Part shown: piece by piece, positions 1 to 64,000 of the stretch
Layout: each line of letters opens with the position of its first letter
How positions within the stretch are numbered: the stretch's first letter is position 1
Assembly: GCF_900102615.1 (NCBI RefSeq)
Contig: NZ_FMYV01000005.1
Location: forward strand, 160,416-224,415
DNA length: 64,000 nt
Direction of reading: 5' to 3'
Origin: Geotoga petraea
Lineage (GTDB): Bacteria > Thermotogota > Thermotogae > Petrotogales > Petrotogaceae
Program-made: the position numbers and the translations under genes
Notes under the pieces: generated by a model
What the model saw: the letters and a program-made list of their open reading frames with translations, nothing else
Told to the model about the DNA's origin: nothing
Databases searched by the model: none

Positions 1-396
1 ATATACTATAGTTTCGATCATTTGATCGGCTACTGTATACATAGGATTCAAAGATGCCATCGGATCTTGGAAAACCATACCTATATGTTTACCTCTGATC
101 CTTGTAAAAGCTTTTTTATTGAGTTTTGCAAGATTCACATATTCTTTTTCCCCGTTTTTAGAAAATTCATCTGTATTAAAAAGAATTTGTGTACCTTCCG
201 CCAAATAACCAGGTTTCTTAATCATACCCATTACGGACTTCATAGTTACTGACTTACCCGAACCTGTTTCTCCAACTACCCCAAGTGCTTCATTCATATT
301 GAGCTCAAAAGAAACCCCGTTTACAGCTTTTACAGTTCCCTCAGCTATATCGAAGTAAGTTTTAAGATCTTTTACAATCAAAACTGGTTCGTTCAA
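1..396 (-). CDS. Oligopeptide ABC transporter ATP-binding protein (OppD/DppD type), N-terminal part
   Basis: This is the first 132 codons of a nucleotide-binding subunit of a peptide importer; the rest lies beyond the left edge. It begins at a TTG behind a GGGGTGAGAA ribosome site. No ATG or GTG fits the conserved N-terminus. The Walker A motif GETGSGKS lies at residues 42-49 and the Q-loop (VFQDP) puts Gln at 110. The segment NLAKL..RIRG between them is typical of the Opp/Dpp subfamily and not of sugar ABC ATPases. The protein would act on the cytoplasmic face, energising uptake of di- or oligopeptides, or of oligosaccharides as in some Thermotoga Opp-like systems. Substrate cannot be told from this fragment. 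Confidence 0.88.
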   Translation of the reverse strand, partial: MNEPVLIVKDLKTYFDIAEGTVKAVNGVSFELNMNEALGVVGETGSGKSVTMKSVMGMIKKPGYLAEGTQILFNTDEFSKNGEKEYVNLAKLNKKAFTRIRGKHIGMVFQDPMASLNPMYTVADQMIETIVY

Positions 397-591
397 TATT
401 CTCACCCCAATGTATTAAATTCATCTAAGATATATTATAATAAATATGAAGATTAAATGTCAAGTGTTAAATTATTTGTTAAACTTAAATATACGTTTTA
501 AACTGCGAATAATTGCTTTTATTGAAAAATATTTCAGTATTTTAAATTTTAATCTTTTTTACGAAAATTATTTCATTGAGGAGGCTGTATA

Positions 592-825
592 ATGCGTTTA
601 GACAAGTTTTTAAAGAAAAATAAAATAGTTAAAAGAAGGGTAATTGCCCACGATTTATGTGTTAATGGAATGGTTTTAAAAGAAAACAGAGAATTAAAAC
701 CAGGTTACGATGTAAAAGATGGAGATTTAATCACCTTAAATTTTGGAAAGAAAGTTTTAAGTATTAAGGTAATTGATGATTATGATTTTGAGATTATTGA
801 AGAAAAATTTATTAAAGGGGATTGA
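592..825 (+). CDS. Small S4-domain RNA-binding protein (RqcP/Hsp15-like)
   Basis: This 77-residue protein is almost nothing but an S4 domain: MRLDKFLKKNKIVKRRVIA opens the typical helix-turn-helix, followed by a VNG turn and KPGYDVKDGD, then a short basic tail. Stand-alone S4 proteins of this size are RqcP (YabO) in Firmicutes, which binds the stalled 50S subunit during alanine tailing, or Hsp15 (HslR). Length and sequence favour RqcP. A GAGGAGG ribosome site precedes the ATG by a good spacing. The gene stands alone and ends in a hairpin shared with the convergent rarA. The exact role is inferred from the family. Confidence 0.8.
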   Translation: MRLDKFLKKNKIVKRRVIAHDLCVNGMVLKENRELKPGYDVKDGDLITLNFGKKVLSIKVIDDYDFEIIEEKFIKGD

Positions 826-838
826 TCCCCTTTAATTT
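814..838. terminator. Bidirectional terminator between the S4 gene and rarA
   Basis: A nearly perfect inverted repeat (AAAGGGGAT / ATCCCCTTT, 2-nt loop) is followed by AATTTT. It overlaps the stop codon of the S4 gene and lies just downstream of the convergent rarA stop. Confidence 0.7.
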
Positions 839-2074
839 TCAATAATCTTTCAACCAATCCCATATTTTCTTTATTCTTTCCCCTATCTTTTTCTCTATAC
901 CATTATTACTCGGGTAATAAAATATATCTTTTTCATATTTTTCGGGCATATATTTTTCTTTTACAAATCCACCGAAATCGTGCGGATATTTATAATTTTT
1001 TCCATAACCCTGTTTTTTCATATTTTTGTTTATTGCATTCATTAAATGCTTTGGAACTGAAAAATTATTTTTATGTATAAATTCTTTTGCATTTAAATAT
1101 GCATTATAAGACCGGTTAGATTTTGGTGCAGCGGCAAGATAAACAGTTGCTTCAGATAATGGAATAACACATTCCGGATAACCTATTTGTTCAGTGGCTG
1201 TCATTGCCGAAACAGCAATATTTAAAGCATTAGGATCAGCAAGCCCTATATCTTCACTCGCAAGTATAACTATTCTTCTTGCAAGGTACATTGGGTCTTC
1301 TCCGTTTTCAAGCATATAACTCAAATACAATATTGCTGCATCTGGATCACTTCCTCTGACACTTTTTATGAATGCTGATATATACGAATATTTATCATCA
1401 ACATCATAATGCATTGTTTTTCCGGTAAAGTCATCAACTTCTTGTGTTGTGATTTTTTTTGTTCCACTTTCAACTAAAGCTTCCACGAAGTTTATTATTC
1501 TTCTAAGATCGCCATTGGCGTAATTAATTATTTCTTTCTTTGCTTTTTCATCTATTTTAACATCTTTATAAAAATTTTCTATTCTATCAAAAACTATTTC
1601 ATATTCTTCTTCATTGAACTCCTTTATTTTGAAAACGTTTACTCTCGATAATAGAGCAGGATTTAATCTAACTGCGGGATTTTCTGTTGTAGCTCCAAAT
1701 AGAATTACATCTCCATTCTCTACACTCAAGAGTAGAGTGTCCTGTTCAGCTCTATTCAGCCTATGAATTTCATCAATAAAAAGTATTTTTTGTTTAGAAA
1801 ATAGATTATCCTCTTTATTGACTATACTTTTTAAAGTCTTTGCCCCTTCTAAAGCTCCAGATATTTGATAAATTTCATAATCATTTTCTATTTCATTTAT
1901 TATAGCTTTTATAAATGTAGATTTGCCAGATCCCGGAGGACCGTAAACTACAAATGATTTTATAGAATCATTATCTAACCATTTTCTAAAGATATTTTTT
2001 AATTTTTCGTTCCCTATTATATCTTCAATTTTTTTTGGTCTAAGAATTTCTGACAAAGGATTATTGCTTTTCAA
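839..2074 (-). CDS. rarA: Replication-associated recombination protein A (RarA/MgsA AAA+ ATPase)
   Basis: This clamp-loader-like AAA+ ATPase acts at stalled replication forks. Visible motifs are Walker A GPPGSGKS at residues 45-52, Walker B ILFIDEIH at about 97-104, and a sensor 1 region with FGATTENP. The C-terminal half has the tetramerisation and MgsA-specific segment (SDPDAAILYLSYMLENGEDP, then ARRIVILASEDIGLADP). At 411 residues it is close to the usual length for the family. It is monocistronic or follows the thioredoxin-like gene, from which a strong terminator separates it. The ribosome site is a GGGGAGA just before the ATG. Confidence 0.95.
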   Translation of the reverse strand: MKSNNPLSEILRPKKIEDIIGNEKLKNIFRKWLDNDSIKSFVVYGPPGSGKSTFIKAIINEIENDYEIYQISGALEGAKTLKSIVNKEDNLFSKQKILFIDEIHRLNRAEQDTLLLSVENGDVILFGATTENPAVRLNPALLSRVNVFKIKEFNEEEYEIVFDRIENFYKDVKIDEKAKKEIINYANGDLRRIINFVEALVESGTKKITTQEVDDFTGKTMHYDVDDKYSYISAFIKSVRGSDPDAAILYLSYMLENGEDPMYLARRIVILASEDIGLADPNALNIAVSAMTATEQIGYPECVIPLSEATVYLAAAPKSNRSYNAYLNAKEFIHKNNFSVPKHLMNAINKNMKKQGYGKNYKYPHDFGGFVKEKYMPEKYEKDIFYYPSNNGIEKKIGERIKKIWDWLKDY

Positions 2075-2130
2075 AATACTCTCCCCTTTTTTCTAATCAC
2101 TTATATAACAATAGTATCATAAAATTAATT

Positions 2131-2158
2131 AAAAAAAAGGAGAGATTATATTCTCTCC
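2131..2158 (-). terminator. Rho-independent terminator of the thioredoxin-like gene
   Basis: On the minus strand GGAGAG, an 8-nt loop and CTCTCC are followed by eight T. The TAA stop of the gene sits inside the loop of the hairpin, so stem formation would compete with the terminating ribosome. Confidence 0.85.
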
Positions 2159-2409
2159 AAATAATATTTTGTTTCTTCTTCTAAATCTTGAATTGAAAAA
2201 TTTCTTACCCATCTGTTTAACTCTTTATTTTCATGTTCTACGATTAGAACAGGAACAGTAAAGATAAGTTTTTGAGCTGCAATATCGGGGTGTTTCTTTG
2301 TATCTATTATTTCAATTTCTATATCATATTTTTTCGCTACATTCTCAACTTTTGGAAGTATTGCTTTACAAACTCCACAGTCATCATGCTTAAAATATCT
2401 GAATTTCAT
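2146..2409 (-). CDS. Thioredoxin-fold protein with CGVC active site
   Basis: This 87-residue cytoplasmic protein has a thioredoxin fold. Beta strand KFRYFKHDD leads into the redox motif C-G-V-C at residues 11-14, followed by a helix, IEIIDTKKHPD, and the cis-proline segment FTVPVLIV. CxxC with a short chain resembles glutaredoxin-like or thioredoxin-like reductants of anaerobes; canonical thioredoxin would have WCGPC. It lacks the glutathione-binding residues I would expect of a true glutaredoxin. The start is set by AGGAGGGG ahead of the ATG. It diverges from hflK. Partner proteins are unknown. Confidence 0.8.
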   Translation of the reverse strand: MKFRYFKHDDCGVCKAILPKVENVAKKYDIEIEIIDTKKHPDIAAQKLIFTVPVLIVEHENKELNRWVRNFSIQDLEEETKYYLERI

Positions 2410-2494
2410 TTATACCCCTCCTATGTATATCGGTATAATAATATTATAATATATAAATATGAATTAATAATGTATTATTTCTTTCAAATATGTA

Positions 2495-2530
2495 TGTTAT
2501 AATAGTCTTATAATACCGGGAGGTGTGAAA
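2495..2530 (+). promoter_or_regulatory. Extended -10 promoter and ribosome site of hflK
   Basis: TG, one base, then TATAAT at 2498-2503 forms an extended -10 element. GGGAGGTG at 2518-2525 is the ribosome site. It overlaps the GTG at 2525 and so decides for the ATG at 2531. Confidence 0.6.
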
Positions 2531-3526
2531 ATGGCAGAATATGAAGTTTTTAATCCTGAGGAAAACAAAAATCAGGAGCCAAAACGTAGGCAAACTCCAC
2601 ATATAAAAACTATTGTGAGTATAATTATCATAATTTTAATTGGCATTTATTTATCCACAGGAGTTTACCAAGTTGGTTCATCTGAAGTGGCTTTGGTAAA
2701 AACATTTGGTAAATATCAAACTACACAAGGACCAGGCATACACATTCATGCTCCAATTCCTTTTCAATCACATGTAATTGTTGATACAAGAAGTGTTAAA
2801 AAGGTTGAAATAGGTTTCAGAACAACAAGAGGTGGTTCTAACCCCACTTATTCAACATTAGATCAAGAATCAAATATGATAACTGGTGATGAAAATATTT
2901 TACATATTGAAGCAGTAGTTCAATATAGAATAAGGGATCCTGAAAAGGCCGCTTTTAGAATTATTGATGATTATAATCTTGTTAAATTCACGACAGAAAG
3001 TATTTTAAGAGAAAGAGTTGCATTATCCAATATAGATGATGTTTTAACAGCTGAAAGAGATTCAATAGCGATGAAAACTGCTGAATTGGTTCAAGAAACG
3101 CTCGACTTATATGACTCAGGAATCATGGTTGAAAGTGTTTTCTTGCAAGATGTAACTCCTCCAGATTCTGTAGTTGCAGCCTTTGACGATGTCAACAATG
3201 CTAAGCAAGACAGAGAAAAAATCATAAATGAAGCAAATAGATATTCTAATGACATTTTACCAAGAGCTGAAGGTGAAGCAGAACAGATTTTGAGGCAAGC
3301 AGAAAGCTATGCTTTTGAGCAAGTCGCAGATGCTGAAGGTGAAACACAGAGGTTCCTTGCAATACTTGATGAATATAAAAATTCTGAGGACGTTACAAGA
3401 AAAAGATTAATCCTTGACGCTATAAACGATATGCTTCAGAGTTCAAAAATTAAAGTTATTTCAGAAAATGACAGCACTCTAAAACTTTTAAACTTAGATC
3501 AAATCTTAGGTGGTGATTCTAAATGA
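2531..3526 (+). CDS. hflK: HflK-like SPFH/band 7 membrane protein
   Basis: This is the larger partner of the HflKC cage, a membrane assembly that in proteobacteria encloses the FtsH protease. The N-terminus is cytoplasmic and acidic/basic, with one membrane segment at about residues 24-44. The SPFH domain follows (SSEVALVKTFGKYQTTQGPGIH), then a long coiled coil rich in EGEAEQILRQAE. I start it at the ATG 2531, because a GTG six bases upstream lies inside the Shine-Dalgarno. It overlaps hflC by 4 nt (ATGA), implying translational coupling. No ftsH lies nearby. The identification is family-level and the protease partner is inferred. Confidence 0.92.
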   Translation: MAEYEVFNPEENKNQEPKRRQTPHIKTIVSIIIIILIGIYLSTGVYQVGSSEVALVKTFGKYQTTQGPGIHIHAPIPFQSHVIVDTRSVKKVEIGFRTTRGGSNPTYSTLDQESNMITGDENILHIEAVVQYRIRDPEKAAFRIIDDYNLVKFTTESILRERVALSNIDDVLTAERDSIAMKTAELVQETLDLYDSGIMVESVFLQDVTPPDSVVAAFDDVNNAKQDREKIINEANRYSNDILPRAEGEAEQILRQAESYAFEQVADAEGETQRFLAILDEYKNSEDVTRKRLILDAINDMLQSSKIKVISENDSTLKLLNLDQILGGDSK

Positions 3527-4383
3527 AAAAAATAGGAACTTGGATAACTTTGGGAATTATCGCCATTTTAGTAATAGTTTTCCTTTCTACATCATTGGTT
3601 ATTTTAGATGAAACTCAACAAGGGGCTATTGTAAGATTTGGTGATATAAAAAAAATAATAACTGAACCAGGCATTTATTTTAAAACTCCATTTGTAGATA
3701 ATGTTTTAAAATTTGAGAAAAGAATAATGCTTTATGATATTGATACTGAGAGAGTTATAACTCAGGATAAAAAAACCATAGTTGTAGACACTTATTCTAT
3801 TTGGAGAATTTCAAACCCACAAACCTTTATTGAAAGTATGAGAACCATAAATAATGCATTAACAAGAATTGATGACGTTGTTTATTCTCATGTACGTGAT
3901 GTTATTGCAAAATATACTTTTGAAGAAATTTTATCAAAAAAAAGATTAGAACTTTTAGAAGAGATCAAGGTTAGAAGTGAAGAATCTCTAAAAACATACG
4001 GAATAAATATTGTTGACGTCAGAGTTAAAAGAACTGATCTTCCAGATGACAACAGAAAAGCTGTTTATGAAAGAATGAATGCAGAAAGATATTCAATTGC
4101 AGCACAAATTAGAGCTGAAGGTGAAAAAGAAGGTCAAAAAATAAGAGCTGAAGCAGACAAGGAAAAAGAGATCATTTTATCCCAAGCAAACAGGGATGCA
4201 AAAATTATAATGGGTACTGCAGACGCAAGCGCTTTAAATATTTATGCTGATGCTTACAACGAAGATTCAGATTTTTATGAATTACAAAGACTTACAACTA
4301 TTTATAAAGAATCATTGAATAATTCTGTAATATCAATTCCTTTAGATTCTCCATTAATGAGATATTTTTACGAGGTGGAATAA
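3523..4383 (+). CDS. hflC: HflC-like SPFH/band 7 membrane protein
   Basis: Second subunit of the HflKC complex, 286 residues. One N-terminal membrane segment (about 6-27) is followed by ETQQGAIVRFGD, the hallmark opening of the HflC SPFH domain. After the SPFH domain comes an alanine/glutamate-rich coiled coil (AQIRAEGEKEGQKIRAEADKE) and a short C-terminal tail. It is coupled to hflK by a 4-nt overlap and to the following lipoprotein by a 1-nt overlap (TAATG), so the three are one transcription unit. The extracytoplasmic location of the SPFH domain is inferred from the proteobacterial homologue. Confidence 0.92.
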   Translation: MKKIGTWITLGIIAILVIVFLSTSLVILDETQQGAIVRFGDIKKIITEPGIYFKTPFVDNVLKFEKRIMLYDIDTERVITQDKKTIVVDTYSIWRISNPQTFIESMRTINNALTRIDDVVYSHVRDVIAKYTFEEILSKKRLELLEEIKVRSEESLKTYGINIVDVRVKRTDLPDDNRKAVYERMNAERYSIAAQIRAEGEKEGQKIRAEADKEKEIILSQANRDAKIIMGTADASALNIYADAYNEDSDFYELQRLTTIYKESLNNSVISIPLDSPLMRYFYEVE

Positions 4384-6116
4384 TGAAAAAAATAATGGGG
4401 TTATTAATTATTTTAACTCTATTAGTATTTACTTCCTGTTCTAACGAAACCAAGGAAAAATTAGTCATGATTGAAACAACAAGAATATCTCCTAATCAAA
4501 GTTTGAAATTTAACACTAATTTTGATTATGACTATTATAATGTTTATATAAATGAATCTCCGGTGAATTTTCAAAGTTCACCGGGGTCATTTTTTATAAA
4601 AAATTTGGAGTATGGTAATAAAAATCTTAAATTAGAATTTTTTAACGACGATGAAGAATTAATAACCCAATATTCTACAACTGTTTTTTTTGATAATGAA
4701 GGCCCAAATATAACCAAAAATAATATTTTTATAGAAAAAAGTGTTTTGAATATAAATTTCGAAACAAACTCTGATGATTATAATTATTCAGAACTTAAAA
4801 TAGGGGACACATTGGTCGCGTCTTCGGTAAACACTTCTTTCTCTAAAAACATTAATAAAGATAGCGGCGATATTAATTTATCTGTTATCCTTTATGATAA
4901 TACTATGAACACAACTAATTTTTCAACCATTATCAATACAAATATAGATAGACCACCAAAAATTATTTCAGAAGAGATAAAAATAAATTTATTTTCTGAA
5001 TATAAACTAAAATTTTATGATGATTGGGATAAAGAATTGAATATATTCGTAGCAAATAATGAAGATGATAGTTATTTTTATCCGTATAATTTGTTAGAAT
5101 CTAACCTATCAACATCTACAATTAATGCTTTTGATTCATCCAATAATTTTGATACTAAAGTTCTAAAAATATCTAAAGATCTTAATATCCCTTTAAGTCC
5201 AAACGTTAATTCAAGGTTGATTTCTTCTGACTCTGGATTTTTCTCATGGAATCCTGAAGGTGAATCAACACAATATATTATAGAAGTTTTTGAAAATAAT
5301 TTTGGTTGGTACCCTAAATATAAAACTAATTCAACTTTTTTTGAAATTAAAGATGAAAATTTGTCGTTTGTGAGAAAAGTTTCAAAAAACAATACTAAAG
5401 GGCTCCCTTCGCCTCCAATTATAAAATTTACCGATACTTTAAAACCCTATGAATCAGGTATTTTAGACAATATAAAACAAAATTCTATCTTAAATCAGAT
5501 AAATTCACCTTTTATTATAGCTTCAGATATCTTGATAGAAGAAGGAACAACATTGTTTATAGAATCTGGAACTACTTTAAGATTTTTTGCAGATTCAAGA
5601 TTAATCGTGAGAGGAAATCTTTTTATAATGCCAGGTTTGGTAAACAGCAATCTCATAGGTAGGGGTATCATAGTAATGGATGGAGGAAATTTAATTATTT
5701 CTGACTCTGATATTGAAAACATTAATATCAGTGGGAAAAGAGGGAATCTAATATTTCTTGAAAATACGAAATTTTCTACTGATTCAAGAATTAATTTAAA
5801 TAATATATCAAGGGTTCAGTTTTATAATGTGATAAAAAATCAAGGAAGCAACAATTTAGAAAATATTTCTGGTATTTATATACTTAATAGTGAATTTTCT
5901 GATTTAAATATAAAAAATTCATATGAAACTATGATTTATAATAGCAATATTAATAGTTTTCAACAAAATTTTAGAACTAGAACTGTAATAGAAAACAGTA
6001 TGGTAAATGAACTTTATAATCAGAATTTTAGTTATTTTAATTCAATAAATAGTATAGTTGAAAATGTTAATAACATAAATTTCTCTCTTTATTTGGAAGA
6101 TGATTCCGTTGATTAG
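4383..6116 (+). CDS. Large lipoprotein with Ig-like segments and C-terminal beta-helix-like repeats
   Basis: The signal peptide ends in the lipobox FTSC with the lipidated Cys at residue 19, so the 577-residue chain is exported and lipid-anchored. The middle part has strand-rich segments resembling Ig/fibronectin modules (SGFFSWNPEGESTQYIIEVF is FN3-like). From about residue 355 the chain has a right-handed beta-helix look, with repeated short strands such as LIVRGNLFIMPG, GNLIISDSDIEN and SGIYILNSEFSD. I recognise no catalytic motif. It is coupled to hflC by a 1-nt overlap. It could be a periplasmic or surface partner of the HflKC cage. Function unknown. Confidence 0.75.
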   Translation: MKKIMGLLIILTLLVFTSCSNETKEKLVMIETTRISPNQSLKFNTNFDYDYYNVYINESPVNFQSSPGSFFIKNLEYGNKNLKLEFFNDDEELITQYSTTVFFDNEGPNITKNNIFIEKSVLNINFETNSDDYNYSELKIGDTLVASSVNTSFSKNINKDSGDINLSVILYDNTMNTTNFSTIINTNIDRPPKIISEEIKINLFSEYKLKFYDDWDKELNIFVANNEDDSYFYPYNLLESNLSTSTINAFDSSNNFDTKVLKISKDLNIPLSPNVNSRLISSDSGFFSWNPEGESTQYIIEVFENNFGWYPKYKTNSTFFEIKDENLSFVRKVSKNNTKGLPSPPIIKFTDTLKPYESGILDNIKQNSILNQINSPFIIASDILIEEGTTLFIESGTTLRFFADSRLIVRGNLFIMPGLVNSNLIGRGIIVMDGGNLIISDSDIENINISGKRGNLIFLENTKFSTDSRINLNNISRVQFYNVIKNQGSNNLENISGIYILNSEFSDLNIKNSYETMIYNSNINSFQQNFRTRTVIENSMVNELYNQNFSYFNSINSIVENVNNINFSLYLEDDSVD

Positions 6117-6771
6117 TTCTGTTGAGAACTTATTTAGAAATTTAATTTTGGAAACTAATTCTAATACTCATCTTCCTAATTCGGCATCTGTATTTTTGGC
6201 AAATTCTAGTTTAAATCTTATAAAAGATAAAATGAAAATTCTTGAAATAGGATCAGGGATTGGACATGTGAGTTTAGTTCTTTCAAAACTATTTAAAAAC
6301 TGCCATTTCACTGGAATTGAAATACAAAAAGAGCTTTACGAACTATCAAAAAGAAATCGAATCATTAACAAGTGTGAAAATGTAAAGTTCATAAACGACA
6401 ATATTGCAAACATAAGCAGTTATTTTGAACATGAAAGTTTTGATTTGATTATATCAAATCCTCCACATTATACTTCTGGAAGGGAAAGTTTAAAAAACGA
6501 TAGAAAAATAGCGAGAACATTTGGTGAAGACGATATTATATCTTTTGTTTTAAACTCTTGGAAAATGATTAAAAATAAAAAAACCATAAGTTATGTCGTA
6601 CATAATAATACTTTTAGGTCGTTTTTTTATCATTCTATTAAAAATAATTTAGAACCTTATGAAATCATTCCTGCATTGGGAGAAAAAAGTAAAAACATTC
6701 AATTAATTAATATCAAAGTTAGAAAAAATGGTGGGAAAAATTTAAATTTTAAAAGGCCTTATATTATATAA
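6100..6771 (+). CDS. SAM-dependent methyltransferase, TrmN6/YfiC-like
   Basis: This class I Rossmann methyltransferase of 223 residues has motif I ILEIGSGIGHVSLVL and an acidic post-II residue in FTGIEIQKEL. The catalytic motif NPPHY is the N6-adenine signature (NPPF/Y) of tRNA1(Val) A37 and rRNA/protein N-methyltransferases. The nearest functional family is TrmN6 (tRNA m6A37), but HemK-like substrates cannot be excluded. Its start lies 17 nt inside the lipoprotein gene, so the two are translationally coupled. The next gene is a nucleotide kinase 23 nt downstream. Confidence 0.78.
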   Translation: MIPLISSVENLFRNLILETNSNTHLPNSASVFLANSSLNLIKDKMKILEIGSGIGHVSLVLSKLFKNCHFTGIEIQKELYELSKRNRIINKCENVKFINDNIANISSYFEHESFDLIISNPPHYTSGRESLKNDRKIARTFGEDDIISFVLNSWKMIKNKKTISYVVHNNTFRSFFYHSIKNNLEPYEIIPALGEKSKNIQLINIKVRKNGGKNLNFKRPYII

Positions 6772-6794
6772 CTTAAAAATTAGGAGTGATTTTT

Positions 6795-7484
6795 TTGAGT
6801 AATGGAAAACTTATTGTTTTGGAATCTGGCACAGATTCCAGTGGTAAAGAAACACAAACAAATTTATTATTTAAAAGATTAAAAGAAAAAAAAATAAATG
6901 TTTTAAAAGTGGAATATCCTGATTATATGAGTGATTCTTCTTCTTTAATTAAAATGTATTTAAACGGAGACTTTGGTAAGGACCCTTATTCTGTTAATCC
7001 TTTCGCAGCTTCATCTTTTTTTGCAGTTGATAGATACGCCTCTTTTAAAACAAAATGGCAAAATTTTTATGAAAATGGAGGGCTCATAATAGCTGATAGA
7101 TATACGACATCAAACATGGTTCACCAAGCGTCAAAAATTGAAAACAAGGAAGAAAAAGATTTTTTTCTTGATTGGCTATATGATTTTGAATTCAATAAAA
7201 TTTGTATACCAGAACCTGATATAGTCTTTTTTCTCGATGTCCCACCTGATATTTCATCTATTTTAATGAAAAATAGAAAAAATAAAATAAATGGGTCAGC
7301 TAAAAAAGATATTCATGAAGATAACGCACAATATCTTTTAAATACATATAAAAATGCTTTATATGTAGCAAAGAAATACAAATGGGAGATAATAAATTGT
7401 GTATCTGGAAATAGACTTAAACCTATTGAAACAATCAATGACGAAATTTTAAAAAAAACAAAAGAGCTTATAAACTCACAATAA
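6795..7484 (+). CDS. Thymidylate/deoxynucleoside kinase, clostridial type
   Basis: P-loop kinase of about 229 residues that probably phosphorylates dTMP to dTDP. The P-loop reads GTDSSGKET, so the usual Ser/Thr after GK is Glu. The rest matches the clostridial thymidylate kinase subgroup (FFAVDRYAS, then DRYTTSNMVHQ, then a LID-like RKNK segment). The TTG at 6795 is the likely start. AGGAGTG at 6782-6788 is its ribosome site, which an upstream GTG at 6786 would overlap. The gene converges on the nudix gene with a 9-nt 3' overlap and no clear terminator. The dTMP specificity is inferred. Confidence 0.85.
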   Translation: MSNGKLIVLESGTDSSGKETQTNLLFKRLKEKKINVLKVEYPDYMSDSSSLIKMYLNGDFGKDPYSVNPFAASSFFAVDRYASFKTKWQNFYENGGLIIADRYTTSNMVHQASKIENKEEKDFFLDWLYDFEFNKICIPEPDIVFFLDVPPDISSILMKNRKNKINGSAKKDIHEDNAQYLLNTYKNALYVAKKYKWEIINCVSGNRLKPIETINDEILKKTKELINSQ

Positions 7485-8081
7485 GTCTATAAACTCTTTA
7501 GTTAACCTTGCAGTTAGTCCCCAAATTATATTTTTTTTATATTGATAAAAATAGATTGGGTATTTCCCTTTTCTCCATTTGTAATTTTTCCCATTTGGGA
7601 TTAATTCATAAGGGAATCCATCTTCTGTACTAGTTATGATTTCCGCATAGTGAATAGCAGGGCTGTTATTTTTCAAGAACTCTATCGGAACGGTAAATAA
7701 ACTATCGACTTCGTCTCTTGAAAATTCTATAGTGTGTAGTTCTCTATCTATAAAACCAATGTAAGAATTAATAATGAAATTATAAGGCGATATGAAATAA
7801 TCGCCTTTTTTTATTACCTCTATTTCTTCTGAATATATGTTCAGCTCTTCTATAGTTTCCCTTATAGCTGCCTCCAAATAGCTTTCACCTTTTTCTACCA
7901 TTCCACCAGGGAAAGACACTTCTCCCGGCTGTTTACTTAATGAAAGTGCTCTTGTTTCGTATAATAAAGATAATTCCCCATCAACGTATATTAAGGGGAT
8001 CAATACTGAATATATATTTTTAATTCCCAATGACCTTGGCTCATGTTTCGCTAATTTTCTCTTTAATTTTTCTAAATCCAT
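7476..8081 (-). CDS. Nudix hydrolase, CoA pyrophosphatase (NudL) type
   Basis: The Nudix box is complete at residues 59-81 (GG..EKGES....AIRETIEELN). The segment QPGEVSFPGG just before it matches the extra signature of the UPF0035/NudL group, which cleaves coenzyme A and its thioesters to 3',5'-ADP and phosphopantetheine. The length of 201 residues fits. It is the last gene of the long minus-strand run and begins directly next to the fRMsr stop codon, without spacer. The substrate is inferred from the signature. Confidence 0.85.
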   Translation of the reverse strand: MDLEKLKRKLAKHEPRSLGIKNIYSVLIPLIYVDGELSLLYETRALSLSKQPGEVSFPGGMVEKGESYLEAAIRETIEELNIYSEEIEVIKKGDYFISPYNFIINSYIGFIDRELHTIEFSRDEVDSLFTVPIEFLKNNSPAIHYAEIITSTEDGFPYELIPNGKNYKWRKGKYPIYFYQYKKNIIWGLTARLTKEFIDLL

Positions 8082-9035
8082 TTACAAATACCTTTCGGTT
8101 ATTAGCTGGCATATATCTTCTAACAATTCACTATCTTTTTCATCAAAAGGATTAACTTCATGGCTATCTATGTCTATCTCACCAGCTATTTTCCCATTTT
8201 TATCAAATAAAGGTACTACAATTTCAGATTTTGTTTTTGGACTACACGACAAATAATTGTCTTCTTTAGACACATCAGATATGACGAATGTTTTTTCTGT
8301 ACTCGCTGCTTGGCCACATATTCCCTGACCAAATTCAATCTCTACATGTTCAGTTTTTTCTCCAATATATGGTCCTACCTTGAGTTTATTATTCCCGTCA
8401 ACAAGATAAAATCCAGTCCAATTATAATAATCTATCTTTTTATCTAATAATTCACATATTTTATATAGAGCTTTGGTGAATTCAAGGTCTTTACCATTTA
8501 TTATCTTTTTTGCTTCATCATAAACCACCCAAAATAAAGCTTTTTTTTGATTAGGTTCATATTTATCGTTGTATTCTTTCACAGATTTTTTAAAAAGTTC
8601 TTTTAAATTAATTTCGCTTTTATGATCGTAGTACCATATATAATCTAAGATTATGATATTTTTCTTGTATGTTTCAAAAACTACGTAAGGTTTTTCACCA
8701 TCTAAATTTAAAATAAGTACTGAAAAATCAGCCCTTTTTAGATTAAAATTTTCTGAGTTTTGAGTTATCATATTTATAATATTTGACTTTTCTTCGGCAA
8801 TTGTTTCTTCTCTAAACCAATTTATTTTGTCTAATTTCCTTCTGCCTAAACTATCTTTTAAATATTTTATATATGAATTTTTATCATAACCAATACTAAA
8901 AATTACTTTTTCAAATAGTCCATTAGTTTTATTACTGAAATAATAAAACCATTTATCCCAGTTTTCTTGCGGATAAGAAAGTAATTCAAAATAGTCTTTC
9001 GTTATGTCATTAAAAATACTTCTCACTAAATTCAC
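8082..9035 (-). CDS. GAF-domain free methionine-R-sulfoxide reductase-like protein with extra N-terminal domain
   Basis: The C-terminal half (about 170-317) is an fRMsr-type GAF domain: NWTGFYLVDG, GQGICGQAA, SEIVVPL and IDIDSHEVNPFDEKD. Two of the family's redox cysteines are visible at Cys240 (GICG) and Cys264 (LSCSP). The third, which in E. coli precedes the GxGVCG motif, is replaced (EHVEIEFGQG). The N-terminal 165 residues are a separate unrecognised domain, rich in aromatic residues. Ordinary fRMsr proteins are only about 160 residues, so this is a fusion. It probably reduces free methionine sulfoxide or senses a ligand; activity needs testing because of the missing Cys. Confidence 0.8.
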   Translation of the reverse strand: MNLVRSIFNDITKDYFELLSYPQENWDKWFYYFSNKTNGLFEKVIFSIGYDKNSYIKYLKDSLGRRKLDKINWFREETIAEEKSNIINMITQNSENFNLKRADFSVLILNLDGEKPYVVFETYKKNIIILDYIWYYDHKSEINLKELFKKSVKEYNDKYEPNQKKALFWVVYDEAKKIINGKDLEFTKALYKICELLDKKIDYYNWTGFYLVDGNNKLKVGPYIGEKTEHVEIEFGQGICGQAASTEKTFVISDVSKEDNYLSCSPKTKSEIVVPLFDKNGKIAGEIDIDSHEVNPFDEKDSELLEDICQLITERYL

Positions 9036-9040
9036 CTCAA

Positions 9041-10234
9041 CTAAAATATTTTTTTTATGAATATATCGGGTTCTTTATTCTTATAATATAATGAGAAAAA
9101 AACGTATTTGCCATTATCCGAGAATGTTGGATAATATGAATCACTATCAATTTCTTTTGTTAAATTCAGTAAATTGTTTTCATACAAGAAGAAAATATCA
9201 TAAGATGCATCTAAATTGTAAGAAAATACAATTTTATCAGAGTTATCTGACCATGAATCCATTTGATTTCTTGATAAATCAAATAATCTAATAGGCTTTT
9301 CATCGTTTAAGTAAATTCTTACCTCTGCAGTTTCTGGATTTATTCCATAATATATAATTTTATTTTTATACAATGAAGGTCTATATTTTAAAAATTCTTT
9401 ATCATCTGTTAAAACTTTTTTTTCTTCTGAGATTAGATCATACTCAACTATTTGATTGTATTTTACTTCATTTTCAATTTCCTCTGAATATATTATTTTA
9501 TAATCATCAATAAAATATGGTGAATAACCATATGTTTTATCTGTTATTTTTTTAAAATCATTTTTAATCCTATCATAAATTACAATGTCCCAGTTTCCAA
9601 AAAGCGTTGATTGAAAAACAAAATAATTTCCATTAGGTGATATATCTGGGAAATACTCTGAAGATAATTCTAATGGTATTTTGTTAATTTTTACTTTATT
9701 CAAATCATAGAAAAATACCTCTCTATTACCCTTGTACCTATCACTTATAAAAGCTATTGTGCTGTTTCTTTTTATTGGATATTCATCCACACCTTCATAA
9801 AAAGTCATCTGAAGTGTTTCCCATGTATTATCATATTTCAACCTATTTAAAGAAATTTCCTCTAATAAATTCACAGAAAATTGTTCTACCCAATCTGAGG
9901 AATCTTTTAATTCACTTTTTTTATAAAAACTTTTCCCTTCGATTTCATAATAAGTATTTATAGTTTTAGTGGAATTATTTGTTATTCTTAGAAAAACATC
10001 TACATCGTAACTCATGGAATCTTCAAAATCATATTGATTTGTCAAATAAACTGTTTTTTTAGAATCTATAATTTCAAAATCATAGAAATAACTTCCCAAA
10101 CGAGTGATTTTTTCAACCACACTGTTTTGGTACCAGTTTGATCTGTTGTATTCAATTATCATGTCACTCTTTTGAAAAGAAAAAATAAATATATTTATTA
10201 ACAAAAAAAATAATATAAGGTACACTTTTTTCAT
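9041..10234 (-). CDS. Exported TolB-like beta-propeller protein
   Basis: A signal peptide (about residues 1-19, ending IFSFQ) directs this 397-residue protein out of the cytoplasm. Repeated motifs such as IAFISDRYKGNREVFFYDLN, DISPNGNYFVFQST, DSWSDNSDKIVFSYN and FSDNGKYVFFSL are WD40-like PD40 blades, as in TolB. The N-terminal domain is unlike the TolB N-domain I know. No Tol/Pal genes adjoin. It is separated from yqeY by 1 nt and from the GAF gene by 5 nt, so it belongs to the long operon. A role in outer-sheath (toga) integrity is only a guess. Confidence 0.78.
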   Translation of the reverse strand: MKKVYLILFFLLINIFIFSFQKSDMIIEYNRSNWYQNSVVEKITRLGSYFYDFEIIDSKKTVYLTNQYDFEDSMSYDVDVFLRITNNSTKTINTYYEIEGKSFYKKSELKDSSDWVEQFSVNLLEEISLNRLKYDNTWETLQMTFYEGVDEYPIKRNSTIAFISDRYKGNREVFFYDLNKVKINKIPLELSSEYFPDISPNGNYFVFQSTLFGNWDIVIYDRIKNDFKKITDKTYGYSPYFIDDYKIIYSEEIENEVKYNQIVEYDLISEEKKVLTDDKEFLKYRPSLYKNKIIYYGINPETAEVRIYLNDEKPIRLFDLSRNQMDSWSDNSDKIVFSYNLDASYDIFFLYENNLLNLTKEIDSDSYYPTFSDNGKYVFFSLYYKNKEPDIFIKKIF

Positions 10235-10235
10235 T

Positions 10236-10673
10236 TTAATCCAACTTTTTTTGTACTAATTTTTTTACGATATTTCCATCTGCTTTTCCTTTTACTTTTG
10301 GCATTATTTTCCCCATAACCTTCCCAAAGTCTCTTTTATCTTTTGCTCCTACTTGCTCAATCACTTCATCAACAATTTTTTCTATTTCTTCTTCTGATAA
10401 TTGCTCTGGTAAATATTTTTCTAATATTTTGATTTCTTGGCTCTCTTGTTCTGCTAAATCATCTCTACCTGCATTTTTATATTGTTCTACAGAATCTCTC
10501 CTGTTTTTAATTTGTTTTTCTATAACAGCTATTATTTCTTCGTCAGTAAGATCTTTTTGTTTGTCTATTTCTTGGTTTTTTATTTCAGCATTGACCATTT
10601 TTATTGTATTAAGTGCTAATTTGTTCTTATCTTTCATATATTTTTTCATATCTTCAATCAATTGCTTTTTCAT
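10236..10673 (-). CDS. GatB/YqeY domain protein
   Basis: The 145-residue YqeY family protein is all-helical with the family's KNRRDSVEQYKNAGRDDLAEQE and FGKVMGKIMPKVKGKADG motifs. It resembles the C-terminal tRNA-binding domain of the GatB subunit of Asp/Glu-tRNA amidotransferase, but stands alone and its biochemical role is not established. Start at ATG behind AGGAGGG. It sits 11 nt downstream of ligA in the same operon. Confidence 0.92.
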   Translation of the reverse strand: MKKQLIEDMKKYMKDKNKLALNTIKMVNAEIKNQEIDKQKDLTDEEIIAVIEKQIKNRRDSVEQYKNAGRDDLAEQESQEIKILEKYLPEQLSEEEIEKIVDEVIEQVGAKDKRDFGKVMGKIMPKVKGKADGNIVKKLVQKKLD

Positions 10674-10684
10674 ATAAGTCCCTC

Positions 10685-12688
10685 CTATTTGAATTGAGTA
10701 AAAAAGTCGTCTTCCTCTAAAATTTTAATTCCGTATTTTTCAGCTTTTTGCAACTTGGAACCAGGATTTTCTCCTATAACCAAAATGTCTGTATTTTTTG
10801 TGACATTTGAAGAAAATTCTCCACCTCTTTTTTCCACATAGTCAGAAAAATCTTTTCTCGTCATGCTTTTAAGGCTACCCGTTTGAGATATTATCTTATC
10901 TTGCAGAACATTGTTTTTAAAGCTAACTTCTTTTTTAGAAAATTGAACTCCATATTTTTTCATTTTTTCAAGAACTCTTTTAGTCATTTCTTCTTCAAAA
11001 AATGATTTTATAGATTCAGCTAATTCTTTTCCAATACCATCTATATTTGTTAGTTCTTCTTTGGCGGCTTTTAATAAATTATCTATATTTTTAAATTTGT
11101 TAGACAAATCTTTGGCTATTTTTTTCCCTACTCCTGGAACACCAATGGCATAAATTATATTTTCTAAAGGCCTATTTTTTGATTGTTCTATCTGTTTGAT
11201 AAGATTATTAGCTGTTTTTTCACCTATCCCTTCTCCTAAAGAAAGAATTTTTTGTTTATCAAGCTTATAAATATCTCCCAAATCTTCTATCAATCCAGAA
11301 TCAAATAGCCTTTCAATAAGTTTTGGACCTAAACCTTCTATATTCATACCTGAATTGGAAGCAAATTTTTCTAATGTTCTTTTTAATTTTGCTGGACATA
11401 GTGGATTTAAACATCTTATGGCAACTTCTTCTTCATCTAATTTACCTGTTTCACTATCACATATAGGACATTTAGATGGAGGGTGGATTTTTATTTCTTC
11501 ACCTGTTCTTTTTTCTTTTATAGGTTCTAATATTTGAGGGATAATTCCCCCAGCTTTCTGTATCAAAACATAGTCCTTATCTCTTATGTCCCTTTGGTCT
11601 ATATAGTCAAAGTTGTGCAAAGATGCCCTTTGAACAGTACTTCCTTCTAGGTTTACAGGTTCCAATATCGCAACTGGAGTTATAATTCCTGAGCTACCTA
11701 CCTGCAATTTTATTTCTTTTATCTTTGTTTCCTTTTGTTCGGCTTCAAATTTGAATGCTATAGCCCATCGTGGTGATCTCACAGTGGTTCCTAACTTTTT
11801 TTGTATTTCAAAATCGTTTATTTTGAGCACAATTCCATCTGTATCATATTCAAGTTCTTTCCTATTTTTATTCCAATATTTCCAATAGTTTATTACCTCA
11901 TCCACATCTCTTAACATTTTATTGTGTTTGTTTATCTTGAACCCGATTTCTTTTAAGAAATCTAAAGCTTCTGTTTGAGTTTTAATTCCATATTTTTCTG
12001 GATTGATTAGATAATAAATAAAGTTATCAAGCCTTCTTTTTGCAACTTCTTTTGTGTCAAGAAGTTTTAAAGTGCCAGCTGTTGAATTTCTTGGATTTGC
12101 AAAAACATCTTTTCCAGAATTCTCTCTTTCTTCGTTTATTCTCTCAAATTCTTTGTTGGGCATAAAAATTTCCCCTCTAACTTCGATATCTATATCTTTT
12201 GAAATTTTAAGGGGTATAGTTCTTATAGTTTTTACGTTTTGAGTTATATCTTCACCAGTTATTCCATTTCCCCTGGTTATGGCTCTCTTTAATACGCCAC
12301 TTTCATAAATTAAAGAAATTGATACACCGTCAATTTTAAGCTCTCCAGAATAATTATAATCGCTTTTTATATTCTTTTTTATTCTTTTATCAAATTCTAT
12401 TATTTCTTCTTCTGAATATGTATTATCTAAAGAAAGCATGGGGATTGAATGGTTTACTTTTTCAAACCCTTCATTTTTCAATCCACCTACTCTATTTGAA
12501 GGAGAGTCAGGGGCTTTTATTTCAGGATGTTTCTTTTCAATCTCCAGCAACCTATTGAACATTTCATCGTATTTTCTATCATCTATTATAGGCTTACTTT
12601 CAACATAATAAAGTTTATCATGTTTTTGTATTTCTTTTTTTAAATTTTCATATTCTTTTTTTATATTTTCTGTTGAAATATCAATCAA
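10685..12688 (-). CDS. ligA: NAD-dependent DNA ligase LigA
   Basis: Seals nicks with NAD+ during replication and repair. The domains appear in order: Ia (YYVES..IDDRKYDEMF), adenylation domain with active-site Lys118 in K-I-D-G, OB fold, a four-Cys zinc finger (CPIC...CLNPLC, about 409-433), helix-hairpin-helix repeats, and a C-terminal BRCT domain (ILVIGENPGSKLQKAEKYGI). The 667-residue length is normal. The start overlaps the acpS stop by 8 nt. Confidence 0.97.
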   Translation of the reverse strand: MIDISTENIKKEYENLKKEIQKHDKLYYVESKPIIDDRKYDEMFNRLLEIEKKHPEIKAPDSPSNRVGGLKNEGFEKVNHSIPMLSLDNTYSEEEIIEFDKRIKKNIKSDYNYSGELKIDGVSISLIYESGVLKRAITRGNGITGEDITQNVKTIRTIPLKISKDIDIEVRGEIFMPNKEFERINEERENSGKDVFANPRNSTAGTLKLLDTKEVAKRRLDNFIYYLINPEKYGIKTQTEALDFLKEIGFKINKHNKMLRDVDEVINYWKYWNKNRKELEYDTDGIVLKINDFEIQKKLGTTVRSPRWAIAFKFEAEQKETKIKEIKLQVGSSGIITPVAILEPVNLEGSTVQRASLHNFDYIDQRDIRDKDYVLIQKAGGIIPQILEPIKEKRTGEEIKIHPPSKCPICDSETGKLDEEEVAIRCLNPLCPAKLKRTLEKFASNSGMNIEGLGPKLIERLFDSGLIEDLGDIYKLDKQKILSLGEGIGEKTANNLIKQIEQSKNRPLENIIYAIGVPGVGKKIAKDLSNKFKNIDNLLKAAKEELTNIDGIGKELAESIKSFFEEEMTKRVLEKMKKYGVQFSKKEVSFKNNVLQDKIISQTGSLKSMTRKDFSDYVEKRGGEFSSNVTKNTDILVIGENPGSKLQKAEKYGIKILEEDDFFTQFK

Positions 12689-13037
12689 CCCCCTCTACTA
12701 TCACAAAGGCTATTGCATATTCTTTTTCATGACTTATTGATAGTTTAATATTAAAATCTCCAATAACATTTTTTAAATATGTTATTGTTTTATCACTTAA
12801 ATAAGGTTCTCCTTTATCGTTCTTTAAAACTTCTATCTTTTTGAAATCAAAAGATGTTTCAAGCGCTTTGAACAATGACTCTTTTACAGCAAATCTACCT
12901 GCTGCAAATTCTTTTTTCCTATTTTCATTTGAAAAGGTATGATATATTTTCAACTCTGAATCAGATAGTATTCTGTTTATTACCCTTCCATTTAATCTTT
13001 CTATTTTTACTATATCAGTACCTATACCTTTAACCAT
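12681..13037 (-). CDS. acpS: Holo-[acyl-carrier-protein] synthase AcpS
   Basis: Transfers 4'-phosphopantetheine from CoA to the ACP serine. Short AcpS-type enzyme of 118 residues with GIGTDIVKIERL (Asp8, Mg ligand) and FAAGRFAVKESLFKAL (Glu53, second ligand). Overlaps the upstream ftsA-like gene and the downstream ligA by 8 nt each, so all three are tightly coupled. Confidence 0.95.
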   Translation of the reverse strand: MVKGIGTDIVKIERLNGRVINRILSDSELKIYHTFSNENRKKEFAAGRFAVKESLFKALETSFDFKKIEVLKNDKGEPYLSDKTITYLKNVIGDFNIKLSISHEKEYAIAFVIVEGVD

Positions 13038-15096
13038 TGTATTTAAAAGTGATCGTTGAATTCTCTGGTATTTTTTGCATAAAAGATGTCACCTTTTCCC
13101 CATTTATTTTCAAATCGAACGATTTGATGTTTTTTGTGTCTATATCTAAATGCGAAAATAGATCAATTATATTTGGCTTGTATTCTTCTTTTATTATTTT
13201 ATAGTTTGATCCACTTTTAACTTGAGAATCTAAATCTGTATTTTTAGAGCCATTTTTTATATATATCTTCTCTTTTTCCAAATTTATTTTTTTCCCATTG
13301 TAAGTAACTTCAAATGTTTTTACATCTGTATCAATAAATTCTTTTATTTTTGGCAACTTTAACCTTTTAACTTGAAAACTATCGCCATCTTTAATTATTT
13401 CTTCTTCATCTACTATCTGGTCATTTCTTATTATTGTAAATTCCCCAGGAATTTCATAAGGAACATTATCCAAAGTGAAATAAATAGATTCTGAATGTTC
13501 TTCAACTATATCTTTTACTTTTGGAGTAACTGTTTTTATTTTTTGCCCATCTTTTAATTGTGTATTTATTGAGACCTCATTATCATCTATAATAACTTTT
13601 GGATATATTTTTTTTGGTTCACCGTTTAAGAAATAGTTAATTGAATTAATTATTTCTTTTAAAGTTACCTCTACATCTTCTCCTTTTTCAGGAGGGTATA
13701 ATTCTATTTTATCCCCAGGTTTGACCTTTGACTTTAAATTGGCTTTTTGATTGTTAATTTTTATCATGGCTTCTTTACCCAAGTTCCCTTTTTTTATTTT
13801 AAATTCTCCATTAAGCTCATACGTAATGGCTTTAGAAGGTTTCCCAATTAACTGATTTGGCGAGTATCCCATTTGTAATAATACTTGCATTACAGATAAA
13901 TCAGTTCCTATCATCATCATGTTTACAACAGTTCCATTAACTGTAACAGAGTTGAAAACATTTCCCTCTTTTTTCAATGCAGAGTTCGCTATTCCAATTG
14001 GAGTGATGTATTCACTTCCAAACATTTTTTCTTCTTCAAATTTTATTTTTGTTAAGCTATCTGTTGATTTTAGAGCTATTCTATTTTCTTCGAGCTCTAA
14101 ATATTCCGCTATTTTTTCTTTAAATGATGGCACTTTGCCTCCACCACCAACTAACATTACGGCTACAGGTGATTTACCATTGAGTTCTAATATTTTGTTC
14201 GAGATTTCAGAAGTTATCTTATCAATTGGTTCCTTTATTATTTCCATTATCTTCTCTTTTGAAATTTCGTGTTCAAAATCTAAAATATCTTTGTATTTAA
14301 ATGAATCTTTGTTTATAAGATCTTTTTTTATTTTTTCTGCTGAGTTGAAATCTATTAACAGTTCTTTTGTTATAGCATCTGTTATTTCGTCCCCAGCTAA
14401 AGGAACCATTCCATAGCCCGTAATCGTGCCTTCATTTGAAATTGCTATGTCTGATGTGCCAGCTCCGACGTCAACCATAGCTATATTCAATGTTCTCAAA
14501 TCTTCAGGTACTACTAAATTCATAGCCGCTATTGGTTCTAAAGTTATATGAATTGGATTCAATCCATTCATTTCCAAAACAGTTAACATTGCTTCTACAA
14601 CATTTTTTGGTAAGAATGCAGCTATTACCTTTACTTTTGCTTTTTTACCTTTCTGGCCTTCTAAATGCTTTATCCATTCATCATCAACTTCATAATATAA
14701 AACAGAATAACCTACACAATACATACCTTTTGAATAATCTAACTTCTCTGTAGCTTCTTTTACAGCTTCTAATTCAATTTTTCTAACTTGAGGTCTATCT
14801 ACATAACCTTGAGAGCTTATATCTAATTCATACTCTCCAGTTGTTGTGATTAAAAATCTTCCTGCAAGAGCTACTGCAACTTCATGTGGAGTTTCTCCAG
14901 TTTTTTCGTTTATACTTTCCAATATTCTTTTAACACCTTTTGCAACCTTATTTACATCATGAATTTGACCATCCATCATGGCTCTGTTTTCATGTTCTTT
15001 TTCAAAAGAATGATTTATTATGATGTTTTCATCATCATCTATTTCTGCAAGTATACCAACCAAATTTCTTGTACCTAAATCCAATGAAAAAACCAT
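13030..15096 (-). CDS. Large FtsA/PilM-like actin-fold ATPase with C-terminal beta-grasp-like repeats
   Basis: The N-terminal half is an actin-fold ATPase of the FtsA class. It has phosphate-1 loop SLDLGTRN at residues 4-11, an inserted SHS2-like segment, phosphate-2 VDVGAGTSDIAI, and adenosine motif VMLVGGGGKVPSFKEKI. From about residue 375 to 688 the chain turns into repeated strand-rich modules (VTVNGTVVN, ITYELNGEFKIKKG, FEVTYNGKKINLEKEKIYI, DLKINGEKV) that FtsA lacks. Proteins of this design occur in clostridia and Thermotogota next to mutS2. They are generally annotated as FtsA-domain proteins of unknown role. It lies 2 nt after mutS2. It has no visible C-terminal membrane-binding helix of the FtsA kind. 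Confidence 0.8.
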   Translation of the reverse strand: MVFSLDLGTRNLVGILAEIDDDENIIINHSFEKEHENRAMMDGQIHDVNKVAKGVKRILESINEKTGETPHEVAVALAGRFLITTTGEYELDISSQGYVDRPQVRKIELEAVKEATEKLDYSKGMYCVGYSVLYYEVDDEWIKHLEGQKGKKAKVKVIAAFLPKNVVEAMLTVLEMNGLNPIHITLEPIAAMNLVVPEDLRTLNIAMVDVGAGTSDIAISNEGTITGYGMVPLAGDEITDAITKELLIDFNSAEKIKKDLINKDSFKYKDILDFEHEISKEKIMEIIKEPIDKITSEISNKILELNGKSPVAVMLVGGGGKVPSFKEKIAEYLELEENRIALKSTDSLTKIKFEEEKMFGSEYITPIGIANSALKKEGNVFNSVTVNGTVVNMMMIGTDLSVMQVLLQMGYSPNQLIGKPSKAITYELNGEFKIKKGNLGKEAMIKINNQKANLKSKVKPGDKIELYPPEKGEDVEVTLKEIINSINYFLNGEPKKIYPKVIIDDNEVSINTQLKDGQKIKTVTPKVKDIVEEHSESIYFTLDNVPYEIPGEFTIIRNDQIVDEEEIIKDGDSFQVKRLKLPKIKEFIDTDVKTFEVTYNGKKINLEKEKIYIKNGSKNTDLDSQVKSGSNYKIIKEEYKPNIIDLFSHLDIDTKNIKSFDLKINGEKVTSFMQKIPENSTITFKYNG

Positions 15097-15098
15097 TA

Positions 15099-17411
15099 TT
15101 ACACCTCCACAACAGTTACTCCACTTCCACCTTCACCAGTTTTACCCAATCTAAAGTTTTTAATATCTTTGTTCTTCCTTAAATAATCCCAAATTCCTTC
15201 TGCTAATTTACCTGAACCTTTTCCGTGAATAATATATCCTTCGTCCATCTCATTTAACATGATGTCTGATAGAAGCTTTTCTATTTCAGGAATTGCTTCT
15301 TGGACAGTATATCCTCTCAAATCAATTTCAGGTATTACCTTTTTTGTTGGAGTATAGGTCATTTTATCGGATAAACTTGTCTTTCTATTGTTTTCTTTTT
15401 TAACTGGTTTTAGTTCTGAAAGATCATACGTAATCTCTATTGGAGAATCTTCTAAATTGACTTTTGCTTTTTTACCTCTTATTTCAGAAATCTCTCCTTT
15501 TTTATTCCCTTGTACTAATACTTTCATACCTTTTTCAAAATTATATTTGATTTTCTTGTTTTTCGCTTTATCCATATCTCTACTTTTGAAGTTATTCTGA
15601 ATATTCTCTAATTTTTTTAAAGAATTTTTCGCATCTTCAAGGTTTTTAGAATACTTTATATTTTTTATCAAGTTTTCCATTTCTTTTTTTGCTTCTCTTA
15701 TTTGAGAGTTTAAGTTTCCTATTTCATTATCTAATTCCTCAATTTTTTTATCCTTTAATAACTCATATTTTTTGTTGAACTCTCTTTCCTTTTTTTCAAG
15801 TTGTTTTCTTTTATTTTCATGAAACTCTTTATTTGATTGCATCTCTTCATAAGTCTTTGAAATTTTGCTGAATATATTTTCACTGTTTGAATGTTCAGAT
15901 GAAATATATTCAGTTGCTTTTTCTATTATTTCTTTTATAAAACCCATTCTGCTTGCAATTTCTATGGCATGTGATGCGCCTGGAACCCCCATCATAAGAT
16001 GATAGGTCGGTTTTAAAGTATCCATATCAAAGGACATAGATGCAGATGTTAAATTAGAATTTTCTATAGAATAAAGCTTTATTTCAGATAAATGTGATGT
16101 AATAAAAAGCTTCACGTTTTTTTTGATGAGATAGTCTATTATAGACTTTCCTAAAGCTGAACCTTCAATTGGGTCAGTTCCAGTCCCAAGTTCATCTATT
16201 AAAACCAAGCTATTTTCATCAGCATTTTTTATGATTTCGTTTATATTTACCAAATGTGCAGAAAAAGTGCTCAAATTTTGAGTTATGCTCTGCTCGTCAC
16301 CCATATCAGTATATATAGAATTTATAAAAGGCATTTCTGCTTTCATACTCAAAATTGGTAACCCTACATGTGATAGGAAAAAGGCAACTCCTATTGACTT
16401 AAGAGTGACTGTTTTACCTCCGGTATTTGGTCCTGTTATAATCATCCCATTGTTTTCTAAATCTATGTCTAAAGGAACAGAGCCATCTCCTAACAAAGGA
16501 TGTTTTAAATCTTTAAAATATATTTTTTTATGGTGCTTTTTTGGAATGAAATAGTCCGCCTTCCTATAAAAAGAATAATTTGCCTTTGCAATATGATAAT
16601 CTATATAAGATACAACATCTATGTTTTTGTATATTGTTTCAATATTTCGGCTTATCATTAATTTTAACTCAGACAATATTCTCGATATTTCATTTCTTTC
16701 TTTGTTTTGAAGATCTATCAACTCTTCATTTGAGGCACTTATTCTTTCGGGCTCTATAAAATATGTCGCTCCAGAATCAGATTTTGCTACAAAAATACCT
16801 TTTATATATTTTCTGTTCTCTGCCTTTACAGCTAAACAGAGCCTACCGTTTTTAAAAACAGGTTTTTCAATACTAAGATATTTTGAGTATTTGTTTGTGT
16901 AAGAACTGTATAAAGAATCTATTTTTTGTTTTGTTTTTTTTATTTGACTTCTCAAATTTCTCAAAAGTTCTGAAGCTGTATCTTTTATTTCTCCATCTAT
17001 ATCTATGGCGTTGAATATTTCTTTTGCCATATCTCTTAAAAAAGAAAACTTAATAAATACATCTGTAACATTTTTGTCAAAATTATTGTTGTTTTCCTTA
17101 TATTCTCTGTACACGACTTCATGAAATTCAGCTATTCTTCTAAAGTCTTTGGTTTCCGATATAGAGTTTGATTTTAACTTTTCTAAAGTTTCTTTTATAT
17201 CTGGAATTCCTTTAATGTTAAACAGTAACTGGTTGTTCTTTAACATAAAAAAACTTCGGGAAATTTCTATTTCCCGCTGTAAATTTTCTAAATTTTTATA
17301 AAATTGTATTTTTGATTTTAAATATCTTTTGCCATATACACTATGAGAATAGCTACCTATAATTCCAAGTACTTTGTCTATCTCAAGATCTCTGTATGTT
17401 TTCTCTAAAAT
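15099..17411 (-). CDS. mutS2: MutS2 endonuclease/ribosome-rescue ATPase, probable ATT start
   Basis: MutS2 has a MutS-type ATPase (Walker A GPNTGGKT, Walker B LVLIDELGTGTD), a coiled coil, a KOW-like region, and a C-terminal Smr nuclease domain (DLRGYTVQEA, then HGKGSGKLAEGI). The first ATG is at 17246, but the same frame stays open and conserved for 55 more codons. The segment YRDLEIDKVLGIIGSYSHS aligns with the normal MutS2 N-terminus as I recall it from Thermotoga. No ATG, GTG, TTG or CTG occurs there. The best initiator is ATT at 17411, 7 nt after GGGGGTGG (17426-17419), giving 770 residues, close to the usual length. It overlaps the upstream barrel gene by 7 nt. Confidence 0.9.
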   Translation of the reverse strand: MLEKTYRDLEIDKVLGIIGSYSHSVYGKRYLKSKIQFYKNLENLQREIEISRSFFMLKNNQLLFNIKGIPDIKETLEKLKSNSISETKDFRRIAEFHEVVYREYKENNNNFDKNVTDVFIKFSFLRDMAKEIFNAIDIDGEIKDTASELLRNLRSQIKKTKQKIDSLYSSYTNKYSKYLSIEKPVFKNGRLCLAVKAENRKYIKGIFVAKSDSGATYFIEPERISASNEELIDLQNKERNEISRILSELKLMISRNIETIYKNIDVVSYIDYHIAKANYSFYRKADYFIPKKHHKKIYFKDLKHPLLGDGSVPLDIDLENNGMIITGPNTGGKTVTLKSIGVAFFLSHVGLPILSMKAEMPFINSIYTDMGDEQSITQNLSTFSAHLVNINEIIKNADENSLVLIDELGTGTDPIEGSALGKSIIDYLIKKNVKLFITSHLSEIKLYSIENSNLTSASMSFDMDTLKPTYHLMMGVPGASHAIEIASRMGFIKEIIEKATEYISSEHSNSENIFSKISKTYEEMQSNKEFHENKRKQLEKKEREFNKKYELLKDKKIEELDNEIGNLNSQIREAKKEMENLIKNIKYSKNLEDAKNSLKKLENIQNNFKSRDMDKAKNKKIKYNFEKGMKVLVQGNKKGEISEIRGKKAKVNLEDSPIEITYDLSELKPVKKENNRKTSLSDKMTYTPTKKVIPEIDLRGYTVQEAIPEIEKLLSDIMLNEMDEGYIIHGKGSGKLAEGIWDYLRKNKDIKNFRLGKTGEGGSGVTVVEV

Positions 17412-17968
17412 TGGAACGCCACCCCCATTGAAATTGGAAATTGGTTAACTTTGACGTAACTGTCCTCAGCTTCATCTGTCAACTTATAATACCTTGTTTC
17501 ATAACCAGCGAGAACATATATGTTACTGTATGATAATCCTGCTTGCACTAAGATTTCTGTTGAAAAAGATTTCAAATAATCTGGTGAATTGACACCACCA
17601 TAAGCATTCACGACAAAATAGATTTCTTTGAATATTGGGGTAGTATATTTTACATTAAGCCCTAAAGATAAACCTATTGATTTTAAATCCTCATTATAAG
17701 CTGCCAAATAAGTATTTTCAAAACCCTGTATATATGATAAACCAACATAAGGTCCATATTTTATCTCGCCGGTATCTTCGGTATCTATTAGATAAGATAT
17801 TCTACCTCCCAAATAATCAAATGGGTAGTTTCCCGATGTTAATTCAGTGACAACTTGAGAAGTTGCTTGCTGAGTTAATGAATAAGAGGGAGATATAAAT
17901 ATCTCCGATGAAAAACTCACCAACGAAATAATTGTTATAGTTAAAAATAAAAGTATATTTTTCTGCAC
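17405..17968 (-). CDS. Small outer-membrane beta-barrel-like protein
   Basis: This 187-residue exported protein has a signal peptide of about 19 residues (MQKNILLFL...SLVSFSS). Alternating-hydrophobicity strands follow (YGPYVGLSYIQGF, IGLSLGLNVKYTTP, ILVQAGLSYSNIYVLAGYETRYY), and it ends in Phe-Gln-Phe, as typical of outer-membrane barrels. It is most likely a component of the toga outer sheath. The start is GTG at 17968 behind GGGTGG. It lies between dxs and mutS2 in the operon and carries the mutS2 ribosome site in its last codons. Confidence 0.72.
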   Translation of the reverse strand: MQKNILLFLTITIISLVSFSSEIFISPSYSLTQQATSQVVTELTSGNYPFDYLGGRISYLIDTEDTGEIKYGPYVGLSYIQGFENTYLAAYNEDLKSIGLSLGLNVKYTTPIFKEIYFVVNAYGGVNSPDYLKSFSTEILVQAGLSYSNIYVLAGYETRYYKLTDEAEDSYVKVNQFPISMGVAFQF

Positions 17969-19801
17969 CTATACCACCCTTTTATAATTATTTATGATCT
18001 GCTCAATTTTGATATTTAATGTTTTTACATCCAAACCACAAAGTTCTAACTGTTTTTCTCTTGTAGCGTGAGTTATGAATTCATCTTTTATTCCAAATGA
18101 GTAAATCTCTTTATTCGAGAAAATGGAGTGTATTGTCTCTCCAAACCCACCACTCAAGCTCCCTTCTTCCACGGTAATTATCTTTTCTGCTTTTGATTTA
18201 ATTTCTTCTATTATTTTTTTATCTAATTCTTTTATCGTTCTAACTCCTATTACATTAATGTCCATTGATTCTGTAGCTTTCAATACGTTTTTTGATATTG
18301 TTCCTACCGATAAAACATAAGCTGAGCTATCTGAAACTTTTAATTTTTTCCAAGATAAATCAGTATATTCAAGATTATCAATTATATAATCTTTGTCTTT
18401 CTCGTAATTTTCTTTAGGAAAACGAATAAAAGTTGGTTTTTTTATTCCTTTTTTAACACACGTATAAATAGTGTTAGCTAAATCCTGACCATCTAAAGGA
18501 GTGATTAACTCGATATTCGGAATCAATTTCAAATATGAAATATCAAAAACACCGTGATGTGTTGGTCCGTCTTCTCCAACTAAACCCGCTCTATCTAATA
18601 GGAAAAGAGAAGGTATATTTTGCAAGGCAACGTCATGAATTATTGAATCAAATGCCCTCTGCATAAAAGTAGAGTACAAGTCAACAACAGGGAGTACCCC
18701 TCCTAACGATAAACCAGCTGCAGCAGTCACTATACTGGCTTCTGTTATACCCATATCGATTAATTTTTCAGGATCTTTTTCTTTTAATATATTCAAACCA
18801 GTTCCATCAGCCATAGCACCTGTAAAAGCCAGAAAGTTTTCATCAGATAAATAAGCTAAAACATTACCTACGATTTTAGAATGAGATATACCTTTTTTTT
18901 CAATAGGCTTAGATACTCCATGAAATTTAGAGGGTTCATTTTCTGCGTTTATATAACCTTTACCCTTTTTAGTCAAGACATGTAAAACAACAGGACCTTC
19001 GTCATATTGTTTTAGATAATTTAAAAACAATTCCATTTCTTTTATGTTGTGACCATCAATAGGTCCTATGTACTTTATACCCAAGTCTTCAAAAAAACCT
19101 ATGGGTTCAGAAAAAACTGTGTGCTTGAATCCTTCTTTCATTTTTTTGATCATGTTTTCTAAATCTTGGCCTAATTCTGAATCTCCTAAAATATCTTTTA
19201 CCAATTTTTTCAAGGAGTTATAATTTTTTTTCATCCTAATTTTTGAAAATAAATACGAAAAAGTTCCAACGTTTGGAGAAATAGCCATATCGTTGGAGTT
19301 TAATATAATTTTAACATTTGTCTTCTGAAATTTAAGTTGGTTAAGCGATTCCAATGCCATACCACAAGTAAAAGACCCATCACCAATTATTGATATAATA
19401 TTTCTATCTCTTTTTTTTATCTTATCAGCTAAAGTAAAACCTAAAGCGGCAGATATGGAGGTTCCTGCATGTCCTGCTCCAAATTTATCTGCCTCAGATT
19501 CCTTTATATTCGTAAATCCAGATAAACCGTTATAGCGCCTCAGAGTTTTGAATTCATCCCATCTATCAGTTAGTAATTTATGAACGTACGCTTGATGAGA
19601 AGTATCCCATATAACTACATCTTCATATGGATCAAACACTCTATAGAGAGCTAAAGTTAATTCAACAACTCCAAAATTTGATGCTAAATGTCCGTTATTG
19701 GAATAAACCACATCGTAAATATATTTTCTTATTTCATCAGAAAATTCATAGAGTTGAGTATAATTCATTTCTCTTATTTTTTTATATAATTTTTCTTTCA
19801 T
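17969..19801 (-). CDS. dxs: 1-deoxy-D-xylulose-5-phosphate synthase
   Basis: First enzyme of the MEP isoprenoid pathway, condensing pyruvate and glyceraldehyde 3-phosphate with thiamine diphosphate. Visible motifs are NGHLASNFGVVELT, the thiamine motif IGDGSFTCGMALESLNQLKF, the central DRAGLVGEDGPTHHG, and a C-terminal transketolase domain. The frame is open to an ATG at 19840 inside nusB. AAGGATG, formed by the last nusB codons, points to the ATG at 19801 as the real start (610 residues). That leaves a 4-nt gap to nusB rather than a 35-nt overlap. Confidence 0.95.
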   Translation of the reverse strand: MKEKLYKKIREMNYTQLYEFSDEIRKYIYDVVYSNNGHLASNFGVVELTLALYRVFDPYEDVVIWDTSHQAYVHKLLTDRWDEFKTLRRYNGLSGFTNIKESEADKFGAGHAGTSISAALGFTLADKIKKRDRNIISIIGDGSFTCGMALESLNQLKFQKTNVKIILNSNDMAISPNVGTFSYLFSKIRMKKNYNSLKKLVKDILGDSELGQDLENMIKKMKEGFKHTVFSEPIGFFEDLGIKYIGPIDGHNIKEMELFLNYLKQYDEGPVVLHVLTKKGKGYINAENEPSKFHGVSKPIEKKGISHSKIVGNVLAYLSDENFLAFTGAMADGTGLNILKEKDPEKLIDMGITEASIVTAAAGLSLGGVLPVVDLYSTFMQRAFDSIIHDVALQNIPSLFLLDRAGLVGEDGPTHHGVFDISYLKLIPNIELITPLDGQDLANTIYTCVKKGIKKPTFIRFPKENYEKDKDYIIDNLEYTDLSWKKLKVSDSSAYVLSVGTISKNVLKATESMDINVIGVRTIKELDKKIIEEIKSKAEKIITVEEGSLSGGFGETIHSIFSNKEIYSFGIKDEFITHATREKQLELCGLDVKTLNIKIEQIINNYKRVV

Positions 19802-19805
19802 ATAA

Positions 19806-20231
19806 TCATCCTTCATTGCTGCTATAAATTCCTTTTGCAAATCTATCTAATAATCCGTTTACAAATTTTATAGATTTTTCCTCTCCATATTTTTTAGTAA
19901 GTTTTATACTCTCGTCTATTGCAACTTTAAAAGGGACATTTTTTCTGAATTCAAGCTCGTAAAATCCCATTCTTAGAGAAGTTTTTTCTACAAAACCTAA
20001 TCTTTCGAATTTCCAATTTTTAAGTTGTTTTTTTATATTGTTATCTATTTCTTCTCTTTTACTAAGTAGATCTTGTATATATTTTTTTGATTGGTTAATG
20101 CTTTTTTGATCTAACTTGGCATCTTTTGAATTTTCTTCAATTAAAAACTCAATATCTTCTTCGTTAAGTTCTCTATAGTTTAACTGAAATAGAATTGTAA
20201 AAGAAAATTCTCTAACAGGAGATATATCCAT
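19806..20231 (-). CDS. nusB: Transcription antitermination factor NusB
   Basis: This 141-residue all-helical NusB protein binds boxA with NusE/S10 to prevent premature termination of rRNA transcription. Family features are [13 protein letters not shown] at the N-terminus and [41 protein letters not shown] toward the end, given here in outline. It follows the Asp23-like gene with a 1-nt overlap, the same order as yqhY-nusB in Firmicutes. Confidence 0.95.
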
Positions 20232-20656
20232 TATTCAGATCCTTTCTGATCATCTTCTTCATCTTTTTCTTCTTCATATTCTTCAGAATAATCATTTTCT
20301 GGATTTTCTTCTATTTCTTCTCCCATGTTGATATATTCTAAAGATTCTATGGTGATATCAACATTGGTAATAAATATTTCTGACATTTTTTCAAGTTCTT
20401 CTTTTATTGATTTTTGTACTTTTTTTGAAAATTCGACTATGTTTTCTCCATATTTTGCAGGTATTTTTAAATTTAAACTCAAACTGTCATCTTCGTTATG
20501 AACGATCTTTATATTTTTTGATAGGTCTTTTTCAATTTTTTCATTGTATATTTTTTCTTCTTTCATGAATTTTTCAACAGTTTTGTAAGTTATGTCTCTT
20601 AATACTGTTTCAGAAATTGTGATTTCTCCAAAATTATTTTCTTCTTTTATAGGCAT
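20231..20656 (-). CDS. Asp23/Gls24 family protein (YqhY-like)
   Basis: The core [20 protein letters not shown] followed by [17 protein letters not shown] is the Asp23/Gls24 fold. The last 25 residues are almost all acidic (Glu/Asp), an extension not usual in YqhY. YqhY in Bacillus is linked to acetyl-CoA carboxylase control, and its gene likewise precedes nusB. The 141-residue protein is cytoplasmic with no membrane segment. The start is set by GGGAGG. Function is inferred only from synteny and family. Confidence 0.82.
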
Positions 20657-20706
20657 TTTAATACCTCCCTTATATGTTTTCTTTCCACCTAAAATTATAT
20701 CATACT

Positions 20707-23157
20707 TTAAAACATTTTTAATTGTCCTTGTGGAGTTTTATATTTCTTTCTATTTATATTTCGCATCTTCTTCAATCTGTTTTCTAAATCCACTTTATCA
20801 GAAAGATTTTCCAGAACTTCTTTAGCCCTATCGACTATTTCACTTGGAAAACCTGCTAACCTTGCTACTTCTATGCCGTAACTGTTATCACTGACACCAT
20901 TCTCTATTTTATGCAAAAAAAGAACACCTTCTTTTGTTTCTTTTACTTGAACTCTTTTTGTAATAACATTATCATATATTTCTGAAAGCATTGTCAACTC
21001 AGTATAATGGGTGGCAAAAATCGTATTAGATTTTAGAATTTGAAAAAGATATTCAGAAATAGCCCATGCTACTGATATTCCGTCTAATGTTGACGTCCCC
21101 CTACCAACTTCATCAAGCAAAACCAATGATCTTTCAGTTGCTTGGTTTAGAATAGTTGACATTTCCATCATTTCAACTAAAAAAGTTGATTTACCAGTTA
21201 CAATATCATCTTTTGCACCTATTCTTGTAAACACTCTATCATACAAAGGTATATGTGCTTTTTTTGCTGGGACAAAACATCCAGCTTGAGCGAGTATACT
21301 CAAAATTCCAATTTGCCTAAGATAGGTAGATTTACCACTCATGTTAGGGCCAGTTAAAACTATAAAATTCTTGTCTTCTATTTCAAAATCATTTTGTGTA
21401 AAATTATCAACAAATTTTTCAACAACAGGATGTCTCGAACTTTCGATTTTGGCCTTATTCCCTTTTACAAAATAAGGTCTTGTATATCTATTTGTTTTAC
21501 TAATTTCAGCAAAACTCCGTATTACATCTAAATATGATATTTTTTCAGATATAGTTTTCAAATCTTTTACGGAATCAGATAAGTCTTTTATGAAATTTAA
21601 AAAAATCGTTTTTTCAATTTTTTTAACCTTTTCCTCTGCTATGATAACTTTTTTTTCAAGTTCTCTAAGCTCTTCAGTGATAAACCTTTCTGTATTAGTT
21701 AAAGTTTGTTTTCTAATATACTCATCTGGAACTTCTTTTGATTGAGCTTTTGATATTTCAATATAAAAACCATATATTTTATTTCTTCCTAATTTCAGTG
21801 TGGTTATTCCTGTTTTTTCTTTTTCTCTTTTTTGTATATTTTCTAAAAAAGTATCTATATCTGTTATTAGACTTCTGTATTCGTCTAATTCTTTAGAAAT
21901 ACCTTTTTTTATAACTTTTCCATCACCAGGTTCATTAGAAGGTTCATCAAATATATGTTTTTCTATTTTTTGTTTCAAATCAGTTCTTATATTAACATTA
22001 GAAAAAAACCCTTGAGTTTTTTCATTGGTTTCTAAAGCTTCTTTAATATATGGAACTTGAGTTAAAGAATCTTTTAGGGCAATTAAATCTTTTGGAGTAG
22101 ATTTTAAGAGCGATATTCTTGATATAATTCTATCGATATCTTTTATTGATGATAAGTATTCTTTTATTTCTTCTGATAAAAAATTGTTCTCAAAAAAAAC
22201 TTCAACAAGATCTAATCTTTGATTGATTTGTTTTTCATCAATCAAAGGTCTACTTAAAAAGTCTTTTAGCTTTCTATGCCCCATAGGTGTTTTTGTTTTT
22301 CTCAAAATATCATATACAGATTTCCCTCTATTTTCATTTGAAACTATATTCAAATTGTTTAAGGTATTTATATCTATGTACATAAATTCTTTTGATTTTA
22401 ACTTTTTTGGTATGTTCAAATGCTTTATTTTTTTGAATTGGGTTAGTTCCAAATACTTCAAAACTGCGTCCAGACTTTTTAACTCTTCTTGGTCAAACGG
22501 AAGATGACCTAAAGTTAAAATATCATAAGATTCTTTTATATGTTCTTCGTAATTTGAAGAGAAATACCACTCTTCTAAAACTTCTGTATAAATTTTGGAT
22601 GATAATGTTTTTATTTCATTTTTCAAATATCTAAGTTTAAAACTTAAAAGCACTTGAGAATAATTATTGGAAATTATCATGTCCAACAACTCATTTTGAG
22701 AAATATCAAATCTATCTATATATAATTCCCCAGTTGAAAAATCAAATAAAACTATTAAAAATTCTTCATCTTTTTCATCATAATCCACTAAAATGCTGAA
22801 TCTATTGTTTTCGTCCAGCATATTTTCTTCTATTATTGTTCCTGGAGTAATAACCCTTGTGACTTCTCTTTTCACAATACCCTTTGCTTCAGAAGGATCT
22901 TCAACTTGATCACAAATAGCCACTTTTAAACCATTATCTAATAACTTTTTTAAATAGTTATCTAAAGCATGATAAGGTATCCCCGCCATAGGATGATTGT
23001 TTCTCTTAGTTAGAACTATTTGAAGTATTTCAGATACCTTTTTTGCATCTTCAAAAAATGTTTCATAAAAATCTCCAAGCCTAAAAAGTAAAATTGAATC
23101 ATTATTCTTTTCTTTTATCTCCAAATATTGCTTCATCATTGGTGTATATTCAGCCAT
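20707..23157 (-). CDS. mutS: DNA mismatch repair protein MutS
   Basis: Recognises mismatches and recruits MutL. The mismatch-contact motif F-Y-E lies in RLGDFYETFF near residue 30. The ATPase has Walker A GPNMSGKS and signature/Walker B LVLLDEVGRGTSTLDG. The C-terminal helix-turn-helix (EIVDRAKEVLENL) for dimerisation is present. At 816 residues it is complete. A terminator and a hairpin touching the ribosome site separate it from clpP. The matching mutL is 34 kb away at 57179-59008. Confidence 0.97.
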   Translation of the reverse strand: MAEYTPMMKQYLEIKEKNNDSILLFRLGDFYETFFEDAKKVSEILQIVLTKRNNHPMAGIPYHALDNYLKKLLDNGLKVAICDQVEDPSEAKGIVKREVTRVITPGTIIEENMLDENNRFSILVDYDEKDEEFLIVLFDFSTGELYIDRFDISQNELLDMIISNNYSQVLLSFKLRYLKNEIKTLSSKIYTEVLEEWYFSSNYEEHIKESYDILTLGHLPFDQEELKSLDAVLKYLELTQFKKIKHLNIPKKLKSKEFMYIDINTLNNLNIVSNENRGKSVYDILRKTKTPMGHRKLKDFLSRPLIDEKQINQRLDLVEVFFENNFLSEEIKEYLSSIKDIDRIISRISLLKSTPKDLIALKDSLTQVPYIKEALETNEKTQGFFSNVNIRTDLKQKIEKHIFDEPSNEPGDGKVIKKGISKELDEYRSLITDIDTFLENIQKREKEKTGITTLKLGRNKIYGFYIEISKAQSKEVPDEYIRKQTLTNTERFITEELRELEKKVIIAEEKVKKIEKTIFLNFIKDLSDSVKDLKTISEKISYLDVIRSFAEISKTNRYTRPYFVKGNKAKIESSRHPVVEKFVDNFTQNDFEIEDKNFIVLTGPNMSGKSTYLRQIGILSILAQAGCFVPAKKAHIPLYDRVFTRIGAKDDIVTGKSTFLVEMMEMSTILNQATERSLVLLDEVGRGTSTLDGISVAWAISEYLFQILKSNTIFATHYTELTMLSEIYDNVITKRVQVKETKEGVLFLHKIENGVSDNSYGIEVARLAGFPSEIVDRAKEVLENLSDKVDLENRLKKMRNINRKKYKTPQGQLKMF

Positions 23158-23161
23158 GATA

Positions 23162-23180
23162 GCCCTCCTACTTTAAAAAA
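23162..23180 (-). promoter_or_regulatory. Hairpin overlapping the mutS ribosome-binding site
   Basis: On the minus strand, CCTACTTT and AAAGTAGG pair around a two- or three-nucleotide loop. The second arm runs into the GGAGGG ribosome site of mutS. The stem directly follows the clpP terminator, and the T-run of that terminator is part of the first arm. It may damp translation of read-through mRNA. Confidence 0.4.
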
Positions 23181-23201
23181 GTAGGGCGCTAAATAGCGCC
23201 C
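23175..23201 (-). terminator. Rho-independent terminator after clpP
   Basis: GGGCGCTA and TAGCGCCC on the minus strand form a stem with a 2-nt loop, followed by TACTTTTTT. It lies between clpP and mutS, so mutS transcription is partly uncoupled. Confidence 0.8.
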
Positions 23202-23207
23202 AATTTA

Positions 23208-23810
23208 TTATGACTTTTGTGCTTCTTCCTTTGAATTTATAACTTTATCTATTAATCCATATTCTTTTGATTCTTCTGATGACATAAAAAAGTCTCTGTC
23301 TGTATCTTTTTGTATTTTTTCAATTGGTTGTCCGGTATGATGACTTAAAATTCTATTTAGTTCTTTTCTCATCCTTAAAATTTCTTTAGTTTGAATTTCT
23401 ACATCAACTGCTGTGCCTTGACTTCCACCCCAGGGCTGGTGGATCATTATTCTTGAATTTGGTAAGGCAAATCTCTTTTTTTCTGCTCCAGCAGCTAATA
23501 AAACAGCACCCATTGAAGCAGCTTGACCTAAACAAATTGTTGAGACGTCATTTTTGATATATTGCATTGTATCATAAATTGCTAAGCCTGCAGTAATTGA
23601 ACCACCAGGAGAATTTATGTATAAATAAATATCTTTCTCTGGATTTTTTGATTCTAAAAATAGCATTTGAGCTATTATTACATTTGCTACTGTATCATTT
23701 ACTTCTGTGCCTAAAAATATTATGTTGTCTTTTAATAACCTTGAATAAATATCATAAGATCTTTCATACCTTCCATCACTTTCAATAACTACTGGCATTG
23801 GAATACTCAT
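23208..23810 (-). CDS. clpP: ATP-dependent Clp protease proteolytic subunit
   Basis: Serine peptidase that forms the double-heptamer chamber used by ClpX/ClpA-type unfoldases. The catalytic triad is visible: Ser99 in GQAASMGAV, His124 in IMIHQPWGG, Asp173 in TDRDFFM. The length of 200 residues is normal. It follows the RemA-like gene by 3 nt, with a ribosome site AGGAGG. Confidence 0.96.
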
Positions 23811-23812
23811 TA

Positions 23813-24109
23813 TTAAAACCTCCTACCTTTGTTAACTTTTTCTATAACTTTTTTTGTATCCACAGATGATAAAATTAATTGCCCACTATCCATAAATATT
23901 ACTGTTTCAACACTTCTTCCATAGGTAATATCTATTAAAGATGTATTTCCTTTTACTTCATTATTTTCATCTTTTTTTTCTTCTTCTGTTAAAACATCAT
24001 TACCCTGGAAAATTTTTTTTACCTTTCTGAATTGTATATATTCTTGAGGTAAAATTGAATGAACTCTTTCCGCTGTTATATAAGAATCTTTTGTAATTGG
24101 TACAAGCAT
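23813..24109 (-). CDS. RemA-like (DUF370) DNA-binding regulator with acidic insertion
   Basis: The first 30 residues ([20 protein letters not shown]) and the last 40 ([20 protein letters not shown], then [12 protein letters not shown]) match the RemA/YlzA family. RemA is a small ring-forming regulator of biofilm genes in Bacillus. Between the two halves, where normal RemA has a short helix, lies an insertion of roughly 20 mostly acidic residues ([17 protein letters not shown]). The protein is thus 98 residues, against about 80-90 for the family. It is co-transcribed with clpP, 3 nt apart. What it regulates here is unknown. Confidence 0.75.
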
Positions 24110-24141
24110 TTTGCACCTCCGTTTTGTTTTTTCCTAATACA

Positions 24142-24170
24142 ATTATACCTTAATAGATATATTTTTCCAA
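24142..24170 (-). promoter_or_regulatory. Promoter of the remA-like/clpP unit
   Basis: On the minus strand TTGGAA, 17 nt, TATAAT, followed about 30 nt later by the ribosome site GGAGG. A good vegetative sigma factor match. Confidence 0.65.
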
Positions 24171-24263
24171 AATAAAATGGATTTAATAGGTATATATTAT
24201 AAGTATATGCTCATTTATTTAAATATATTTTATAACTAAAAAACCTTTTTATTAACAAATATT

Positions 24264-24272
24264 TGCTATAAT
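24264..24272 (+). promoter_or_regulatory. Extended -10 promoter of the CDF transporter gene
   Basis: TGC followed by TATAAT (24267-24272) forms an extended -10. The ribosome site GGGGGT lies about 20 nt further. Confidence 0.5.
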
Positions 24273-24306
24273 TGTTTTTGACTTAAATTATTTTGGGGGT
24301 AAAATT

Positions 24307-25254
24307 ATGACAGAGCAAATTTCATATCGAGAAAAAGAAGCACGAAAATCCTCTATTGTGGGAATAATTTTAAATAGTTTTTTGGGAATTGTAAAAGTAT
24401 CTATTGGTTTTTTTACTAATTCGTTAGCTATTTTGGCTGATGGAATTGACTCCGTAACAGATATTATCACTTCTTTTTTAACTTTGATAGCTTCAAAAAT
24501 AGCAAACAAACCGGCTGATGAATCGCATCCTTATGGACATGAAAAAATAGAGCCTATAATCACAAAAATTCTTTCAATTGTTATTCTTTTTGCTGGTTAC
24601 CAAGTCTTATATAACGCTCTTTCAAGGCTCTTTAGTGAACAAGTCACTATTGAACAACCTTTTTTGATTTTTATAATATCTATAATATCTGTTTTAACAA
24701 AACTTTTTTTATATTTCTACAAAAAAAATATTGGAAATAAAATAAATAGTTCATCTGTAATTGCAGATGCGATGAACATGAGGAATGATGTTCTCACTTC
24801 ACTGAGTGTAGCTGTGGGAATTCTTATATTTTATTTAACAGGCATAGACTGGTTAGACTCAGTAATAGCTATTTTTGTTTCGATAATTATCTTTAAAATA
24901 GGAATAGAAATGTTCTTAGAAACTTCTAATGAATTAATGGATGGTTCTAAAGAACTGGGAGAAATTTACAAAATAACAATAGAAGCAGCAGACAATTTTG
25001 ATTGCATCAAAAACCCCCATAAAATAAGGGCTAGAAAATCAGGATATGTTTATTTTGTTGACTTACACATAGAGTTGGACCCTGAAATGACTATAAAAGA
25101 GGCTAATAAAATAACAGAAAAATATGAAAATAAAATTAAAGAATTGAATAATTATATAAAAGATGTTGTAATACATACAGAACCATTTGAAAATGATGAA
25201 AATGAAGGTTATGGGCTTGATAAAAAACAAATAAATAAATATTTTGGAGAATGA
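24307..25254 (+). CDS. Cation diffusion facilitator (CDF) metal exporter
   Basis: Six-helix metal/proton antiporter of 315 residues with cytoplasmic C-terminal domain. Helix 2 holds DGIDSVTDI (D-x3-D), and the loop has HPYGHEKIEP. Helix 5 reads ADAMNMRNDVLTS, so the position normally His (Zn) is Asn: the intramembrane site is D,D,N,D. That argues against a standard Zn exporter and for Mn, Fe, Co or Ni. The C-terminal domain (GYVYFVDLHIELDPEMTIKEA and VIHTEP) is complete. It is followed by obg after 12 nt. Confidence 0.9.
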   Translation: MTEQISYREKEARKSSIVGIILNSFLGIVKVSIGFFTNSLAILADGIDSVTDIITSFLTLIASKIANKPADESHPYGHEKIEPIITKILSIVILFAGYQVLYNALSRLFSEQVTIEQPFLIFIISIISVLTKLFLYFYKKNIGNKINSSSVIADAMNMRNDVLTSLSVAVGILIFYLTGIDWLDSVIAIFVSIIIFKIGIEMFLETSNELMDGSKELGEIYKITIEAADNFDCIKNPHKIRARKSGYVYFVDLHIELDPEMTIKEANKITEKYENKIKELNNYIKDVVIHTEPFENDENEGYGLDKKQINKYFGE

Positions 25255-25266
25255 GAGGTTAATAAT

Positions 25267-26592
25267 ATGCAATTGGATTTTTTAGATGAAGCGAATATAT
25301 TAGTAAAAGGTGGAAAAGGTGGAGATGGAGCAATCAGCTTCAGAAGAGAAAAGTATGTACCAAAAGGTGGCCCAGATGGCGGAGATGGAGGCAATGGTGG
25401 CAGTGTAATTATAAGAGCCACTCCAAACAAAACCACTCTGTTAGAATTTAAATACAAAAGAAAATATTTTGCAGAAGACGGAGAAAATGGCAAAGCAAAA
25501 AACATGTATGGAAAAGCAGGTGAAAATCTAATAATTGATGTACCATTAGGAACTATGATCTTTAATTCAGAAACTAATGATTTATTAACTGACTTGAAAA
25601 ACCCTGGAGATTATTATATCGCAGCCAGAGGTGGAAAAGGTGGAAGGGGTAATTCTAAGTTTGCCAATTCTACTTTACAAGCACCAAGAATCTCTGAAAA
25701 TGGTGCAGATGGAGAGTTTAATAGACTACACCTTGAACTGAAGTTAGTTGCAGATATAGGAATTATAGGTTACCCAAATGTAGGTAAGTCAACTTTAATA
25801 TCAAGAATATCAAAAGCAAAACCAAAAATCGCAAATTACCATTTTACAACCTTAACGCCAAATTTGGGAGTCGTGAAAGTTGATGAAGCTAAATCTTTTG
25901 TTGTTGCAGACATTCCAGGCCTTATCGAAGGCGCCCATGAAGGTACAGGTTTAGGGGATCAATTCTTAAAGCATATAGAAAGATGTTATGGAATTTTACA
26001 TCTCGTTGATATATCTGGAGTTGAAGGGAGAGACCCTATAGAAGACTATAAAAAAATAAGAGAAGAATTGGAAAAGTATTCGACGACTTTGGCTGAAAAA
26101 GATGAAATCATAGCTGGTAACAAAATAGATATAATAACTGAAGAAGAATTAGAAAAGAATATTCAAAATTTTGAAAGGGAACTTGACATAGAAATTACCC
26201 CTATTTCAGCATATTCAAATAAAAATTTAGACGCTATAATTATGAAAATGTGGAATATGATAAAAGATTATAAAGAAGATGAACTCAAGAACATAGAAAA
26301 AATCAAGAGAACCTATGAAGACTTTAAAAAACTTAAGGTTGAGCCTGTTGTAAATGAAGTGTATGAATATTTCAATATAGAAGTAACCAAAATTTCTGAC
26401 CATGAATACGAAATTCATAGTGAAGGAATAGATCTCCTTTTAAAAAAATACGATATAAGCGAAACCGATTCAAGGAGAAAGATTTTGAATATATTAGAAA
26501 GAAATGGTTTAAGCAGAACACTTGGTAAAGCTGGTGTTGAGGAAGGGGACACCATCTACATTGCTGATTATGCATTTGATTACATACCTTGA
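25267..26592 (+). CDS. obg: GTPase Obg
   Basis: Ribosome-associated GTPase acting in late 50S assembly. It has three parts. The glycine-rich Obg fold (residues 1 to about 158, many GGxGG turns) comes first. The G domain follows, with P-loop GYPNVGKST, G3 DIPGLIEGAHEG and G4 NKID. The last is a C-terminal OCT domain (about 350-441). At 441 residues it is complete. It directly precedes nadD, a gene pair common in Gram-positive-like lineages. Confidence 0.97.
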   Translation: MQLDFLDEANILVKGGKGGDGAISFRREKYVPKGGPDGGDGGNGGSVIIRATPNKTTLLEFKYKRKYFAEDGENGKAKNMYGKAGENLIIDVPLGTMIFNSETNDLLTDLKNPGDYYIAARGGKGGRGNSKFANSTLQAPRISENGADGEFNRLHLELKLVADIGIIGYPNVGKSTLISRISKAKPKIANYHFTTLTPNLGVVKVDEAKSFVVADIPGLIEGAHEGTGLGDQFLKHIERCYGILHLVDISGVEGRDPIEDYKKIREELEKYSTTLAEKDEIIAGNKIDIITEEELEKNIQNFERELDIEITPISAYSNKNLDAIIMKMWNMIKDYKEDELKNIEKIKRTYEDFKKLKVEPVVNEVYEYFNIEVTKISDHEYEIHSEGIDLLLKKYDISETDSRRKILNILERNGLSRTLGKAGVEEGDTIYIADYAFDYIP

Positions 26593-26601
26593 GGTGATTT
26601 T

Positions 26602-27153
26602 ATGATTATCTTTTTTGGGGGATCTTTTAACCCTCCACATGTGGGCCATAAAATCATAGCTAATATTGCTTATGATGAGTTAAAACCTAATAGATTCATA
26701 ATTTCAGCAACACCAAATCCACCACACAAAAAAAATGATTGTATTCTGAACACAAAAAAAAGAATCTTTTTCTGTAAAGCAACTTTTGGAGATAATTTCG
26801 AAATAAGTGATATAGAACAATCTCTATCAAAACCTTCTTATACTTTAAAAACATTGGAACATTTAAAAGTTCAGGACGATGATATTTTTCTTTTGATTGG
26901 AGAAGATAGCCTTTTTAACTTTTATAAATGGTATAAATACGAGGAAATTTTGAAAATTTCTAAATTGCTTGTTTATCCAAGATTAGGATATAATACAGAA
27001 AAAAGTGTTATCCCTCATATTAAATTAAACGCCCCTATAATAGAAATATCTTCAACAGATATAAGATACAGAATACTTAATAAAAAGACTATAAAAGGTA
27101 TGGTAGATGAAACTATAGAAGAAGAAATTAAGAATGTATACATAAACACTTAA
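26602..27153 (+). CDS. nadD: Nicotinate-nucleotide adenylyltransferase
   Basis: Makes nicotinic acid adenine dinucleotide in NAD synthesis. GGSFNPPHVGH at residues 6-16 is the nucleotidyltransferase motif, and ISSTDIRYRI near the end is the second signature. It has 183 residues and is somewhat shorter than the usual ~200, but both motifs are intact. The ribosome site is GAGGTGA. The stop is followed at once by the promoter of tRNA-Leu. Confidence 0.93.
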   Translation: MIIFFGGSFNPPHVGHKIIANIAYDELKPNRFIISATPNPPHKKNDCILNTKKRIFFCKATFGDNFEISDIEQSLSKPSYTLKTLEHLKVQDDDIFLLIGEDSLFNFYKWYKYEEILKISKLLVYPRLGYNTEKSVIPHIKLNAPIIEISSTDIRYRILNKKTIKGMVDETIEEEIKNVYINT

Positions 27154-27182
27154 TTGACAAAATAATTTTTCTATTGTATAAT
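27154..27182 (+). promoter_or_regulatory. Consensus promoter of tRNA-Leu(GAG)
   Basis: TTGACA, exactly 17 nt, TATAAT. It starts one base after the nadD stop codon. Confidence 0.85.
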
Positions 27183-27202
27183 AACTTTCAGTTAGAAAAT
27201 TT

Positions 27203-27291
27203 GCCGAGGTGGTGGAATTGGTAGACACGTATGGTTGAGGGCCATATGGGCAATTGAGCTCGTGCGGGTTCGAGTCCCGCCCTCGGCACCA
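27203..27291 (+). tRNA. tRNA-Leu (anticodon GAG)
   Basis: Acceptor stem GCCGAGG pairs with CCTCGGC. The D-arm has GGTAG, and the anticodon loop TTGAGGG lies between TATGG and CCATA, giving GAG at 27237-27239. A long class II variable arm and the T-arm (GCGGGTTCGAGTCCCGC) follow. Discriminator A and CCA are encoded. It reads CUC/CUU leucine codons. Confidence 0.96.
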
Positions 27292-27295
27292 AAAA

Positions 27296-27326
27296 CAGGA
27301 GACATTAAGAGTCTCCTGTTTTTTTT
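27296..27326 (+). terminator. Terminator of tRNA-Leu(GAG), overlapping the end of the convergent gene
   Basis: CAGGAGAC and GTCTCCTG pair around a 7-nt loop, followed by eight T. The loop and right arm also encode the last codons and stop of the convergent flippase-like gene. Confidence 0.88.
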
Positions 27327-28306
27327 GGCCTCAATATAAACAGAATTATACCTACAAAAATTACAAAATAATATGTAACTAGTCTCCATATGAAAACAGA
27401 CGTATTTATCGTAAAAATATCTGCTGTTTCTGAAAATATCAAATAATAAAATCCTTCTGCTGCTCCAGCAGTACCCGGTGTAGGAACAATTGCAGCACCA
27501 ATATCTAAAACTAAAGATTTAAAAAACAAATCAATGTTAAAATCAATTTTAAAGCCCATTAGCACAAAAATTATAGAAAAAATATACGTAAGCACTTGAA
27601 CACTACTCAAAGCAAAAACTGATAAAAATTGTGGTATTTTTTTTGAGTTAGTTTTAAACATATTTACAAAAGCTTCGACATTATTCACAATTTTTTCCAT
27701 CATATCTTCAGGTTTTTTTACTATTTTTATTTTTTTTAACAGCATGGTAACACTTTTTACGATTTTTAAAGATTTTTCCTTGCTCAATGAAAAGAGTAGT
27801 ATTAAAAAAATTACAAATCCATTTAACAAAGTACCTGCTAAAATAATTAAAGTCGATTCCAAGTTAAGATATATATAAGAATAAACAACACCTGTTATTC
27901 CAAATACAGTCATTACAATTTGAAATATCATTGATTTATATATTATACTTGCAGTTGTTTCGCCTGGTTTTATACCTTTTTGAGATAAATAGTATACCAA
28001 TACAGGTTGTCCTCCTGTAAAAAAAGGTGTGAGGTAATTAAATAGATTACCTATAATTACTATTCTCATAAGAGAAAAAAAACCAAATTTATCCTTGTGC
28101 TCGAAAAGAGAGATTTTCAAAATCCAGGTTTCTGCTATCCATTTCACAACCATCATTAAAATACCCAAAAAAGCAAAATAAATTATAAAAGTTTTTAATT
28201 TTTGAATGTTTTCCTCAATCCCTGTGCTAAATGTAAAAACGGATATTATACCAAAAGTTAGTATTAATGAAAGGATAAATCCTCTAATATACTTTTTTTT
28301 ATTCAT
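27305..28306 (-). CDS. YbhN/LPG-synthase transmembrane-domain (flippase-like) protein, copy 1
   Basis: Polytopic membrane protein of 333 residues with about eight hydrophobic segments. The family marks TPFFTGGQPVLVYYL and PTPGTAGAAEGFYY belong to the UPF0104 (lysylphosphatidylglycerol synthase transmembrane region) family. No C-terminal aminoacyltransferase domain follows, so it is the stand-alone type thought to flip or bind lipid-linked substrates. A paralogue of equal length lies at 61285-62295 in a glycosyltransferase operon. Substrate unknown. Confidence 0.85.
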   Translation of the reverse strand: MNKKKYIRGFILSLILTFGIISVFTFSTGIEENIQKLKTFIIYFAFLGILMMVVKWIAETWILKISLFEHKDKFGFFSLMRIVIIGNLFNYLTPFFTGGQPVLVYYLSQKGIKPGETTASIIYKSMIFQIVMTVFGITGVVYSYIYLNLESTLIILAGTLLNGFVIFLILLFSLSKEKSLKIVKSVTMLLKKIKIVKKPEDMMEKIVNNVEAFVNMFKTNSKKIPQFLSVFALSSVQVLTYIFSIIFVLMGFKIDFNIDLFFKSLVLDIGAAIVPTPGTAGAAEGFYYLIFSETADIFTINTSVFIWRLVTYYFVIFVGIILFILRPKKTGDS

Positions 28307-28325
28307 AGGTTCACCCCAACTAAAT

Positions 28326-28346
28326 AAAAAGAGCGCCTAAGCGCCC
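28326..28346 (-). terminator. Terminator after cheW
   Basis: On the minus strand GGGCGC, TTAG, GCGCTC (one G-U pair), then five T. It lies between cheW and the flippase-like gene. Confidence 0.7.
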
Positions 28347-28352
28347 TTCAAT

Positions 28353-28820
28353 TTATGCTTCTTCCATAACTTGATCTAAGGACATTTTTTCTTCTGAATT
28401 CAACAGCTTGTCTACATCTAATATTATAAGCATTTCATCTTCTAACCTTGCAATCCCAGATATAAAGTTTACATTGTTCATTCCACCAACATCGGGTTTT
28501 TCTTCTATCAAATCTGTAGAAATAGTCTTAACTTCTTTTACATCATCAACCATTATTCCAATTTTTCTTTGACCAACTTTAATAACAATAACTTTACATT
28601 TTGATTTTTCTTGAAAATCAGGAAATTTAAATTTTCTTCTCATATTAACTAAAGGTAAAACTTCTTCTTTTCTAAAGTTTATTACTCCTTCAAGATAATC
28701 TGCAACATGAGGGATGACTGTTACTTCTTCATATTCAGTTACAGCATCTATCTTCATAATGTCTAACCCAAATTTTTCTTTTCCTAAATTAAATGTTACT
28801 ATCTTCATGTCCGTAGCCAT
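28353..28820 (-). CDS. Chemotaxis coupling protein CheW
   Basis: This 155-residue CheW-domain protein links chemoreceptors to CheA. It has the family patterns FGLDIMKIDAVTEYEEVTVIPH, YLEGVINFRKEEVLPLVNMR and VGQRKIGIMVDDVKEV. It stands as a single gene between two terminators; no receptor, cheA or cheY lies in the window. The 5' leader contains an inverted repeat (AATGATAT at 28843-28850 and ATATCATT at 28872-28879). Confidence 0.9.
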   Translation of the reverse strand: MATDMKIVTFNLGKEKFGLDIMKIDAVTEYEEVTVIPHVADYLEGVINFRKEEVLPLVNMRRKFKFPDFQEKSKCKVIVIKVGQRKIGIMVDDVKEVKTISTDLIEEKPDVGGMNNVNFISGIARLEDEMLIILDVDKLLNSEEKMSLDQVMEEA

Positions 28821-28876
28821 CTCAATGCCCTCCCGACTTTTTAATGATATAATTTAAAGGAAGTAATTCTAATATC

Positions 28877-28882
28877 ATTATA
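28877..28882 (-). promoter_or_regulatory. Probable -10 of cheW
   Basis: TATAAT on the minus strand, lying next to one arm of an inverted repeat (28843-28850 / 28872-28879) that falls in the leader. No good -35 was seen. Confidence 0.35.
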
Positions 28883-28934
28883 CTATATTTTATTATATAT
28901 TTAAAACAAAAAAAAATTAACTAGAGGTGTTTTT

Positions 28935-29495
28935 ATGTTTGAAAGAGAAAAAAAGTATCTAATTAATGATTACGATGGTTATTTAAAACTCAAAAAAAAT
29001 TATATCAGAAAATCTTTGCTAATTCAATGGTACAAATATAACGGTGAAAGAATTAGAAGAGTTAAATCTTATAGTGGAGTTGAAACTTGGGTAAAAACAA
29101 CAAAAAAATATATTTCTGCAGAAATACGACATGAACAAGAAGAGGTTATCAGAAAACCAAATCTCGAAGAATTAAATAATCTTGAGGTAGTTGCAAAAAT
29201 TAGATATTTTATTCTTGATGACCCCGAAATTGTTATAGATAGACTGCTAAACCCTTTTAGATTAATCAAATATAAATTACCATTTGATAAAATAAAATAC
29301 TTGTTAGAAATAGAAGAAAAGAGTAACAAAATAGAAGATTTAAATAAGTATTTAAAATCTTATTTAAAAGATGATTTTAAATACTTAAAACAGATAGACA
29401 AAGAAAATGTTTTTTCAAATAGAGATTTTGCAGGAACTTTTGAAGATAAGGCAGAAAAACTTATAATTTATTGTGAGGATGATTTTAATGGGTAA
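28935..29495 (+). CDS. CYTH-like triphosphate tunnel protein
   Basis: The N-terminus MFEREKKYLI carries the E-x-E-x-K motif (Glu3, Glu5, Lys7) that defines CYTH/triphosphate tunnel enzymes. Charged strands follow in the expected pattern (RIRRVKSY, WVKTTKKYIS, IRHEQEEVI, YLLEIEEKS). Such proteins hydrolyse inorganic triphosphate, thiamine triphosphate or other phosphoric anhydrides, or make cAMP. The 186-residue length fits a bacterial triphosphatase. The call rests on motif and strand pattern, not on close similarity. The rsmI start lies inside its last codons. Confidence 0.65.
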   Translation: MFEREKKYLINDYDGYLKLKKNYIRKSLLIQWYKYNGERIRRVKSYSGVETWVKTTKKYISAEIRHEQEEVIRKPNLEELNNLEVVAKIRYFILDDPEIVIDRLLNPFRLIKYKLPFDKIKYLLEIEEKSNKIEDLNKYLKSYLKDDFKYLKQIDKENVFSNRDFAGTFEDKAEKLIIYCEDDFNG

Positions 29496-30174
29496 ATTGT
29501 ATATAGTTGGAACTCCAATTGGGAATCTCGAGGATATATCCATTAGGGCTCTAAAAACCTTGAAAAAAGCTGATTTAATATTAACTGAAGACAAAAGAGT
29601 GACAATAAAACTATTAAATGCTTTAGAAATAGGCGAAAAAAATCTTTTTACTTTTAATCAGGTAAATTCTGAAAGAAAAATTCATCAAGTCCTTGAATTA
29701 CTGAAAACTTACGAAAGAGTATGTCTTGTTAGTGACGCAGGAATGCCAGTAATATCAGATCCTGGCTCGAATTTAATAGATTCATGCTACAAAGAAAATA
29801 TAGAAATAGATATTATTCCAGGCCCTTCTGCTCCAATAGCTACTTTAGCGGCAAGCGGATTCCCAGGATCAAAATTTACATTTCTGGGCTTTCTGCCAAG
29901 AGATAAAAACAGGAGAAGACTATTTAGAAAAATTAAAGACAATTTAGAAAGTGAAATTTATATTTTCTTCGATTCTCCAAACAGACTTTTATCAACTCTA
30001 AAAGATTTAGAAAATATAATAGGAGACGTAGAAGTTTTTATTGCTAGAGAAATAACCAAATTACACCAAGAATTCTTTAAAGGAACTACCGATGAAGTAA
30101 TTGAGCATTTTAACAATAACCCTTTAAAAGGAGAGATAACCGTTGCTTTTTCAAAACGAAAACCATTTTCCTAA
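29488..30174 (+). CDS. rsmI: 16S rRNA (cytidine1402-2'-O)-methyltransferase
   Basis: Tetrapyrrole-methylase-fold enzyme that modifies C1402 in the ribosomal P-site. Motifs include LYIVGTPIGNLEDIS at the start, DAGMPVISDPGSNL, IPGPSAPIATLAASGFPGSKF and FYES-like IFFDSPNRL. The start is ATG 29488 after GAGG; an in-frame GTG at 29473 overlaps that ribosome site. It overlaps the CYTH gene by 8 nt and xseA by 32 nt. It is slightly short at the C-terminus relative to E. coli RsmI. Confidence 0.94.
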   Translation: MGKLYIVGTPIGNLEDISIRALKTLKKADLILTEDKRVTIKLLNALEIGEKNLFTFNQVNSERKIHQVLELLKTYERVCLVSDAGMPVISDPGSNLIDSCYKENIEIDIIPGPSAPIATLAASGFPGSKFTFLGFLPRDKNRRRLFRKIKDNLESEIYIFFDSPNRLLSTLKDLENIIGDVEVFIAREITKLHQEFFKGTTDEVIEHFNNNPLKGEITVAFSKRKPFS

Positions 30175-31555
30175 ATTTGAGAACATCAAATCTTTATTAG
30201 ATAAATTATATGATGATTTTAAACAAACCGAATTATATGGAAAAGAAATCTTGGTTACTGGAGATATCACATCTGCTAAGTTCAGTAAAAGAAAAGATTT
30301 ATTTATTGAAATTTCTCAAAAAGTTAAAAATACTAATTATTCCATAACAGTTTTTTTCCCTAATGGAATGGTTAAATATCTTTTCAAAAATATAAATATA
30401 GATGAAACTAAAGATTTGATAAACAAAAGATGGAATATAAAAGGGAAAATATCATTGTGGAAATCATCTGCGAAATATGTAATCAACGGACTGAGTTTGA
30501 GTTCATTAGGAGATTCTGAAATTGAATTGAAAAGAAAAAAAATACTTAAATTATTGGATTCAAAAAATCTCCTTCAAAAAGAAGAACATAATTTAGATGA
30601 GCTTGAACCTATCAAAAAAATCGCTGTGATAACTTCTCCAACTGCCGCTGGGTTCGGTGATTTCAAGAAAAATCTTGATGATGCAAAAATTAAACCACTG
30701 ATACATTTATACGAATCACCTATGCAAGGTGCTTCAACTGTACCAGGTATGAAAAATGCCTTAAGAAATATCATAAAATCAAAAATTGATTATGATTTAG
30801 TTGTTATAATAAGAGGCGGGGGATCAAAATCCGATCTTATGTACTTTGATGATGAAGAAATTGGGTTTTATATTTCAAAAATGAATGAAAGAATTCCAGT
30901 TTTGTCTGGAATAGGTCACGAACAAGACAAAACCATTCCTGATTATGTCGCATGGAAAAGCTATTCAACTCCAACAGAAGTTTCAAAAGATATTACTAAT
31001 TCAATAAACAAAAAATACGAAAACTTGGAACTGTATTCAAAAAACATATATCTATATTTTTCAAAACTTTTCAGTAATATGGAAAATAATTTCAGCTTAA
31101 AACAAATTAGTTTTTTATCAAGCTTAATAACTAAAAAAATAGGCAATAATGACAACATTTTAAAAAATTACAAGAACACAGTATCAAGAGAAATTAATAT
31201 CAAGATAAACCAAAAAGAAGACTATTTAAAGTCATTTAGATTATCTCGAATCAGAAGAGATTTGGAAAAAGATTTAGAACAATTAAAGAATGAAGTAATA
31301 AGATATACAAAAGTTAACAAAATTAATGTGAATAATTATTTTGAAAGAAGAGATAATTTTTTGAAAAATATTTATCAAGATATTACTGCAAATAGTCCTT
31401 TTGCTTCATTTTTAAACAAAGGAGCTATAGTTAAAAAAGACGGAAAAATTATAGATTCAATAACAAAAATACAAAAAGATGAAAATGTTGAGGTTATTTT
31501 TAAAGATGGTAAATCAAATAATAAGATATTAAATATAGAAAAATGGGAGGATTAA
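30143..31555 (+). CDS. xseA: Exodeoxyribonuclease VII large subunit
   Basis: The 470-residue catalytic subunit of ExoVII degrades single-stranded DNA from both ends. It has the N-terminal OB fold (VTGDITSAKFSKRKDLFIEI), the nuclease core with ITSPTAAGFGDF, VVIIRGGGSKSDLMYFDDE and VLSGIGHEQDKTIPDYVA, and a long C-terminal coiled coil. It begins at TTG 30143 after AGGAGAG, inside rsmI. The small subunit gene follows with a 2-nt gap. Confidence 0.95.
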   Translation: MLFQNENHFPKFENIKSLLDKLYDDFKQTELYGKEILVTGDITSAKFSKRKDLFIEISQKVKNTNYSITVFFPNGMVKYLFKNINIDETKDLINKRWNIKGKISLWKSSAKYVINGLSLSSLGDSEIELKRKKILKLLDSKNLLQKEEHNLDELEPIKKIAVITSPTAAGFGDFKKNLDDAKIKPLIHLYESPMQGASTVPGMKNALRNIIKSKIDYDLVVIIRGGGSKSDLMYFDDEEIGFYISKMNERIPVLSGIGHEQDKTIPDYVAWKSYSTPTEVSKDITNSINKKYENLELYSKNIYLYFSKLFSNMENNFSLKQISFLSSLITKKIGNNDNILKNYKNTVSREINIKINQKEDYLKSFRLSRIRRDLEKDLEQLKNEVIRYTKVNKINVNNYFERRDNFLKNIYQDITANSPFASFLNKGAIVKKDGKIIDSITKIQKDENVEVIFKDGKSNNKILNIEKWED

Positions 31556-31557
31556 AT

Positions 31558-31818
31558 ATGAAAGAAATTTTAAAATTGACAAAAAAAGAAATAGAAAATT
31601 TGAGCTTTAATCAACAAATGGAATATTTGGAGGAAATAAATGATTTATTTCAAAACGACAACGGCGATATGGATGTTGAAAATGCACTTGAACTTTACAA
31701 AAAATCCTTGGAAATACTATCAAAAGCAAAAGGTAAGTTGAATTTGCTAAAAGAAGAAAAAGAAAAAATAGATAAAGAATATGAAAAGCTTTTTGATAAC
31801 GAAAAAATTGAAGAATGA
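31558..31818 (+). CDS. xseB: Exodeoxyribonuclease VII small subunit-like protein
   Basis: A short helical protein of 86 residues with the XseB pattern NQQMEYLEEI...MDVENALELYKKSLEIL. It lies immediately downstream of xseA, as expected. The ATG at 31558 is chosen because an upstream ATG (31543) overlaps the GGGAGG ribosome site. Its sequence is divergent, so position is part of the evidence. Confidence 0.85.
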   Translation: MKEILKLTKKEIENLSFNQQMEYLEEINDLFQNDNGDMDVENALELYKKSLEILSKAKGKLNLLKEEKEKIDKEYEKLFDNEKIEE

Positions 31819-31833
31819 AATTTTTTTCACTTT

Positions 31834-31881
31834 GCTATAATTGATTTAACTTTCAAAGTAAAATCAATTATAGCTATTTTT
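31834..31881 (+). terminator. Terminator of the CYTH-rsmI-xseA-xseB unit
   Basis: A 14-bp stem (GCTATAATTGATTT paired with AAATCAATTATAGC) has a 13-nt loop and is followed by TATTTTTT. Confidence 0.85.
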
Positions 31882-32111
31882 TATCGTGTGAAAAAAATAT
31901 CATTTGTATGTTTTCTTTTGATATTTTAGCTTATTTTCGTTAGAACATATTTTGCTGACTTTATATAATAATTAAGAGAATTGTTATTACATAATAATTT
32001 TGATAAAATTGAATAAGGATTAGGAATATACAAATTTAAAGACTTTTTCACTTATTGTTAAACATAGTTTTTTTGTTATTAAATATAATGTGTTTTAATA
32101 ATTAATGTAAG

Positions 32112-32139
32112 TTGACTTTTGTTTTATTATGATTATATT
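32112..32139 (+). promoter_or_regulatory. Candidate hydrogenase operon promoter
   Basis: TTGACT, 16 nt, TATATT, about 75 nt before the start codon of the first subunit. Plausible match in A/T-rich DNA. Confidence 0.45.
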
Positions 32140-32213
32140 TTTTTAAATTTATAGTGAACTTGTGAAATTAATATCAATTATGATAAAAATAATCCAATTT
32201 GGGAGGGAAAAAA

Positions 32214-32732
32214 ATGACAGATTCTCTTGATGTTCAAATGAAGGAAGTAGAAGAATATTTAGACAGCTTAAACCTTAACGACAAAGACGAGGTAGAAAGA
32301 AGAAGTTATTTGATAAGGGCATTACACAAAGCTCAGCAAATAGTGGGTTATTTACCTATTGAAGTTCAAAAATTGATTGCTGAAAAACTAAGAATTCATG
32401 CGTCTCAAGTATATGGTGTTGTAACTTTTTATAATTTTTTCACAATGAAACCCAAAGGCAAATTTCCAATCTCTGTTTGTTTGGGAACAGCTTGTTATGT
32501 TAGAGGTTCAGGAGAGTTATTTGAAGAGCTTAAGAATCTTTTAGGCCTTGAAGATAACGAAACTTCTGAAGATGGATTGTTTTCTCTACATTCAGTGAGA
32601 TGTGTTGGCGCATGTGGCTTGGCACCCGTACTTATGATTGGTGAAAAAGTTCACGGAAGGGTTAAAAAAGAAGATCTTCCAAAGATTATAGAAAATTACA
32701 AAACAAAGGCAAAAGAAGAAGGGATTATTTAA
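32214..32732 (+). CDS. hndA: [FeFe] hydrogenase NuoE-like subunit (HndA/HydC)
   Basis: Gamma subunit of a multimeric electron-bifurcating hydrogenase, homologous to NuoE. It has a thioredoxin-like fold with a [2Fe-2S] cluster bound by CLGTAC (two Cys) and VRCVGAC (two Cys). The N-terminal helical part is also NuoE-like (LIRALHKAQQIVGYLP). The ATG at 32214 follows GGGAGGG. In-frame upstream TTG would lie on the ribosome site. First gene of a four-gene operon. Confidence 0.93.
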   Translation: MTDSLDVQMKEVEEYLDSLNLNDKDEVERRSYLIRALHKAQQIVGYLPIEVQKLIAEKLRIHASQVYGVVTFYNFFTMKPKGKFPISVCLGTACYVRGSGELFEELKNLLGLEDNETSEDGLFSLHSVRCVGACGLAPVLMIGEKVHGRVKKEDLPKIIENYKTKAKEEGII

Positions 32733-32747
32733 GGAGGGTTCTAATTT

Positions 32748-33143
32748 ATGGCTAAAATCAAAAGTATTGAAGAACTTATGAAAATGAAAGACAAAGCGCA
32801 ACAAAACATAAAATTTAGAAACGCTGCAAGCAAACAAGAAAAAATTATTTTAAAAGTAGCAATGGGAACTTGCGGAATTTCGTCTGGAGCAAAAGAAACT
32901 TTTAACAAGCTTATTGATGTAATAGATGAAAAAAACCTTGAAAATGTTGTAGTAATACAAACAGGTTGTATGGGTTATTGCCACGCTGAACCAACGGTAG
33001 AAATAAATGAACCTGGAAAAGACCCAATTTTATATGGGCATATAGATGAATCAAGAGTGGAAGAATTAGTTGAAAAACATCTGATAAAAAAAGAATTACT
33101 ACAAGATTCAATAATAGGTGAAACTCACCAAAGAGCTGAATAA
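32748..33143 (+). CDS. hndB: [FeFe] hydrogenase [2Fe-2S] ferredoxin-like subunit (HndB)
   Basis: This 131-residue protein has a thioredoxin-like ferredoxin domain. Cysteines lie in MGTCGISSGA and TGCMGYCHAEPTVEI, matching the HndB subunit of NADP-reducing hydrogenases. It is the extra subunit that separates HndABCD from the three-subunit HydABC of Thermotoga maritima. The N-terminal 35 residues are a basic helix without cluster ligands. It is 15 nt downstream of hndA with its own AAGGAGGG. Confidence 0.9.
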   Translation: MAKIKSIEELMKMKDKAQQNIKFRNAASKQEKIILKVAMGTCGISSGAKETFNKLIDVIDEKNLENVVVIQTGCMGYCHAEPTVEINEPGKDPILYGHIDESRVEELVEKHLIKKELLQDSIIGETHQRAE

Positions 33144-33163
33144 GATAGGAGGGAATTAATCTA

Positions 33164-34957
33164 ATGGCTAATTACAAACAGTTTATCCTCGTTTGTGGGG
33201 GAACAGGTTGTGTTTCCTCTGGCAGTGGAGATATTATAGATAAATTTAACGAAGTTTTAGAAAAAAAAGATTTGAAAGATTCTGTTCAAATAGTTAGGAC
33301 AGGATGTTTTGGATTTTGTGAACAAGGTCCAATAGTAAAGTTTTTACCAGATAATACTTTTTATGTAAAAGTCACTGAAAATGACGTTGAAAATATTGTA
33401 GAAGAACACGTTATAAAAGGTAGAAGGGTGAAAAAGTTATTATATGAAGAACCAGAAAATAAAGAAAAGCTTGAAGAATCGACACAAATGCCTTTTTACA
33501 AAAAACAAGTTAGAATGGCATTAAGAAATGCCGGAGCTATTAATCCAGAAGATATTAATGAATATATAGCTAATGATGGTTATTTAGCTCTTGGTAAGGC
33601 TTTAAAAGAAATGTCAAGGGACGAAGTAATTGAAAATCTTCTTGAATCAGGCTTAAGAGGTAGAGGCGGAGGAGGATTTCCTTCAGGACTAAAATGGCAA
33701 TTCACAAAAAAAGCCAAGGGTGATAAAAAGTACGTAGTTTGTAATGCTGATGAGGGAGACCCTGGGGCTTTTATGGACAGATCTGTTCTTGAAGGAGATC
33801 CTCATAGTGTAATAGAAGGTATGGCGTTAGCTGGTTACGCTGTTGGTGCTGATGAAGGCATTGTTTATATTAGAGCTGAATATCCTTTAGCCGTTCAAAG
33901 ATTGAAAACAGCTATAAATGATGCAAAAGAATACGGTTTTTTGGGAGAAAATATTTTTGGTACTGATTTTAACTTTGATATTGATATTAGATTAGGTGCT
34001 GGTGCTTTTGTTTGTGGCGAAGAAACTGCTTTGATGCACTCTATTGAAGGGTACAGAGGTGAGCCTACTACAAAACCGCCTTTCCCTGCTAACAGTGGAC
34101 TTTGGGGAAAACCTACATTGATAAATAACGTTGAGACTCTTGCAAGTGTTCCTTTGATAACATTAAAAGGTTCTGAATGGTTTAGAAAAATTGGAACTGA
34201 AAAATCACCTGGTACTAAAGTTTTTGCTTTAGCTGGAGCTATAAACAATGTTGGTCTTGTTGAAGTACCAATGGGAACAACTTTAAGAGACATTGTTTTT
34301 GAAATTGGTGGAGGAATTAGAGACAATAAAGCATTTAAAGCTGTTCAAACAGGTGGTCCATCTGGAGGATGTATCCCCTCTGAATATTTAGACACACCAA
34401 TTGATTTTGATAGTCTTTCTGCTATTGGTTCAATGATGGGCTCAGGTGGTATGATCGTTATGGATGAAAATTCATGTATGGTTGATGTTTCAAAATTTTA
34501 TTTAAATTTTACTGTTGAAGAATCATGCGGGAAATGTACTCCTTGCAGAATTGGAAATGTTAGATTACTAGAAATTTTAGAAAGAATAACCTCTGGCAGA
34601 GGGACACATAAAGATCTTAAATCCTTAGAAGATTTAGGGTCAGTTATCAAAGATTCTTCTTTATGTGGATTAGGTCAAACAGCCCCAAATCCAATATTAT
34701 CAACTTACCACTATTTCAAAGACGAATACATAGCTCATGTTGACGATAAATCATGTCCTGCAGGAGCATGCAAGAGCTTAGTTAAATATTTAATTAGCTC
34801 CGAAAAATGTATTGGATGTACAGCTTGTGTTAGAGTTTGTCCAGTTGAAGCTATTAAAGGAGAAATTAAAAAACCTCATGAAATAGATCAAGAAAAATGT
34901 ATTAAGTGTGGTGCTTGTTATCAGACTTGTAGATTTGGTGCCATCAGTAAAATATAA
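33164..34957 (+). CDS. hndC: [FeFe] hydrogenase NuoF-like subunit (HndC/HydB), NAD(P)H and FMN site
   Basis: The 597-residue beta subunit has three blocks. An N-terminal [2Fe-2S] thioredoxin-like domain (CGGTGCVSS...TGCFGFC) comes first. A NuoF core follows, with the FMN/NAD site (GLRGRGGGGFPSGLKW, CNADEGDPGAFMDR) and the [4Fe-4S] motif ESCGKCTPC plus a distal Cys. Two C-terminal ferredoxin clusters (CIGCTACVRVCP, CIKCGACYQTC) complete it. It is expected to hold the bifurcating flavin, coupling NADH and reduced ferredoxin oxidation to H2 formation. Confidence 0.96.
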   Translation: MANYKQFILVCGGTGCVSSGSGDIIDKFNEVLEKKDLKDSVQIVRTGCFGFCEQGPIVKFLPDNTFYVKVTENDVENIVEEHVIKGRRVKKLLYEEPENKEKLEESTQMPFYKKQVRMALRNAGAINPEDINEYIANDGYLALGKALKEMSRDEVIENLLESGLRGRGGGGFPSGLKWQFTKKAKGDKKYVVCNADEGDPGAFMDRSVLEGDPHSVIEGMALAGYAVGADEGIVYIRAEYPLAVQRLKTAINDAKEYGFLGENIFGTDFNFDIDIRLGAGAFVCGEETALMHSIEGYRGEPTTKPPFPANSGLWGKPTLINNVETLASVPLITLKGSEWFRKIGTEKSPGTKVFALAGAINNVGLVEVPMGTTLRDIVFEIGGGIRDNKAFKAVQTGGPSGGCIPSEYLDTPIDFDSLSAIGSMMGSGGMIVMDENSCMVDVSKFYLNFTVEESCGKCTPCRIGNVRLLEILERITSGRGTHKDLKSLEDLGSVIKDSSLCGLGQTAPNPILSTYHYFKDEYIAHVDDKSCPAGACKSLVKYLISSEKCIGCTACVRVCPVEAIKGEIKKPHEIDQEKCIKCGACYQTCRFGAISKI

Positions 34958-34979
34958 TTCCGAAGGGAGGATATAATAG

Positions 34980-36716
34980 ATGCCTAAGGTATTTGTTAAT
35001 AATATAGAGATAGATGTTGCGGAAAACTCAACAGTTTTACAAGCTGTGAATAAAGCTGGCGGTTATGTACCAACTTTATGTTATATGAATTTAGAAGAAA
35101 TAGGAATAGAAAACAAACCTTCATCGTGTAGAGTTTGTGTAGTTGAGGTGGAAGGAAGAAAAAACTTAGCCCCTGCTTGTGTCACTCCAGTATTTGAAGG
35201 TATGAAAATAAATACTCATTCAAGAAGAGCAATAAATGCAAGAAGAACTGTGGTTCAACTTTTACTTTCTGATCATCCTCAGGATTGCTTGAAATGTCCT
35301 AAAAATGGAGATTGTGAATTGCAAAGTATAGCTTCAGAATTAAACATCACAAGGAATCCATACATGGGTAAAAAATCTATGTATGATAAAGATATTTCAG
35401 CAGCAATTATTAGGGACCCAAACAAATGTATTATGTGTAGGAAATGTGAAACTGCATGTAATGAATATCAAACAGTTGGAGTTTTGTCGGCAGTAGAAAG
35501 AGGCTTTGATTCAGTTGTTAAGCCAACATTTGATTGGTCTTTGGAAGATACTAACTGTACTTTTTGTGGTCAATGTGTTGCAGTATGCCCAACAGCTGCT
35601 TTAGTTGAAAACGATTATATTCAAGAAGTATGGGATGAAATAGAAGATAAAGAAAAACACGTTGTAGTGCAAACTGCCCCTGCGGTTCGAGTCGCATTAG
35701 CAGAAGAGTTTGGTCACAAGCCAGGAACTATCTCAACAGGAAAACTCGTTGGTGTTTTAAAAATGATGGGATTTGACAAAGTATTTGATACAAACTTTGC
35801 AGCTGATTTAACGATTATGGAAGAAGCTACCGAATTTGTCGATAGATTACAAAATGGTGGAACTATGCCTATGTTGACTTCTTGTTGCCCAGGTTGGGTT
35901 AAATTTTTAGAACATCAGTTTCCTGAATTAATTGATAGTCCTTCAACTGCAAAATCTCCTCAACAAATGTTCGGATCTATTGCAAAATCGTATTATGCAG
36001 AAGCTAACAATATTGATCCCAAAAATGTAACTGTAGTATCAATAATGCCTTGTTTGGCTAAAAAATATGAAGCTGGAAGAGATGAATTAAATTTCAGTGA
36101 AGAATACAAAGATGTTGATTATGTTATAACCACAAGGGAATTGGCAAAAATGATAAAAGAATCTGGTTTTAACTTTGATTCTATTCCTGAAGTTAAGTAT
36201 GATAACCCATTGGGAGAGTCAACTGGAGCAGCTGCTATATTTGGCAGAACTGGCGGTGTTGCTGAAGCTGCCTTAAGGACTGCCTATGAATGGATTACAG
36301 GTGAAGAACTGTTAGAAGTTGAATTCGAAGGGTTGCATGGATATAATTCTATCAGAATAGCAGAAGTAGACATAAAAGGGACACCTATAAGAGTTGGTGT
36401 CGCATTTGGACTTGGGAACGTGAGAAAACTTTTAGAAGATATTAGAGATGGAAGAGAGAAGGTTGATTTAATAGAAGTTATGGCATGTCCTGGCGGGTGT
36501 GTTGGTGGAGGTGGGCAACCTTACCACCACGGTAATTTTGATGTTATTAAAAAACGAATTGAGGCAATAAATAATGTAGACAGGACTTCAACTATCAGAA
36601 AATCACATGAAAACCCTTCTATCAAAAAATTGTACGAAGAATATTTAGATAAACCAGGATCAGATAAGTCACACAAGCTTTTGCACACACATTATTTTGA
36701 GAGAGAATGGTTATAA
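34980..36716 (+). CDS. hndD: [FeFe] hydrogenase catalytic subunit (HndD/HydA)
   Basis: Group A hydrogenase of 578 residues. From the N-terminus it has a plant-type [2Fe-2S] domain, a His-Cys [4Fe-4S] motif (HPQDCLKCPKNGDC), two ferredoxin clusters (CIMCRKCETAC, CTFCGQCVAVCP), and the H-cluster domain. L1 TSCCPGW is near residue 300, L2 MPCLAKKYE near 357, and L3 MACPGGCVGGGGQP near 500. All H-cluster cysteines are intact. The C-terminal small subunit-like region is fused. It lacks the longer C-terminal extension of T. maritima HydA. No hydEFG maturation genes lie in the window. Confidence 0.97.
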   Translation: MPKVFVNNIEIDVAENSTVLQAVNKAGGYVPTLCYMNLEEIGIENKPSSCRVCVVEVEGRKNLAPACVTPVFEGMKINTHSRRAINARRTVVQLLLSDHPQDCLKCPKNGDCELQSIASELNITRNPYMGKKSMYDKDISAAIIRDPNKCIMCRKCETACNEYQTVGVLSAVERGFDSVVKPTFDWSLEDTNCTFCGQCVAVCPTAALVENDYIQEVWDEIEDKEKHVVVQTAPAVRVALAEEFGHKPGTISTGKLVGVLKMMGFDKVFDTNFAADLTIMEEATEFVDRLQNGGTMPMLTSCCPGWVKFLEHQFPELIDSPSTAKSPQQMFGSIAKSYYAEANNIDPKNVTVVSIMPCLAKKYEAGRDELNFSEEYKDVDYVITTRELAKMIKESGFNFDSIPEVKYDNPLGESTGAAAIFGRTGGVAEAALRTAYEWITGEELLEVEFEGLHGYNSIRIAEVDIKGTPIRVGVAFGLGNVRKLLEDIRDGREKVDLIEVMACPGGCVGGGGQPYHHGNFDVIKKRIEAINNVDRTSTIRKSHENPSIKKLYEEYLDKPGSDKSHKLLHTHYFEREWL

Positions 36717-36722
36717 TATAAT

Positions 36723-36750
36723 AAAAGGGGCCTCTTGGTCCCTTTTATTT
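36723..36750 (+). terminator. Terminator of the hydrogenase operon
   Basis: AAAAGGGGCC, TCTT, GGTCCCTTTT form a 10-bp stem (one G-U), followed by ATTT. Confidence 0.8.
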
Positions 36751-36758
36751 AAATATAC

Positions 36759-36764
36759 TATAAT
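36759..36764 (+). promoter_or_regulatory. -10 element of the unknown gene at 36795
   Basis: TATAAT, about 30 nt before the start codon and directly after the hydrogenase terminator. No strong -35 is seen. Confidence 0.4.
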
Positions 36765-36794
36765 TATACATGCAAATAATTATGAGGTGATTTT

Positions 36795-37220
36795 ATGAAT
36801 TCATATGCAATGATTATAATAGCAAATGATGATGATGATGCTTTTATGAAATCAAGCAAAGCTGCTGAAAGATACGGTGATTATAACGTTTCTTCTATTA
36901 TAAACTACAGTGAAGAACCAAAACTCTTTAAACGTATCGCCATAAAAATGGTTGAAATGTATGGAGATCTTATAGAAGCTAATAAAAGTTTAATAAAAAA
37001 ATTTGAAGGCAAAGTTCCTGAAGACGATTTTATATTAAACCAAATGAAAGATAATTTGATTAGATTTGAAAAAGGTTATTATAAATTTCCTAATGAATGG
37101 AAAATAGTTTTTTTTAACGGTAATGATTTTGAGCATGTAGATACCAAAGATTTTGTTGAACAAATTATAAAACAAAACAAAGCGGAAAATCTTTACATGG
37201 CATTAATTGATACACCTTAA
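36795..37220 (+). CDS. Unknown 141-residue cytoplasmic protein
   Basis: I do not recognise this protein. It has a beta-rich start (SYAMIIIANDDDDAFMKSS), a long central helix (LFKRIAIKMVEMYGDLIEANKSLIKKFE), and ends with a strand-helix pattern (WKIVFFNGNDFEHVDTKDFVEQIIK). It has no signal peptide, membrane segment or cysteine. It has its own promoter and is flanked by two terminators, so it is monocistronic between the hydrogenase operon and copZ-copA. Coding is supported by GAGGTGA before the ATG and by codon use like its neighbours. Confidence 0.75.
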   Translation: MNSYAMIIIANDDDDAFMKSSKAAERYGDYNVSSIINYSEEPKLFKRIAIKMVEMYGDLIEANKSLIKKFEGKVPEDDFILNQMKDNLIRFEKGYYKFPNEWKIVFFNGNDFEHVDTKDFVEQIIKQNKAENLYMALIDTP

Positions 37221-37249
37221 AAAAAGAGCCCTGAAGGCTCTTTTTTTTT
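37219..37249. terminator. Bidirectional terminator between the unknown gene and copZ
   Basis: GAGCC, CTGAA, GGCTC with A-run on the left and eight T on the right. It serves both convergent genes. Confidence 0.88.
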
Positions 37250-37451
37250 ACATGTATATTTGGGCAGGATATCCTGCATCATCCAACAATTTTTGAACCA
37301 TCTCAGCTGGTTCTTCAGTTTCAACATGAACTTTTTTACCCTCTAAATCTACCTCAAATCCAGTTATAGACTTTTTAGAAGACAAAGCCTTTTCTATAGT
37401 TGATTTACAATGCTCGCAAGACATATCTGGAACATCAAATGTATATTTCAC
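37248..37451 (-). CDS. copZ: Heavy-metal-binding chaperone (CopZ-like)
   Basis: A single 67-residue HMA domain. The metal motif reads MSCEHCKSTIEKAL, with Cys at residues 12 and 15. It probably carries Cu(I) to the ATPase encoded just upstream (16 nt apart). Copper specificity is inferred from the CopA partner. Confidence 0.9.
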   Translation of the reverse strand: MKYTFDVPDMSCEHCKSTIEKALSSKKSITGFEVDLEGKKVHVETEEPAEMVQKLLDDAGYPAQIYM

Positions 37452-37466
37452 TTTTTATCCCCTCCT

Positions 37467-39638
37467 TTAAAATTTATTTTTTATACTATTTGAATTAATT
37501 ATAACATTGATTGAACTAAAAATCATAGCAATTTCAGCTATAGCTGGATGTAAGGCACCACTCATTGCAAGAGGTATAGCTATCAAGTTGTAAGCAAAAG
37601 CCCAAAACAAATTTTGTTTTATCTTAGAAAAAGTCACTTTTGATATATCTATTGAATCTACTATTTTTTGAATATCTCCTTTAATAGAAACTATATCTGC
37701 ACTTTCAATAGCTAAATCTGTTCCCGTACCTATAGCCAAAGATAAATCTGCTGCTTTTAAAGCTGCTGCATCATTTATTCCGTCTCCAACCATACAAACT
37801 TTTTTACCTTGCATTTTTAATTTATTTACTATATCGACTTTATCTTTTGGTTTCATTTCAGCTTCATAATAGTCTACGCCAACAATTTCAGCAACTTTTT
37901 GTGCAGTAACTTTATTGTCTCCAGTTAAAATATATGTAGTTAATCCCATTTCTTTTAATTTTTTAATCGTGTCAACTGCATCGCTTTTAATTGGATCTTC
38001 TATTGAAATTATACCCAATTTTTCGTCATTTTTAGTTACTTCTATAATTGTATTTTTACCATTAAGAATATCTCTATAATTTTCAGAATTTTCTGGTTTT
38101 CCAACAAAATATTTATCATTATTATAGACACCTGATATTCCTTTTGATGTAATTTCTTCAATATTATCAAATTTTATTTTTTTGTATAAATTATTCTCTT
38201 TGGAATATTTTATAACGGCGTTAGCAAGGGGATGATTTGAATATTCTTCTAAAGAAGCAATAACACTAAAAACATCTTCTTTAATATTATGATAAACAAC
38301 TTTTGGATTGCCCTCTGTTATTGTTCCTGTTTTGTCAAATAAAATTGTGTCAATGTCTTTTGAAGTTTGAATGGCAGAACCATTTCTAATAATCAATCCC
38401 TTTTTTGCAGCTACTCCACTTCCAGATACCAATGCCATAGGTATTGCCAATCCCAAAGCACAAGGACAAGCTATAACAAGTGTTGCTACAAACACAAAAA
38501 TTGATTGAGAAAGAACATTAATCTCATCTTTTATCCAGAACAGATTATTTGATAGAAACTCTTGATAACCAGCTAAATTTTCAAAATTAAAATACCAAAA
38601 CAACGCACTAAAAACTGCCAATCCAAAAACTATCGGAATAAAATAGTTTGTTATTTTGTCTGCAAAAGCCTGGATAGGAATCTTAGCTGATTGAGACTCT
38701 TCTATCAACTTAATCATTTGACTCAAAAAAGTGTCTTCTCCAACTTTTTCAACTTTAACTTTTATCATACCGTTTTCATTAATCGTACCACCAATAACTT
38801 CCTCACCTTTTTCTTTATAAACGGGAACTGGTTCACCTGTAACCATAGATTCATTTATACTGGCACCACCATAAATTATTTCTCCATCTAAAGGTATTTT
38901 TGAGCCTTTTTTTACTACTATAATATCACCTTTTTTTACTGAATCAACTGGTACTTCAATCTGTTCATTTCCTTCAGTTTCAACAAAAGCATAATTTGAT
39001 TGCAATTCTAATAAATTTTTTATTTCTTTAGAGGCATTTCTCTTCAATTTAGATTCAATAAATCTGCCAAGTATGTGTAAATTAATAAGCATAGCTGCTA
39101 AAGTACCAAATGATAAAATATCAAAACTTGTAATAGCCAAAAGGTTTGTAATCCAAGCGGATATTCCACCCAAACTTACCAAAGTATCCATATTGGTGTG
39201 ACCATGAGATACTGCAATATAAGCACCTTTTAAAGTCTTTCTCCCAGAATAAAAAAGTACAATTGAAGAAAAAACTAATTCGATGTAATGAAAAAAGGGT
39301 ATTGTTATACCAAACATATTTAAAACCATCAGTATCATTAAGGGTATTGTTATAGCAGAGGCTATTATTAAATTATTTTTCGATTTCTTATACTTTTCTT
39401 CTAAGACATCATTAGATATTCTTTTTTTTACTGCCTTATACCCTACATTTTTAATTTGCCTTTCTATTTGTTCAAAAGGAATCTCTTTCGAAGATATCAA
39501 GAATGCCCTCTCTGTAGCTAAATTTATTGAAACATATTTTACTTCTTCTATTTTTTTTAACGCCCTCTCTACATTTCTAACACAACCAGCACAGGTCATT
39601 CCCTCTACTGAAAAATTTATTTTATAATCCTCATTCAT
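37467..39638 (-). CDS. copA: Copper-exporting P1B-type ATPase CopA
   Basis: It has one N-terminal HMA domain (GMTCAGC, Cys16 and Cys19), eight membrane segments, and the intramembrane motif ACPCALG that defines Cu(I)-ATPases. Phosphorylation motif DKTGT, HP locus (SNHPLANAV) and GDGINDAAAL are all present. The length is 723 residues, somewhat short because only one HMA domain is present. The start is ATG 39638; a GTG six bases upstream lies in the AGGAGGTG ribosome site. It is followed by copZ. The promoter region has a CsoR-like operator. Confidence 0.96.
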   Translation of the reverse strand: MNEDYKINFSVEGMTCAGCVRNVERALKKIEEVKYVSINLATERAFLISSKEIPFEQIERQIKNVGYKAVKKRISNDVLEEKYKKSKNNLIIASAITIPLMILMVLNMFGITIPFFHYIELVFSSIVLFYSGRKTLKGAYIAVSHGHTNMDTLVSLGGISAWITNLLAITSFDILSFGTLAAMLINLHILGRFIESKLKRNASKEIKNLLELQSNYAFVETEGNEQIEVPVDSVKKGDIIVVKKGSKIPLDGEIIYGGASINESMVTGEPVPVYKEKGEEVIGGTINENGMIKVKVEKVGEDTFLSQMIKLIEESQSAKIPIQAFADKITNYFIPIVFGLAVFSALFWYFNFENLAGYQEFLSNNLFWIKDEINVLSQSIFVFVATLVIACPCALGLAIPMALVSGSGVAAKKGLIIRNGSAIQTSKDIDTILFDKTGTITEGNPKVVYHNIKEDVFSVIASLEEYSNHPLANAVIKYSKENNLYKKIKFDNIEEITSKGISGVYNNDKYFVGKPENSENYRDILNGKNTIIEVTKNDEKLGIISIEDPIKSDAVDTIKKLKEMGLTTYILTGDNKVTAQKVAEIVGVDYYEAEMKPKDKVDIVNKLKMQGKKVCMVGDGINDAAALKAADLSLAIGTGTDLAIESADIVSIKGDIQKIVDSIDISKVTFSKIKQNLFWAFAYNLIAIPLAMSGALHPAIAEIAMIFSSINVIINSNSIKNKF

Positions 39639-39651
39639 ATTCACACCTCCT

Positions 39652-39672
39652 TATCCCCCTGTGGGGGGTATA
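39652..39672 (-). promoter_or_regulatory. CsoR-type copper operator ahead of copA
   Basis: A pseudo-palindrome with G/C tracts, TATCCCCC - TGT - GGGGGGTATA on the plus strand, stands out in A/T-rich DNA. It overlaps the leader just before the copA ribosome site. It resembles CsoR operators (TA-C-tract / G-tract-TA). No csoR gene is in the window. Confidence 0.65.
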
Positions 39673-39718
39673 AATATATGATAACTTATTTTTATTAAAT
39701 AAAGATTAATAAAACTTA

Positions 39719-39761
39719 AAAAAATAACTCCTGTAAAAAATTTTTACAGGAGTTATTTTTT
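39719..39761. terminator. Strong terminator after the anchored surface protein gene
   Basis: A 15-bp perfect stem (TAACTCCTGTAAAAA and its complement, 1-nt centre) is flanked by A- and T-runs. It can act on either strand. Confidence 0.88.
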
Positions 39762-39765
39762 GATT

Positions 39766-41418
39766 CTATTTAATTTTTAGAATTATATTTTTTATCTCAG
39801 AGCCATCATCTTTTCCGTACATTTCTTTTAAAGCTGTATTTAACTGTTCTTTTATTTTTTCCATTCCACTAACAGTTTTAAAATCTTCATAATTATGCAT
39901 TGATGAAACTAACCTAAGGTTATCAAAAACTTTTGAATAATTATTATCAAAGAATTGTTTGATCGATGAAGCGTTAGTTACTATTATATACTCCTCTACA
40001 GTTATTCTTTGATCTTTCGCCCAAATCTGATAATCAGAAGTTATAACTTCTGATTTGAACTCTTGATTGGCATTTATATATCTTATTTCTGGATTTTCTG
40101 ACCCGTAATATTTTATTTCGGTAAATCCTAAAAATTCTGGATTTCCCAAATTTTTAATAGAATAAACACCAACTCTATCATCATTAAATCTTACATAAAG
40201 GAAATCTTTTGCTATTGTTATTTTATCAATATCATCCAGCTCCATCGATTTTATTATATTAGGGTTCATTGGATTGGATATATTTGCTATATTAATGCCT
40301 TCAGAATCTCTAAGAATAAATAAATAATTACCATCTTTAACTACTTCTTTAACTGTTCCACCCACTTTGATATTGGTTATTTCTGTGGGATTCCTTGGAT
40401 CTACAACTTCATACACAGTGACTCCATCTCTACCAGAAGGTGAATAAAGATAAGTTTTATCTGGTAATTTTTTTGTCCTAAAATCAATACTTGTTTTACT
40501 TTCTGAATTTCCATCGAAAGCTGTAACAGTTATAGTGTATTCACTTTCATAATCTAAACCTTCTAAAATAATATTTGTATTTTTAGATCTTGTTTGGATA
40601 TTTTTTATATTTCCATTTTTCTTCAAATCAACAGTGTAAAGGATGTCATTGTTTTCTTTATCATTTGACTTAAAAGATAGGCTAATTGTGTTTAAAGGAT
40701 CGACTGTTTCTCCACTCGATAAACCACTAACCATAGGTTCACTCGGCGGAGTGTTGTTATAAATTTCATAACCTTCCGTATATTCAAACATTTTACCATT
40801 TTCTACTACAGAAAATTTTAAATTGCTTACAGGTCCTAAATTTTCAAGAGTAAAAGTATTTTCATCAAATGAAGCGAATTTATAATACTTTTCCCCATCT
40901 TTTTTGTAGACAAGATATTTATCATATCCTTCAGGCATTTCTAAACTTAAATTATTTCCAATCCAAGAATAGTTTATTGAATACTTAATAGTTTTTTTAG
41001 AAAGAGGAATTTCTATGGTTTTATTATCATCTAAATAAACTTCTTTTGTCCCGCTGTAAGTAATTAAAGCATCGTCATTCAGTACATTTAAAGTCACTTC
41101 ATAATTTCCATCTTTTATGTTTTCGAGTAAAACATTTTGATCAAGAGTGAAATCAAAAGAGTAGGTGTCATTTCCTTCTAAAACCACGTTAAGGCTGTTA
41201 AGATTTTCTTGTACTGAAGATTCAGGTATGTCATAGTTAATTGTAAGCTCGTATTTTTTATTGAAAACCGTAAAAAGTATTATCATTATCAAAGTAAATA
41301 CTACAATAATTCCTATGGAAGAAAAAAGTATTATTTTTTCTCTTTTATTATTTTTGGTGTAATTTTCTTCGTTTACTAATTCTTCAAATTCTTGATTTTC
41401 GTTTTTATTTTCATCCAT
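39766..41418 (-). CDS. Membrane-anchored surface protein with FN3-like and LVIVD-like repeats
   Basis: The acidic cytoplasmic N-terminus (about 30 residues, KNNKREK) precedes one membrane helix. About 490 residues are exported. Strand-rich Ig/PEGA-like repeats come first, then a fibronectin-like domain (PPSEPMVSGLSSGETV... YTITVTAFDG). After that are LVIVD-type repeats (VTVYEVVDPRNPTEITNIKV, INIANISNPMNPNIIKSM, VGVYSIKNLGNPEFLGFTEI) that usually form a propeller. I start at ATG 41418 because the upstream GTG overlaps GAGGTG. Function unknown; a surface or toga-spanning role is plausible. Confidence 0.75.
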   Translation of the reverse strand: MDENKNENQEFEELVNEENYTKNNKREKIILFSSIGIIVVFTLIMIILFTVFNKKYELTINYDIPESSVQENLNSLNVVLEGNDTYSFDFTLDQNVLLENIKDGNYEVTLNVLNDDALITYSGTKEVYLDDNKTIEIPLSKKTIKYSINYSWIGNNLSLEMPEGYDKYLVYKKDGEKYYKFASFDENTFTLENLGPVSNLKFSVVENGKMFEYTEGYEIYNNTPPSEPMVSGLSSGETVDPLNTISLSFKSNDKENNDILYTVDLKKNGNIKNIQTRSKNTNIILEGLDYESEYTITVTAFDGNSESKTSIDFRTKKLPDKTYLYSPSGRDGVTVYEVVDPRNPTEITNIKVGGTVKEVVKDGNYLFILRDSEGINIANISNPMNPNIIKSMELDDIDKITIAKDFLYVRFNDDRVGVYSIKNLGNPEFLGFTEIKYYGSENPEIRYINANQEFKSEVITSDYQIWAKDQRITVEEYIIVTNASSIKQFFDNNYSKVFDNLRLVSSMHNYEDFKTVSGMEKIKEQLNTALKEMYGKDDGSEIKNIILKIK

Positions 41419-41452
41419 TTTTATCACCTCAAAGGAATTATATCATATTTAT

Positions 41453-41479
41453 AAAAAAAGGCATCATTTTTCAGATGCC
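41453..41479 (-). terminator. Terminator after pgk-tpi
   Basis: On the minus strand GGCATC, 8-nt loop, GATGCC, then TTTTTTT. Confidence 0.85.
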
Positions 41480-41490
41480 TTTAATAATTT

Positions 41491-43458
41491 TTACACGATT
41501 ATATCTCTCATAATATTTGCTAATTCTATAAAATCTTCTTTTAATGAGGCTCCTCCAACTAATCCCCCATCAATATCAGGCTTGCTAAATAGTCCAAATA
41601 TGTTTTCAGGTTTTACTGAACCTCCGTATAATATTGACGTCGAATTTGCAACATCTTGGTCATAAATTTCTGATATTAACCTTCTTATGGATTCATGTGT
41701 ATCTTGAGCTTGTTTAGGAGTTGCAACTTTCCCGGTGCCTATTGCCCAAACAGGTTCGTATGCAATTACAACATTTGACATGTCTTCTTTAGTTACACCT
41801 TTTAATCCTTTTTTTATCTGTCTTTCAACTACATTAAGTGTTAAGCCATCTTCTCTTTCTTCAAGAAGTTCCCCAACACATAATATAACTTTTAATTCAT
41901 TTGATAAAGCTTTTTTAACTTTTTTGTTTATTTCTTCATCTGTTTCTTTAAAAATATTCCTTCTTTCTGAATGACCTAATATAACGTATTCTGTATTTAT
42001 ATCTTTAAGCATTTTTGCTGATATTTCACCTGTAAATGCTCCGCTATCTTCAAAATACATATTTTCAGCTGCTACTTTTATTTTTGAACTTCTTGTTATA
42101 TCAGCAACTCTATCTAACGCTGTATAAGGGACTCCCAATATTATTTCGAATTTATTCTCATTTCCAATTTGACCAACTAATTTGTTTACAAATGCGGAAG
42201 CTTCTGTGTTTGTTTTGTTCATCTTCCAGTTACCTGCAAGGATAAAATTTCTTTCTCCCAATCTTTTTTTATTTGCGATTGATTTTATCCCAGGCAATTC
42301 ATTTCCTTCAAGGTATTCTAATGAAGCCCCACCTCCAGTGGAAACATGTGAGAATTTTTGAGCTAATCCAAATTTTTCAGCAGCCGCAGCTGAATCTCCA
42401 CCACCAATAATACTGGTAGTTCCTTTATCTGTAAGATCGGCTATCAATTGAGCTACTTGTTTTGTCCCCTCAGCAAAATCATCTATTTCGAATACCCCCA
42501 TAGGACCATTCCATACTATTGTTTTCATATTTGATAGTTCGTTTTTAAATAACTCTAAAGTCTTAGGGCCTATATCTAACCCCATCCATCCTTCTTCTAT
42601 TCCATCATCAATAGAAACTATTTTCTTTTCAACACCTGTTTCTAATTTTTGAGCTACTACTGCATCTGTTGGTAATATAAGCTCAACATTCTTTTCTTTC
42701 GCTTCTTTTATCAATTCTTTTGCCAAATCTATCTTGTCTTCTTCAAATTTTGAAGAACCTATTTTTTTATCAAGAGCTTTCAAAAACGTAAACATCATTG
42801 CTCCACCAATGAATATCTTATTAGCTTCGTTCATTAGGTTTTTTATTACACCTATTTTATCTGATACTTTTGCTCCTCCAAGTATAACAGCGTAAGGTTT
42901 TTCTGGGTTTTCTGTAACTCCCCCAATAAACTTTATCTCTTTTTCCATCAAAAAACCTGCTACAGATGGGATAACAGATGCAATCCCAACGTTGGAAGCA
43001 TGAGCTCTATGAGCTGTACCGAAAGCATCATTCACATGAATATCAGCTAAAGAAGCCCAATAATTTGATAACTCCTCATCGTTTTTCTTTTCACCTTTTT
43101 CGAACCTTGTATTTTCTAAAACTAAAATTTCTCCAGATTTTAAAGATTCTACAGCTTTATCTACTTTTTCACCTCTTGTATCATCGACAAACTTAACCTC
43201 ATTATCTATTATTTCATTTAATCTTTCTGCAACTGGTTTTAAAGAAAATTCTGGTGTTCTTTCACCTTTTGGTCTGCCTAAATGAGAAAGAAGTATTACT
43301 TTAGCACCTTTTTCTAAAACATAGTTAATCGACGGAATAGCTGCTTTTATTCTTGTTTCATCTGTAATTTTTCCATCTTTTATTGGTACGTTAAAATCAA
43401 CTCTCATAATTACTTTTTTGTCTTTTAAATCAATATCTTTTATCGTCATTTTACTCAT
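41491..43458 (-). CDS. pgk-tpi: Phosphoglycerate kinase-triosephosphate isomerase fusion
   Basis: A single 655-residue chain. PGK is residues 1 to about 400 ([35 protein letters not shown]). TIM follows from about 405 ([33 protein letters not shown]). This fusion is known from Thermotoga maritima and is a lineage marker. In T. maritima a separate PGK is also made; I see no obvious slippery site at the junction here, but have not excluded one. The start is ATG 43458 after GGGGGTGA, not the more upstream ATG. It is preceded by gap. Confidence 0.97.
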
Positions 43459-43480
43459 TATTTCACCCCCGGGTTTATTT

Positions 43481-43507
43481 AAAAAAAGGGAGACGTTTAG
43501 GTCTCCC
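43481..43507 (-). terminator. Terminator/attenuator between gap and pgk-tpi
   Basis: On the minus strand GGGAGAC, a 6-nt loop, GTCTCCC, then seven T. It would leave read-through expression of pgk-tpi lower than gap. Confidence 0.82.
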
Positions 43508-43523
43508 ATTTATTTACTTTTTA

Positions 43524-44534
43524 TTATTTAATTAATGATGCTAAATGTTTTACCAATCTAACTAATTGTGTTGTATAACTCATTTCGTTATCATACCAAG
43601 AAACAACTTTAACTAACTGTTTTCCATCAACAGTCATAACATTTGTCATTAATGAGTCAAATAATGAACCGTTTGAACTGCCTATTACATCACTTGATAC
43701 TATTGGATCTTCTGTGTAGCCTAATGTATCTTTTAACTCACCTTCTGAAGCTTCTTTCATTGCTTTATTTATATCTTCTGCTGTTACTTCTTTTTCAAGT
43801 TCAACAACTAAATCAACTACAGATCCAGTAACTACTGGGACTCTCATAGCTATACCATCTAATTTACCGTTTAATTCAGGTAAAACTTTTCCAACCGCTA
43901 CAGCTGCACCTGTCGTTGTAGGTGAAATATTTTGAGAAGCAGCTCTTGCTCTTCTGAAGTCTTTATGTACTCCATCAACAGTATTTTGATCTGCTGTAAA
44001 AGCATGGATAGTTGTCATAAAACCTTTAACTATTCCAAAATTATCATTTAAAACTTTTGCAACTGGAGCTAAACAGTTTGTTGTACAAGAAGCTCCATCT
44101 ATAATATCTTCGTTACCAGATAAAATTTTGTGATTTACGTTGTACACAATACTTGGTATATCTCCTTTACCAGGAGCAGATATTACTACTTTTTTAGCCC
44201 CAGCATCTAAATGCATAGCTGCTTTTTCTTTTGTTCTGAATACACCAGTACATTCTAAAACAACGTCAACGCCTAATTCTTTCCAAGGTAATTTAGTAGG
44301 ATCTTTCTCAGCAATAACTTTTATATCTTTGCCGTTTACACTGAAAGCTCCTTCTTTTACTTCTACTGTTCCTTTGAATCTTCCATGTGGAGTATCATAT
44401 TTCAATAAATGAGCTAATGCTTTTGAATCAGATAAGTCATTAATAGCAACGATATCAAATTCTGGGTTATCAAACATAAGTCTAAAAGCCAATCTCCCAA
44501 TTCTTCCAAATCCGTTAATAGCAACTTTTACCAT
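43524..44534 (-). CDS. gap: Glyceraldehyde-3-phosphate dehydrogenase
   Basis: NAD-dependent glycolytic GAPDH of 336 residues. It has the Rossmann start [18 protein letters not shown], active-site Cys in SCTTNCLAP, the AITVDKT-like [10 protein letters not shown] and the SWYDNEM terminus. Strong ribosome site AGGAGGTG. It heads the glycolytic pair with pgk-tpi, from which it is separated by a terminator. Confidence 0.97.
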
Positions 44535-44562
44535 TTGTGCACCTCCTAAAGATATATGAGCA

Positions 44563-44586
44563 ATAGTTATTTTTTTCTCTAACTAT
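44563..44586 (-). promoter_or_regulatory. Inverted repeat at the gap transcription start
   Basis: ATAGTTA (44563-44569) and TAACTAT (44580-44586) enclose an A-rich loop. It begins within the last base of the probable -10, so it could be an operator or a 5' mRNA hairpin. Confidence 0.45.
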
Positions 44587-44617
44587 ATTATATTCCTAAA
44601 ATTATAAATTAATGCAA
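44587..44617 (-). promoter_or_regulatory. gap promoter
   Basis: On the minus strand TTGCAT, 19 nt, TATAAT (-10 at 44592-44587). Spacing is 2 nt longer than ideal. Confidence 0.5.
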
Positions 44618-44634
44618 AACATAGGTTAATTTTA

Positions 44635-45030
44635 TTATAATCCTAACCCCATTCCTTCAAATCCACCTAAATATTTCTCTGAGATTTTCTCACTCTCTTC
44701 ATCTTTGTAATTTTTAGCTTTTTCAAGAGCTTCGTTTGTTGCTGCTATAATCATATCTTTAATAATATCCATACCTTCATCTTCTAACTCATCAGAAATT
44801 TGAATATCTTTTACTCTCAAGTCACCTGTTACAATAACTTTCACTACTCCACCTCCGGAAGTAGCTTCTATTTCTTTATTTACAAGTCCAGCTTCCATTT
44901 CTTCCATTTCTTTTTCCATAGATTGTTGTGCTTGTTGTGCCTGTTGCAATAGTTTGTTCATATTACCTGATTTCTTGGGTGCACTCTTTTTAAAAGATCT
45001 TCCACCCATACTCTTTATTTTTTTTGCCAT
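44635..45030 (-). CDS. YbaB/EbfC nucleoid-associated protein with basic N-terminal extension
   Basis: The C-terminal about 105 residues are a YbaB dimer fold (MNKLLQQAQQAQQSMEKEMEEM, VIVTGDLRVKDIQI, AATNEALEKAKNYK). The first 23 residues are an extra basic, Ser/Gly-rich tail (KKIKSMGGRSFKKSAPKK). The good AGGAGG before the first ATG supports this longer form over initiation at Met24. YbaB binds DNA non-specifically and is often next to dnaX/recR, but here it stands alone. Confidence 0.88.
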   Translation of the reverse strand: MAKKIKSMGGRSFKKSAPKKSGNMNKLLQQAQQAQQSMEKEMEEMEAGLVNKEIEATSGGGVVKVIVTGDLRVKDIQISDELEDEGMDIIKDMIIAATNEALEKAKNYKDEESEKISEKYLGGFEGMGLGL

Positions 45031-45214
45031 TAAAGTTCCTCCTTTCTTTTCGTTAATATTATATCATTTTTTTAATTATTCCCAAATATTTATAATTAAA
45101 ATTAAATATAACAAATAATTACATATATATGATATTAGGTCTAATTTATTAAAAAATGAGAAATTTTATCATATTGAAAATATATAGTATAATTAAATTG
45201 AGAGGAGGGATTGT

Positions 45215-46060
45215 ATGTATTCTTACAGGTCACTGAAAGATGTTTCCCCGGTAGAAGTAATAAGATTGGTTAACGACGTATTTAAAGATTATATCGTTCC
45301 GATAGATTGGAATTTAAAATCCTTTGAAAAAGACGTAAAAGAATATTCCATTTCATTAAACGATTCTTTTATTTGCTATGATGATGGAACTCCAATCGGA
45401 TTTTCAATTGTGTCTCATAGGGGAGAACTTGGTAGAATTGATTCAATAGGGGTTTTACCAAAATACAGAGGTGAAGGAATTGCTTCTGAAATAATTTACA
45501 GGACTATAGAAACTTTAAAGTGGAAAGGTATCAAAAAAATAATTTTAGAGGTAGAACAAAATGAGAAAAGAGCAATAAATTTTTATAAAAAACACGGGTT
45601 TAAAGAAAAAAGAAAACTCATATCTTTAAATTTGAAAACTGATTCTAAAGAAAAATATGATTACAAATACGTTGAAGAAGATAATATATGGCTTAAAGAA
45701 AATGCCTTTAAAGCAAAAACAAATCTTGATAGAAAACCTAACTGGCAAAGGCATCCTCAAACTTTAGAAAAAAGTGAAGATAGATATAGGATAGAAAAAG
45801 TTGTTGAATGGGGGTATACTATTGGATATGTTGTGTGGGGTGAAAATGTTGACAATGCATACATAGTGGATGCCTCTCCAATAGACGATAAAACTCCTTT
45901 TAAAGAATTTATCTCAGATGTTGTAAAAAGAGTTACCGAAAAATATGATTCTGTTTCTGTTGTAGCAGTACCAGAAGATGACTTATTATATAAAGCTCTT
46001 TTAGATAACGGATTCAAAGAGTTTTTAATTCAAGTAGAAATGGAAGAGAAAATTCATTAA
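45215..46060 (+). CDS. GNAT-family N-acetyltransferase with two domains
   Basis: The N-terminal domain (1 to about 145) is a full GNAT fold with the acetyl-CoA loop V-L-P-K-Y-R-G-E-G-I-A. The second half (about 160-281) shows a related but motif-poor GNAT-like fold (DNAYIVDASPIDDKTPFKEF, VSVVAVPEDDLLYKALLDN). Substrate unknown. Its 3' end meets the radical SAM gene at a shared terminator. Ribosome site GAGAGGAGGG. Confidence 0.82.
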   Translation: MYSYRSLKDVSPVEVIRLVNDVFKDYIVPIDWNLKSFEKDVKEYSISLNDSFICYDDGTPIGFSIVSHRGELGRIDSIGVLPKYRGEGIASEIIYRTIETLKWKGIKKIILEVEQNEKRAINFYKKHGFKEKRKLISLNLKTDSKEKYDYKYVEEDNIWLKENAFKAKTNLDRKPNWQRHPQTLEKSEDRYRIEKVVEWGYTIGYVVWGENVDNAYIVDASPIDDKTPFKEFISDVVKRVTEKYDSVSVVAVPEDDLLYKALLDNGFKEFLIQVEMEEKIH

Positions 46061-46092
46061 AAATTCAGGGATTTTATCCCTGAATTTTTTTT
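46061..46092. terminator. Bidirectional terminator between the GNAT and radical SAM genes
   Basis: AAATTCAGGGAT and ATCCCTGAATTT form a 12-bp stem with 3-nt loop, followed by T-run. The radical SAM stop codon falls in the loop. Confidence 0.86.
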
Positions 46093-47702
46093 AGGTTTTC
46101 TTTTTGTTCAGAAGTTAAAAAATCAAAACTTCTATTGAATATAATCTTATCTGCAGTTTTTTTTGAAATACCCTTAATCATTGAAAGTTCTTTTCGATCT
46201 AAATTGTTAAGATTTATAGGGTGTTTTAAAATCGTTAAAGATCTTGAACCGTGGTCAACCACAACACCATCGTATTTTGTGTATAATTCTTGTTCTTTTG
46301 GATAGCCACAAATTACAGAATAAGTACCCAATTGTCTTGAATAAGACATATAATTTTCATTTTTTTCTACTATAAGATTTTTCATTTTAGTCCCAAGAGG
46401 AAATACTTTTTCAAGCATTTTATGATCGTAATATTTCATAAACTCTTTGAATTTTTTAAACTCTTTTTTGTTGACTTTGTGCTTTTCATCAGTAAGAGAT
46501 AGATAAGTTTTAGGAAAAACCATTACCTGTCTTACATTTATCCTTCTCAACATGAGATCATCATCATATATTTCTTCCAACACCCTTTTATTAACTTCAT
46601 ACGTTCTTTTGCTTTCTCCAATAAGTCCAAATAAAAGGTTTATACCAGGTAAAAGCTTTGGTATCCCATTCTCATCTCTTTTACCCCCTATTTCGTTTAC
46701 CAATTCAATAGCCTTGATAAAACTCTCTTTGCTTCCAGAAATTTTGTTTTTTTTCAAAACATTTTCATCAAAACTCTCAATTCCAAAAGATAAAATATCT
46801 CCAGACGTATTATATTTTGAAATAGTTTCTATGATTTTTTGAGATTCTGAATAATTATCTATTATAAAATTTGGATTAGCATTATCTGTGTGAATTAAAT
46901 CAAATTTATCATGAATCTCTTTATATAAATCTTCAAAAATTTGAGTATTTATTTTATCGTCGTTAAAACTAATTCCATAGGCAAGAAAATTTGAGCTTCT
47001 ACCAAACCTAATATTTTTAACATCATTTTTTGATAAACTATTTAATTCTTCTATTACATCTTTTAATTCTCTTTCTTTATACAATCCATAAATAACTGGT
47101 TCTGTGCAAAAACTACAAAAACCCTCTTTTCTGTCGCACCCTCTTGAAAGCTCAATTTCTGCTATAACATCTGGGAACCTTGGATGTTGACGAACGATAT
47201 GAGCTCCTAACGGAGCTATTTTATTTATTACATCATAACTTTCTCTCTCTTTTATATCCCATTCATCATTAATTGGATATTTTAATAAAAAATTTTCAAC
47301 GGCTCCTTCAACTATATAGTCAAAATTGTCCTTTAAAAGATCCTTTAATATAGAGGCGCTTTTACCTCCAGTCAATGTGTAACCTTTTGTTATAGGCCCT
47401 CCTAAAACCCTAAGTGGAGAGCTATTTAATTTGAATATTTTATTTATTTCATCAATGTTTATTGGCTTTCCACTTAGATAGTGGCCAGGAACTGTTGTGC
47501 CCGCTATAATTATTATATATTCATAATGATCAAGTGATTGCCATAAATCATCTTTTCTAATTTGATCTATTGTAAAATATTTAACTTCTATATCATTATA
47601 CATTAATGCTCCTGCAGCGTATCTAACTTGAGGAGAGATATATGGTGGAACACCTAAAGCAGCAGGTTCATCTAAATATCCATCTATAATTGCAGCTTTC
47701 AA
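46074..47702 (-). CDS. Radical SAM protein with unusual CX6CX2C cluster motif and C-terminal HhH
   Basis: A 542-residue protein. The first 150 residues look like a B12-binding-like Rossmann domain (AAIIDGYLDEPAALGVPPY, YEYIIIIAGTTVPG). The radical SAM core carries ELSRGCDRKEGFCSFCTEP, that is C-x6-C-x2-C instead of C-x3-C-x2-C. The C-terminus (LSMIKGISKKTADKIIFN) is a helix-hairpin-helix, a nucleic-acid-binding fold. Related proteins occur in archaea and anaerobes, of unknown function. RNA modification is a guess from the HhH. It lies downstream of the PBP2 gene. Confidence 0.8.
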   Translation of the reverse strand: MKAAIIDGYLDEPAALGVPPYISPQVRYAAGALMYNDIEVKYFTIDQIRKDDLWQSLDHYEYIIIIAGTTVPGHYLSGKPINIDEINKIFKLNSSPLRVLGGPITKGYTLTGGKSASILKDLLKDNFDYIVEGAVENFLLKYPINDEWDIKERESYDVINKIAPLGAHIVRQHPRFPDVIAEIELSRGCDRKEGFCSFCTEPVIYGLYKERELKDVIEELNSLSKNDVKNIRFGRSSNFLAYGISFNDDKINTQIFEDLYKEIHDKFDLIHTDNANPNFIIDNYSESQKIIETISKYNTSGDILSFGIESFDENVLKKNKISGSKESFIKAIELVNEIGGKRDENGIPKLLPGINLLFGLIGESKRTYEVNKRVLEEIYDDDLMLRRINVRQVMVFPKTYLSLTDEKHKVNKKEFKKFKEFMKYYDHKMLEKVFPLGTKMKNLIVEKNENYMSYSRQLGTYSVICGYPKEQELYTKYDGVVVDHGSRSLTILKHPINLNNLDRKELSMIKGISKKTADKIIFNRSFDFLTSEQKENLKKIQG

Positions 47703-47776
47703 AATAAAACCTCCAGTAAAGGGAAAGATGAAGTATTCAAATTTTGGTGGATTTGGCGAAATAGTTAACTTTGAAA

Positions 47777-47863
47777 TTAAATTTGGTTTTGAAAACTTAA
47801 TAAAATAAGTAAAGAAAGAATTGCTGCTACCAAAACGGGCAAAAAACTATCATCTACTTTCAA
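47777..47863 (-). CDS. Possible 28-residue membrane peptide after PBP2 (uncertain)
   Basis: From a TTG at 47863, inside the end of the PBP2 gene, a short frame encodes two acidic residues followed by about 19 hydrophobic ones (FLPVLVAAILSLLILLSF) and QNQI. That is a typical single membrane helix. The ribosome site is weak and T-rich DNA yields hydrophobic frames by chance, so this is only a candidate. It would be co-transcribed with the mre operon. Confidence 0.2.
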   Translation of the reverse strand: MKVDDSFLPVLVAAILSLLILLSFQNQI

Positions 47864-49550
47864 CCATAACCATATCTAAAAATTCCCTTGCAATTGGTAC
47901 AGCTACTGATGAACCAAATCCTCCATTTTCAACAAAAACAACTATAGAATAATTTTTTTCTGGTTCTTGCGTAAATCCAGCAAACCAAGCATGAGACCTT
48001 TTACCCCCTGAAACCTGTGCAGTACCTGTTTTACCAGCTATTTTATAATCAGCATCCTTAAAATATTCGTATGCAGTACCTCCATTCTGGGAATCACCTG
48101 GATAGGAAGTTACTTCATTCAAGCCTTGTAAAATATACGATAAGTATTCTTCGTCAAGTTCATAGCTGGTGCTTAACTTTTTATCATATTCATTTATTAC
48201 TTCATCAAAAGAATTTTTTGTTTTGTCATAAACATGAAAATTGTAATATTGCCCATGTTCAGCCAAAATATTATAATATCTAAGTATTTGAATAGGTGTC
48301 ATTTGAATATAGCTTTGTCCTATAAAAGCCTGTACAGTTTCACCAGGATACCAGGGTTCACCAAATCTTTCTCTCTTCCATTCTTCGCTTGGAAAAACTC
48401 CTGTGATTTCGCCGGGTAGGTCAACCCCTGTTTTTTCTGTTAAAGAATATTTTTCTGCTTGTTGATAAAGAAAATCTATACCAATCTTTTCTCCAAGAGA
48501 ATAGTAATATGAGTTTGCAGAAACTCTCAGTGATTTTACAAGATCAACGACTCCATGACCAATTAAGTTCCAATCATCAAAGGTTGCTATCCTATTTCCT
48601 GAAGAGTTATAAAGATTGTATCTCCCAGTTGTATTAATCGTAGCTTCTGGTGAAATCCCATATTCCAAAGCAGAATAAGCTATAAATGGTTTTAGAACAG
48701 ATCCTGGAGCAAATGAAGCAGATATGCTTCTGTTTAAAAGAGGAGATTTTGCATCATTCAATATCCTTCTAAACTCTATATTAGAAAGTCCTCTTGAAAA
48801 ATCATTGGGATTTGGTGCGGGGTAAGAAACCATGGCCAATATAGAACCATTTGATGGTTCTGAAATTATAACTGAACCAACGTGGTTATGTTCTTCCATA
48901 TAATCATATATTTTTTTCTGAAGCTCTATATCCAAAGTTAAATATATATCATTTCCTTTTATAGAAGGGACTTGTTCTATGGTACTTTCTATATAACCTG
49001 ATGGAGAAATGGTTACTATTTTATAACCTTCTTTTCCTTTTAATAACTCGTTAAATTCTCTTTCAATACCCGTTCTGGGTACTCCTTCATTATCAACATA
49101 ACCCAATATATGATAAAGCGAATCATGAGAATATTTTCTTATATAATTTTCATAAACAACAATATTGTCCATTGAGTCGACCTTTTTTGCAGTTGTACTG
49201 GAAATTTTTAAGTCAGCTTCTTTGTTAAAATTCAAATCATCTAACAAATTATTAATGTCGACATTTGAATATTTTAAAATTCCTTTTAATTTCTCTTCTT
49301 CATTTGAATCAAGATTTTCACTCGTTAAATTGAGCTTGTATCTCTTTTCATTCCATGCCAACAAGTTACCGTTTTTATCGTAAATATCTCCCCTTCTTCC
49401 GGGGATTTTATAAACTCTTGTACTCATATCAAGAACATTTAGTCTATAGTCTTGCCAGTTTATTACTTGTAAATAAAAAGCCCTTCCTATTAAAATACTA
49501 AAAGCTGAAATCATAAAAATAAATAAAAATAAAACTCTATTATCTCTCAT
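47850..49550 (-). CDS. mrdA: Penicillin-binding protein 2, transpeptidase of the elongasome
   Basis: Class B PBP of 566 residues. One N-terminal membrane anchor (FLFIFMISAFSILIGRAFYLQ), the PBP dimerisation domain, then the transpeptidase with S-x-x-K in GSVLKPF near residue 280, the S-x-N in SANSYYY, and K-T-G-T in AGKTGTAQ near 505. It overlaps mreD by 11 nt, and with mreBCD completes the rod-shape operon. It probably crosslinks the side-wall peptidoglycan together with RodA, which is not in the window. Confidence 0.95.
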   Translation of the reverse strand: MRDNRVLFLFIFMISAFSILIGRAFYLQVINWQDYRLNVLDMSTRVYKIPGRRGDIYDKNGNLLAWNEKRYKLNLTSENLDSNEEEKLKGILKYSNVDINNLLDDLNFNKEADLKISSTTAKKVDSMDNIVVYENYIRKYSHDSLYHILGYVDNEGVPRTGIEREFNELLKGKEGYKIVTISPSGYIESTIEQVPSIKGNDIYLTLDIELQKKIYDYMEEHNHVGSVIISEPSNGSILAMVSYPAPNPNDFSRGLSNIEFRRILNDAKSPLLNRSISASFAPGSVLKPFIAYSALEYGISPEATINTTGRYNLYNSSGNRIATFDDWNLIGHGVVDLVKSLRVSANSYYYSLGEKIGIDFLYQQAEKYSLTEKTGVDLPGEITGVFPSEEWKRERFGEPWYPGETVQAFIGQSYIQMTPIQILRYYNILAEHGQYYNFHVYDKTKNSFDEVINEYDKKLSTSYELDEEYLSYILQGLNEVTSYPGDSQNGGTAYEYFKDADYKIAGKTGTAQVSGGKRSHAWFAGFTQEPEKNYSIVVFVENGGFGSSVAVPIAREFLDMVMVESR

Positions 49551-49944
49551 TAAAAATCAACCTCATATTTAAAAAATAAAGAGTTAAAACGAGTATATTA
49601 GTAATAATAAAGCTAAAGTATGAGTATGTAATGTAGCTTAAAAAAATAGAATATGGAAGAGAATATAAAATCACCCCATAAAAGTTGTTTGGTAGATTAT
49701 GGAAAACTTTCCTGAAAATAACATAAGTTACATAAAATAAAATAGCGGTAAATCCCAAATCATATCTTGTTGAAAAAAATATCAAAACATATACCATCGT
49801 GAATATAAGGTCATGATCCTCTTCGTTAAAAAATTTTAAATATATGGAATAAATTGGGAACAAAAACAGAATTTGACTTCCAACCCAACTATCCCATGAT
49901 GCGATAATCAAGGTTATTATTATCATAGAAATCATCAAAACCAT
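49540..49944 (-). CDS. mreD: MreD-like membrane protein
   Basis: Small polytopic protein of 134 residues with four to five hydrophobic segments. Sequence conservation of MreD is low. The call rests on hydropathy and its position between mreC and mrdA. The start ATG follows GGAGGTTGA, which contains the mreC stop region. Confidence 0.82.
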   Translation of the reverse strand: MVLMISMIIITLIIASWDSWVGSQILFLFPIYSIYLKFFNEEDHDLIFTMVYVLIFFSTRYDLGFTAILFYVTYVIFRKVFHNLPNNFYGVILYSLPYSIFLSYITYSYFSFIITNILVLTLYFLNMRLIFNER

Positions 49945-50595
49945 TTAATCAACCTCCATTATAAAGACTGTACTTGAGTCAATTTTAGAAGGCTCAAAAA
50001 TAAATTTATCTCCTATTTTCGAAGTGATTTTACCTTCTAAAGTAATAGGAATTTCTTTTAAATAAAAAGGGGTTTCAATTTTAACTTCTTTGTTTTTAAC
50101 TTCTATATTTTCAGGCAACTCTAAATACAAGTATCCATTTTTTTCCTCAACCAATATATCGTTGTTATCCATTAATGCGAAAAAATGATTTTCACTCCAT
50201 CCCAATTTCTTAACCAATACAATATCGCTTAAAACAGATTCAACAAATCCAACTAAATGTTTTTTGGAATCAATAACTATAGAATTTTCATCTACCTTAT
50301 TTACCGTTTTTACCCTCAAATACTTTCCATTTTCAAACAAAATAACACCTGGTTTAGTATTAACATCAACCAGAATTGAATTTTTCTTTTCTATCTCGTA
50401 ATTTAATAATTCTTTTTCTATTTCTTGAAATTTTTCCATATTTATTTTAGAAGTTTCTATATATTCATGAACTTCTGAAAAGACTATTTCAAATGGAAAA
50501 ACAACCCATTGAAAATATCTCTCAATGGGTTTATATATGTTTGCTATAATAATTATAAAGACTAAAATATTTAAGTAAAATAAACTCTTTTTCAT
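49945..50595 (-). CDS. mreC: Rod shape-determining protein MreC
   Basis: A short MreC of 216 residues: one N-terminal membrane helix, coiled coil (YIETSKINMEKFQEIEKELLNYE), and a beta-rich extracytoplasmic domain (VIDSKKHLVGFVESVLSDIVLVKKL). It is shorter than the common 270-300 residues, mainly in the C-terminal beta domain. It is 2 nt after mreB. Confidence 0.88.
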   Translation of the reverse strand: MKKSLFYLNILVFIIIIANIYKPIERYFQWVVFPFEIVFSEVHEYIETSKINMEKFQEIEKELLNYEIEKKNSILVDVNTKPGVILFENGKYLRVKTVNKVDENSIVIDSKKHLVGFVESVLSDIVLVKKLGWSENHFFALMDNNDILVEEKNGYLYLELPENIEVKNKEVKIETPFYLKEIPITLEGKITSKIGDKFIFEPSKIDSSTVFIMEVD

Positions 50596-50597
50596 AT

Positions 50598-51605
50598 TTA
50601 TCTATTTTTTTCTAAATTTTCAAGGATATCTATCTTATCGATAACCATGCCCGCTCCTCTTGCAACACATGTAAGAGGCTCTTCTGCTATTACCACTCTT
50701 ATAAGAGTTTCTTTCTCTATTAACTCTTTCATTCCTTTGAGCATAGCGCCCCCACCAGCTAAGCAGATTCCTTTGTTAACTATATCCGATAAAAGTTCAG
50801 GTGGAGTTGCTTCTACTGCAATTTTAATGTTTTCAACAATTTTCATAACGGGCTTTTCGATAGCTTCTCTAATATCTTCACCGTTTAATTCTATGTTTTT
50901 TGGTAAGCCCGTTAAAACATCCAATCCTATTATATCCATTTTAAGCTCATCATAATCTTTTGATGCAAAAACATTACCAATTTCCATTTTTATTCTTTCG
51001 GCTGTTTTTTCTCCAATTAAAATATTGTGTTTGTCTTTAATATATTCCATAATACTTTCATCTATTTCATCACCAGCTATCCTTATAGATTTTGATAAAA
51101 CTATATTTCCAAGAGAAATTACAGCTATTTCTGTTGTACCTCCACCAATATCAACGATCATATTCCCTGAAGCTTCTTCAACATCAAGACCAGCTCCAAT
51201 AGCAGTACCCATAGCCTCTTCGATTAAAAACGCCCTATGTGCTCCTGCATCTAAAGCAGCTTCTTTTAATGCACTTCTTTCTACTTCTGTTGCATCGGTG
51301 GGAATTCCCACAACAACAGTCGGCTTGAGAAAGTTTAATTTTCCAATTGAAGAGGTTATAAAATGCTTCATCATAACAAGGGCAACATCATAATCTGCAA
51401 TTACCCCATCTTTTAGAGGCCTAATAGCTATAATATTGCTTGGTGTTTTCCCTATCATCTTTTTCGCTTCTATTCCTACGTGTAATATTTTTCCGTTATT
51501 TTGATCTATAGCAATAACAGAAGGCTCATTTATAATAATACCTTTTCCTTTTAAATAAACTAATGTATTAGCTGTCCCCAAATCAATACCCAAATAAGTT
51601 CTCAT
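50598..51605 (-). CDS. mreB: Rod shape-determining actin-like protein MreB
   Basis: Cytoskeletal ATPase of 335 residues: phosphate-1 GIDLGTANTLVY, VVGIPTDATEVERSALKEAA, phosphate-2 DIGGGTTEIAVISLG, and CLAGGGAMLKGM. The real start is ATG 51605 after AGGAGG; an in-frame ATG 14 codons upstream has no ribosome site and would add a non-conserved tail. First gene of mreBCD-mrdA. Confidence 0.97.
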   Translation of the reverse strand: MRTYLGIDLGTANTLVYLKGKGIIINEPSVIAIDQNNGKILHVGIEAKKMIGKTPSNIIAIRPLKDGVIADYDVALVMMKHFITSSIGKLNFLKPTVVVGIPTDATEVERSALKEAALDAGAHRAFLIEEAMGTAIGAGLDVEEASGNMIVDIGGGTTEIAVISLGNIVLSKSIRIAGDEIDESIMEYIKDKHNILIGEKTAERIKMEIGNVFASKDYDELKMDIIGLDVLTGLPKNIELNGEDIREAIEKPVMKIVENIKIAVEATPPELLSDIVNKGICLAGGGAMLKGMKELIEKETLIRVVIAEEPLTCVARGAGMVIDKIDILENLEKNR

Positions 51606-51651
51606 TTTTGTCCTCCTTTTGGATCCAATAAAAACAATAAATTTCATTAAT

Positions 51652-51657
51652 AGTATA
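51652..51657 (-). promoter_or_regulatory. -10 element of mreB
   Basis: TATACT on the minus strand preceded by TG three bases before. The -35 (TTTTCA at 17 nt) is weak. Confidence 0.4.
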
Positions 51658-51709
51658 TCACATGTAGTAAAATTTGAAAATTTAGAAACACAATTTTAAA
51701 ATCTATCTA

Positions 51710-51738
51710 TTGACAATAAAAAATAAAAAGTATATAAT
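51710..51738 (+). promoter_or_regulatory. Consensus promoter of the XRE-speD-speE operon
   Basis: TTGACA, exactly 17 nt, TATAAT. One of the best sigma-70-like matches in the window. Confidence 0.85.
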
Positions 51739-51739
51739 T

Positions 51740-51756
51740 TTAAACGATATGTTTAA
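51740..51756 (+). promoter_or_regulatory. Probable autoregulatory operator of the XRE/cupin regulator
   Basis: TTAAAC - GATAT - GTTTAA, a perfect 6-bp inverted repeat with 5-bp centre. It starts two bases after the -10 of the spe promoter, covering the transcription start. It fits a dimeric helix-turn-helix repressor such as the adjacent gene's product. Confidence 0.65.
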
Positions 51757-51810
51757 TATATAATACATTTTTTTATTTTTCCCTTTTGTAATCCGCATTG
51801 GAGGTAACTA

Positions 51811-52347
51811 ATGAATATAGGTCAAAAATTAAAAAGTTTAAGAATCCTGAATAATATGACTCAAGAAGAATTGGCTATAAGGTCTGATCTAACAAGAGGC
51901 TATATTTCTCAATTGGAGAGAAATTTAAGCTCTCCAACCATAGAAAATCTTGAATTAATCTTAAGAGCTTTAGGAACAGACCTTGTTGGATTTTTTTCAA
52001 GCTTAAACGAACAGGAAAAAGTGGTTTACAAAAAAAATGAAAGAATTCCAATTTACGATAGTCCTAAAGGAGTTAAAGAACAACTTTTGATGACAGCAAC
52101 AGAACCAAAAAAAATAGAGCCCTCAATATTAACTATAAAACCTGGTGCTTCTACCGATATTGAACAATCTCATGAGGGTTTTGAATTTGGTTACATTATA
52201 AAAGGTCATATTGAACTGTATTTAGATGATTCAAAATACAAAGCTAATGAAGGGGAATGCTTCTTCTTTAAATCAAATAAAAAACATTATATAAAAAATA
52301 ATCAAAAAAACAACACATCAGAAATAATCTGGATCGAAATATACTAA
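51811..52347 (+). CDS. XRE-family regulator with cupin sensor domain (PuuR-like)
   Basis: N-terminal helix-turn-helix (about 7-60, MTQEELAIRSDLTRGYISQLERN) and C-terminal cupin (about 105-175, EQSHEGFEFGYIIKGHIELYL, ANEGECFFFKSNKKHYIKN). 178 residues, as in the PuuR/SinR-cupin group that senses small metabolites. Its place directly ahead of speD-speE suggests control by polyamine or SAM-related compounds. That link is inference. Ribosome site TGGAGGT. Confidence 0.9.
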   Translation: MNIGQKLKSLRILNNMTQEELAIRSDLTRGYISQLERNLSSPTIENLELILRALGTDLVGFFSSLNEQEKVVYKKNERIPIYDSPKGVKEQLLMTATEPKKIEPSILTIKPGASTDIEQSHEGFEFGYIIKGHIELYLDDSKYKANEGECFFFKSNKKHYIKNNQKNNTSEIIWIEIY

Positions 52348-52366
52348 TAAGTCAGGAGGCAAAAAA

Positions 52367-52768
52367 ATGAATAAATCATTAGGAAGACATTTAATAGCAG
52401 AATTTTATAATTGTGATAAAGAAATTTTAGACATTGTAGAAGATGTTGAATACCACATGAAAAAAGCCGCCATCACTACAGGAGCAACAATAGTAACTTC
52501 CACTTTTCATAGATTTTTACCTCATGGGGTTAGTGGTGCTGTTATCGTTTCAGAATCTCATTTAGCCATTCATACATGGCCTGAATACGGCTATGCATCA
52601 ATAGATTTATTTACATGTGGTGATGAAGTGGATCCCTGGTTGGCATTTGATTACCTTAAAAATGCTTTTAAATCAATTAGAACTGAGGTTAAAGAGCACA
52701 AAAGAGGCATATATAAAGATATAGGCATTCCAGAAAATTCTTCACATAAAACAGAGGTGGTAAAATGA
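52367..52768 (+). CDS. speD: S-adenosylmethionine decarboxylase proenzyme (SpeD)
   Basis: Short prokaryotic proenzyme of 133 residues that cleaves itself to create a pyruvoyl group. The cleavage site is expected between Glu63 and Ser64 in VSESHLAIHTWPEYG, with His69 and Cys84 as processing/catalytic residues. Makes decarboxylated SAM for spermidine synthesis. Ribosome site AGGAGG. Overlaps speE by 4 nt. Confidence 0.96.
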   Translation: MNKSLGRHLIAEFYNCDKEILDIVEDVEYHMKKAAITTGATIVTSTFHRFLPHGVSGAVIVSESHLAIHTWPEYGYASIDLFTCGDEVDPWLAFDYLKNAFKSIRTEVKEHKRGIYKDIGIPENSSHKTEVVK

Positions 52769-53628
52769 AGTTAAAACCAGGAGAACATATTTGGTTTAAT
52801 GAATACAATCCTGGAAACACTTCTGGTGTATTCTATAAAATAAATAAATTTTTACATTCAGAACAAACCAAGTATCAAAGAATAGATGTTTTTGAAACTC
52901 CTGAATTCGGTAGGGTATTTACTTTGGATGGTCTTACCATGACAAGAGAAGTGGATGAGTTTATATACCATGAAATGATAACCCACATTCCAATGTTTAT
53001 TTCAAAAAATCCAAAAAAAGTCTTAATCATAGGTGGTGGAGATGGAGGTACAGCTAGGGAAGTTTTAAAACATGACTCTGTAGAAGAAGTTATAATGTGT
53101 GAAATAGATGAAAGAGTCATGGAAGTAGCAAGAGAGTATCTACCTACAACTTCGAAAGAATTTGATAACCCTAAATTAAAATTAATAGCTGAGGATGGAG
53201 CCAAGTTTATAAAACAATATAAAAAGTACTTTGATGTCATAATAATAGATTCTACTGATCCAACCGAAGGTGAGGGTGGAATACTATTCACAGAAGAATT
53301 TTATCAATCATGTTATGATGCATTGAATGATGAAGGAGTTTTTTCTGCAGAAACAGAAGATCCTTTCATTCACAAAGATTGGATGAAACTTTCTTATAAT
53401 AGAATTAGTAATGTTTTTAAAAACACTAAATTATATATGGGGTTTGTCCCGCAATATCCCCCCGGAACATGGTCTTGGACTTTCGCTTCAAAAGGTTTAG
53501 ATCCTATTAAAGATTTCGACCCTTTAAAAGTAAAAAATTTTAATAAAGAACTAAAATATTACAATGCAGAAATCCATGTTGGATGTTTTTCATTACCTAC
53601 CTTTGTAAAAGATATCATAAATAAATAA
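52765..53628 (+). CDS. speE: Spermidine synthase (SpeE)
   Basis: Aminopropyltransferase of 287 residues: VLIIGGGDGGTAREVLKH (SAM/dcSAM site), EIDERVMEVAREYLP, and the catalytic DVIIIDSTDPTEGEG. Uses decarboxylated SAM from the upstream SpeD. Coupled by ATGA overlap. In thermophiles such enzymes may also make longer or branched polyamines. Confidence 0.95.
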   Translation: MKLKPGEHIWFNEYNPGNTSGVFYKINKFLHSEQTKYQRIDVFETPEFGRVFTLDGLTMTREVDEFIYHEMITHIPMFISKNPKKVLIIGGGDGGTAREVLKHDSVEEVIMCEIDERVMEVAREYLPTTSKEFDNPKLKLIAEDGAKFIKQYKKYFDVIIIDSTDPTEGEGGILFTEEFYQSCYDALNDEGVFSAETEDPFIHKDWMKLSYNRISNVFKNTKLYMGFVPQYPPGTWSWTFASKGLDPIKDFDPLKVKNFNKELKYYNAEIHVGCFSLPTFVKDIINK

Positions 53629-53655
53629 ATGGAGCTTTAAGCTCCATTTATTTTA
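53627..53655. terminator. Bidirectional terminator between speE and the GH1 gene
   Basis: AAATGGAGC, TTTAA, GCTCCATTT, then ATTTT. Includes the speE stop. Confidence 0.82.
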
Positions 53656-54916
53656 TAAATTTCAAAAATGACTCAGATATAGAATTCTCTTTGGCTATTT
53701 TTGAATAAATCTCTCCTGAGTTTCTCAATGTCATTAAATGATTATTATAATCAGTCCTATACAATCCAAACCTCATTGACGTTCCTTCTACCCATTCAAA
53801 ATTATCCATTAAAGACCAATGCATATAACCTATTATTTTTATCCCTTTTTTCATAGATTCATGTATTTTTTCTAATGTTATTAATAAATACCTTGTTCTA
53901 TATCTATCTTCCTCATCTGCAATTCCATTTTCCGTTATCATTATTGGAATGTCATATTTTGAAAATCTATCTAATACTTTTTCTATTCCTTCTGGATAGA
54001 ATTCCCGTCCAATATCAGTCAAATGGTTTGATTTCGTTTTAATATCAAAATTCTTTTCATTATCATATTTTATATATCGCTTTGTATAATAATTTATTCC
54101 TATAAAATCCAAATCAGAATTATGGTTTAACAATTCCTCTTTCCCAAAAGGTGGCAATATTTTTTGTTTTAGTATTGAATCAACAAAAACATGATCAAAT
54201 AAATTTCTGACTTTGTTTGTTGCCAATCTATCTTTTAGCGATAATTTATTATATGGTTCATAAACAGAAGTATGTTTTGCTATTGAGATTTTTGTATAAG
54301 GATCAATTTTTTTTATCAAATTATAGGTCTTATCATACATTATCAACAAATTTTTACCTACTTCATATGTTTTCTCAATACTATTTTCACCTGGTGGCCA
54401 TTCTCCAAAAAGATATCCTTGAGTCAAATAAACCATTGGTTCATTTATAATAATATAGTACTGAACTAAGCCCTTGAATTCTTTAACAACCTTATTTACA
54501 TAATTAGTAAAATATTTGATATTTTCAACTTTAGAAAAACCACCTATTTCAGAAAACCAAGATGGCAATGAAAAATGAAAAAGTGTAACTATTGGTTCTA
54601 TGCTATTTTTCTTGAGCTCCAAAATCATATCCTTATATCTTCTGATCTGTTTGTTACTATATTTCCCTTTTTCAGTTTCTATTTTAGCCCATTCAACAGA
54701 AAAACGATATGAATTAAGATTAAGATTTTTAATATTATCGATATCTCTAAGATATCTATTTTCAGATAAACAGGCTTTTTCTGAACTTGAACCATCTTTT
54801 ATTTTACCTTTTTTCTCCCATTCATACCAATCTGATTTGTAATTAAACCCTTCTATCTGATGTGCTGCGGTAGCTACCCCCCACAAAAAATCCTTTGGAA
54901 ATGATAAACCCTCCAT
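53648..54916 (-). CDS. Family 1 glycoside hydrolase (beta-glucosidase-like)
   Basis: 422-residue (beta/alpha)8 enzyme. N-terminal LSFPKDFLWGVATAAHQIEG is a GH1 signature. The acid/base Glu lies in IINEPMVY near residue 158 and the nucleophile in MITENGIADEEDRYR near 326. The C-terminal substrate loop has the W-x-x-M-D-N-F-E-W sequence (HWSLMDNFEWVEG). There is no signal peptide, so it acts inside the cell on imported beta-glucosides or phospho-free disaccharides. No phosphotransferase genes are nearby. Single gene behind GGGGTGA. Confidence 0.93.
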   Translation of the reverse strand: MEGLSFPKDFLWGVATAAHQIEGFNYKSDWYEWEKKGKIKDGSSSEKACLSENRYLRDIDNIKNLNLNSYRFSVEWAKIETEKGKYSNKQIRRYKDMILELKKNSIEPIVTLFHFSLPSWFSEIGGFSKVENIKYFTNYVNKVVKEFKGLVQYYIIINEPMVYLTQGYLFGEWPPGENSIEKTYEVGKNLLIMYDKTYNLIKKIDPYTKISIAKHTSVYEPYNKLSLKDRLATNKVRNLFDHVFVDSILKQKILPPFGKEELLNHNSDLDFIGINYYTKRYIKYDNEKNFDIKTKSNHLTDIGREFYPEGIEKVLDRFSKYDIPIMITENGIADEEDRYRTRYLLITLEKIHESMKKGIKIIGYMHWSLMDNFEWVEGTSMRFGLYRTDYNNHLMTLRNSGEIYSKIAKENSISESFLKFIK

Positions 54917-55309
54917 AAAATCACCCCGTTAAGAAGTCAATCTATATAATTCTTTTCAAGTAATTTAACAATCAATAAACTTAACATAACAGAAACATAT
55001 TTTATATGATTTATAAACCAGAACATACAGATTTAATTCCTAAAATTCAGCCTAATTAGTAAACAATTAGAAGCAAGATGTTTAATCAAAAATTTTATAA
55101 CAATAAAAATTACTTAGTATTAAAATTTTATTTTGTGAAATGTACACTTTTCTTGAATAGAATTGCTCCTGACTAGTTTATAATTTAATAATTCCTCTAT
55201 AATTATATAATAACATAATGATGAAAATTTTTGTAAAATACTTCGTGTTTTGTCAATTTAAATAAAAAGATATAAATAAAAAAGGATAGAACATTATTCT
55301 ATCCTTCTT
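54917..55309. other. Intergenic region between the GH1 gene and tRNA-Leu
   Basis: About 390 nt, holding the tRNA terminator at its right end and presumably the GH1 promoter. Very A/T-rich; both strands have frequent stops and I see no ORF, RNA gene or repeat. Confidence 0.6.
55278..55306 (-). terminator. Terminator of tRNA-Leu(CAA)
   Basis: On the minus strand AAGGATAGAA, 5-nt loop, TTCTATCCTT, then TTTT. Confidence 0.85.
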
Positions 55310-55398
55310 TGGTGCCGAGGGCGGGACTCGAACCCGCACGAGGTATTAGCCCCAATGGATTTTGAGTCCATCGCGTCTGCCAATTCCGCCACCTCGGC
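55310..55398 (-). tRNA. tRNA-Leu (anticodon CAA)
   Basis: Acceptor stem GCCGAGG/CCTCGGC, D-loop with GGCAGACGC, anticodon loop CTCAAAA between ATGGA and TCCAT (CAA at 55364-55362), class II variable arm, T-arm GCGGGTTCGAGTCCCGC, CCA encoded. Acceptor and T-arms are identical to tRNA-Leu(GAG) at 27203. Reads UUG. Confidence 0.96.
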
Positions 55399-55412
55399 TT
55401 AATCCAAGAATG

Positions 55413-55441
55413 ATTATACTATAAAAATCTTATTCTGTCAA
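55413..55441 (-). promoter_or_regulatory. Consensus promoter of tRNA-Leu(CAA)
   Basis: On the minus strand TTGACA, 17 nt, TATAAT, overlapping the region just after the stop of the OB-fold protein gene. Confidence 0.85.
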
Positions 55442-55444
55442 TAA

Positions 55445-57016
55445 TTAATTTGTTTTTAAATAATATAATATATTTGTAAGTAATTGTTCGTTATCTCCCC
55501 AACTTAAACCATCATGCAATATATCTCCTGGATTTCCGGTACCATCATCAAAAGTTGATGAATCAGAAAATATAATCATTTCAAGTTCTTCATTTATGAC
55601 TAATAATGGGTTATCTTTATCGTCTTTTATTAATGATTTAAAACTATTATTATGTGATATTGATGTTCCATTCCAAACTCCAATCTCATTAACTTTTTTT
55701 GTTAATATGTGTTCTTCAATATTTTTAATTGGGGCTTGTTCTATGTTATCTCCTACTAACCTTAAGGGATATTCTGTCAATAATTCGTTTATTATTCTAA
55801 CTGAATCCCAACCATCACCATTTCTGTCAGCTCCACCATGATCAGAAACTAAGAATATTTCTCCAGAATTTTCAATAAAATCCATTATTGACCTTATTTC
55901 TTCTTTCAAGTACCTAACGTTTGGTTCTATAATTATAAAAGTATCAAAGAGGGATAAAATATCTTTGTTTATGCTTTCTTTTAACGAAAATATGTTTAAT
56001 CCTAAATTATTCGCTATTGTTTTTAATTCAGAATATCCTCCATCTAAAACCCAATCAGCGTTCCCGGCTGTTTGCCCGTGTGATTCATCAAAAATTAAGT
56101 TGTTTTCTTTTCTATTTTGATCTTTTAACTCTAAAACGAGCATTTTCAAGGTGTTACCTTCTTTATCTCTAATAAATCTCAAAAATAATCTGTTATTATC
56201 GATTTTTTCTATTGTATTAACAGTCAAGATTCTGTCTTCAAAAGAAAATTCCATGCTGTTTATCTCATTTTTTAAGACTTTAACGTTCGTGCCGGCAATT
56301 ATTTGCCTATCGATAGATTCATTAAAGAGAATTTTTACCTGTTTTTCACCTGTAATGGAATAAAATTGAACTTCTGGGGGGAATATATCATCCACAACTA
56401 AATCGTTAATATCCCTTGGTTGGATCTCCTTTTTAGATAGATATTGAGCTAAAATACCTGTAATTTCTATATCCAGACCTTCCTTTAGATAATCTGGAAT
56501 TATATCTGTATTTTCCCTGATCCATAGAATACCTTCTCCGGTTTCATCTCCTATGATTATTTCTTGTCCCATATTTTTTATAATTTTAGCATCGAGATGG
56601 ACTAAAGAGCCTTCAAGTTCTTCATCCTTGATATCCTCAACATTAATTTCTCTTGGTTCTATTTTTTTTGCATTCTTTTGAAGTATCTTAATTTCATGCT
56701 TTTTATTATCAGTTTCAAGTACTACTTCCAAATTTGATTTATGATTCCATGTGTAGCCGGTTACTTCTATCAAATCATTTCTTTCTATATTCAGCTCAGA
56801 TATATCTTTTCCTTGAGTGTAGATGTTTACTCCATATCCATCTTTTTCTATAAAGAATGAGTTGTTTGCAAAAAGTCCTGGCTCTAAGGTAACATATCCT
56901 TCTACAGTAACAGTGCTCAAAATATCTTTGCTTCTTGCTTCTTTAATTGAAATTTTTTCAGCGAACGAAAATGTAAATAAAGTTAAAGCTATAAAAAATA
57001 AAAGATATTTTTTCAC
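55445..57016 (-). CDS. Exported protein with OB-fold domains and a C-terminal GATase/IFT52-like domain
   Basis: A signal peptide ends near FSFAEK. Two OB-fold-like segments follow (GYVTLEPGLFANNSFFIEKD...NDLIEVTGYTW; EGSLVHLDAKIIKNMGQEIIIGDETGEGILWI), as in the BOF/YhcR type. Then comes a Big-like linker (PEVQFYSITGEKQVKILFNE). The C-terminal 200 residues (NLIFDESHGQTAGNADWVLDG, IFLVSDHGGADRNGDGWD) resemble the class I amidotransferase-like IFT52/DUF4350 fold. I see no catalytic residues I trust. The GTG at 57016 is preferred over the ATG at 57025, which overlaps the ribosome site GGAGATG. Function unknown. Confidence 0.7.
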   Translation of the reverse strand: MKKYLLFFIALTLFTFSFAEKISIKEARSKDILSTVTVEGYVTLEPGLFANNSFFIEKDGYGVNIYTQGKDISELNIERNDLIEVTGYTWNHKSNLEVVLETDNKKHEIKILQKNAKKIEPREINVEDIKDEELEGSLVHLDAKIIKNMGQEIIIGDETGEGILWIRENTDIIPDYLKEGLDIEITGILAQYLSKKEIQPRDINDLVVDDIFPPEVQFYSITGEKQVKILFNESIDRQIIAGTNVKVLKNEINSMEFSFEDRILTVNTIEKIDNNRLFLRFIRDKEGNTLKMLVLELKDQNRKENNLIFDESHGQTAGNADWVLDGGYSELKTIANNLGLNIFSLKESINKDILSLFDTFIIIEPNVRYLKEEIRSIMDFIENSGEIFLVSDHGGADRNGDGWDSVRIINELLTEYPLRLVGDNIEQAPIKNIEEHILTKKVNEIGVWNGTSISHNNSFKSLIKDDKDNPLLVINEELEMIIFSDSSTFDDGTGNPGDILHDGLSWGDNEQLLTNILYYLKTN

Positions 57017-57178
57017 CGAAATCATCTCCAGTAATTTATTTTTGTGATAATTAATCTAAATAACCAAATGAAGAAATGGAAGAAAGCTTCTATGTAGTAT
57101 TATTGATTTTAATTTCGATTATTCTAGAATCAGATAAAAATCACAATTTGAATTTTTTGGCTGAAATAAAAAACATAA

Positions 57179-59008
57179 TCAGCGGCCAAAAAAATCATCC
57201 AATTTTTTATAAGGCATATTCATCATTATGGGTCTGCCATGAGGACATGTCTTTAATTTCATTTCAAAAACATCACTCACTAACTTTTCAAGTCCTACAA
57301 CATCGTCTCCAGTTTTTACAGCACTTCTACATGCCATAGTGGCCAGTGCATCTTCGTGAATTTTCTCCAAAGACTCTATTCCCTTAAGTTTTAAAGTATC
57401 CAATATTTCTCTTATCATTGCTTTTGGATTTTTTACCTTAATCCCCAAAGGTAGCGTTTCTATTTTCATTATTTCATTCTCAAAAGAAAAATTCAAACCT
57501 ATTTGGTTAATAATTTCCCTATGCTCATTTATTTCTTCTTTTTCTTCAAAAGACACTCTTATTTCAATTGGGATTAATAGCTTGTTCTTTTTGATTCTTT
57601 TTTCAGTAAAAAACTGTTTTTTCAACTTTTCAAAAATAACCCTTTCATGGGCTGCATGAAAATCCATTATTATTATTTGATCTTCGTCTTCTATAATAAG
57701 ATACCTTGTATTTGCAACTCCTATAATTCTTTTGTTATTTGTTCTACTATCACTATTTTCAATTTGAAAATTAGTGGAGATTGTATCATTAACTTTTTTC
57801 TTCTCAAAAAATTCATTTGAGTATCCATAATCTTTTATTGGTTCTTTTATATGAATTTTTTCTTGATGGCCCTCATTGTTATATAAACTCGTATTATAGC
57901 CATTTTCAAAATTTGACTTGGATTTGTAATCAGAGTTATCAAAAACTAAGTCTCTTTTTCTTTCACCACTCTGATTTTCAATATTTTGATTTTTCTCTAT
58001 CTTTTCAAAGTTGAGATTAAATTTAGTTTTTTCCACCAGATTTTCTCTCAATATGTTCTTCATATCCTTCATTATTATATTTTGATCGGAAAATTTCACT
58101 TCTAATTTTTGAGGATGCACGTTTACATCAACATTATCAGGCAAAACATTTATAAAAAGGACCCCGTAAGGATGTCTCCCCTTATCAAGCATTTCTCCAT
58201 AACTTCGTTCAAAAACAGAAAAAAGGTCTCCTTCTTTCACGTATCTTTTGTTTACAAAAAATATTTGAGCAGATCTATTTCCTCTTGTCGTTTTTGGATT
58301 TGAGATAAAACCCTTGATACTACCCCAACCAATATTTTGATTAATTTCGATTAAATCTTCAAGTTTTAACTCTGGAAATAAAGTTATTATTTTATCTGTA
58401 TGTTTATCATTCTTGTAAAATTTGTATATTTCTTTTCCATTCCTGATATATTCAAAATCTATATTTTCTGATAAAATAAATTTTTCTACTATGTCAGTTA
58501 CTTTTCTTGATTCTGATGATGATGATTTTAAAAATTTTCTTCTTGCGGGAATATTAAAAAAGAGGTCATTAACCTCTATTTTAGTTCCCTTATTTTTTGT
58601 GACTTCTTTAACTTCCACTTCTTTTCCACCAATATAAAATATCTCATAACCTGTTAAATCATTTTCTTTTTTTGAACTAATACTCATTCTGCTAATCTCA
58701 GATATAGAGGCTAATGCTTCGCCTCTGAAGCCAAATGAGTTTATACTGTATAAATCATCAAATTTATCAATTTTCGACGTTGTGTGAGGTTTTACAGCTA
58801 TTCTCATCTCTTCTAAAGACATACCATCACCATTATCTTCAACAACGATTTTACTTTTACCCCCATCGATAATTTCAACCCTTATTTTATCAGCACCAGC
58901 ATCTATTGAATTTTCGATTAACTCTTTAACAACATTATAAGTACCAGAAATAACCTCACCTGCTGCTATTTTTACTATAATATCATCTGGTAACTTTTTT
59001 ATTCTCAT
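57179..59008 (-). CDS. mutL: DNA mismatch repair protein MutL
   Basis: GHKL ATPase plus endonuclease of 609 residues. ATPase motifs: IAAGEVISGTYNVVKELIENSIDAG (given in outline), VEDNGDGM, and NSFGFRGEALASI. The C-terminal nuclease has DFHAAHERVIFEKL (the usual DQHA is DFHA) and the zinc-linked CPHGRPI. That marks the nicking type, used where mutH is absent. Overlaps rlmB by 4 nt. Its partner mutS lies at 20707-23157. Confidence 0.96.
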   Translation of the reverse strand: MRIKKLPDDIIVKIAAGEVISGTYNVVKELIENSIDAGADKIRVEIIDGGKSKIVVEDNGDGMSLEEMRIAVKPHTTSKIDKFDDLYSINSFGFRGEALASISEISRMSISSKKENDLTGYEIFYIGGKEVEVKEVTKNKGTKIEVNDLFFNIPARRKFLKSSSSESRKVTDIVEKFILSENIDFEYIRNGKEIYKFYKNDKHTDKIITLFPELKLEDLIEINQNIGWGSIKGFISNPKTTRGNRSAQIFFVNKRYVKEGDLFSVFERSYGEMLDKGRHPYGVLFINVLPDNVDVNVHPQKLEVKFSDQNIIMKDMKNILRENLVEKTKFNLNFEKIEKNQNIENQSGERKRDLVFDNSDYKSKSNFENGYNTSLYNNEGHQEKIHIKEPIKDYGYSNEFFEKKKVNDTISTNFQIENSDSRTNNKRIIGVANTRYLIIEDEDQIIIMDFHAAHERVIFEKLKKQFFTEKRIKKNKLLIPIEIRVSFEEKEEINEHREIINQIGLNFSFENEIMKIETLPLGIKVKNPKAMIREILDTLKLKGIESLEKIHEDALATMACRSAVKTGDDVVGLEKLVSDVFEMKLKTCPHGRPIMMNMPYKKLDDFFGR

Positions 59009-59724
59009 TTTAATCGCCTCTGTTTTAAAGCTTCAAACATTATAACTCCAGCACTTACAGAAACATTCAAAGATTCAACATTATTCAACATCGGAATAGA
59101 AACAATTCCATCTGAATGATCTTTTATGTTCTTTCTAACTCCACTACCCTCATTTCCCATTACAAGACAAAAACCACCCTGCATATTTATATCAAAATAA
59201 TTTTGGCCATTCATATCAGCAGAATAAACCCATATATTATTATCTTTTAATCTATCTATAGTCCTCGATAAATTAGTAACTTGGACAATAGGTAATTTAA
59301 ATATTTGCCCCGAAGAGACCTTAATAACCGTAGAAGTCACTCCACAAGAATTATCTTTGGGGATTATTATAGCATCAACCCCACTCGCAACCGCTGACCT
59401 AACAATAGCACCAAAATTATGGGGATCTTGTACTTGATCCAATATGACAAAAAATGGCTCTTCCTTTTCATAAAGAATAGATTCTTCAGAATAGTTGAAT
59501 TCTTTACCAATGTCTACCACAACACCCTGATTCTTAGAAGTATCAGATAAATTTTTTAATTTTTTTGAATCAACCAATTGGCAGTTGTATCCCTTAATTA
59601 AAGATTCTTCGTATAAATCTTTTAAACTTTTATCTACATTTTTGCTATCTGAAAAATATATTTTTTTTACTTTATAATTATTCTCTAAAATTTCTTTTAA
59701 GACATTTCTTCCTTGAACATACAT
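59005..59724 (-). CDS. rlmB: 23S rRNA 2'-O-methyltransferase, RlmB/TrmH (SpoU) family
   Basis: N-terminal L30e-like substrate domain (MYVQGRNVLKEILE) and SPOUT domain with the deep-knot motifs ILDQVQDPHNFGAIVRSA, GFCLVMGNEGSGVR and SIPMLNNVESLNVSVSAGVI. 239 residues, typical for RlmB (Gm2251 in E. coli). It follows mrnC with a 28-nt overlap, the same order as mrnC-rlmB in Firmicutes. Confidence 0.92.
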   Translation of the reverse strand: MYVQGRNVLKEILENNYKVKKIYFSDSKNVDKSLKDLYEESLIKGYNCQLVDSKKLKNLSDTSKNQGVVVDIGKEFNYSEESILYEKEEPFFVILDQVQDPHNFGAIVRSAVASGVDAIIIPKDNSCGVTSTVIKVSSGQIFKLPIVQVTNLSRTIDRLKDNNIWVYSADMNGQNYFDINMQGGFCLVMGNEGSGVRKNIKDHSDGIVSIPMLNNVESLNVSVSAGVIMFEALKQRRLK

Positions 59725-60116
59725 TTATCAATCACCTCAAAAATTTCGTTTAAACGATCAAATTCCTTAGCTAAATAAAGATAGCCTATTAATGATTCCA
59801 ATCCTGTAGATCTTCTATAACTCAAGTCATTTCCTCTTTTCCCTGCACCGCGTGAATTATAACCTCTTTTATAAATATTCTTTTCTTTTTCAGATAATTG
59901 CGGAAATATTTTAAGTGCAAAATCATCATGTGCTTTAGCGCTTAAAAAATCTTTTGATCTTTCATTAAGATGAAAAGGCTTTTTCCTTCCATCTTTCAAG
60001 ATCAAAAGTTTATATTTTAACGCCATAACAGCATCTCCAATATAAGCAAAATTATCTATAGGTATTTCTCTAAAATCAGCTAATTTATTTGTTTTAAAAA
60101 ACTCTTCTACATTCAT
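59697..60116 (-). CDS. mrnC: Mini-ribonuclease III (MrnC)
   Basis: A 139-residue RNase III catalytic domain without dsRNA-binding domain. It matures the ends of 23S rRNA in Bacillus. Signature YIGDAVMALKYKLLIL (in outline) and the C-terminal SYRRSTGLESLIGYLYL hold the acidic metal ligands. The adjacent rlmB also acts on 23S rRNA. Confidence 0.92.
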   Translation of the reverse strand: MNVEEFFKTNKLADFREIPIDNFAYIGDAVMALKYKLLILKDGRKKPFHLNERSKDFLSAKAHDDFALKIFPQLSEKEKNIYKRGYNSRGAGKRGNDLSYRRSTGLESLIGYLYLAKEFDRLNEIFEVIDKCMFKEEMS

Positions 60117-60129
60117 AAAAAATTCCCCA

Positions 60130-61278
60130 TTAAATCAAATTTTTATACACTTCTATTAATTTCTCTACATTAACTGTGAGAGAAAAATTGTTTTCTACGA
60201 AAGTCTTTCCCATTGATGATAGTTTATTATATTCACTTTCATTATTTAAAAGTCTTAAAATGTTATGAATAAAATCATCAGCTACTAATTCTGGAATCAT
60301 TATTCCACCAGTGTTCTTTCTTGAAAGAATATCATAGACCCCCATCTTACCAAGGGCTATTACTGGAGTCCCTGAAGCCAGCGATTCTAAAACAACTAAC
60401 CCTTGAGTTTCTGTATATGAAGCAAAAATAAAAAGATCAGCTTGCTTATAAGCATCTATTACCTTTCCACGTGCTTGACCACCAGTGAATATAACCTTTT
60501 GTTGCAATCCTTCATTAACAACAGCTTCTTCGAGATTTTCTCTTTCGTTTCCATCACCAACAATAACAAATTTTACATTTTCTTCTTCTTCAACTACTTT
60601 TTTGAAAACGTCTTTTATTAAAAAATCAATATTTTTTTCCTTTGCTATACGACCAACAAAAAGCAATATTTTATCTTCTTCATGTATATTATATTCTTTT
60701 CGTAAATCCCATTTTATAGGTTTATCAAAAGAATACATATCGATTCCCGTTGGTATAACTACTATGTGGTCTTGAGGTACTCCGTAATCTATTAAGACTT
60801 CCTTTATATTATTAGTTGGAACTATAACCTTATCAAGCTTCATACACCAGTTTTTAATTAGCTTTTTAGATTGTTCTAATGACGGTCTAATAATTAAAGG
60901 GGCATAATGCCTATAATATTCATACATTGTGTGATGAGTTCCAACATGTTTAAGATTTAGATTAGAAGAAATCAACCTAGCCATAATTCCCATTGAAAAA
61001 GGAGCATGAGAATGAATAACATCCAAATTCAAATTTCTTATTTTAAACAATTGTTTTGAGAAAGGTAAAGCAAATCTCTGCTCTTTTTCTTTGAAATAAG
61101 TGACTGCTGGAAATTCGAATACATTTCTTTCCTCTCTTTTGTGATTACTATCGTATTCTGGAACAAAAACAAATACATTATGCCCAAGTCTCTCCATTTC
61201 ATCTTTATATATTTTTACTGCCGTTGCAACACCATTTTTCTGAGGCACATAAGTATCTGAAAACATAGCTATATTCAT
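60130..61278 (-). CDS. GT4-family glycosyltransferase
   Basis: A 382-residue GT-B enzyme. It opens with MNIAMFSDTYVPQKNGVATAV and has HAPFSMGIM, then FVGRIAKEKNIDFLI and TETQGLVVLESLASGTPVIA (nucleotide-sugar site with E-x7-E). It resembles diacylglycerol glucosyl/mannosyltransferases that make glycolipids. It lies 6 nt after the flippase-like gene, so a glycolipid role is plausible. The exact sugar is unknown. Confidence 0.9.
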   Translation of the reverse strand: MNIAMFSDTYVPQKNGVATAVKIYKDEMERLGHNVFVFVPEYDSNHKREERNVFEFPAVTYFKEKEQRFALPFSKQLFKIRNLNLDVIHSHAPFSMGIMARLISSNLNLKHVGTHHTMYEYYRHYAPLIIRPSLEQSKKLIKNWCMKLDKVIVPTNNIKEVLIDYGVPQDHIVVIPTGIDMYSFDKPIKWDLRKEYNIHEEDKILLFVGRIAKEKNIDFLIKDVFKKVVEEEENVKFVIVGDGNERENLEEAVVNEGLQQKVIFTGGQARGKVIDAYKQADLFIFASYTETQGLVVLESLASGTPVIALGKMGVYDILSRKNTGGIMIPELVADDFIHNILRLLNNESEYNKLSSMGKTFVENNFSLTVNVEKLIEVYKNLI

Positions 61279-61284
61279 TTTAAT

Positions 61285-62295
61285 TCACCTTCTTTTAATA
61301 AAAGCATTGTTAATAAACAATAATAAACTTCCAAATATTATTTGCATATAATATGAAGAAAACCTCCACCCAAAAACAGCTGTAAGAGCTATTTTTGAAT
61401 TCCCTGTAAGTGAACTTAGAAAAATATGGTAAGCTCCCTCCATTGAACCACTCGCACCTGGGGTTGGTAAGTAAAAGACTACCATATTTAAAATAGCCAT
61501 ACCTCCAAAAATTTTCCAATAAGATATGTTTAAATCAGGAGTAAAAACATCAACAAAATAATATAAAGAATAGGCTTGAACTATAAGTAAACCCACTCCT
61601 AATAATATATCTAATATCATAATGTATAACTTTTCATTCCATAAAAATCTAATACTTTTTTTCAATTCAACTATCCAATTTTCTAATTTCAAACTCCAAT
61701 TTTTCTTTCTAAAAAATTTTATTTTTTCTAATAATCGAACTATTTTTATAATAATTCTGCTTCTTACAAAAAGAACAAGTATAAACAAAGTTACTATTAA
61801 TGATGTTATTAATCCTAACTGGATTAGCCTTACAGAAATCCTCCCCCCTCTAAGGGAACTTATAATTGAATTATAAAAAAATATAGCAACAAAAAAATTA
61901 GTAAACATAGTTTCTAAAAACCTTGAAACCATAATATTCATTCCATGCTCATAATCAACGCCAAGTGATTCATTTAAATGCCATATTTGATAAGGTTGCC
62001 CACCTGCAGCTAAAGGAGTTACTGCGGTGAAAAAAAAGCCCATAACATTATTATAGGTCAAATCTAAAAAATTTGTTTTTATATTAAAGTTTGATATGAT
62101 TATCTTCATTCTCAATGCATCAATCAAATATCCACTAGCAAAAATAGAAAAAGAAATAAAAATGTGTTTTATTTTTATATTTTTTATAATTTCTATTAAA
62201 CTATTATTAGTTACACTACTGATAATAGAAAATATTCCAATACTTATTAAAACTGCAATAATGACATATAATAAATTTTTATTTATCTTTTTTAT
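61285..62295 (-). CDS. YbhN/LPG-synthase transmembrane (flippase-like) protein, copy 2, probable ATA start
   Basis: Same UPF0104 family as the protein at 27305-28306 (TAVTPLAAGGQPYQIW and YLPTPGASGSMEGAYHIF match its two motifs). The first standard start codon (TTG 62127) would cut off 56 residues that include the first membrane helix. The frame is open upstream to the stop of the preceding gene, and encodes K-K-I-N-K-N-L-L-Y-V-I-I-A. With ATA at 62295, 8 nt after GGGGG (62308-62304), it has 336 residues. The paralogue has 333. No ATG, GTG, TTG or CTG is available. Confidence 0.85.
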   Translation of the reverse strand: MKKINKNLLYVIIAVLISIGIFSIISSVTNNSLIEIIKNIKIKHIFISFSIFASGYLIDALRMKIIISNFNIKTNFLDLTYNNVMGFFFTAVTPLAAGGQPYQIWHLNESLGVDYEHGMNIMVSRFLETMFTNFFVAIFFYNSIISSLRGGRISVRLIQLGLITSLIVTLFILVLFVRSRIIIKIVRLLEKIKFFRKKNWSLKLENWIVELKKSIRFLWNEKLYIMILDILLGVGLLIVQAYSLYYFVDVFTPDLNISYWKIFGGMAILNMVVFYLPTPGASGSMEGAYHIFLSSLTGNSKIALTAVFGWRFSSYYMQIIFGSLLLFINNAFIKRR

Positions 62296-62298
62296 TTT

Positions 62299-63336
62299 TT
62301 ATTCCCCCTTACTATTTAATTCTTTCTCATATATTTGTTTTAATTTCTCAAAAGCCTTTTTATCATCATATTGACGAAATAATTCATATGATTTTTCAAC
62401 ATTTTCGCTATATTCAATGGAATCGTTTTTTAATTTTTCAAAAATTCTAATAAAATCATCATTATTTTTCCCGTATAAATAAAAAGGAGAGAAAATCTTT
62501 TTATATACTTCTAAATCTCTTAATATAATTGGTAATCCACTACCAGCAGCTTCTATAATAACCAATCCAAAAGTTTCGTGTATTGATGGCAAGAAAAAAA
62601 CATCTGACAATCTATAATAATCTATCATTTTTTCTCTCTCAATAGTTCCTGTAAATTTCAAATTACTAAGGTTAGAATTTATAATCTTATTCATTTTTTC
62701 ATAACCTTCGGTAGCCTTTTTAAAAGGCATCCCCCCAACCCAAATAAATTTTTTATTTCTTTGCTCTTTTGCTAATTTATAAAAATCTTCAATCCCTTTT
62801 CTCGGTTGAATTTGACCTGAACCAATTATTATAAAATCATCTTTAGAATAACCATATTGTTTTCTTAAATCATTCTTCATAGATTCTTTTTTTGAATACT
62901 CAGTATAAAACATATCTCTTCTAACAAAATTACGAAATATAACTACTTTTTCTTCTTTTATACCTAAATCATTTATAAGTTCATTTTTTGTTTCTTCGCT
63001 AACTGCTAAAACTCTATCTGACATATTATATATCATTTTTAAATAAATTCTAAAAATTGGTAACCATATAAAACTAAATTTTAAACTTCCCCTTAAAGAA
63101 TTGGGTACAATATGAGCTGAAAATATTTTTACTGACTTTTTTCTGTTAAAAAGTAAAGAAAAAAAAGTCTTTATATTAACTGTATGTGCGTGTATAATGT
63201 CATATTTTCCAAATATTTTATTTTGAAATATATCAAAATTACCATATTTTTTTAAAATAAATTTATGATCTTTTGTAGCAGAATAAACACCTTGTCCAGG
63301 ATATTTTTCAGCAATTGATAAAATATTAATTTTCAG
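62299..63336 (-). CDS. GT4-like glycosyltransferase, probable CTG start
   Basis: GT-B glycosyltransferase of 345 residues. The C-terminal half is clear (IIGSGQIQPRKGIEDFYKLA, FLPSIHETFGLVIIEAAGSGLP). A standard-start reading would begin at 63036 and lose the acceptor-binding N-domain. That frame continues upstream with K-I-N-I-L-S-I-A-E-K-Y-P-G-Q-G-V-Y-S-A-T, the usual GT4 opening, and stops only at a TGA three codons before. CTG at 63336 is the first codon of that sequence, 10 nt after GGAG (63350-63347). It heads the operon; the next gene starts after 3 nt. Confidence 0.85.
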   Translation of the reverse strand: MKINILSIAEKYPGQGVYSATKDHKFILKKYGNFDIFQNKIFGKYDIIHAHTVNIKTFFSLLFNRKKSVKIFSAHIVPNSLRGSLKFSFIWLPIFRIYLKMIYNMSDRVLAVSEETKNELINDLGIKEEKVVIFRNFVRRDMFYTEYSKKESMKNDLRKQYGYSKDDFIIIGSGQIQPRKGIEDFYKLAKEQRNKKFIWVGGMPFKKATEGYEKMNKIINSNLSNLKFTGTIEREKMIDYYRLSDVFFLPSIHETFGLVIIEAAGSGLPIILRDLEVYKKIFSPFYLYGKNNDDFIRIFEKLKNDSIEYSENVEKSYELFRQYDDKKAFEKLKQIYEKELNSKGE

Positions 63337-63502
63337 AAAAAATCAACTCCTTTGCTTTTATATTTTAACATAAAATGAGTTAAAAATTGATTTTAACATT
63401 TTTCTAAAAAAAATTACACTTTTAACATATTATATCTATAATATCATGAATTGTTTCACAATTTCAGATGGAAGAATAGAAATCAGAGATTTCTGTTGCT
63501 AT

Positions 63503-63628
63503 TTGTTAGTTGTTAGTTGTTGGTTGTTAGTTGTTAGTTGTTAGTTGTTGGTTGTTAGTTGTTGGTTGTTAGTTGTTGGTTGTTAGTTGCTAGTTGTTAG
63601 TTGTTGGCTGTTAGTTGTTGGTTGTTGG
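63503..63628. repeat. Tandem heptamer repeat, 18 units of TTGTTRG
   Basis: Eighteen head-to-tail 7-bp units, almost all TTGTTAG or TTGTTGG. The sixth base alternates A/G irregularly (A A G A A A G A G A G A A A G A G G). Only units 13 (TTGCTAG) and 16 (CTGTTAG) carry another change. On the complementary strand the sequence is C/A-only. It ends at the GAAG of 63628-63631. Confidence 0.97.
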
Positions 63629-63693
63629 AAGTAAAAAATCTGAAAACCTACTTGCTAAAAGCTAAAACCCTAAACACCCTGCAAAAAGCAGCA

Positions 63694-63710
63694 CCCCTCA
63701 TTAAGAGGGG
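63694..63710. repeat. Short inverted repeat (CCCCTC/GAGGGG)
   Basis: CCCCTC - ATTAA - GAGGGG. No T-run follows on either strand. It is one of several small hairpins in this region. Confidence 0.6.
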
Positions 63711-63727
63711 CCCAGTTTACTAACAAC

Positions 63728-63748
63728 GATTTTTCTGAAAGAAAAATC
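63728..63748. repeat. Short inverted repeat (GATTTTTC/GAAAAATC)
   Basis: GATTTTTC - TGAAA - GAAAAATC, a perfect 8-bp stem with 5-nt loop, downstream of the rRNA terminator in the rRNA direction. Confidence 0.6.
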
Positions 63749-63770
63749 TTAACAACTATCAACAAACAAC

Positions 63771-63799
63771 AAAAAAGAGTCAACCTTGTGGGTTGACTC
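63771..63799 (-). terminator. Terminator of the rRNA operon
   Basis: On the minus strand GAGTCAACC, CACAA, GGTTGACTC, then TTTTTTG. It starts 12 nt after the 5S gene. Confidence 0.88.
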
Positions 63800-63810
63800 T
63801 TGAAGTATTG

Positions 63811-63924
63811 AAGGGGCGAAACCTACTCTTGCACACAATAAGTGTACTACCATCGGCATGAGTTGGCTTAACGGCCAGGTTCGGAATGGATCTGGGTGTG
63901 TCCCATCTCATTATCCTCACCCCT
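63811..63924 (-). rRNA. rrf: 5S ribosomal RNA
   Basis: About 114 nt. Closing helix AGGGGUG/CGCCCCUU. Internal conserved stretches CAUUCCGAACCUGG, GUUAAGCC and GCCGAUGGUAGU are typical of 5S rRNA. Ends are estimated from the helix. Confidence 0.93.
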
Positions 63925-63950
63925 AATAACTAACTCACTAGTGCATAATT

Positions 63951-64000
63951 GTCCAAAGCCTCGGGCTATTAGTATCGCTCAGCTCAATACATCACTGCAC
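63951..64000 (-). rRNA. rrl: 23S ribosomal RNA, 3' end
   Basis: The last about 50 nt read as the conserved 23S 3' terminal region (GAGCGATACTAATAGCCCGAGG followed by CUUUGGAC, shown in part). The gene continues beyond the right edge. A 26-nt spacer separates it from 5S. Confidence 0.9.

Follow-up and report, generated by a model that had tools for sequence, protein, structure and literature searches.

Predicted near-cognate translation starts of three genes in Geotoga petraea and a conserved ATT at mutS2 in the Petrotogaceae

Results

Genes without an ATG, GTG or TTG at the start

The window, that is, the whole stretch of 64,000 nucleotides of the Geotoga petraea genome analysed here, contains three genes with no ATG, GTG or TTG codon at their homology-defined start: mutS2, a gene for a PF03706 membrane protein and a gene for a GT4 glycosyltransferase. 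All three are located on the minus strand, and their open reading frames continue above the first ATG/GTG/TTG for 66 (15099-17444), 57 (61285-62298) and 102 (62299-63342) open codons, respectively. The features of these loci are as follows.

17405..17968, minus strand: gene upstream of mutS2, predicted 8-strand outer-membrane barrel, 187 aa, C-terminal Phe
17419..17426, minus strand: mutS2 Shine-Dalgarno (SD) sequence (GGGGGTGG), within the upstream coding sequence
17405..17411, minus strand: 7-nt overlap of the mutS2 ATT with the last codon TTT (17408-17410) and stop TAG (17405-17407) of the upstream gene
17409..17411, minus strand: putative ATT start codon of mutS2, kept in 14/14 non-Marinitoga genomes of the family
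15099..17411, minus strand: mutS2 coding sequence from the putative ATT start, 770 aa
63347..63353, minus strand: SD AAAGGAG ahead of the CTG
63344..63346, minus strand: TTG adjoining the glycosyltransferase SD, out of frame here and presumably in frame in sibling genes
63334..63336, minus strand: putative CTG start codon of the glycosyltransferase
62299..63336, minus strand: GT4 glycosyltransferase of glycolipid-synthase type, from the putative CTG
62304..62310, minus strand: SD AAGGGGG ahead of the ATA
62293..62295, minus strand: putative ATA start codon of the membrane protein
61285..62295, minus strand: PF03706 (LPG_synthase_TM-type) membrane protein, from the putative ATA

The SD duplexes of the proposed starts were scored at -13.5 kcal/mol (ATT 17411), -10.6 kcal/mol (ATA 62295) and -13.0 kcal/mol (CTG 63336), compared with -1.5, -2.7 and -1.3 for the first NTG codons of mutS2, the membrane protein and the glycosyltransferase. 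Read from the ATT, residues 3-769 of MutS2 match positions 2-789 of the 790-position NCBIfam mutS2 model, and the membrane protein matches its Pfam model from residue 11 onward. The open frames, SD scores and homology thus bear out an earlier note on this DNA, which had proposed three genes with near-cognate starts behind clear SDs, two of them adjoining: the genes with ATA and CTG are neighbours, and mutS2 lies elsewhere in the window. On the sequence evidence, mutS2, the membrane protein and the glycosyltransferase are likely translated from ATT, ATA and CTG, respectively. The open reading frame 46074-47846 (48 codons) was considered as a fourth gene of this kind and discarded, as it has an ordinary TTG start at 47702 behind GGAGG. 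A codon-bias scan was dropped because its signal, about 0.3 bits per codon, is too weak.

Conservation of the mutS2 start and its overlap with the upstream gene

ATT is found at mutS2 in all 14 non-Marinitoga genomes of the Petrotogaceae, representing 7 of 8 genera. An in-frame stop immediately precedes it in nine of these genomes, and in the other five there is no NTG between the stop and the ATT. Three genomes (G011, G019 and G020) have the sequence ATT TTG A, with TTG as codon 2; this TTG could itself be an ordinary start, overlapping the upstream gene by 4 nt, which counts against ATT, and TTG overlaps after a terminal Phe are also present elsewhere (Phe-TGA-TTG in G014 and G090). In the remaining 11 the sequence is ATT TTA, then G or A; neither of the first two codons is an NTG, and the near-cognate codon lies behind a strong SD. 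In the seven Marinitoga-type genomes, mutS2 begins with ATG and is set apart from the upstream gene (7/7); the separation and the ATG count as a single evolutionary event. The gene calls were short for 4/4 mutS2 siblings at 79-87% identity, as expected if the sibling starts are not NTG. The suggestion that N-termini in this group are misannotated holds for mutS2, which is often miscalled: the Tepiditoga protein P0008 is given as 731 aa and the Petrotoga protein P0017 as 769 aa, compared with 777 aa for P0012, called from the ATT site.

The product of the upstream gene is predicted to be an outer-membrane barrel with a C-terminal Phe signal: eight strands were predicted (mean pLDDT 88.6, pTM 0.80), the closest match of the model is NspA (E 2.1e-6, TM 0.55), and the protein ends in Phe in 21/21 genomes of the family. 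In the 7-nt register, the mutS2 start codon combines one free base with bases 1 and 2 of the upstream last codon, so that a terminal Phe (TTY) permits only NTT as the start, and ATG, GTG or TTG would require a terminal Cys or Trp. The ATT is not strictly forced by the overlap, since an upstream stop switched to TGA would provide a TTG. The 7-nt overlaps elsewhere in the G. petraea genome include ten near-cognate sites with an SD. Eight of these have an NTG with an SD no more than 7 codons away. The other two are mutS2 and L245:18831, and the latter is preceded at a distance of two codons by an ATG that lacks an SD.

Outside the Petrotogaceae, mutS2 of a second family (f8) carries ATA behind GGAGGTG, with no overlap, in 9/9 genomes read. 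Weak mutS2 starts are therefore present in two families with differing sequence settings. Most of the other Thermotogota read begin mutS2 with NTG, which counts against the weak-start reading: of 29 rows, 24 have the NTG no more than 7 codons from the aligned start and 2 have it further upstream, and the other 3 belong to f8. Two f9 loci (L146 and L147) were rejected as weak-start mutS2, as an ATG with an SD lies further upstream. Among named genomes, the scan for mutS2 yielded two distant loci only. Literature searches on mutS2 starts, on non-canonical starts in Thermotoga and on weak AUU/AUA starts, judged for the most part by titles and the openings of abstracts, listed no report of a weak mutS2 start.

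The membrane protein and glycosyltransferase genes

The weak start of the glycosyltransferase is not conserved at the family level. Twelve of its 13 orthologues in the family align at the N-terminus, 11 with ATG (nine exactly at the CTG site, two within about five codons) and one with TTG. The siblings P0122, P0123 and P0124 begin with MIFLKIN or MILLKIN, and the G. petraea gene has a run of six T at its start and a TTG just upstream, one T out of frame. The sibling P0135, identical to P0122 in the shared part, is likewise called from an inner Met. For the gene with ATA, four sibling proteins are called short. The two genes look like younger, genus-level changes, and the CTG is the weakest of the three cases, with an indel in the T run as a live rival. 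The idea of one class of weak-start genes therefore fails: the mutS2 ATT is old, conserved across genera and bound up with a gene overlap, whereas relatives of the glycosyltransferase use ATG or TTG where this gene has CTG.

Frequency of near-cognate starts

In 864 kb of the G. petraea genome (764 coding-like open reading frames), four further candidate genes were recognised by judgement outside the window. The difference between 3/59 genes in the window and 4/705 elsewhere (Fisher p = 0.012) is no evidence of clustering, as the window was preselected and the four were hand-picked. A ribosome-binding-site scan of five genomes found 42 near-cognate codons where codon frequency predicts 24.4; the 42 include adjacent codons of a single gene and a transposase that is present three times, and are not proof alone. 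The excess is modest. When starts were projected from orthologs, a strict rule retained 2/702 genes (mutS2 and a Petrotoga GT2 gene with ATT) and a looser rule flagged 17/711, six of which were judged clear (mutS2, a Crp-type gene, GT2, a carbon-nitrogen hydrolase, tmcAL and an ABC gene), against a control of 13 genes with only other codons behind the SD. Other near-cognate starts occur, very roughly and with weak controls, at 1% of sampled genes. Candidates were seen in each sampled genome, and also in G090, a genome of another family without the IF3 signature described below. They include regulators, metabolic and transport genes, which does not support the proposed theme of membrane-glycan and repair proteins. 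Among 91 E. coli coding sequences in two stretches (a few very short ones excluded), the one non-NTG start is that of infC, for which its stretch had been chosen.

infC and IF3

The infC gene, which encodes IF3, is a known weak-start gene policed by its own product, and a change at Arg131 relaxes IF3 of E. coli. In all 21 genomes of the family, the strongest infC SD precedes ATA (14) or ATT (7), and the IF3 residue at E. coli Arg131 is Leu and that at Arg116 is Asp, Glu, Thr or Ser; Tyr75 and Arg99 are kept (21/21). The DNA pattern for MF[LF]GR[DE]I in IF3 is present in 21/21 family genomes and in 2/82 other Thermotogota. The initiator-tRNA stem GGGCTCATAACCC occurs in 21/21. Literature searches and term look-ups in PMC5472188, PMC2268962, PMC8266586, PMC5037330, PMC4611024 and PMC3130014 returned no mention of the Arg131 allele. 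Inspection of infC, proposed in the earlier note as a check for an altered IF3, thus revealed both replaced and preserved residues, and the persistence of a weak start on infC suggests that start discrimination by IF3 is still at work in the Petrotogaceae.

Discussion

We lean slightly towards a reading in which the three genes start at ATT, ATA and CTG and mutS2 has, in its ATT, a conserved weak start, which likely keeps MutS2 low, with a predicted repression by IF3 like that of infC. Ribosomes ending the barrel gene would restart at the overlapping ATT, aided by the internal SD; initiation there would be inefficient and repressed by IF3, and MutS2 would be produced more freely when IF3 is short. 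The genes with ATA and CTG may represent recent single-gene moves to weak starts, tolerated because of their strong SDs. In B. subtilis, MutS2 splits collided ribosomes (PMC10897456). In S. aureus, AUA/AUU starts with extended SDs reach about 10% of the expression obtained from AUG (PMC13009471), and in Streptomyces the GTC start of sigR is repressed by IF3 (PMC5472188). For E. coli, ATT is quoted at about 0.3% of AUG activity (PMC10666635); such an activity could be too little for a needed protein, which counts against ATT.

The mutS2 start could instead be a by-product of the overlap without regulation, a possibility that we take seriously but rate below an even chance. An ancestral Phe codon-TGA would have carried a TTG start in a 4-nt overlap, the change of the stop to TAG or TAA would have turned the TTG into TTA, and the nearby ATT would have taken over because the SD is strong. 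The ATT TTG A still seen in three genomes, the ATT TTA followed by G/A in the other 11 and the Phe-TGA-TTG overlaps of G014 and G090 agree with such a history, but f8 retains ATA in 9/9 genomes without an overlap, and the ATT has persisted across five genera despite a seemingly easy return to TTG. A sequencing error or recent frameshift, relevant chiefly to the gene with CTG, is doubtful. One extra T after GA would have thrown the TTG out of frame, in keeping with the six-T run and with the opening residues of P0122, P0123 and P0124; however, the out-of-frame TTG adjoins the SD with almost no spacing, whereas the CTG is well spaced, and P0135 is also called from an inner Met. For mutS2, an error is excluded by the 14 genomes, and for the gene with ATA it is made unlikely by the four short sibling calls.

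Relaxed initiator selection across the lineage, as the earlier note had suggested, appears distinctly improbable. An IF3 with Leu at Arg131 and an acidic or small residue at Arg116 would accept AUU, AUA and CUG, and weak starts would drift in. The IF3 changes are indeed universal in the family, their pattern is nearly confined to it, and candidates occur in every genome sampled; but infC retains its weak start, the initiator-tRNA stem is present throughout the family, G090 holds comparable candidates without the IF3 pattern, and the near-cognate excess over codon frequency is small. It is most improbable that translation sets in only at the first inner NTG and leaves the homologous segment above it untranslated: gene callers do report such short forms (P0165, 280 aa, and the mutS2 siblings), but no SD is found there (-1.3 to -2.7), and such a start would cost the proteins N-terminal residues that relatives conserve.

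The favoured reading of the mutS2 ATT as a conserved, putatively IF3-repressed weak start has precedents. As in infC of E. coli, S. aureus and Streptomyces, with its AUU/AUA/AUC start and autocontrol by IF3, and to which kind infC of the Petrotogaceae itself belongs, a near-cognate codon behind a strong SD is conserved between species; unlike infC, mutS2 encodes no initiation factor, its start in the Petrotogaceae lies inside the upstream gene, and its control by IF3 is predicted. Outside infC, only a small number of conserved weak starts have been characterised (PMC5472188). The same paper presents sigR as a non-infC weak start proposed to be policed by IF3, yet it is a sigma factor gene with GTC rather than ATT/ATA, and its repression by IF3 is experimental where that of mutS2 would be deduced. 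The Staphylococcus/Bacillus genes cvfC1 (AUU) and ccpN (AUA) share with mutS2 conserved non-canonical starts outside infC and extended SDs, but they are other genes in another phylum, and gene overlap is absent from their description in the available text of PMC13009471. Termination-reinitiation pairs resemble mutS2 in their short same-strand overlap, and ATT can serve in 5-nt overlaps barred to NTG starts (PMC10666635); in mutS2, by comparison, the overlap is 7 nt and the limit is set by the upstream terminal Phe codon.

A broader proposal, which we consider unlikely, is an IF3-sensing weak-start regulon in Thermotogota that pairs infC and mutS2, both made when IF3 is scarce. The Arg131-to-Leu change in the Petrotogaceae IF3 would have shifted the threshold and let AUU, AUA and CUG starts expand into about 1% of genes. 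The weak codon open to mutS2 would be dictated by the terminal Phe that sorts the upstream protein to the membrane.

Conclusions

The overlap illustrates how the final residue of a protein can, by a simple rule, restrict the choice of start codon in the gene that follows. The N-termini of mutS2 and infC in the Petrotogaceae group need re-annotation, and a weak mutS2 start shared by two families would allow a link between the fidelity of initiation and the rescue of ribosomes to be tested.

Near-cognate starts of three genes in the window

The earlier note had assigned ATT, ATA and CTG starts to three genes of the window, and the present analysis confirmed this assignment:

15099-17411, minus strand: mutS2, ATT start
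61285-62295, minus strand: PF03706 membrane protein, ATA start
62299-63336, minus strand: GT4 glycosyltransferase, CTG start

In each of the three genes, the first ATG, GTG or TTG (NTG) codon lies 57 to 102 codons inside the open frame. The near-cognate codons are preceded by strong Shine-Dalgarno (SD) duplexes (-10.6 to -13.5 kcal/mol), whereas the first NTG codons lack a strong SD (-1.3 to -2.7 kcal/mol). The same 64 kb also holds mutS (20707-23157) and mutL (57179-59008).

Conservation of the mutS2 start and its overlap with the upstream gene

The comparison covered 21 genomes from 8 genera of Petrotogaceae, with the window's genus represented by one genome; the genus names Petrotoga, Marinitoga, Tepiditoga and Defluviitoga among the proteins identify the family. 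From protein lengths and identities, we infer that the genera labelled g4 and g6 are Marinitoga and Petrotoga, respectively. The aligned mutS2 start is ATT in all 14 genomes outside g4 and ATG in all seven g4 genomes. An in-frame stop lies immediately 5' of the ATT in nine of the 14, and the other five have no NTG codon between the in-frame stop and the ATT. Codon 2 is TTA in 11 of the ATT genomes (five genera) and TTG, a potential normal start, in three (G011, G019 and G020). All four mutS2 sibling proteins are annotated short. In one g4 genome (G006, locus L029) the matched stretch contains 11 stops, reflecting a pseudogene or an assembly fault.

The gene directly upstream of mutS2 encodes a predicted outer-membrane protein, modelled as an 8-strand barrel whose final strand reaches the C-terminus and whose closest solved fold is NspA. 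The C-terminal residue is Phe in 21/21 family genomes; porins are reported to require a terminal Phe for their anchoring, and OmpB of Thermotogales has one (PMC3387000). In all 14 ATT genomes the two genes overlap by 7 nt, with the first base of the upstream stop 4 nt 3' of that of the ATT; in g4 this stop begins before the ATG, by 6 nt in six genomes and by 9 nt in the seventh. By computation, a 7-nt overlap with terminal Phe restricts the next start to ATT, CTT, GTT or TTT, and an NTG start would require Cys or Trp as the last upstream residue. The overlap thus explains which codon mutS2 uses. It does not fully explain why a weak codon is kept, because, with TGA as the upstream stop, TTG would become available through a 4-nt overlap.

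A mutS2 match was found in 100 of 103 Thermotogota genomes searched, and the upstream DNA was examined at three sets of loci outside the family (9, 20 and 6). In another family, f8, all nine genomes examined (of 11; locus L274 included) carry GGAGGTG, a variable spacer of 6 to 8 nt, and ATA. At the three f8 loci examined at length, no NTG codon with a strong SD was found, and 27 to 38 nt separate the first base of the upstream stop from the ATA. Among the other 26 aligned rows from outside Petrotogaceae, 24 have an NTG codon no more than 7 codons from the aligned start, and the remaining two an ATG further upstream. With ATT in Petrotogaceae and ATA in f8, two families therefore have weak mutS2 starts, differing in codon and setting.

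The membrane-protein and glycosyltransferase genes

Among 23 rows compared for the PF03706 membrane protein (one a duplicate), the open stretch contains an NTG codon in 20, and those of G019 and G020 lack one 5' of the aligned region. All four sibling proteins at 81-89% identity are annotated 32 to 62 residues short. For the glycosyltransferase, eleven of the 13 family orthologues carry ATG and one carries TTG at or near the position of the CTG, the last being unaligned there; siblings P0122, P0123 and P0124 begin with MIFLKIN or MILLKIN, and sibling P0135 is called from the inner Met used in the window gene. These sibling N-termini and short calls suggest that the ATA start is probably common to the genus, and that the CTG start may be so too or may be the product of a change in a T run. 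A second PF03706 paralogue in the window (27305-28306), 25% identical to that at 61285-62295, has an ordinary ATG. Between the CTG-start gene and the 5S rRNA gene (63811-63924, minus strand), a 7/14-base unit (GTTGTTA) is repeated in tandem at 63495-63626, amounting to about 19 copies of the 7-base form.

Frequency of near-cognate starts

The earlier note had raised the possibility of a class of such genes, and a scan of 864 kb of this genome added four candidates, judged by hand:

type-4 uracil-DNA glycosylase: ATA or ATT
Crp-type regulator: ATT
AAA/EVE-domain gene: ATA
protein with a signal-peptide-like N-terminus: ATC

By this hand judgement, about 0.9% of the 764 coding-like ORFs, seven with the window's three included, are candidates for a near-cognate start. 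Four other sampled genomes, one of them from outside the family, hold similar cases. The controls were weak, both for the scan of five genomes (42 near-cognate codons against 24.4 expected) and for ortholog-based flagging (17 near-cognate genes against 13 in which the SD preceded only codons of other kinds). In three genes of other Thermotogota, the NCBIfam models align from the second residue onwards when the gene is read from its near-cognate codon:

L225:9521-10798, minus strand: tmcAL-type gene, CTG
L189:2897-4177, minus strand: cobB-type gene, ATT
L157:9569-10774, minus strand: dihydroorotase-type gene, ATA

One gene with a candidate ATA start has three copies in genome G018 (L179:11783, L185:13126 and L188:6095); it is likely a mobile element and could represent another recoding device.

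infC and IF3

The strongest infC SD (-14.3 to -15.7) precedes ATA in 14 family genomes and ATT in seven (g4). In five family infC genes a TTG directly adjoins the SD and scores less strongly (-7.0). An in-frame ATG without its own SD lies inside the infC SD in this genome (L001:1183-1758, G000 contig C13) and in G018, and in none of the other 19. The initiator-tRNA stem was found in 21/21 genomes. In E. coli IF3, a change of Arg131 relaxes start choice. The earlier note had named an altered IF3 as one possible cause of relaxed start selection. In all 21 family genomes Leu replaces Arg131 of the E. coli protein, Asp, Glu, Thr or Ser replaces Arg116, and Phe replaces His137, whereas Tyr75, described as a fidelity residue (PMC5037330), Lys97, Arg99, Lys110 and Arg133 are retained. 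The DNA pattern for MF[LF]GR[DE]I occurs in 21/21 family genomes versus 2/82 others, the latter two being pattern matches only.

Possible control of MutS2 synthesis

The mutS2 ATT could be a by-product of the overlap and a stop-codon change, which fits the Petrotogaceae data nearly as well as the reading that we favour, a conserved inefficient start, but fails mainly on f8. Weak starts have been described elsewhere: AUU and AUA with extended SDs yield about 10% of AUG expression in Staphylococcus aureus (PMC13009471), and a GTC start is repressed by IF3 in Streptomyces (PMC5472188). In Bacillus subtilis, MutS2 is reported to be recruited to collided ribosomes, which it splits (PMC10897456). 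Under a conserved inefficient start, mutS2 initiation in Petrotogaceae would draw on ribosomes that have just translated the barrel gene and would be kept down by IF3, and we infer that joint control of MutS2 with IF3 is an attractive possibility.
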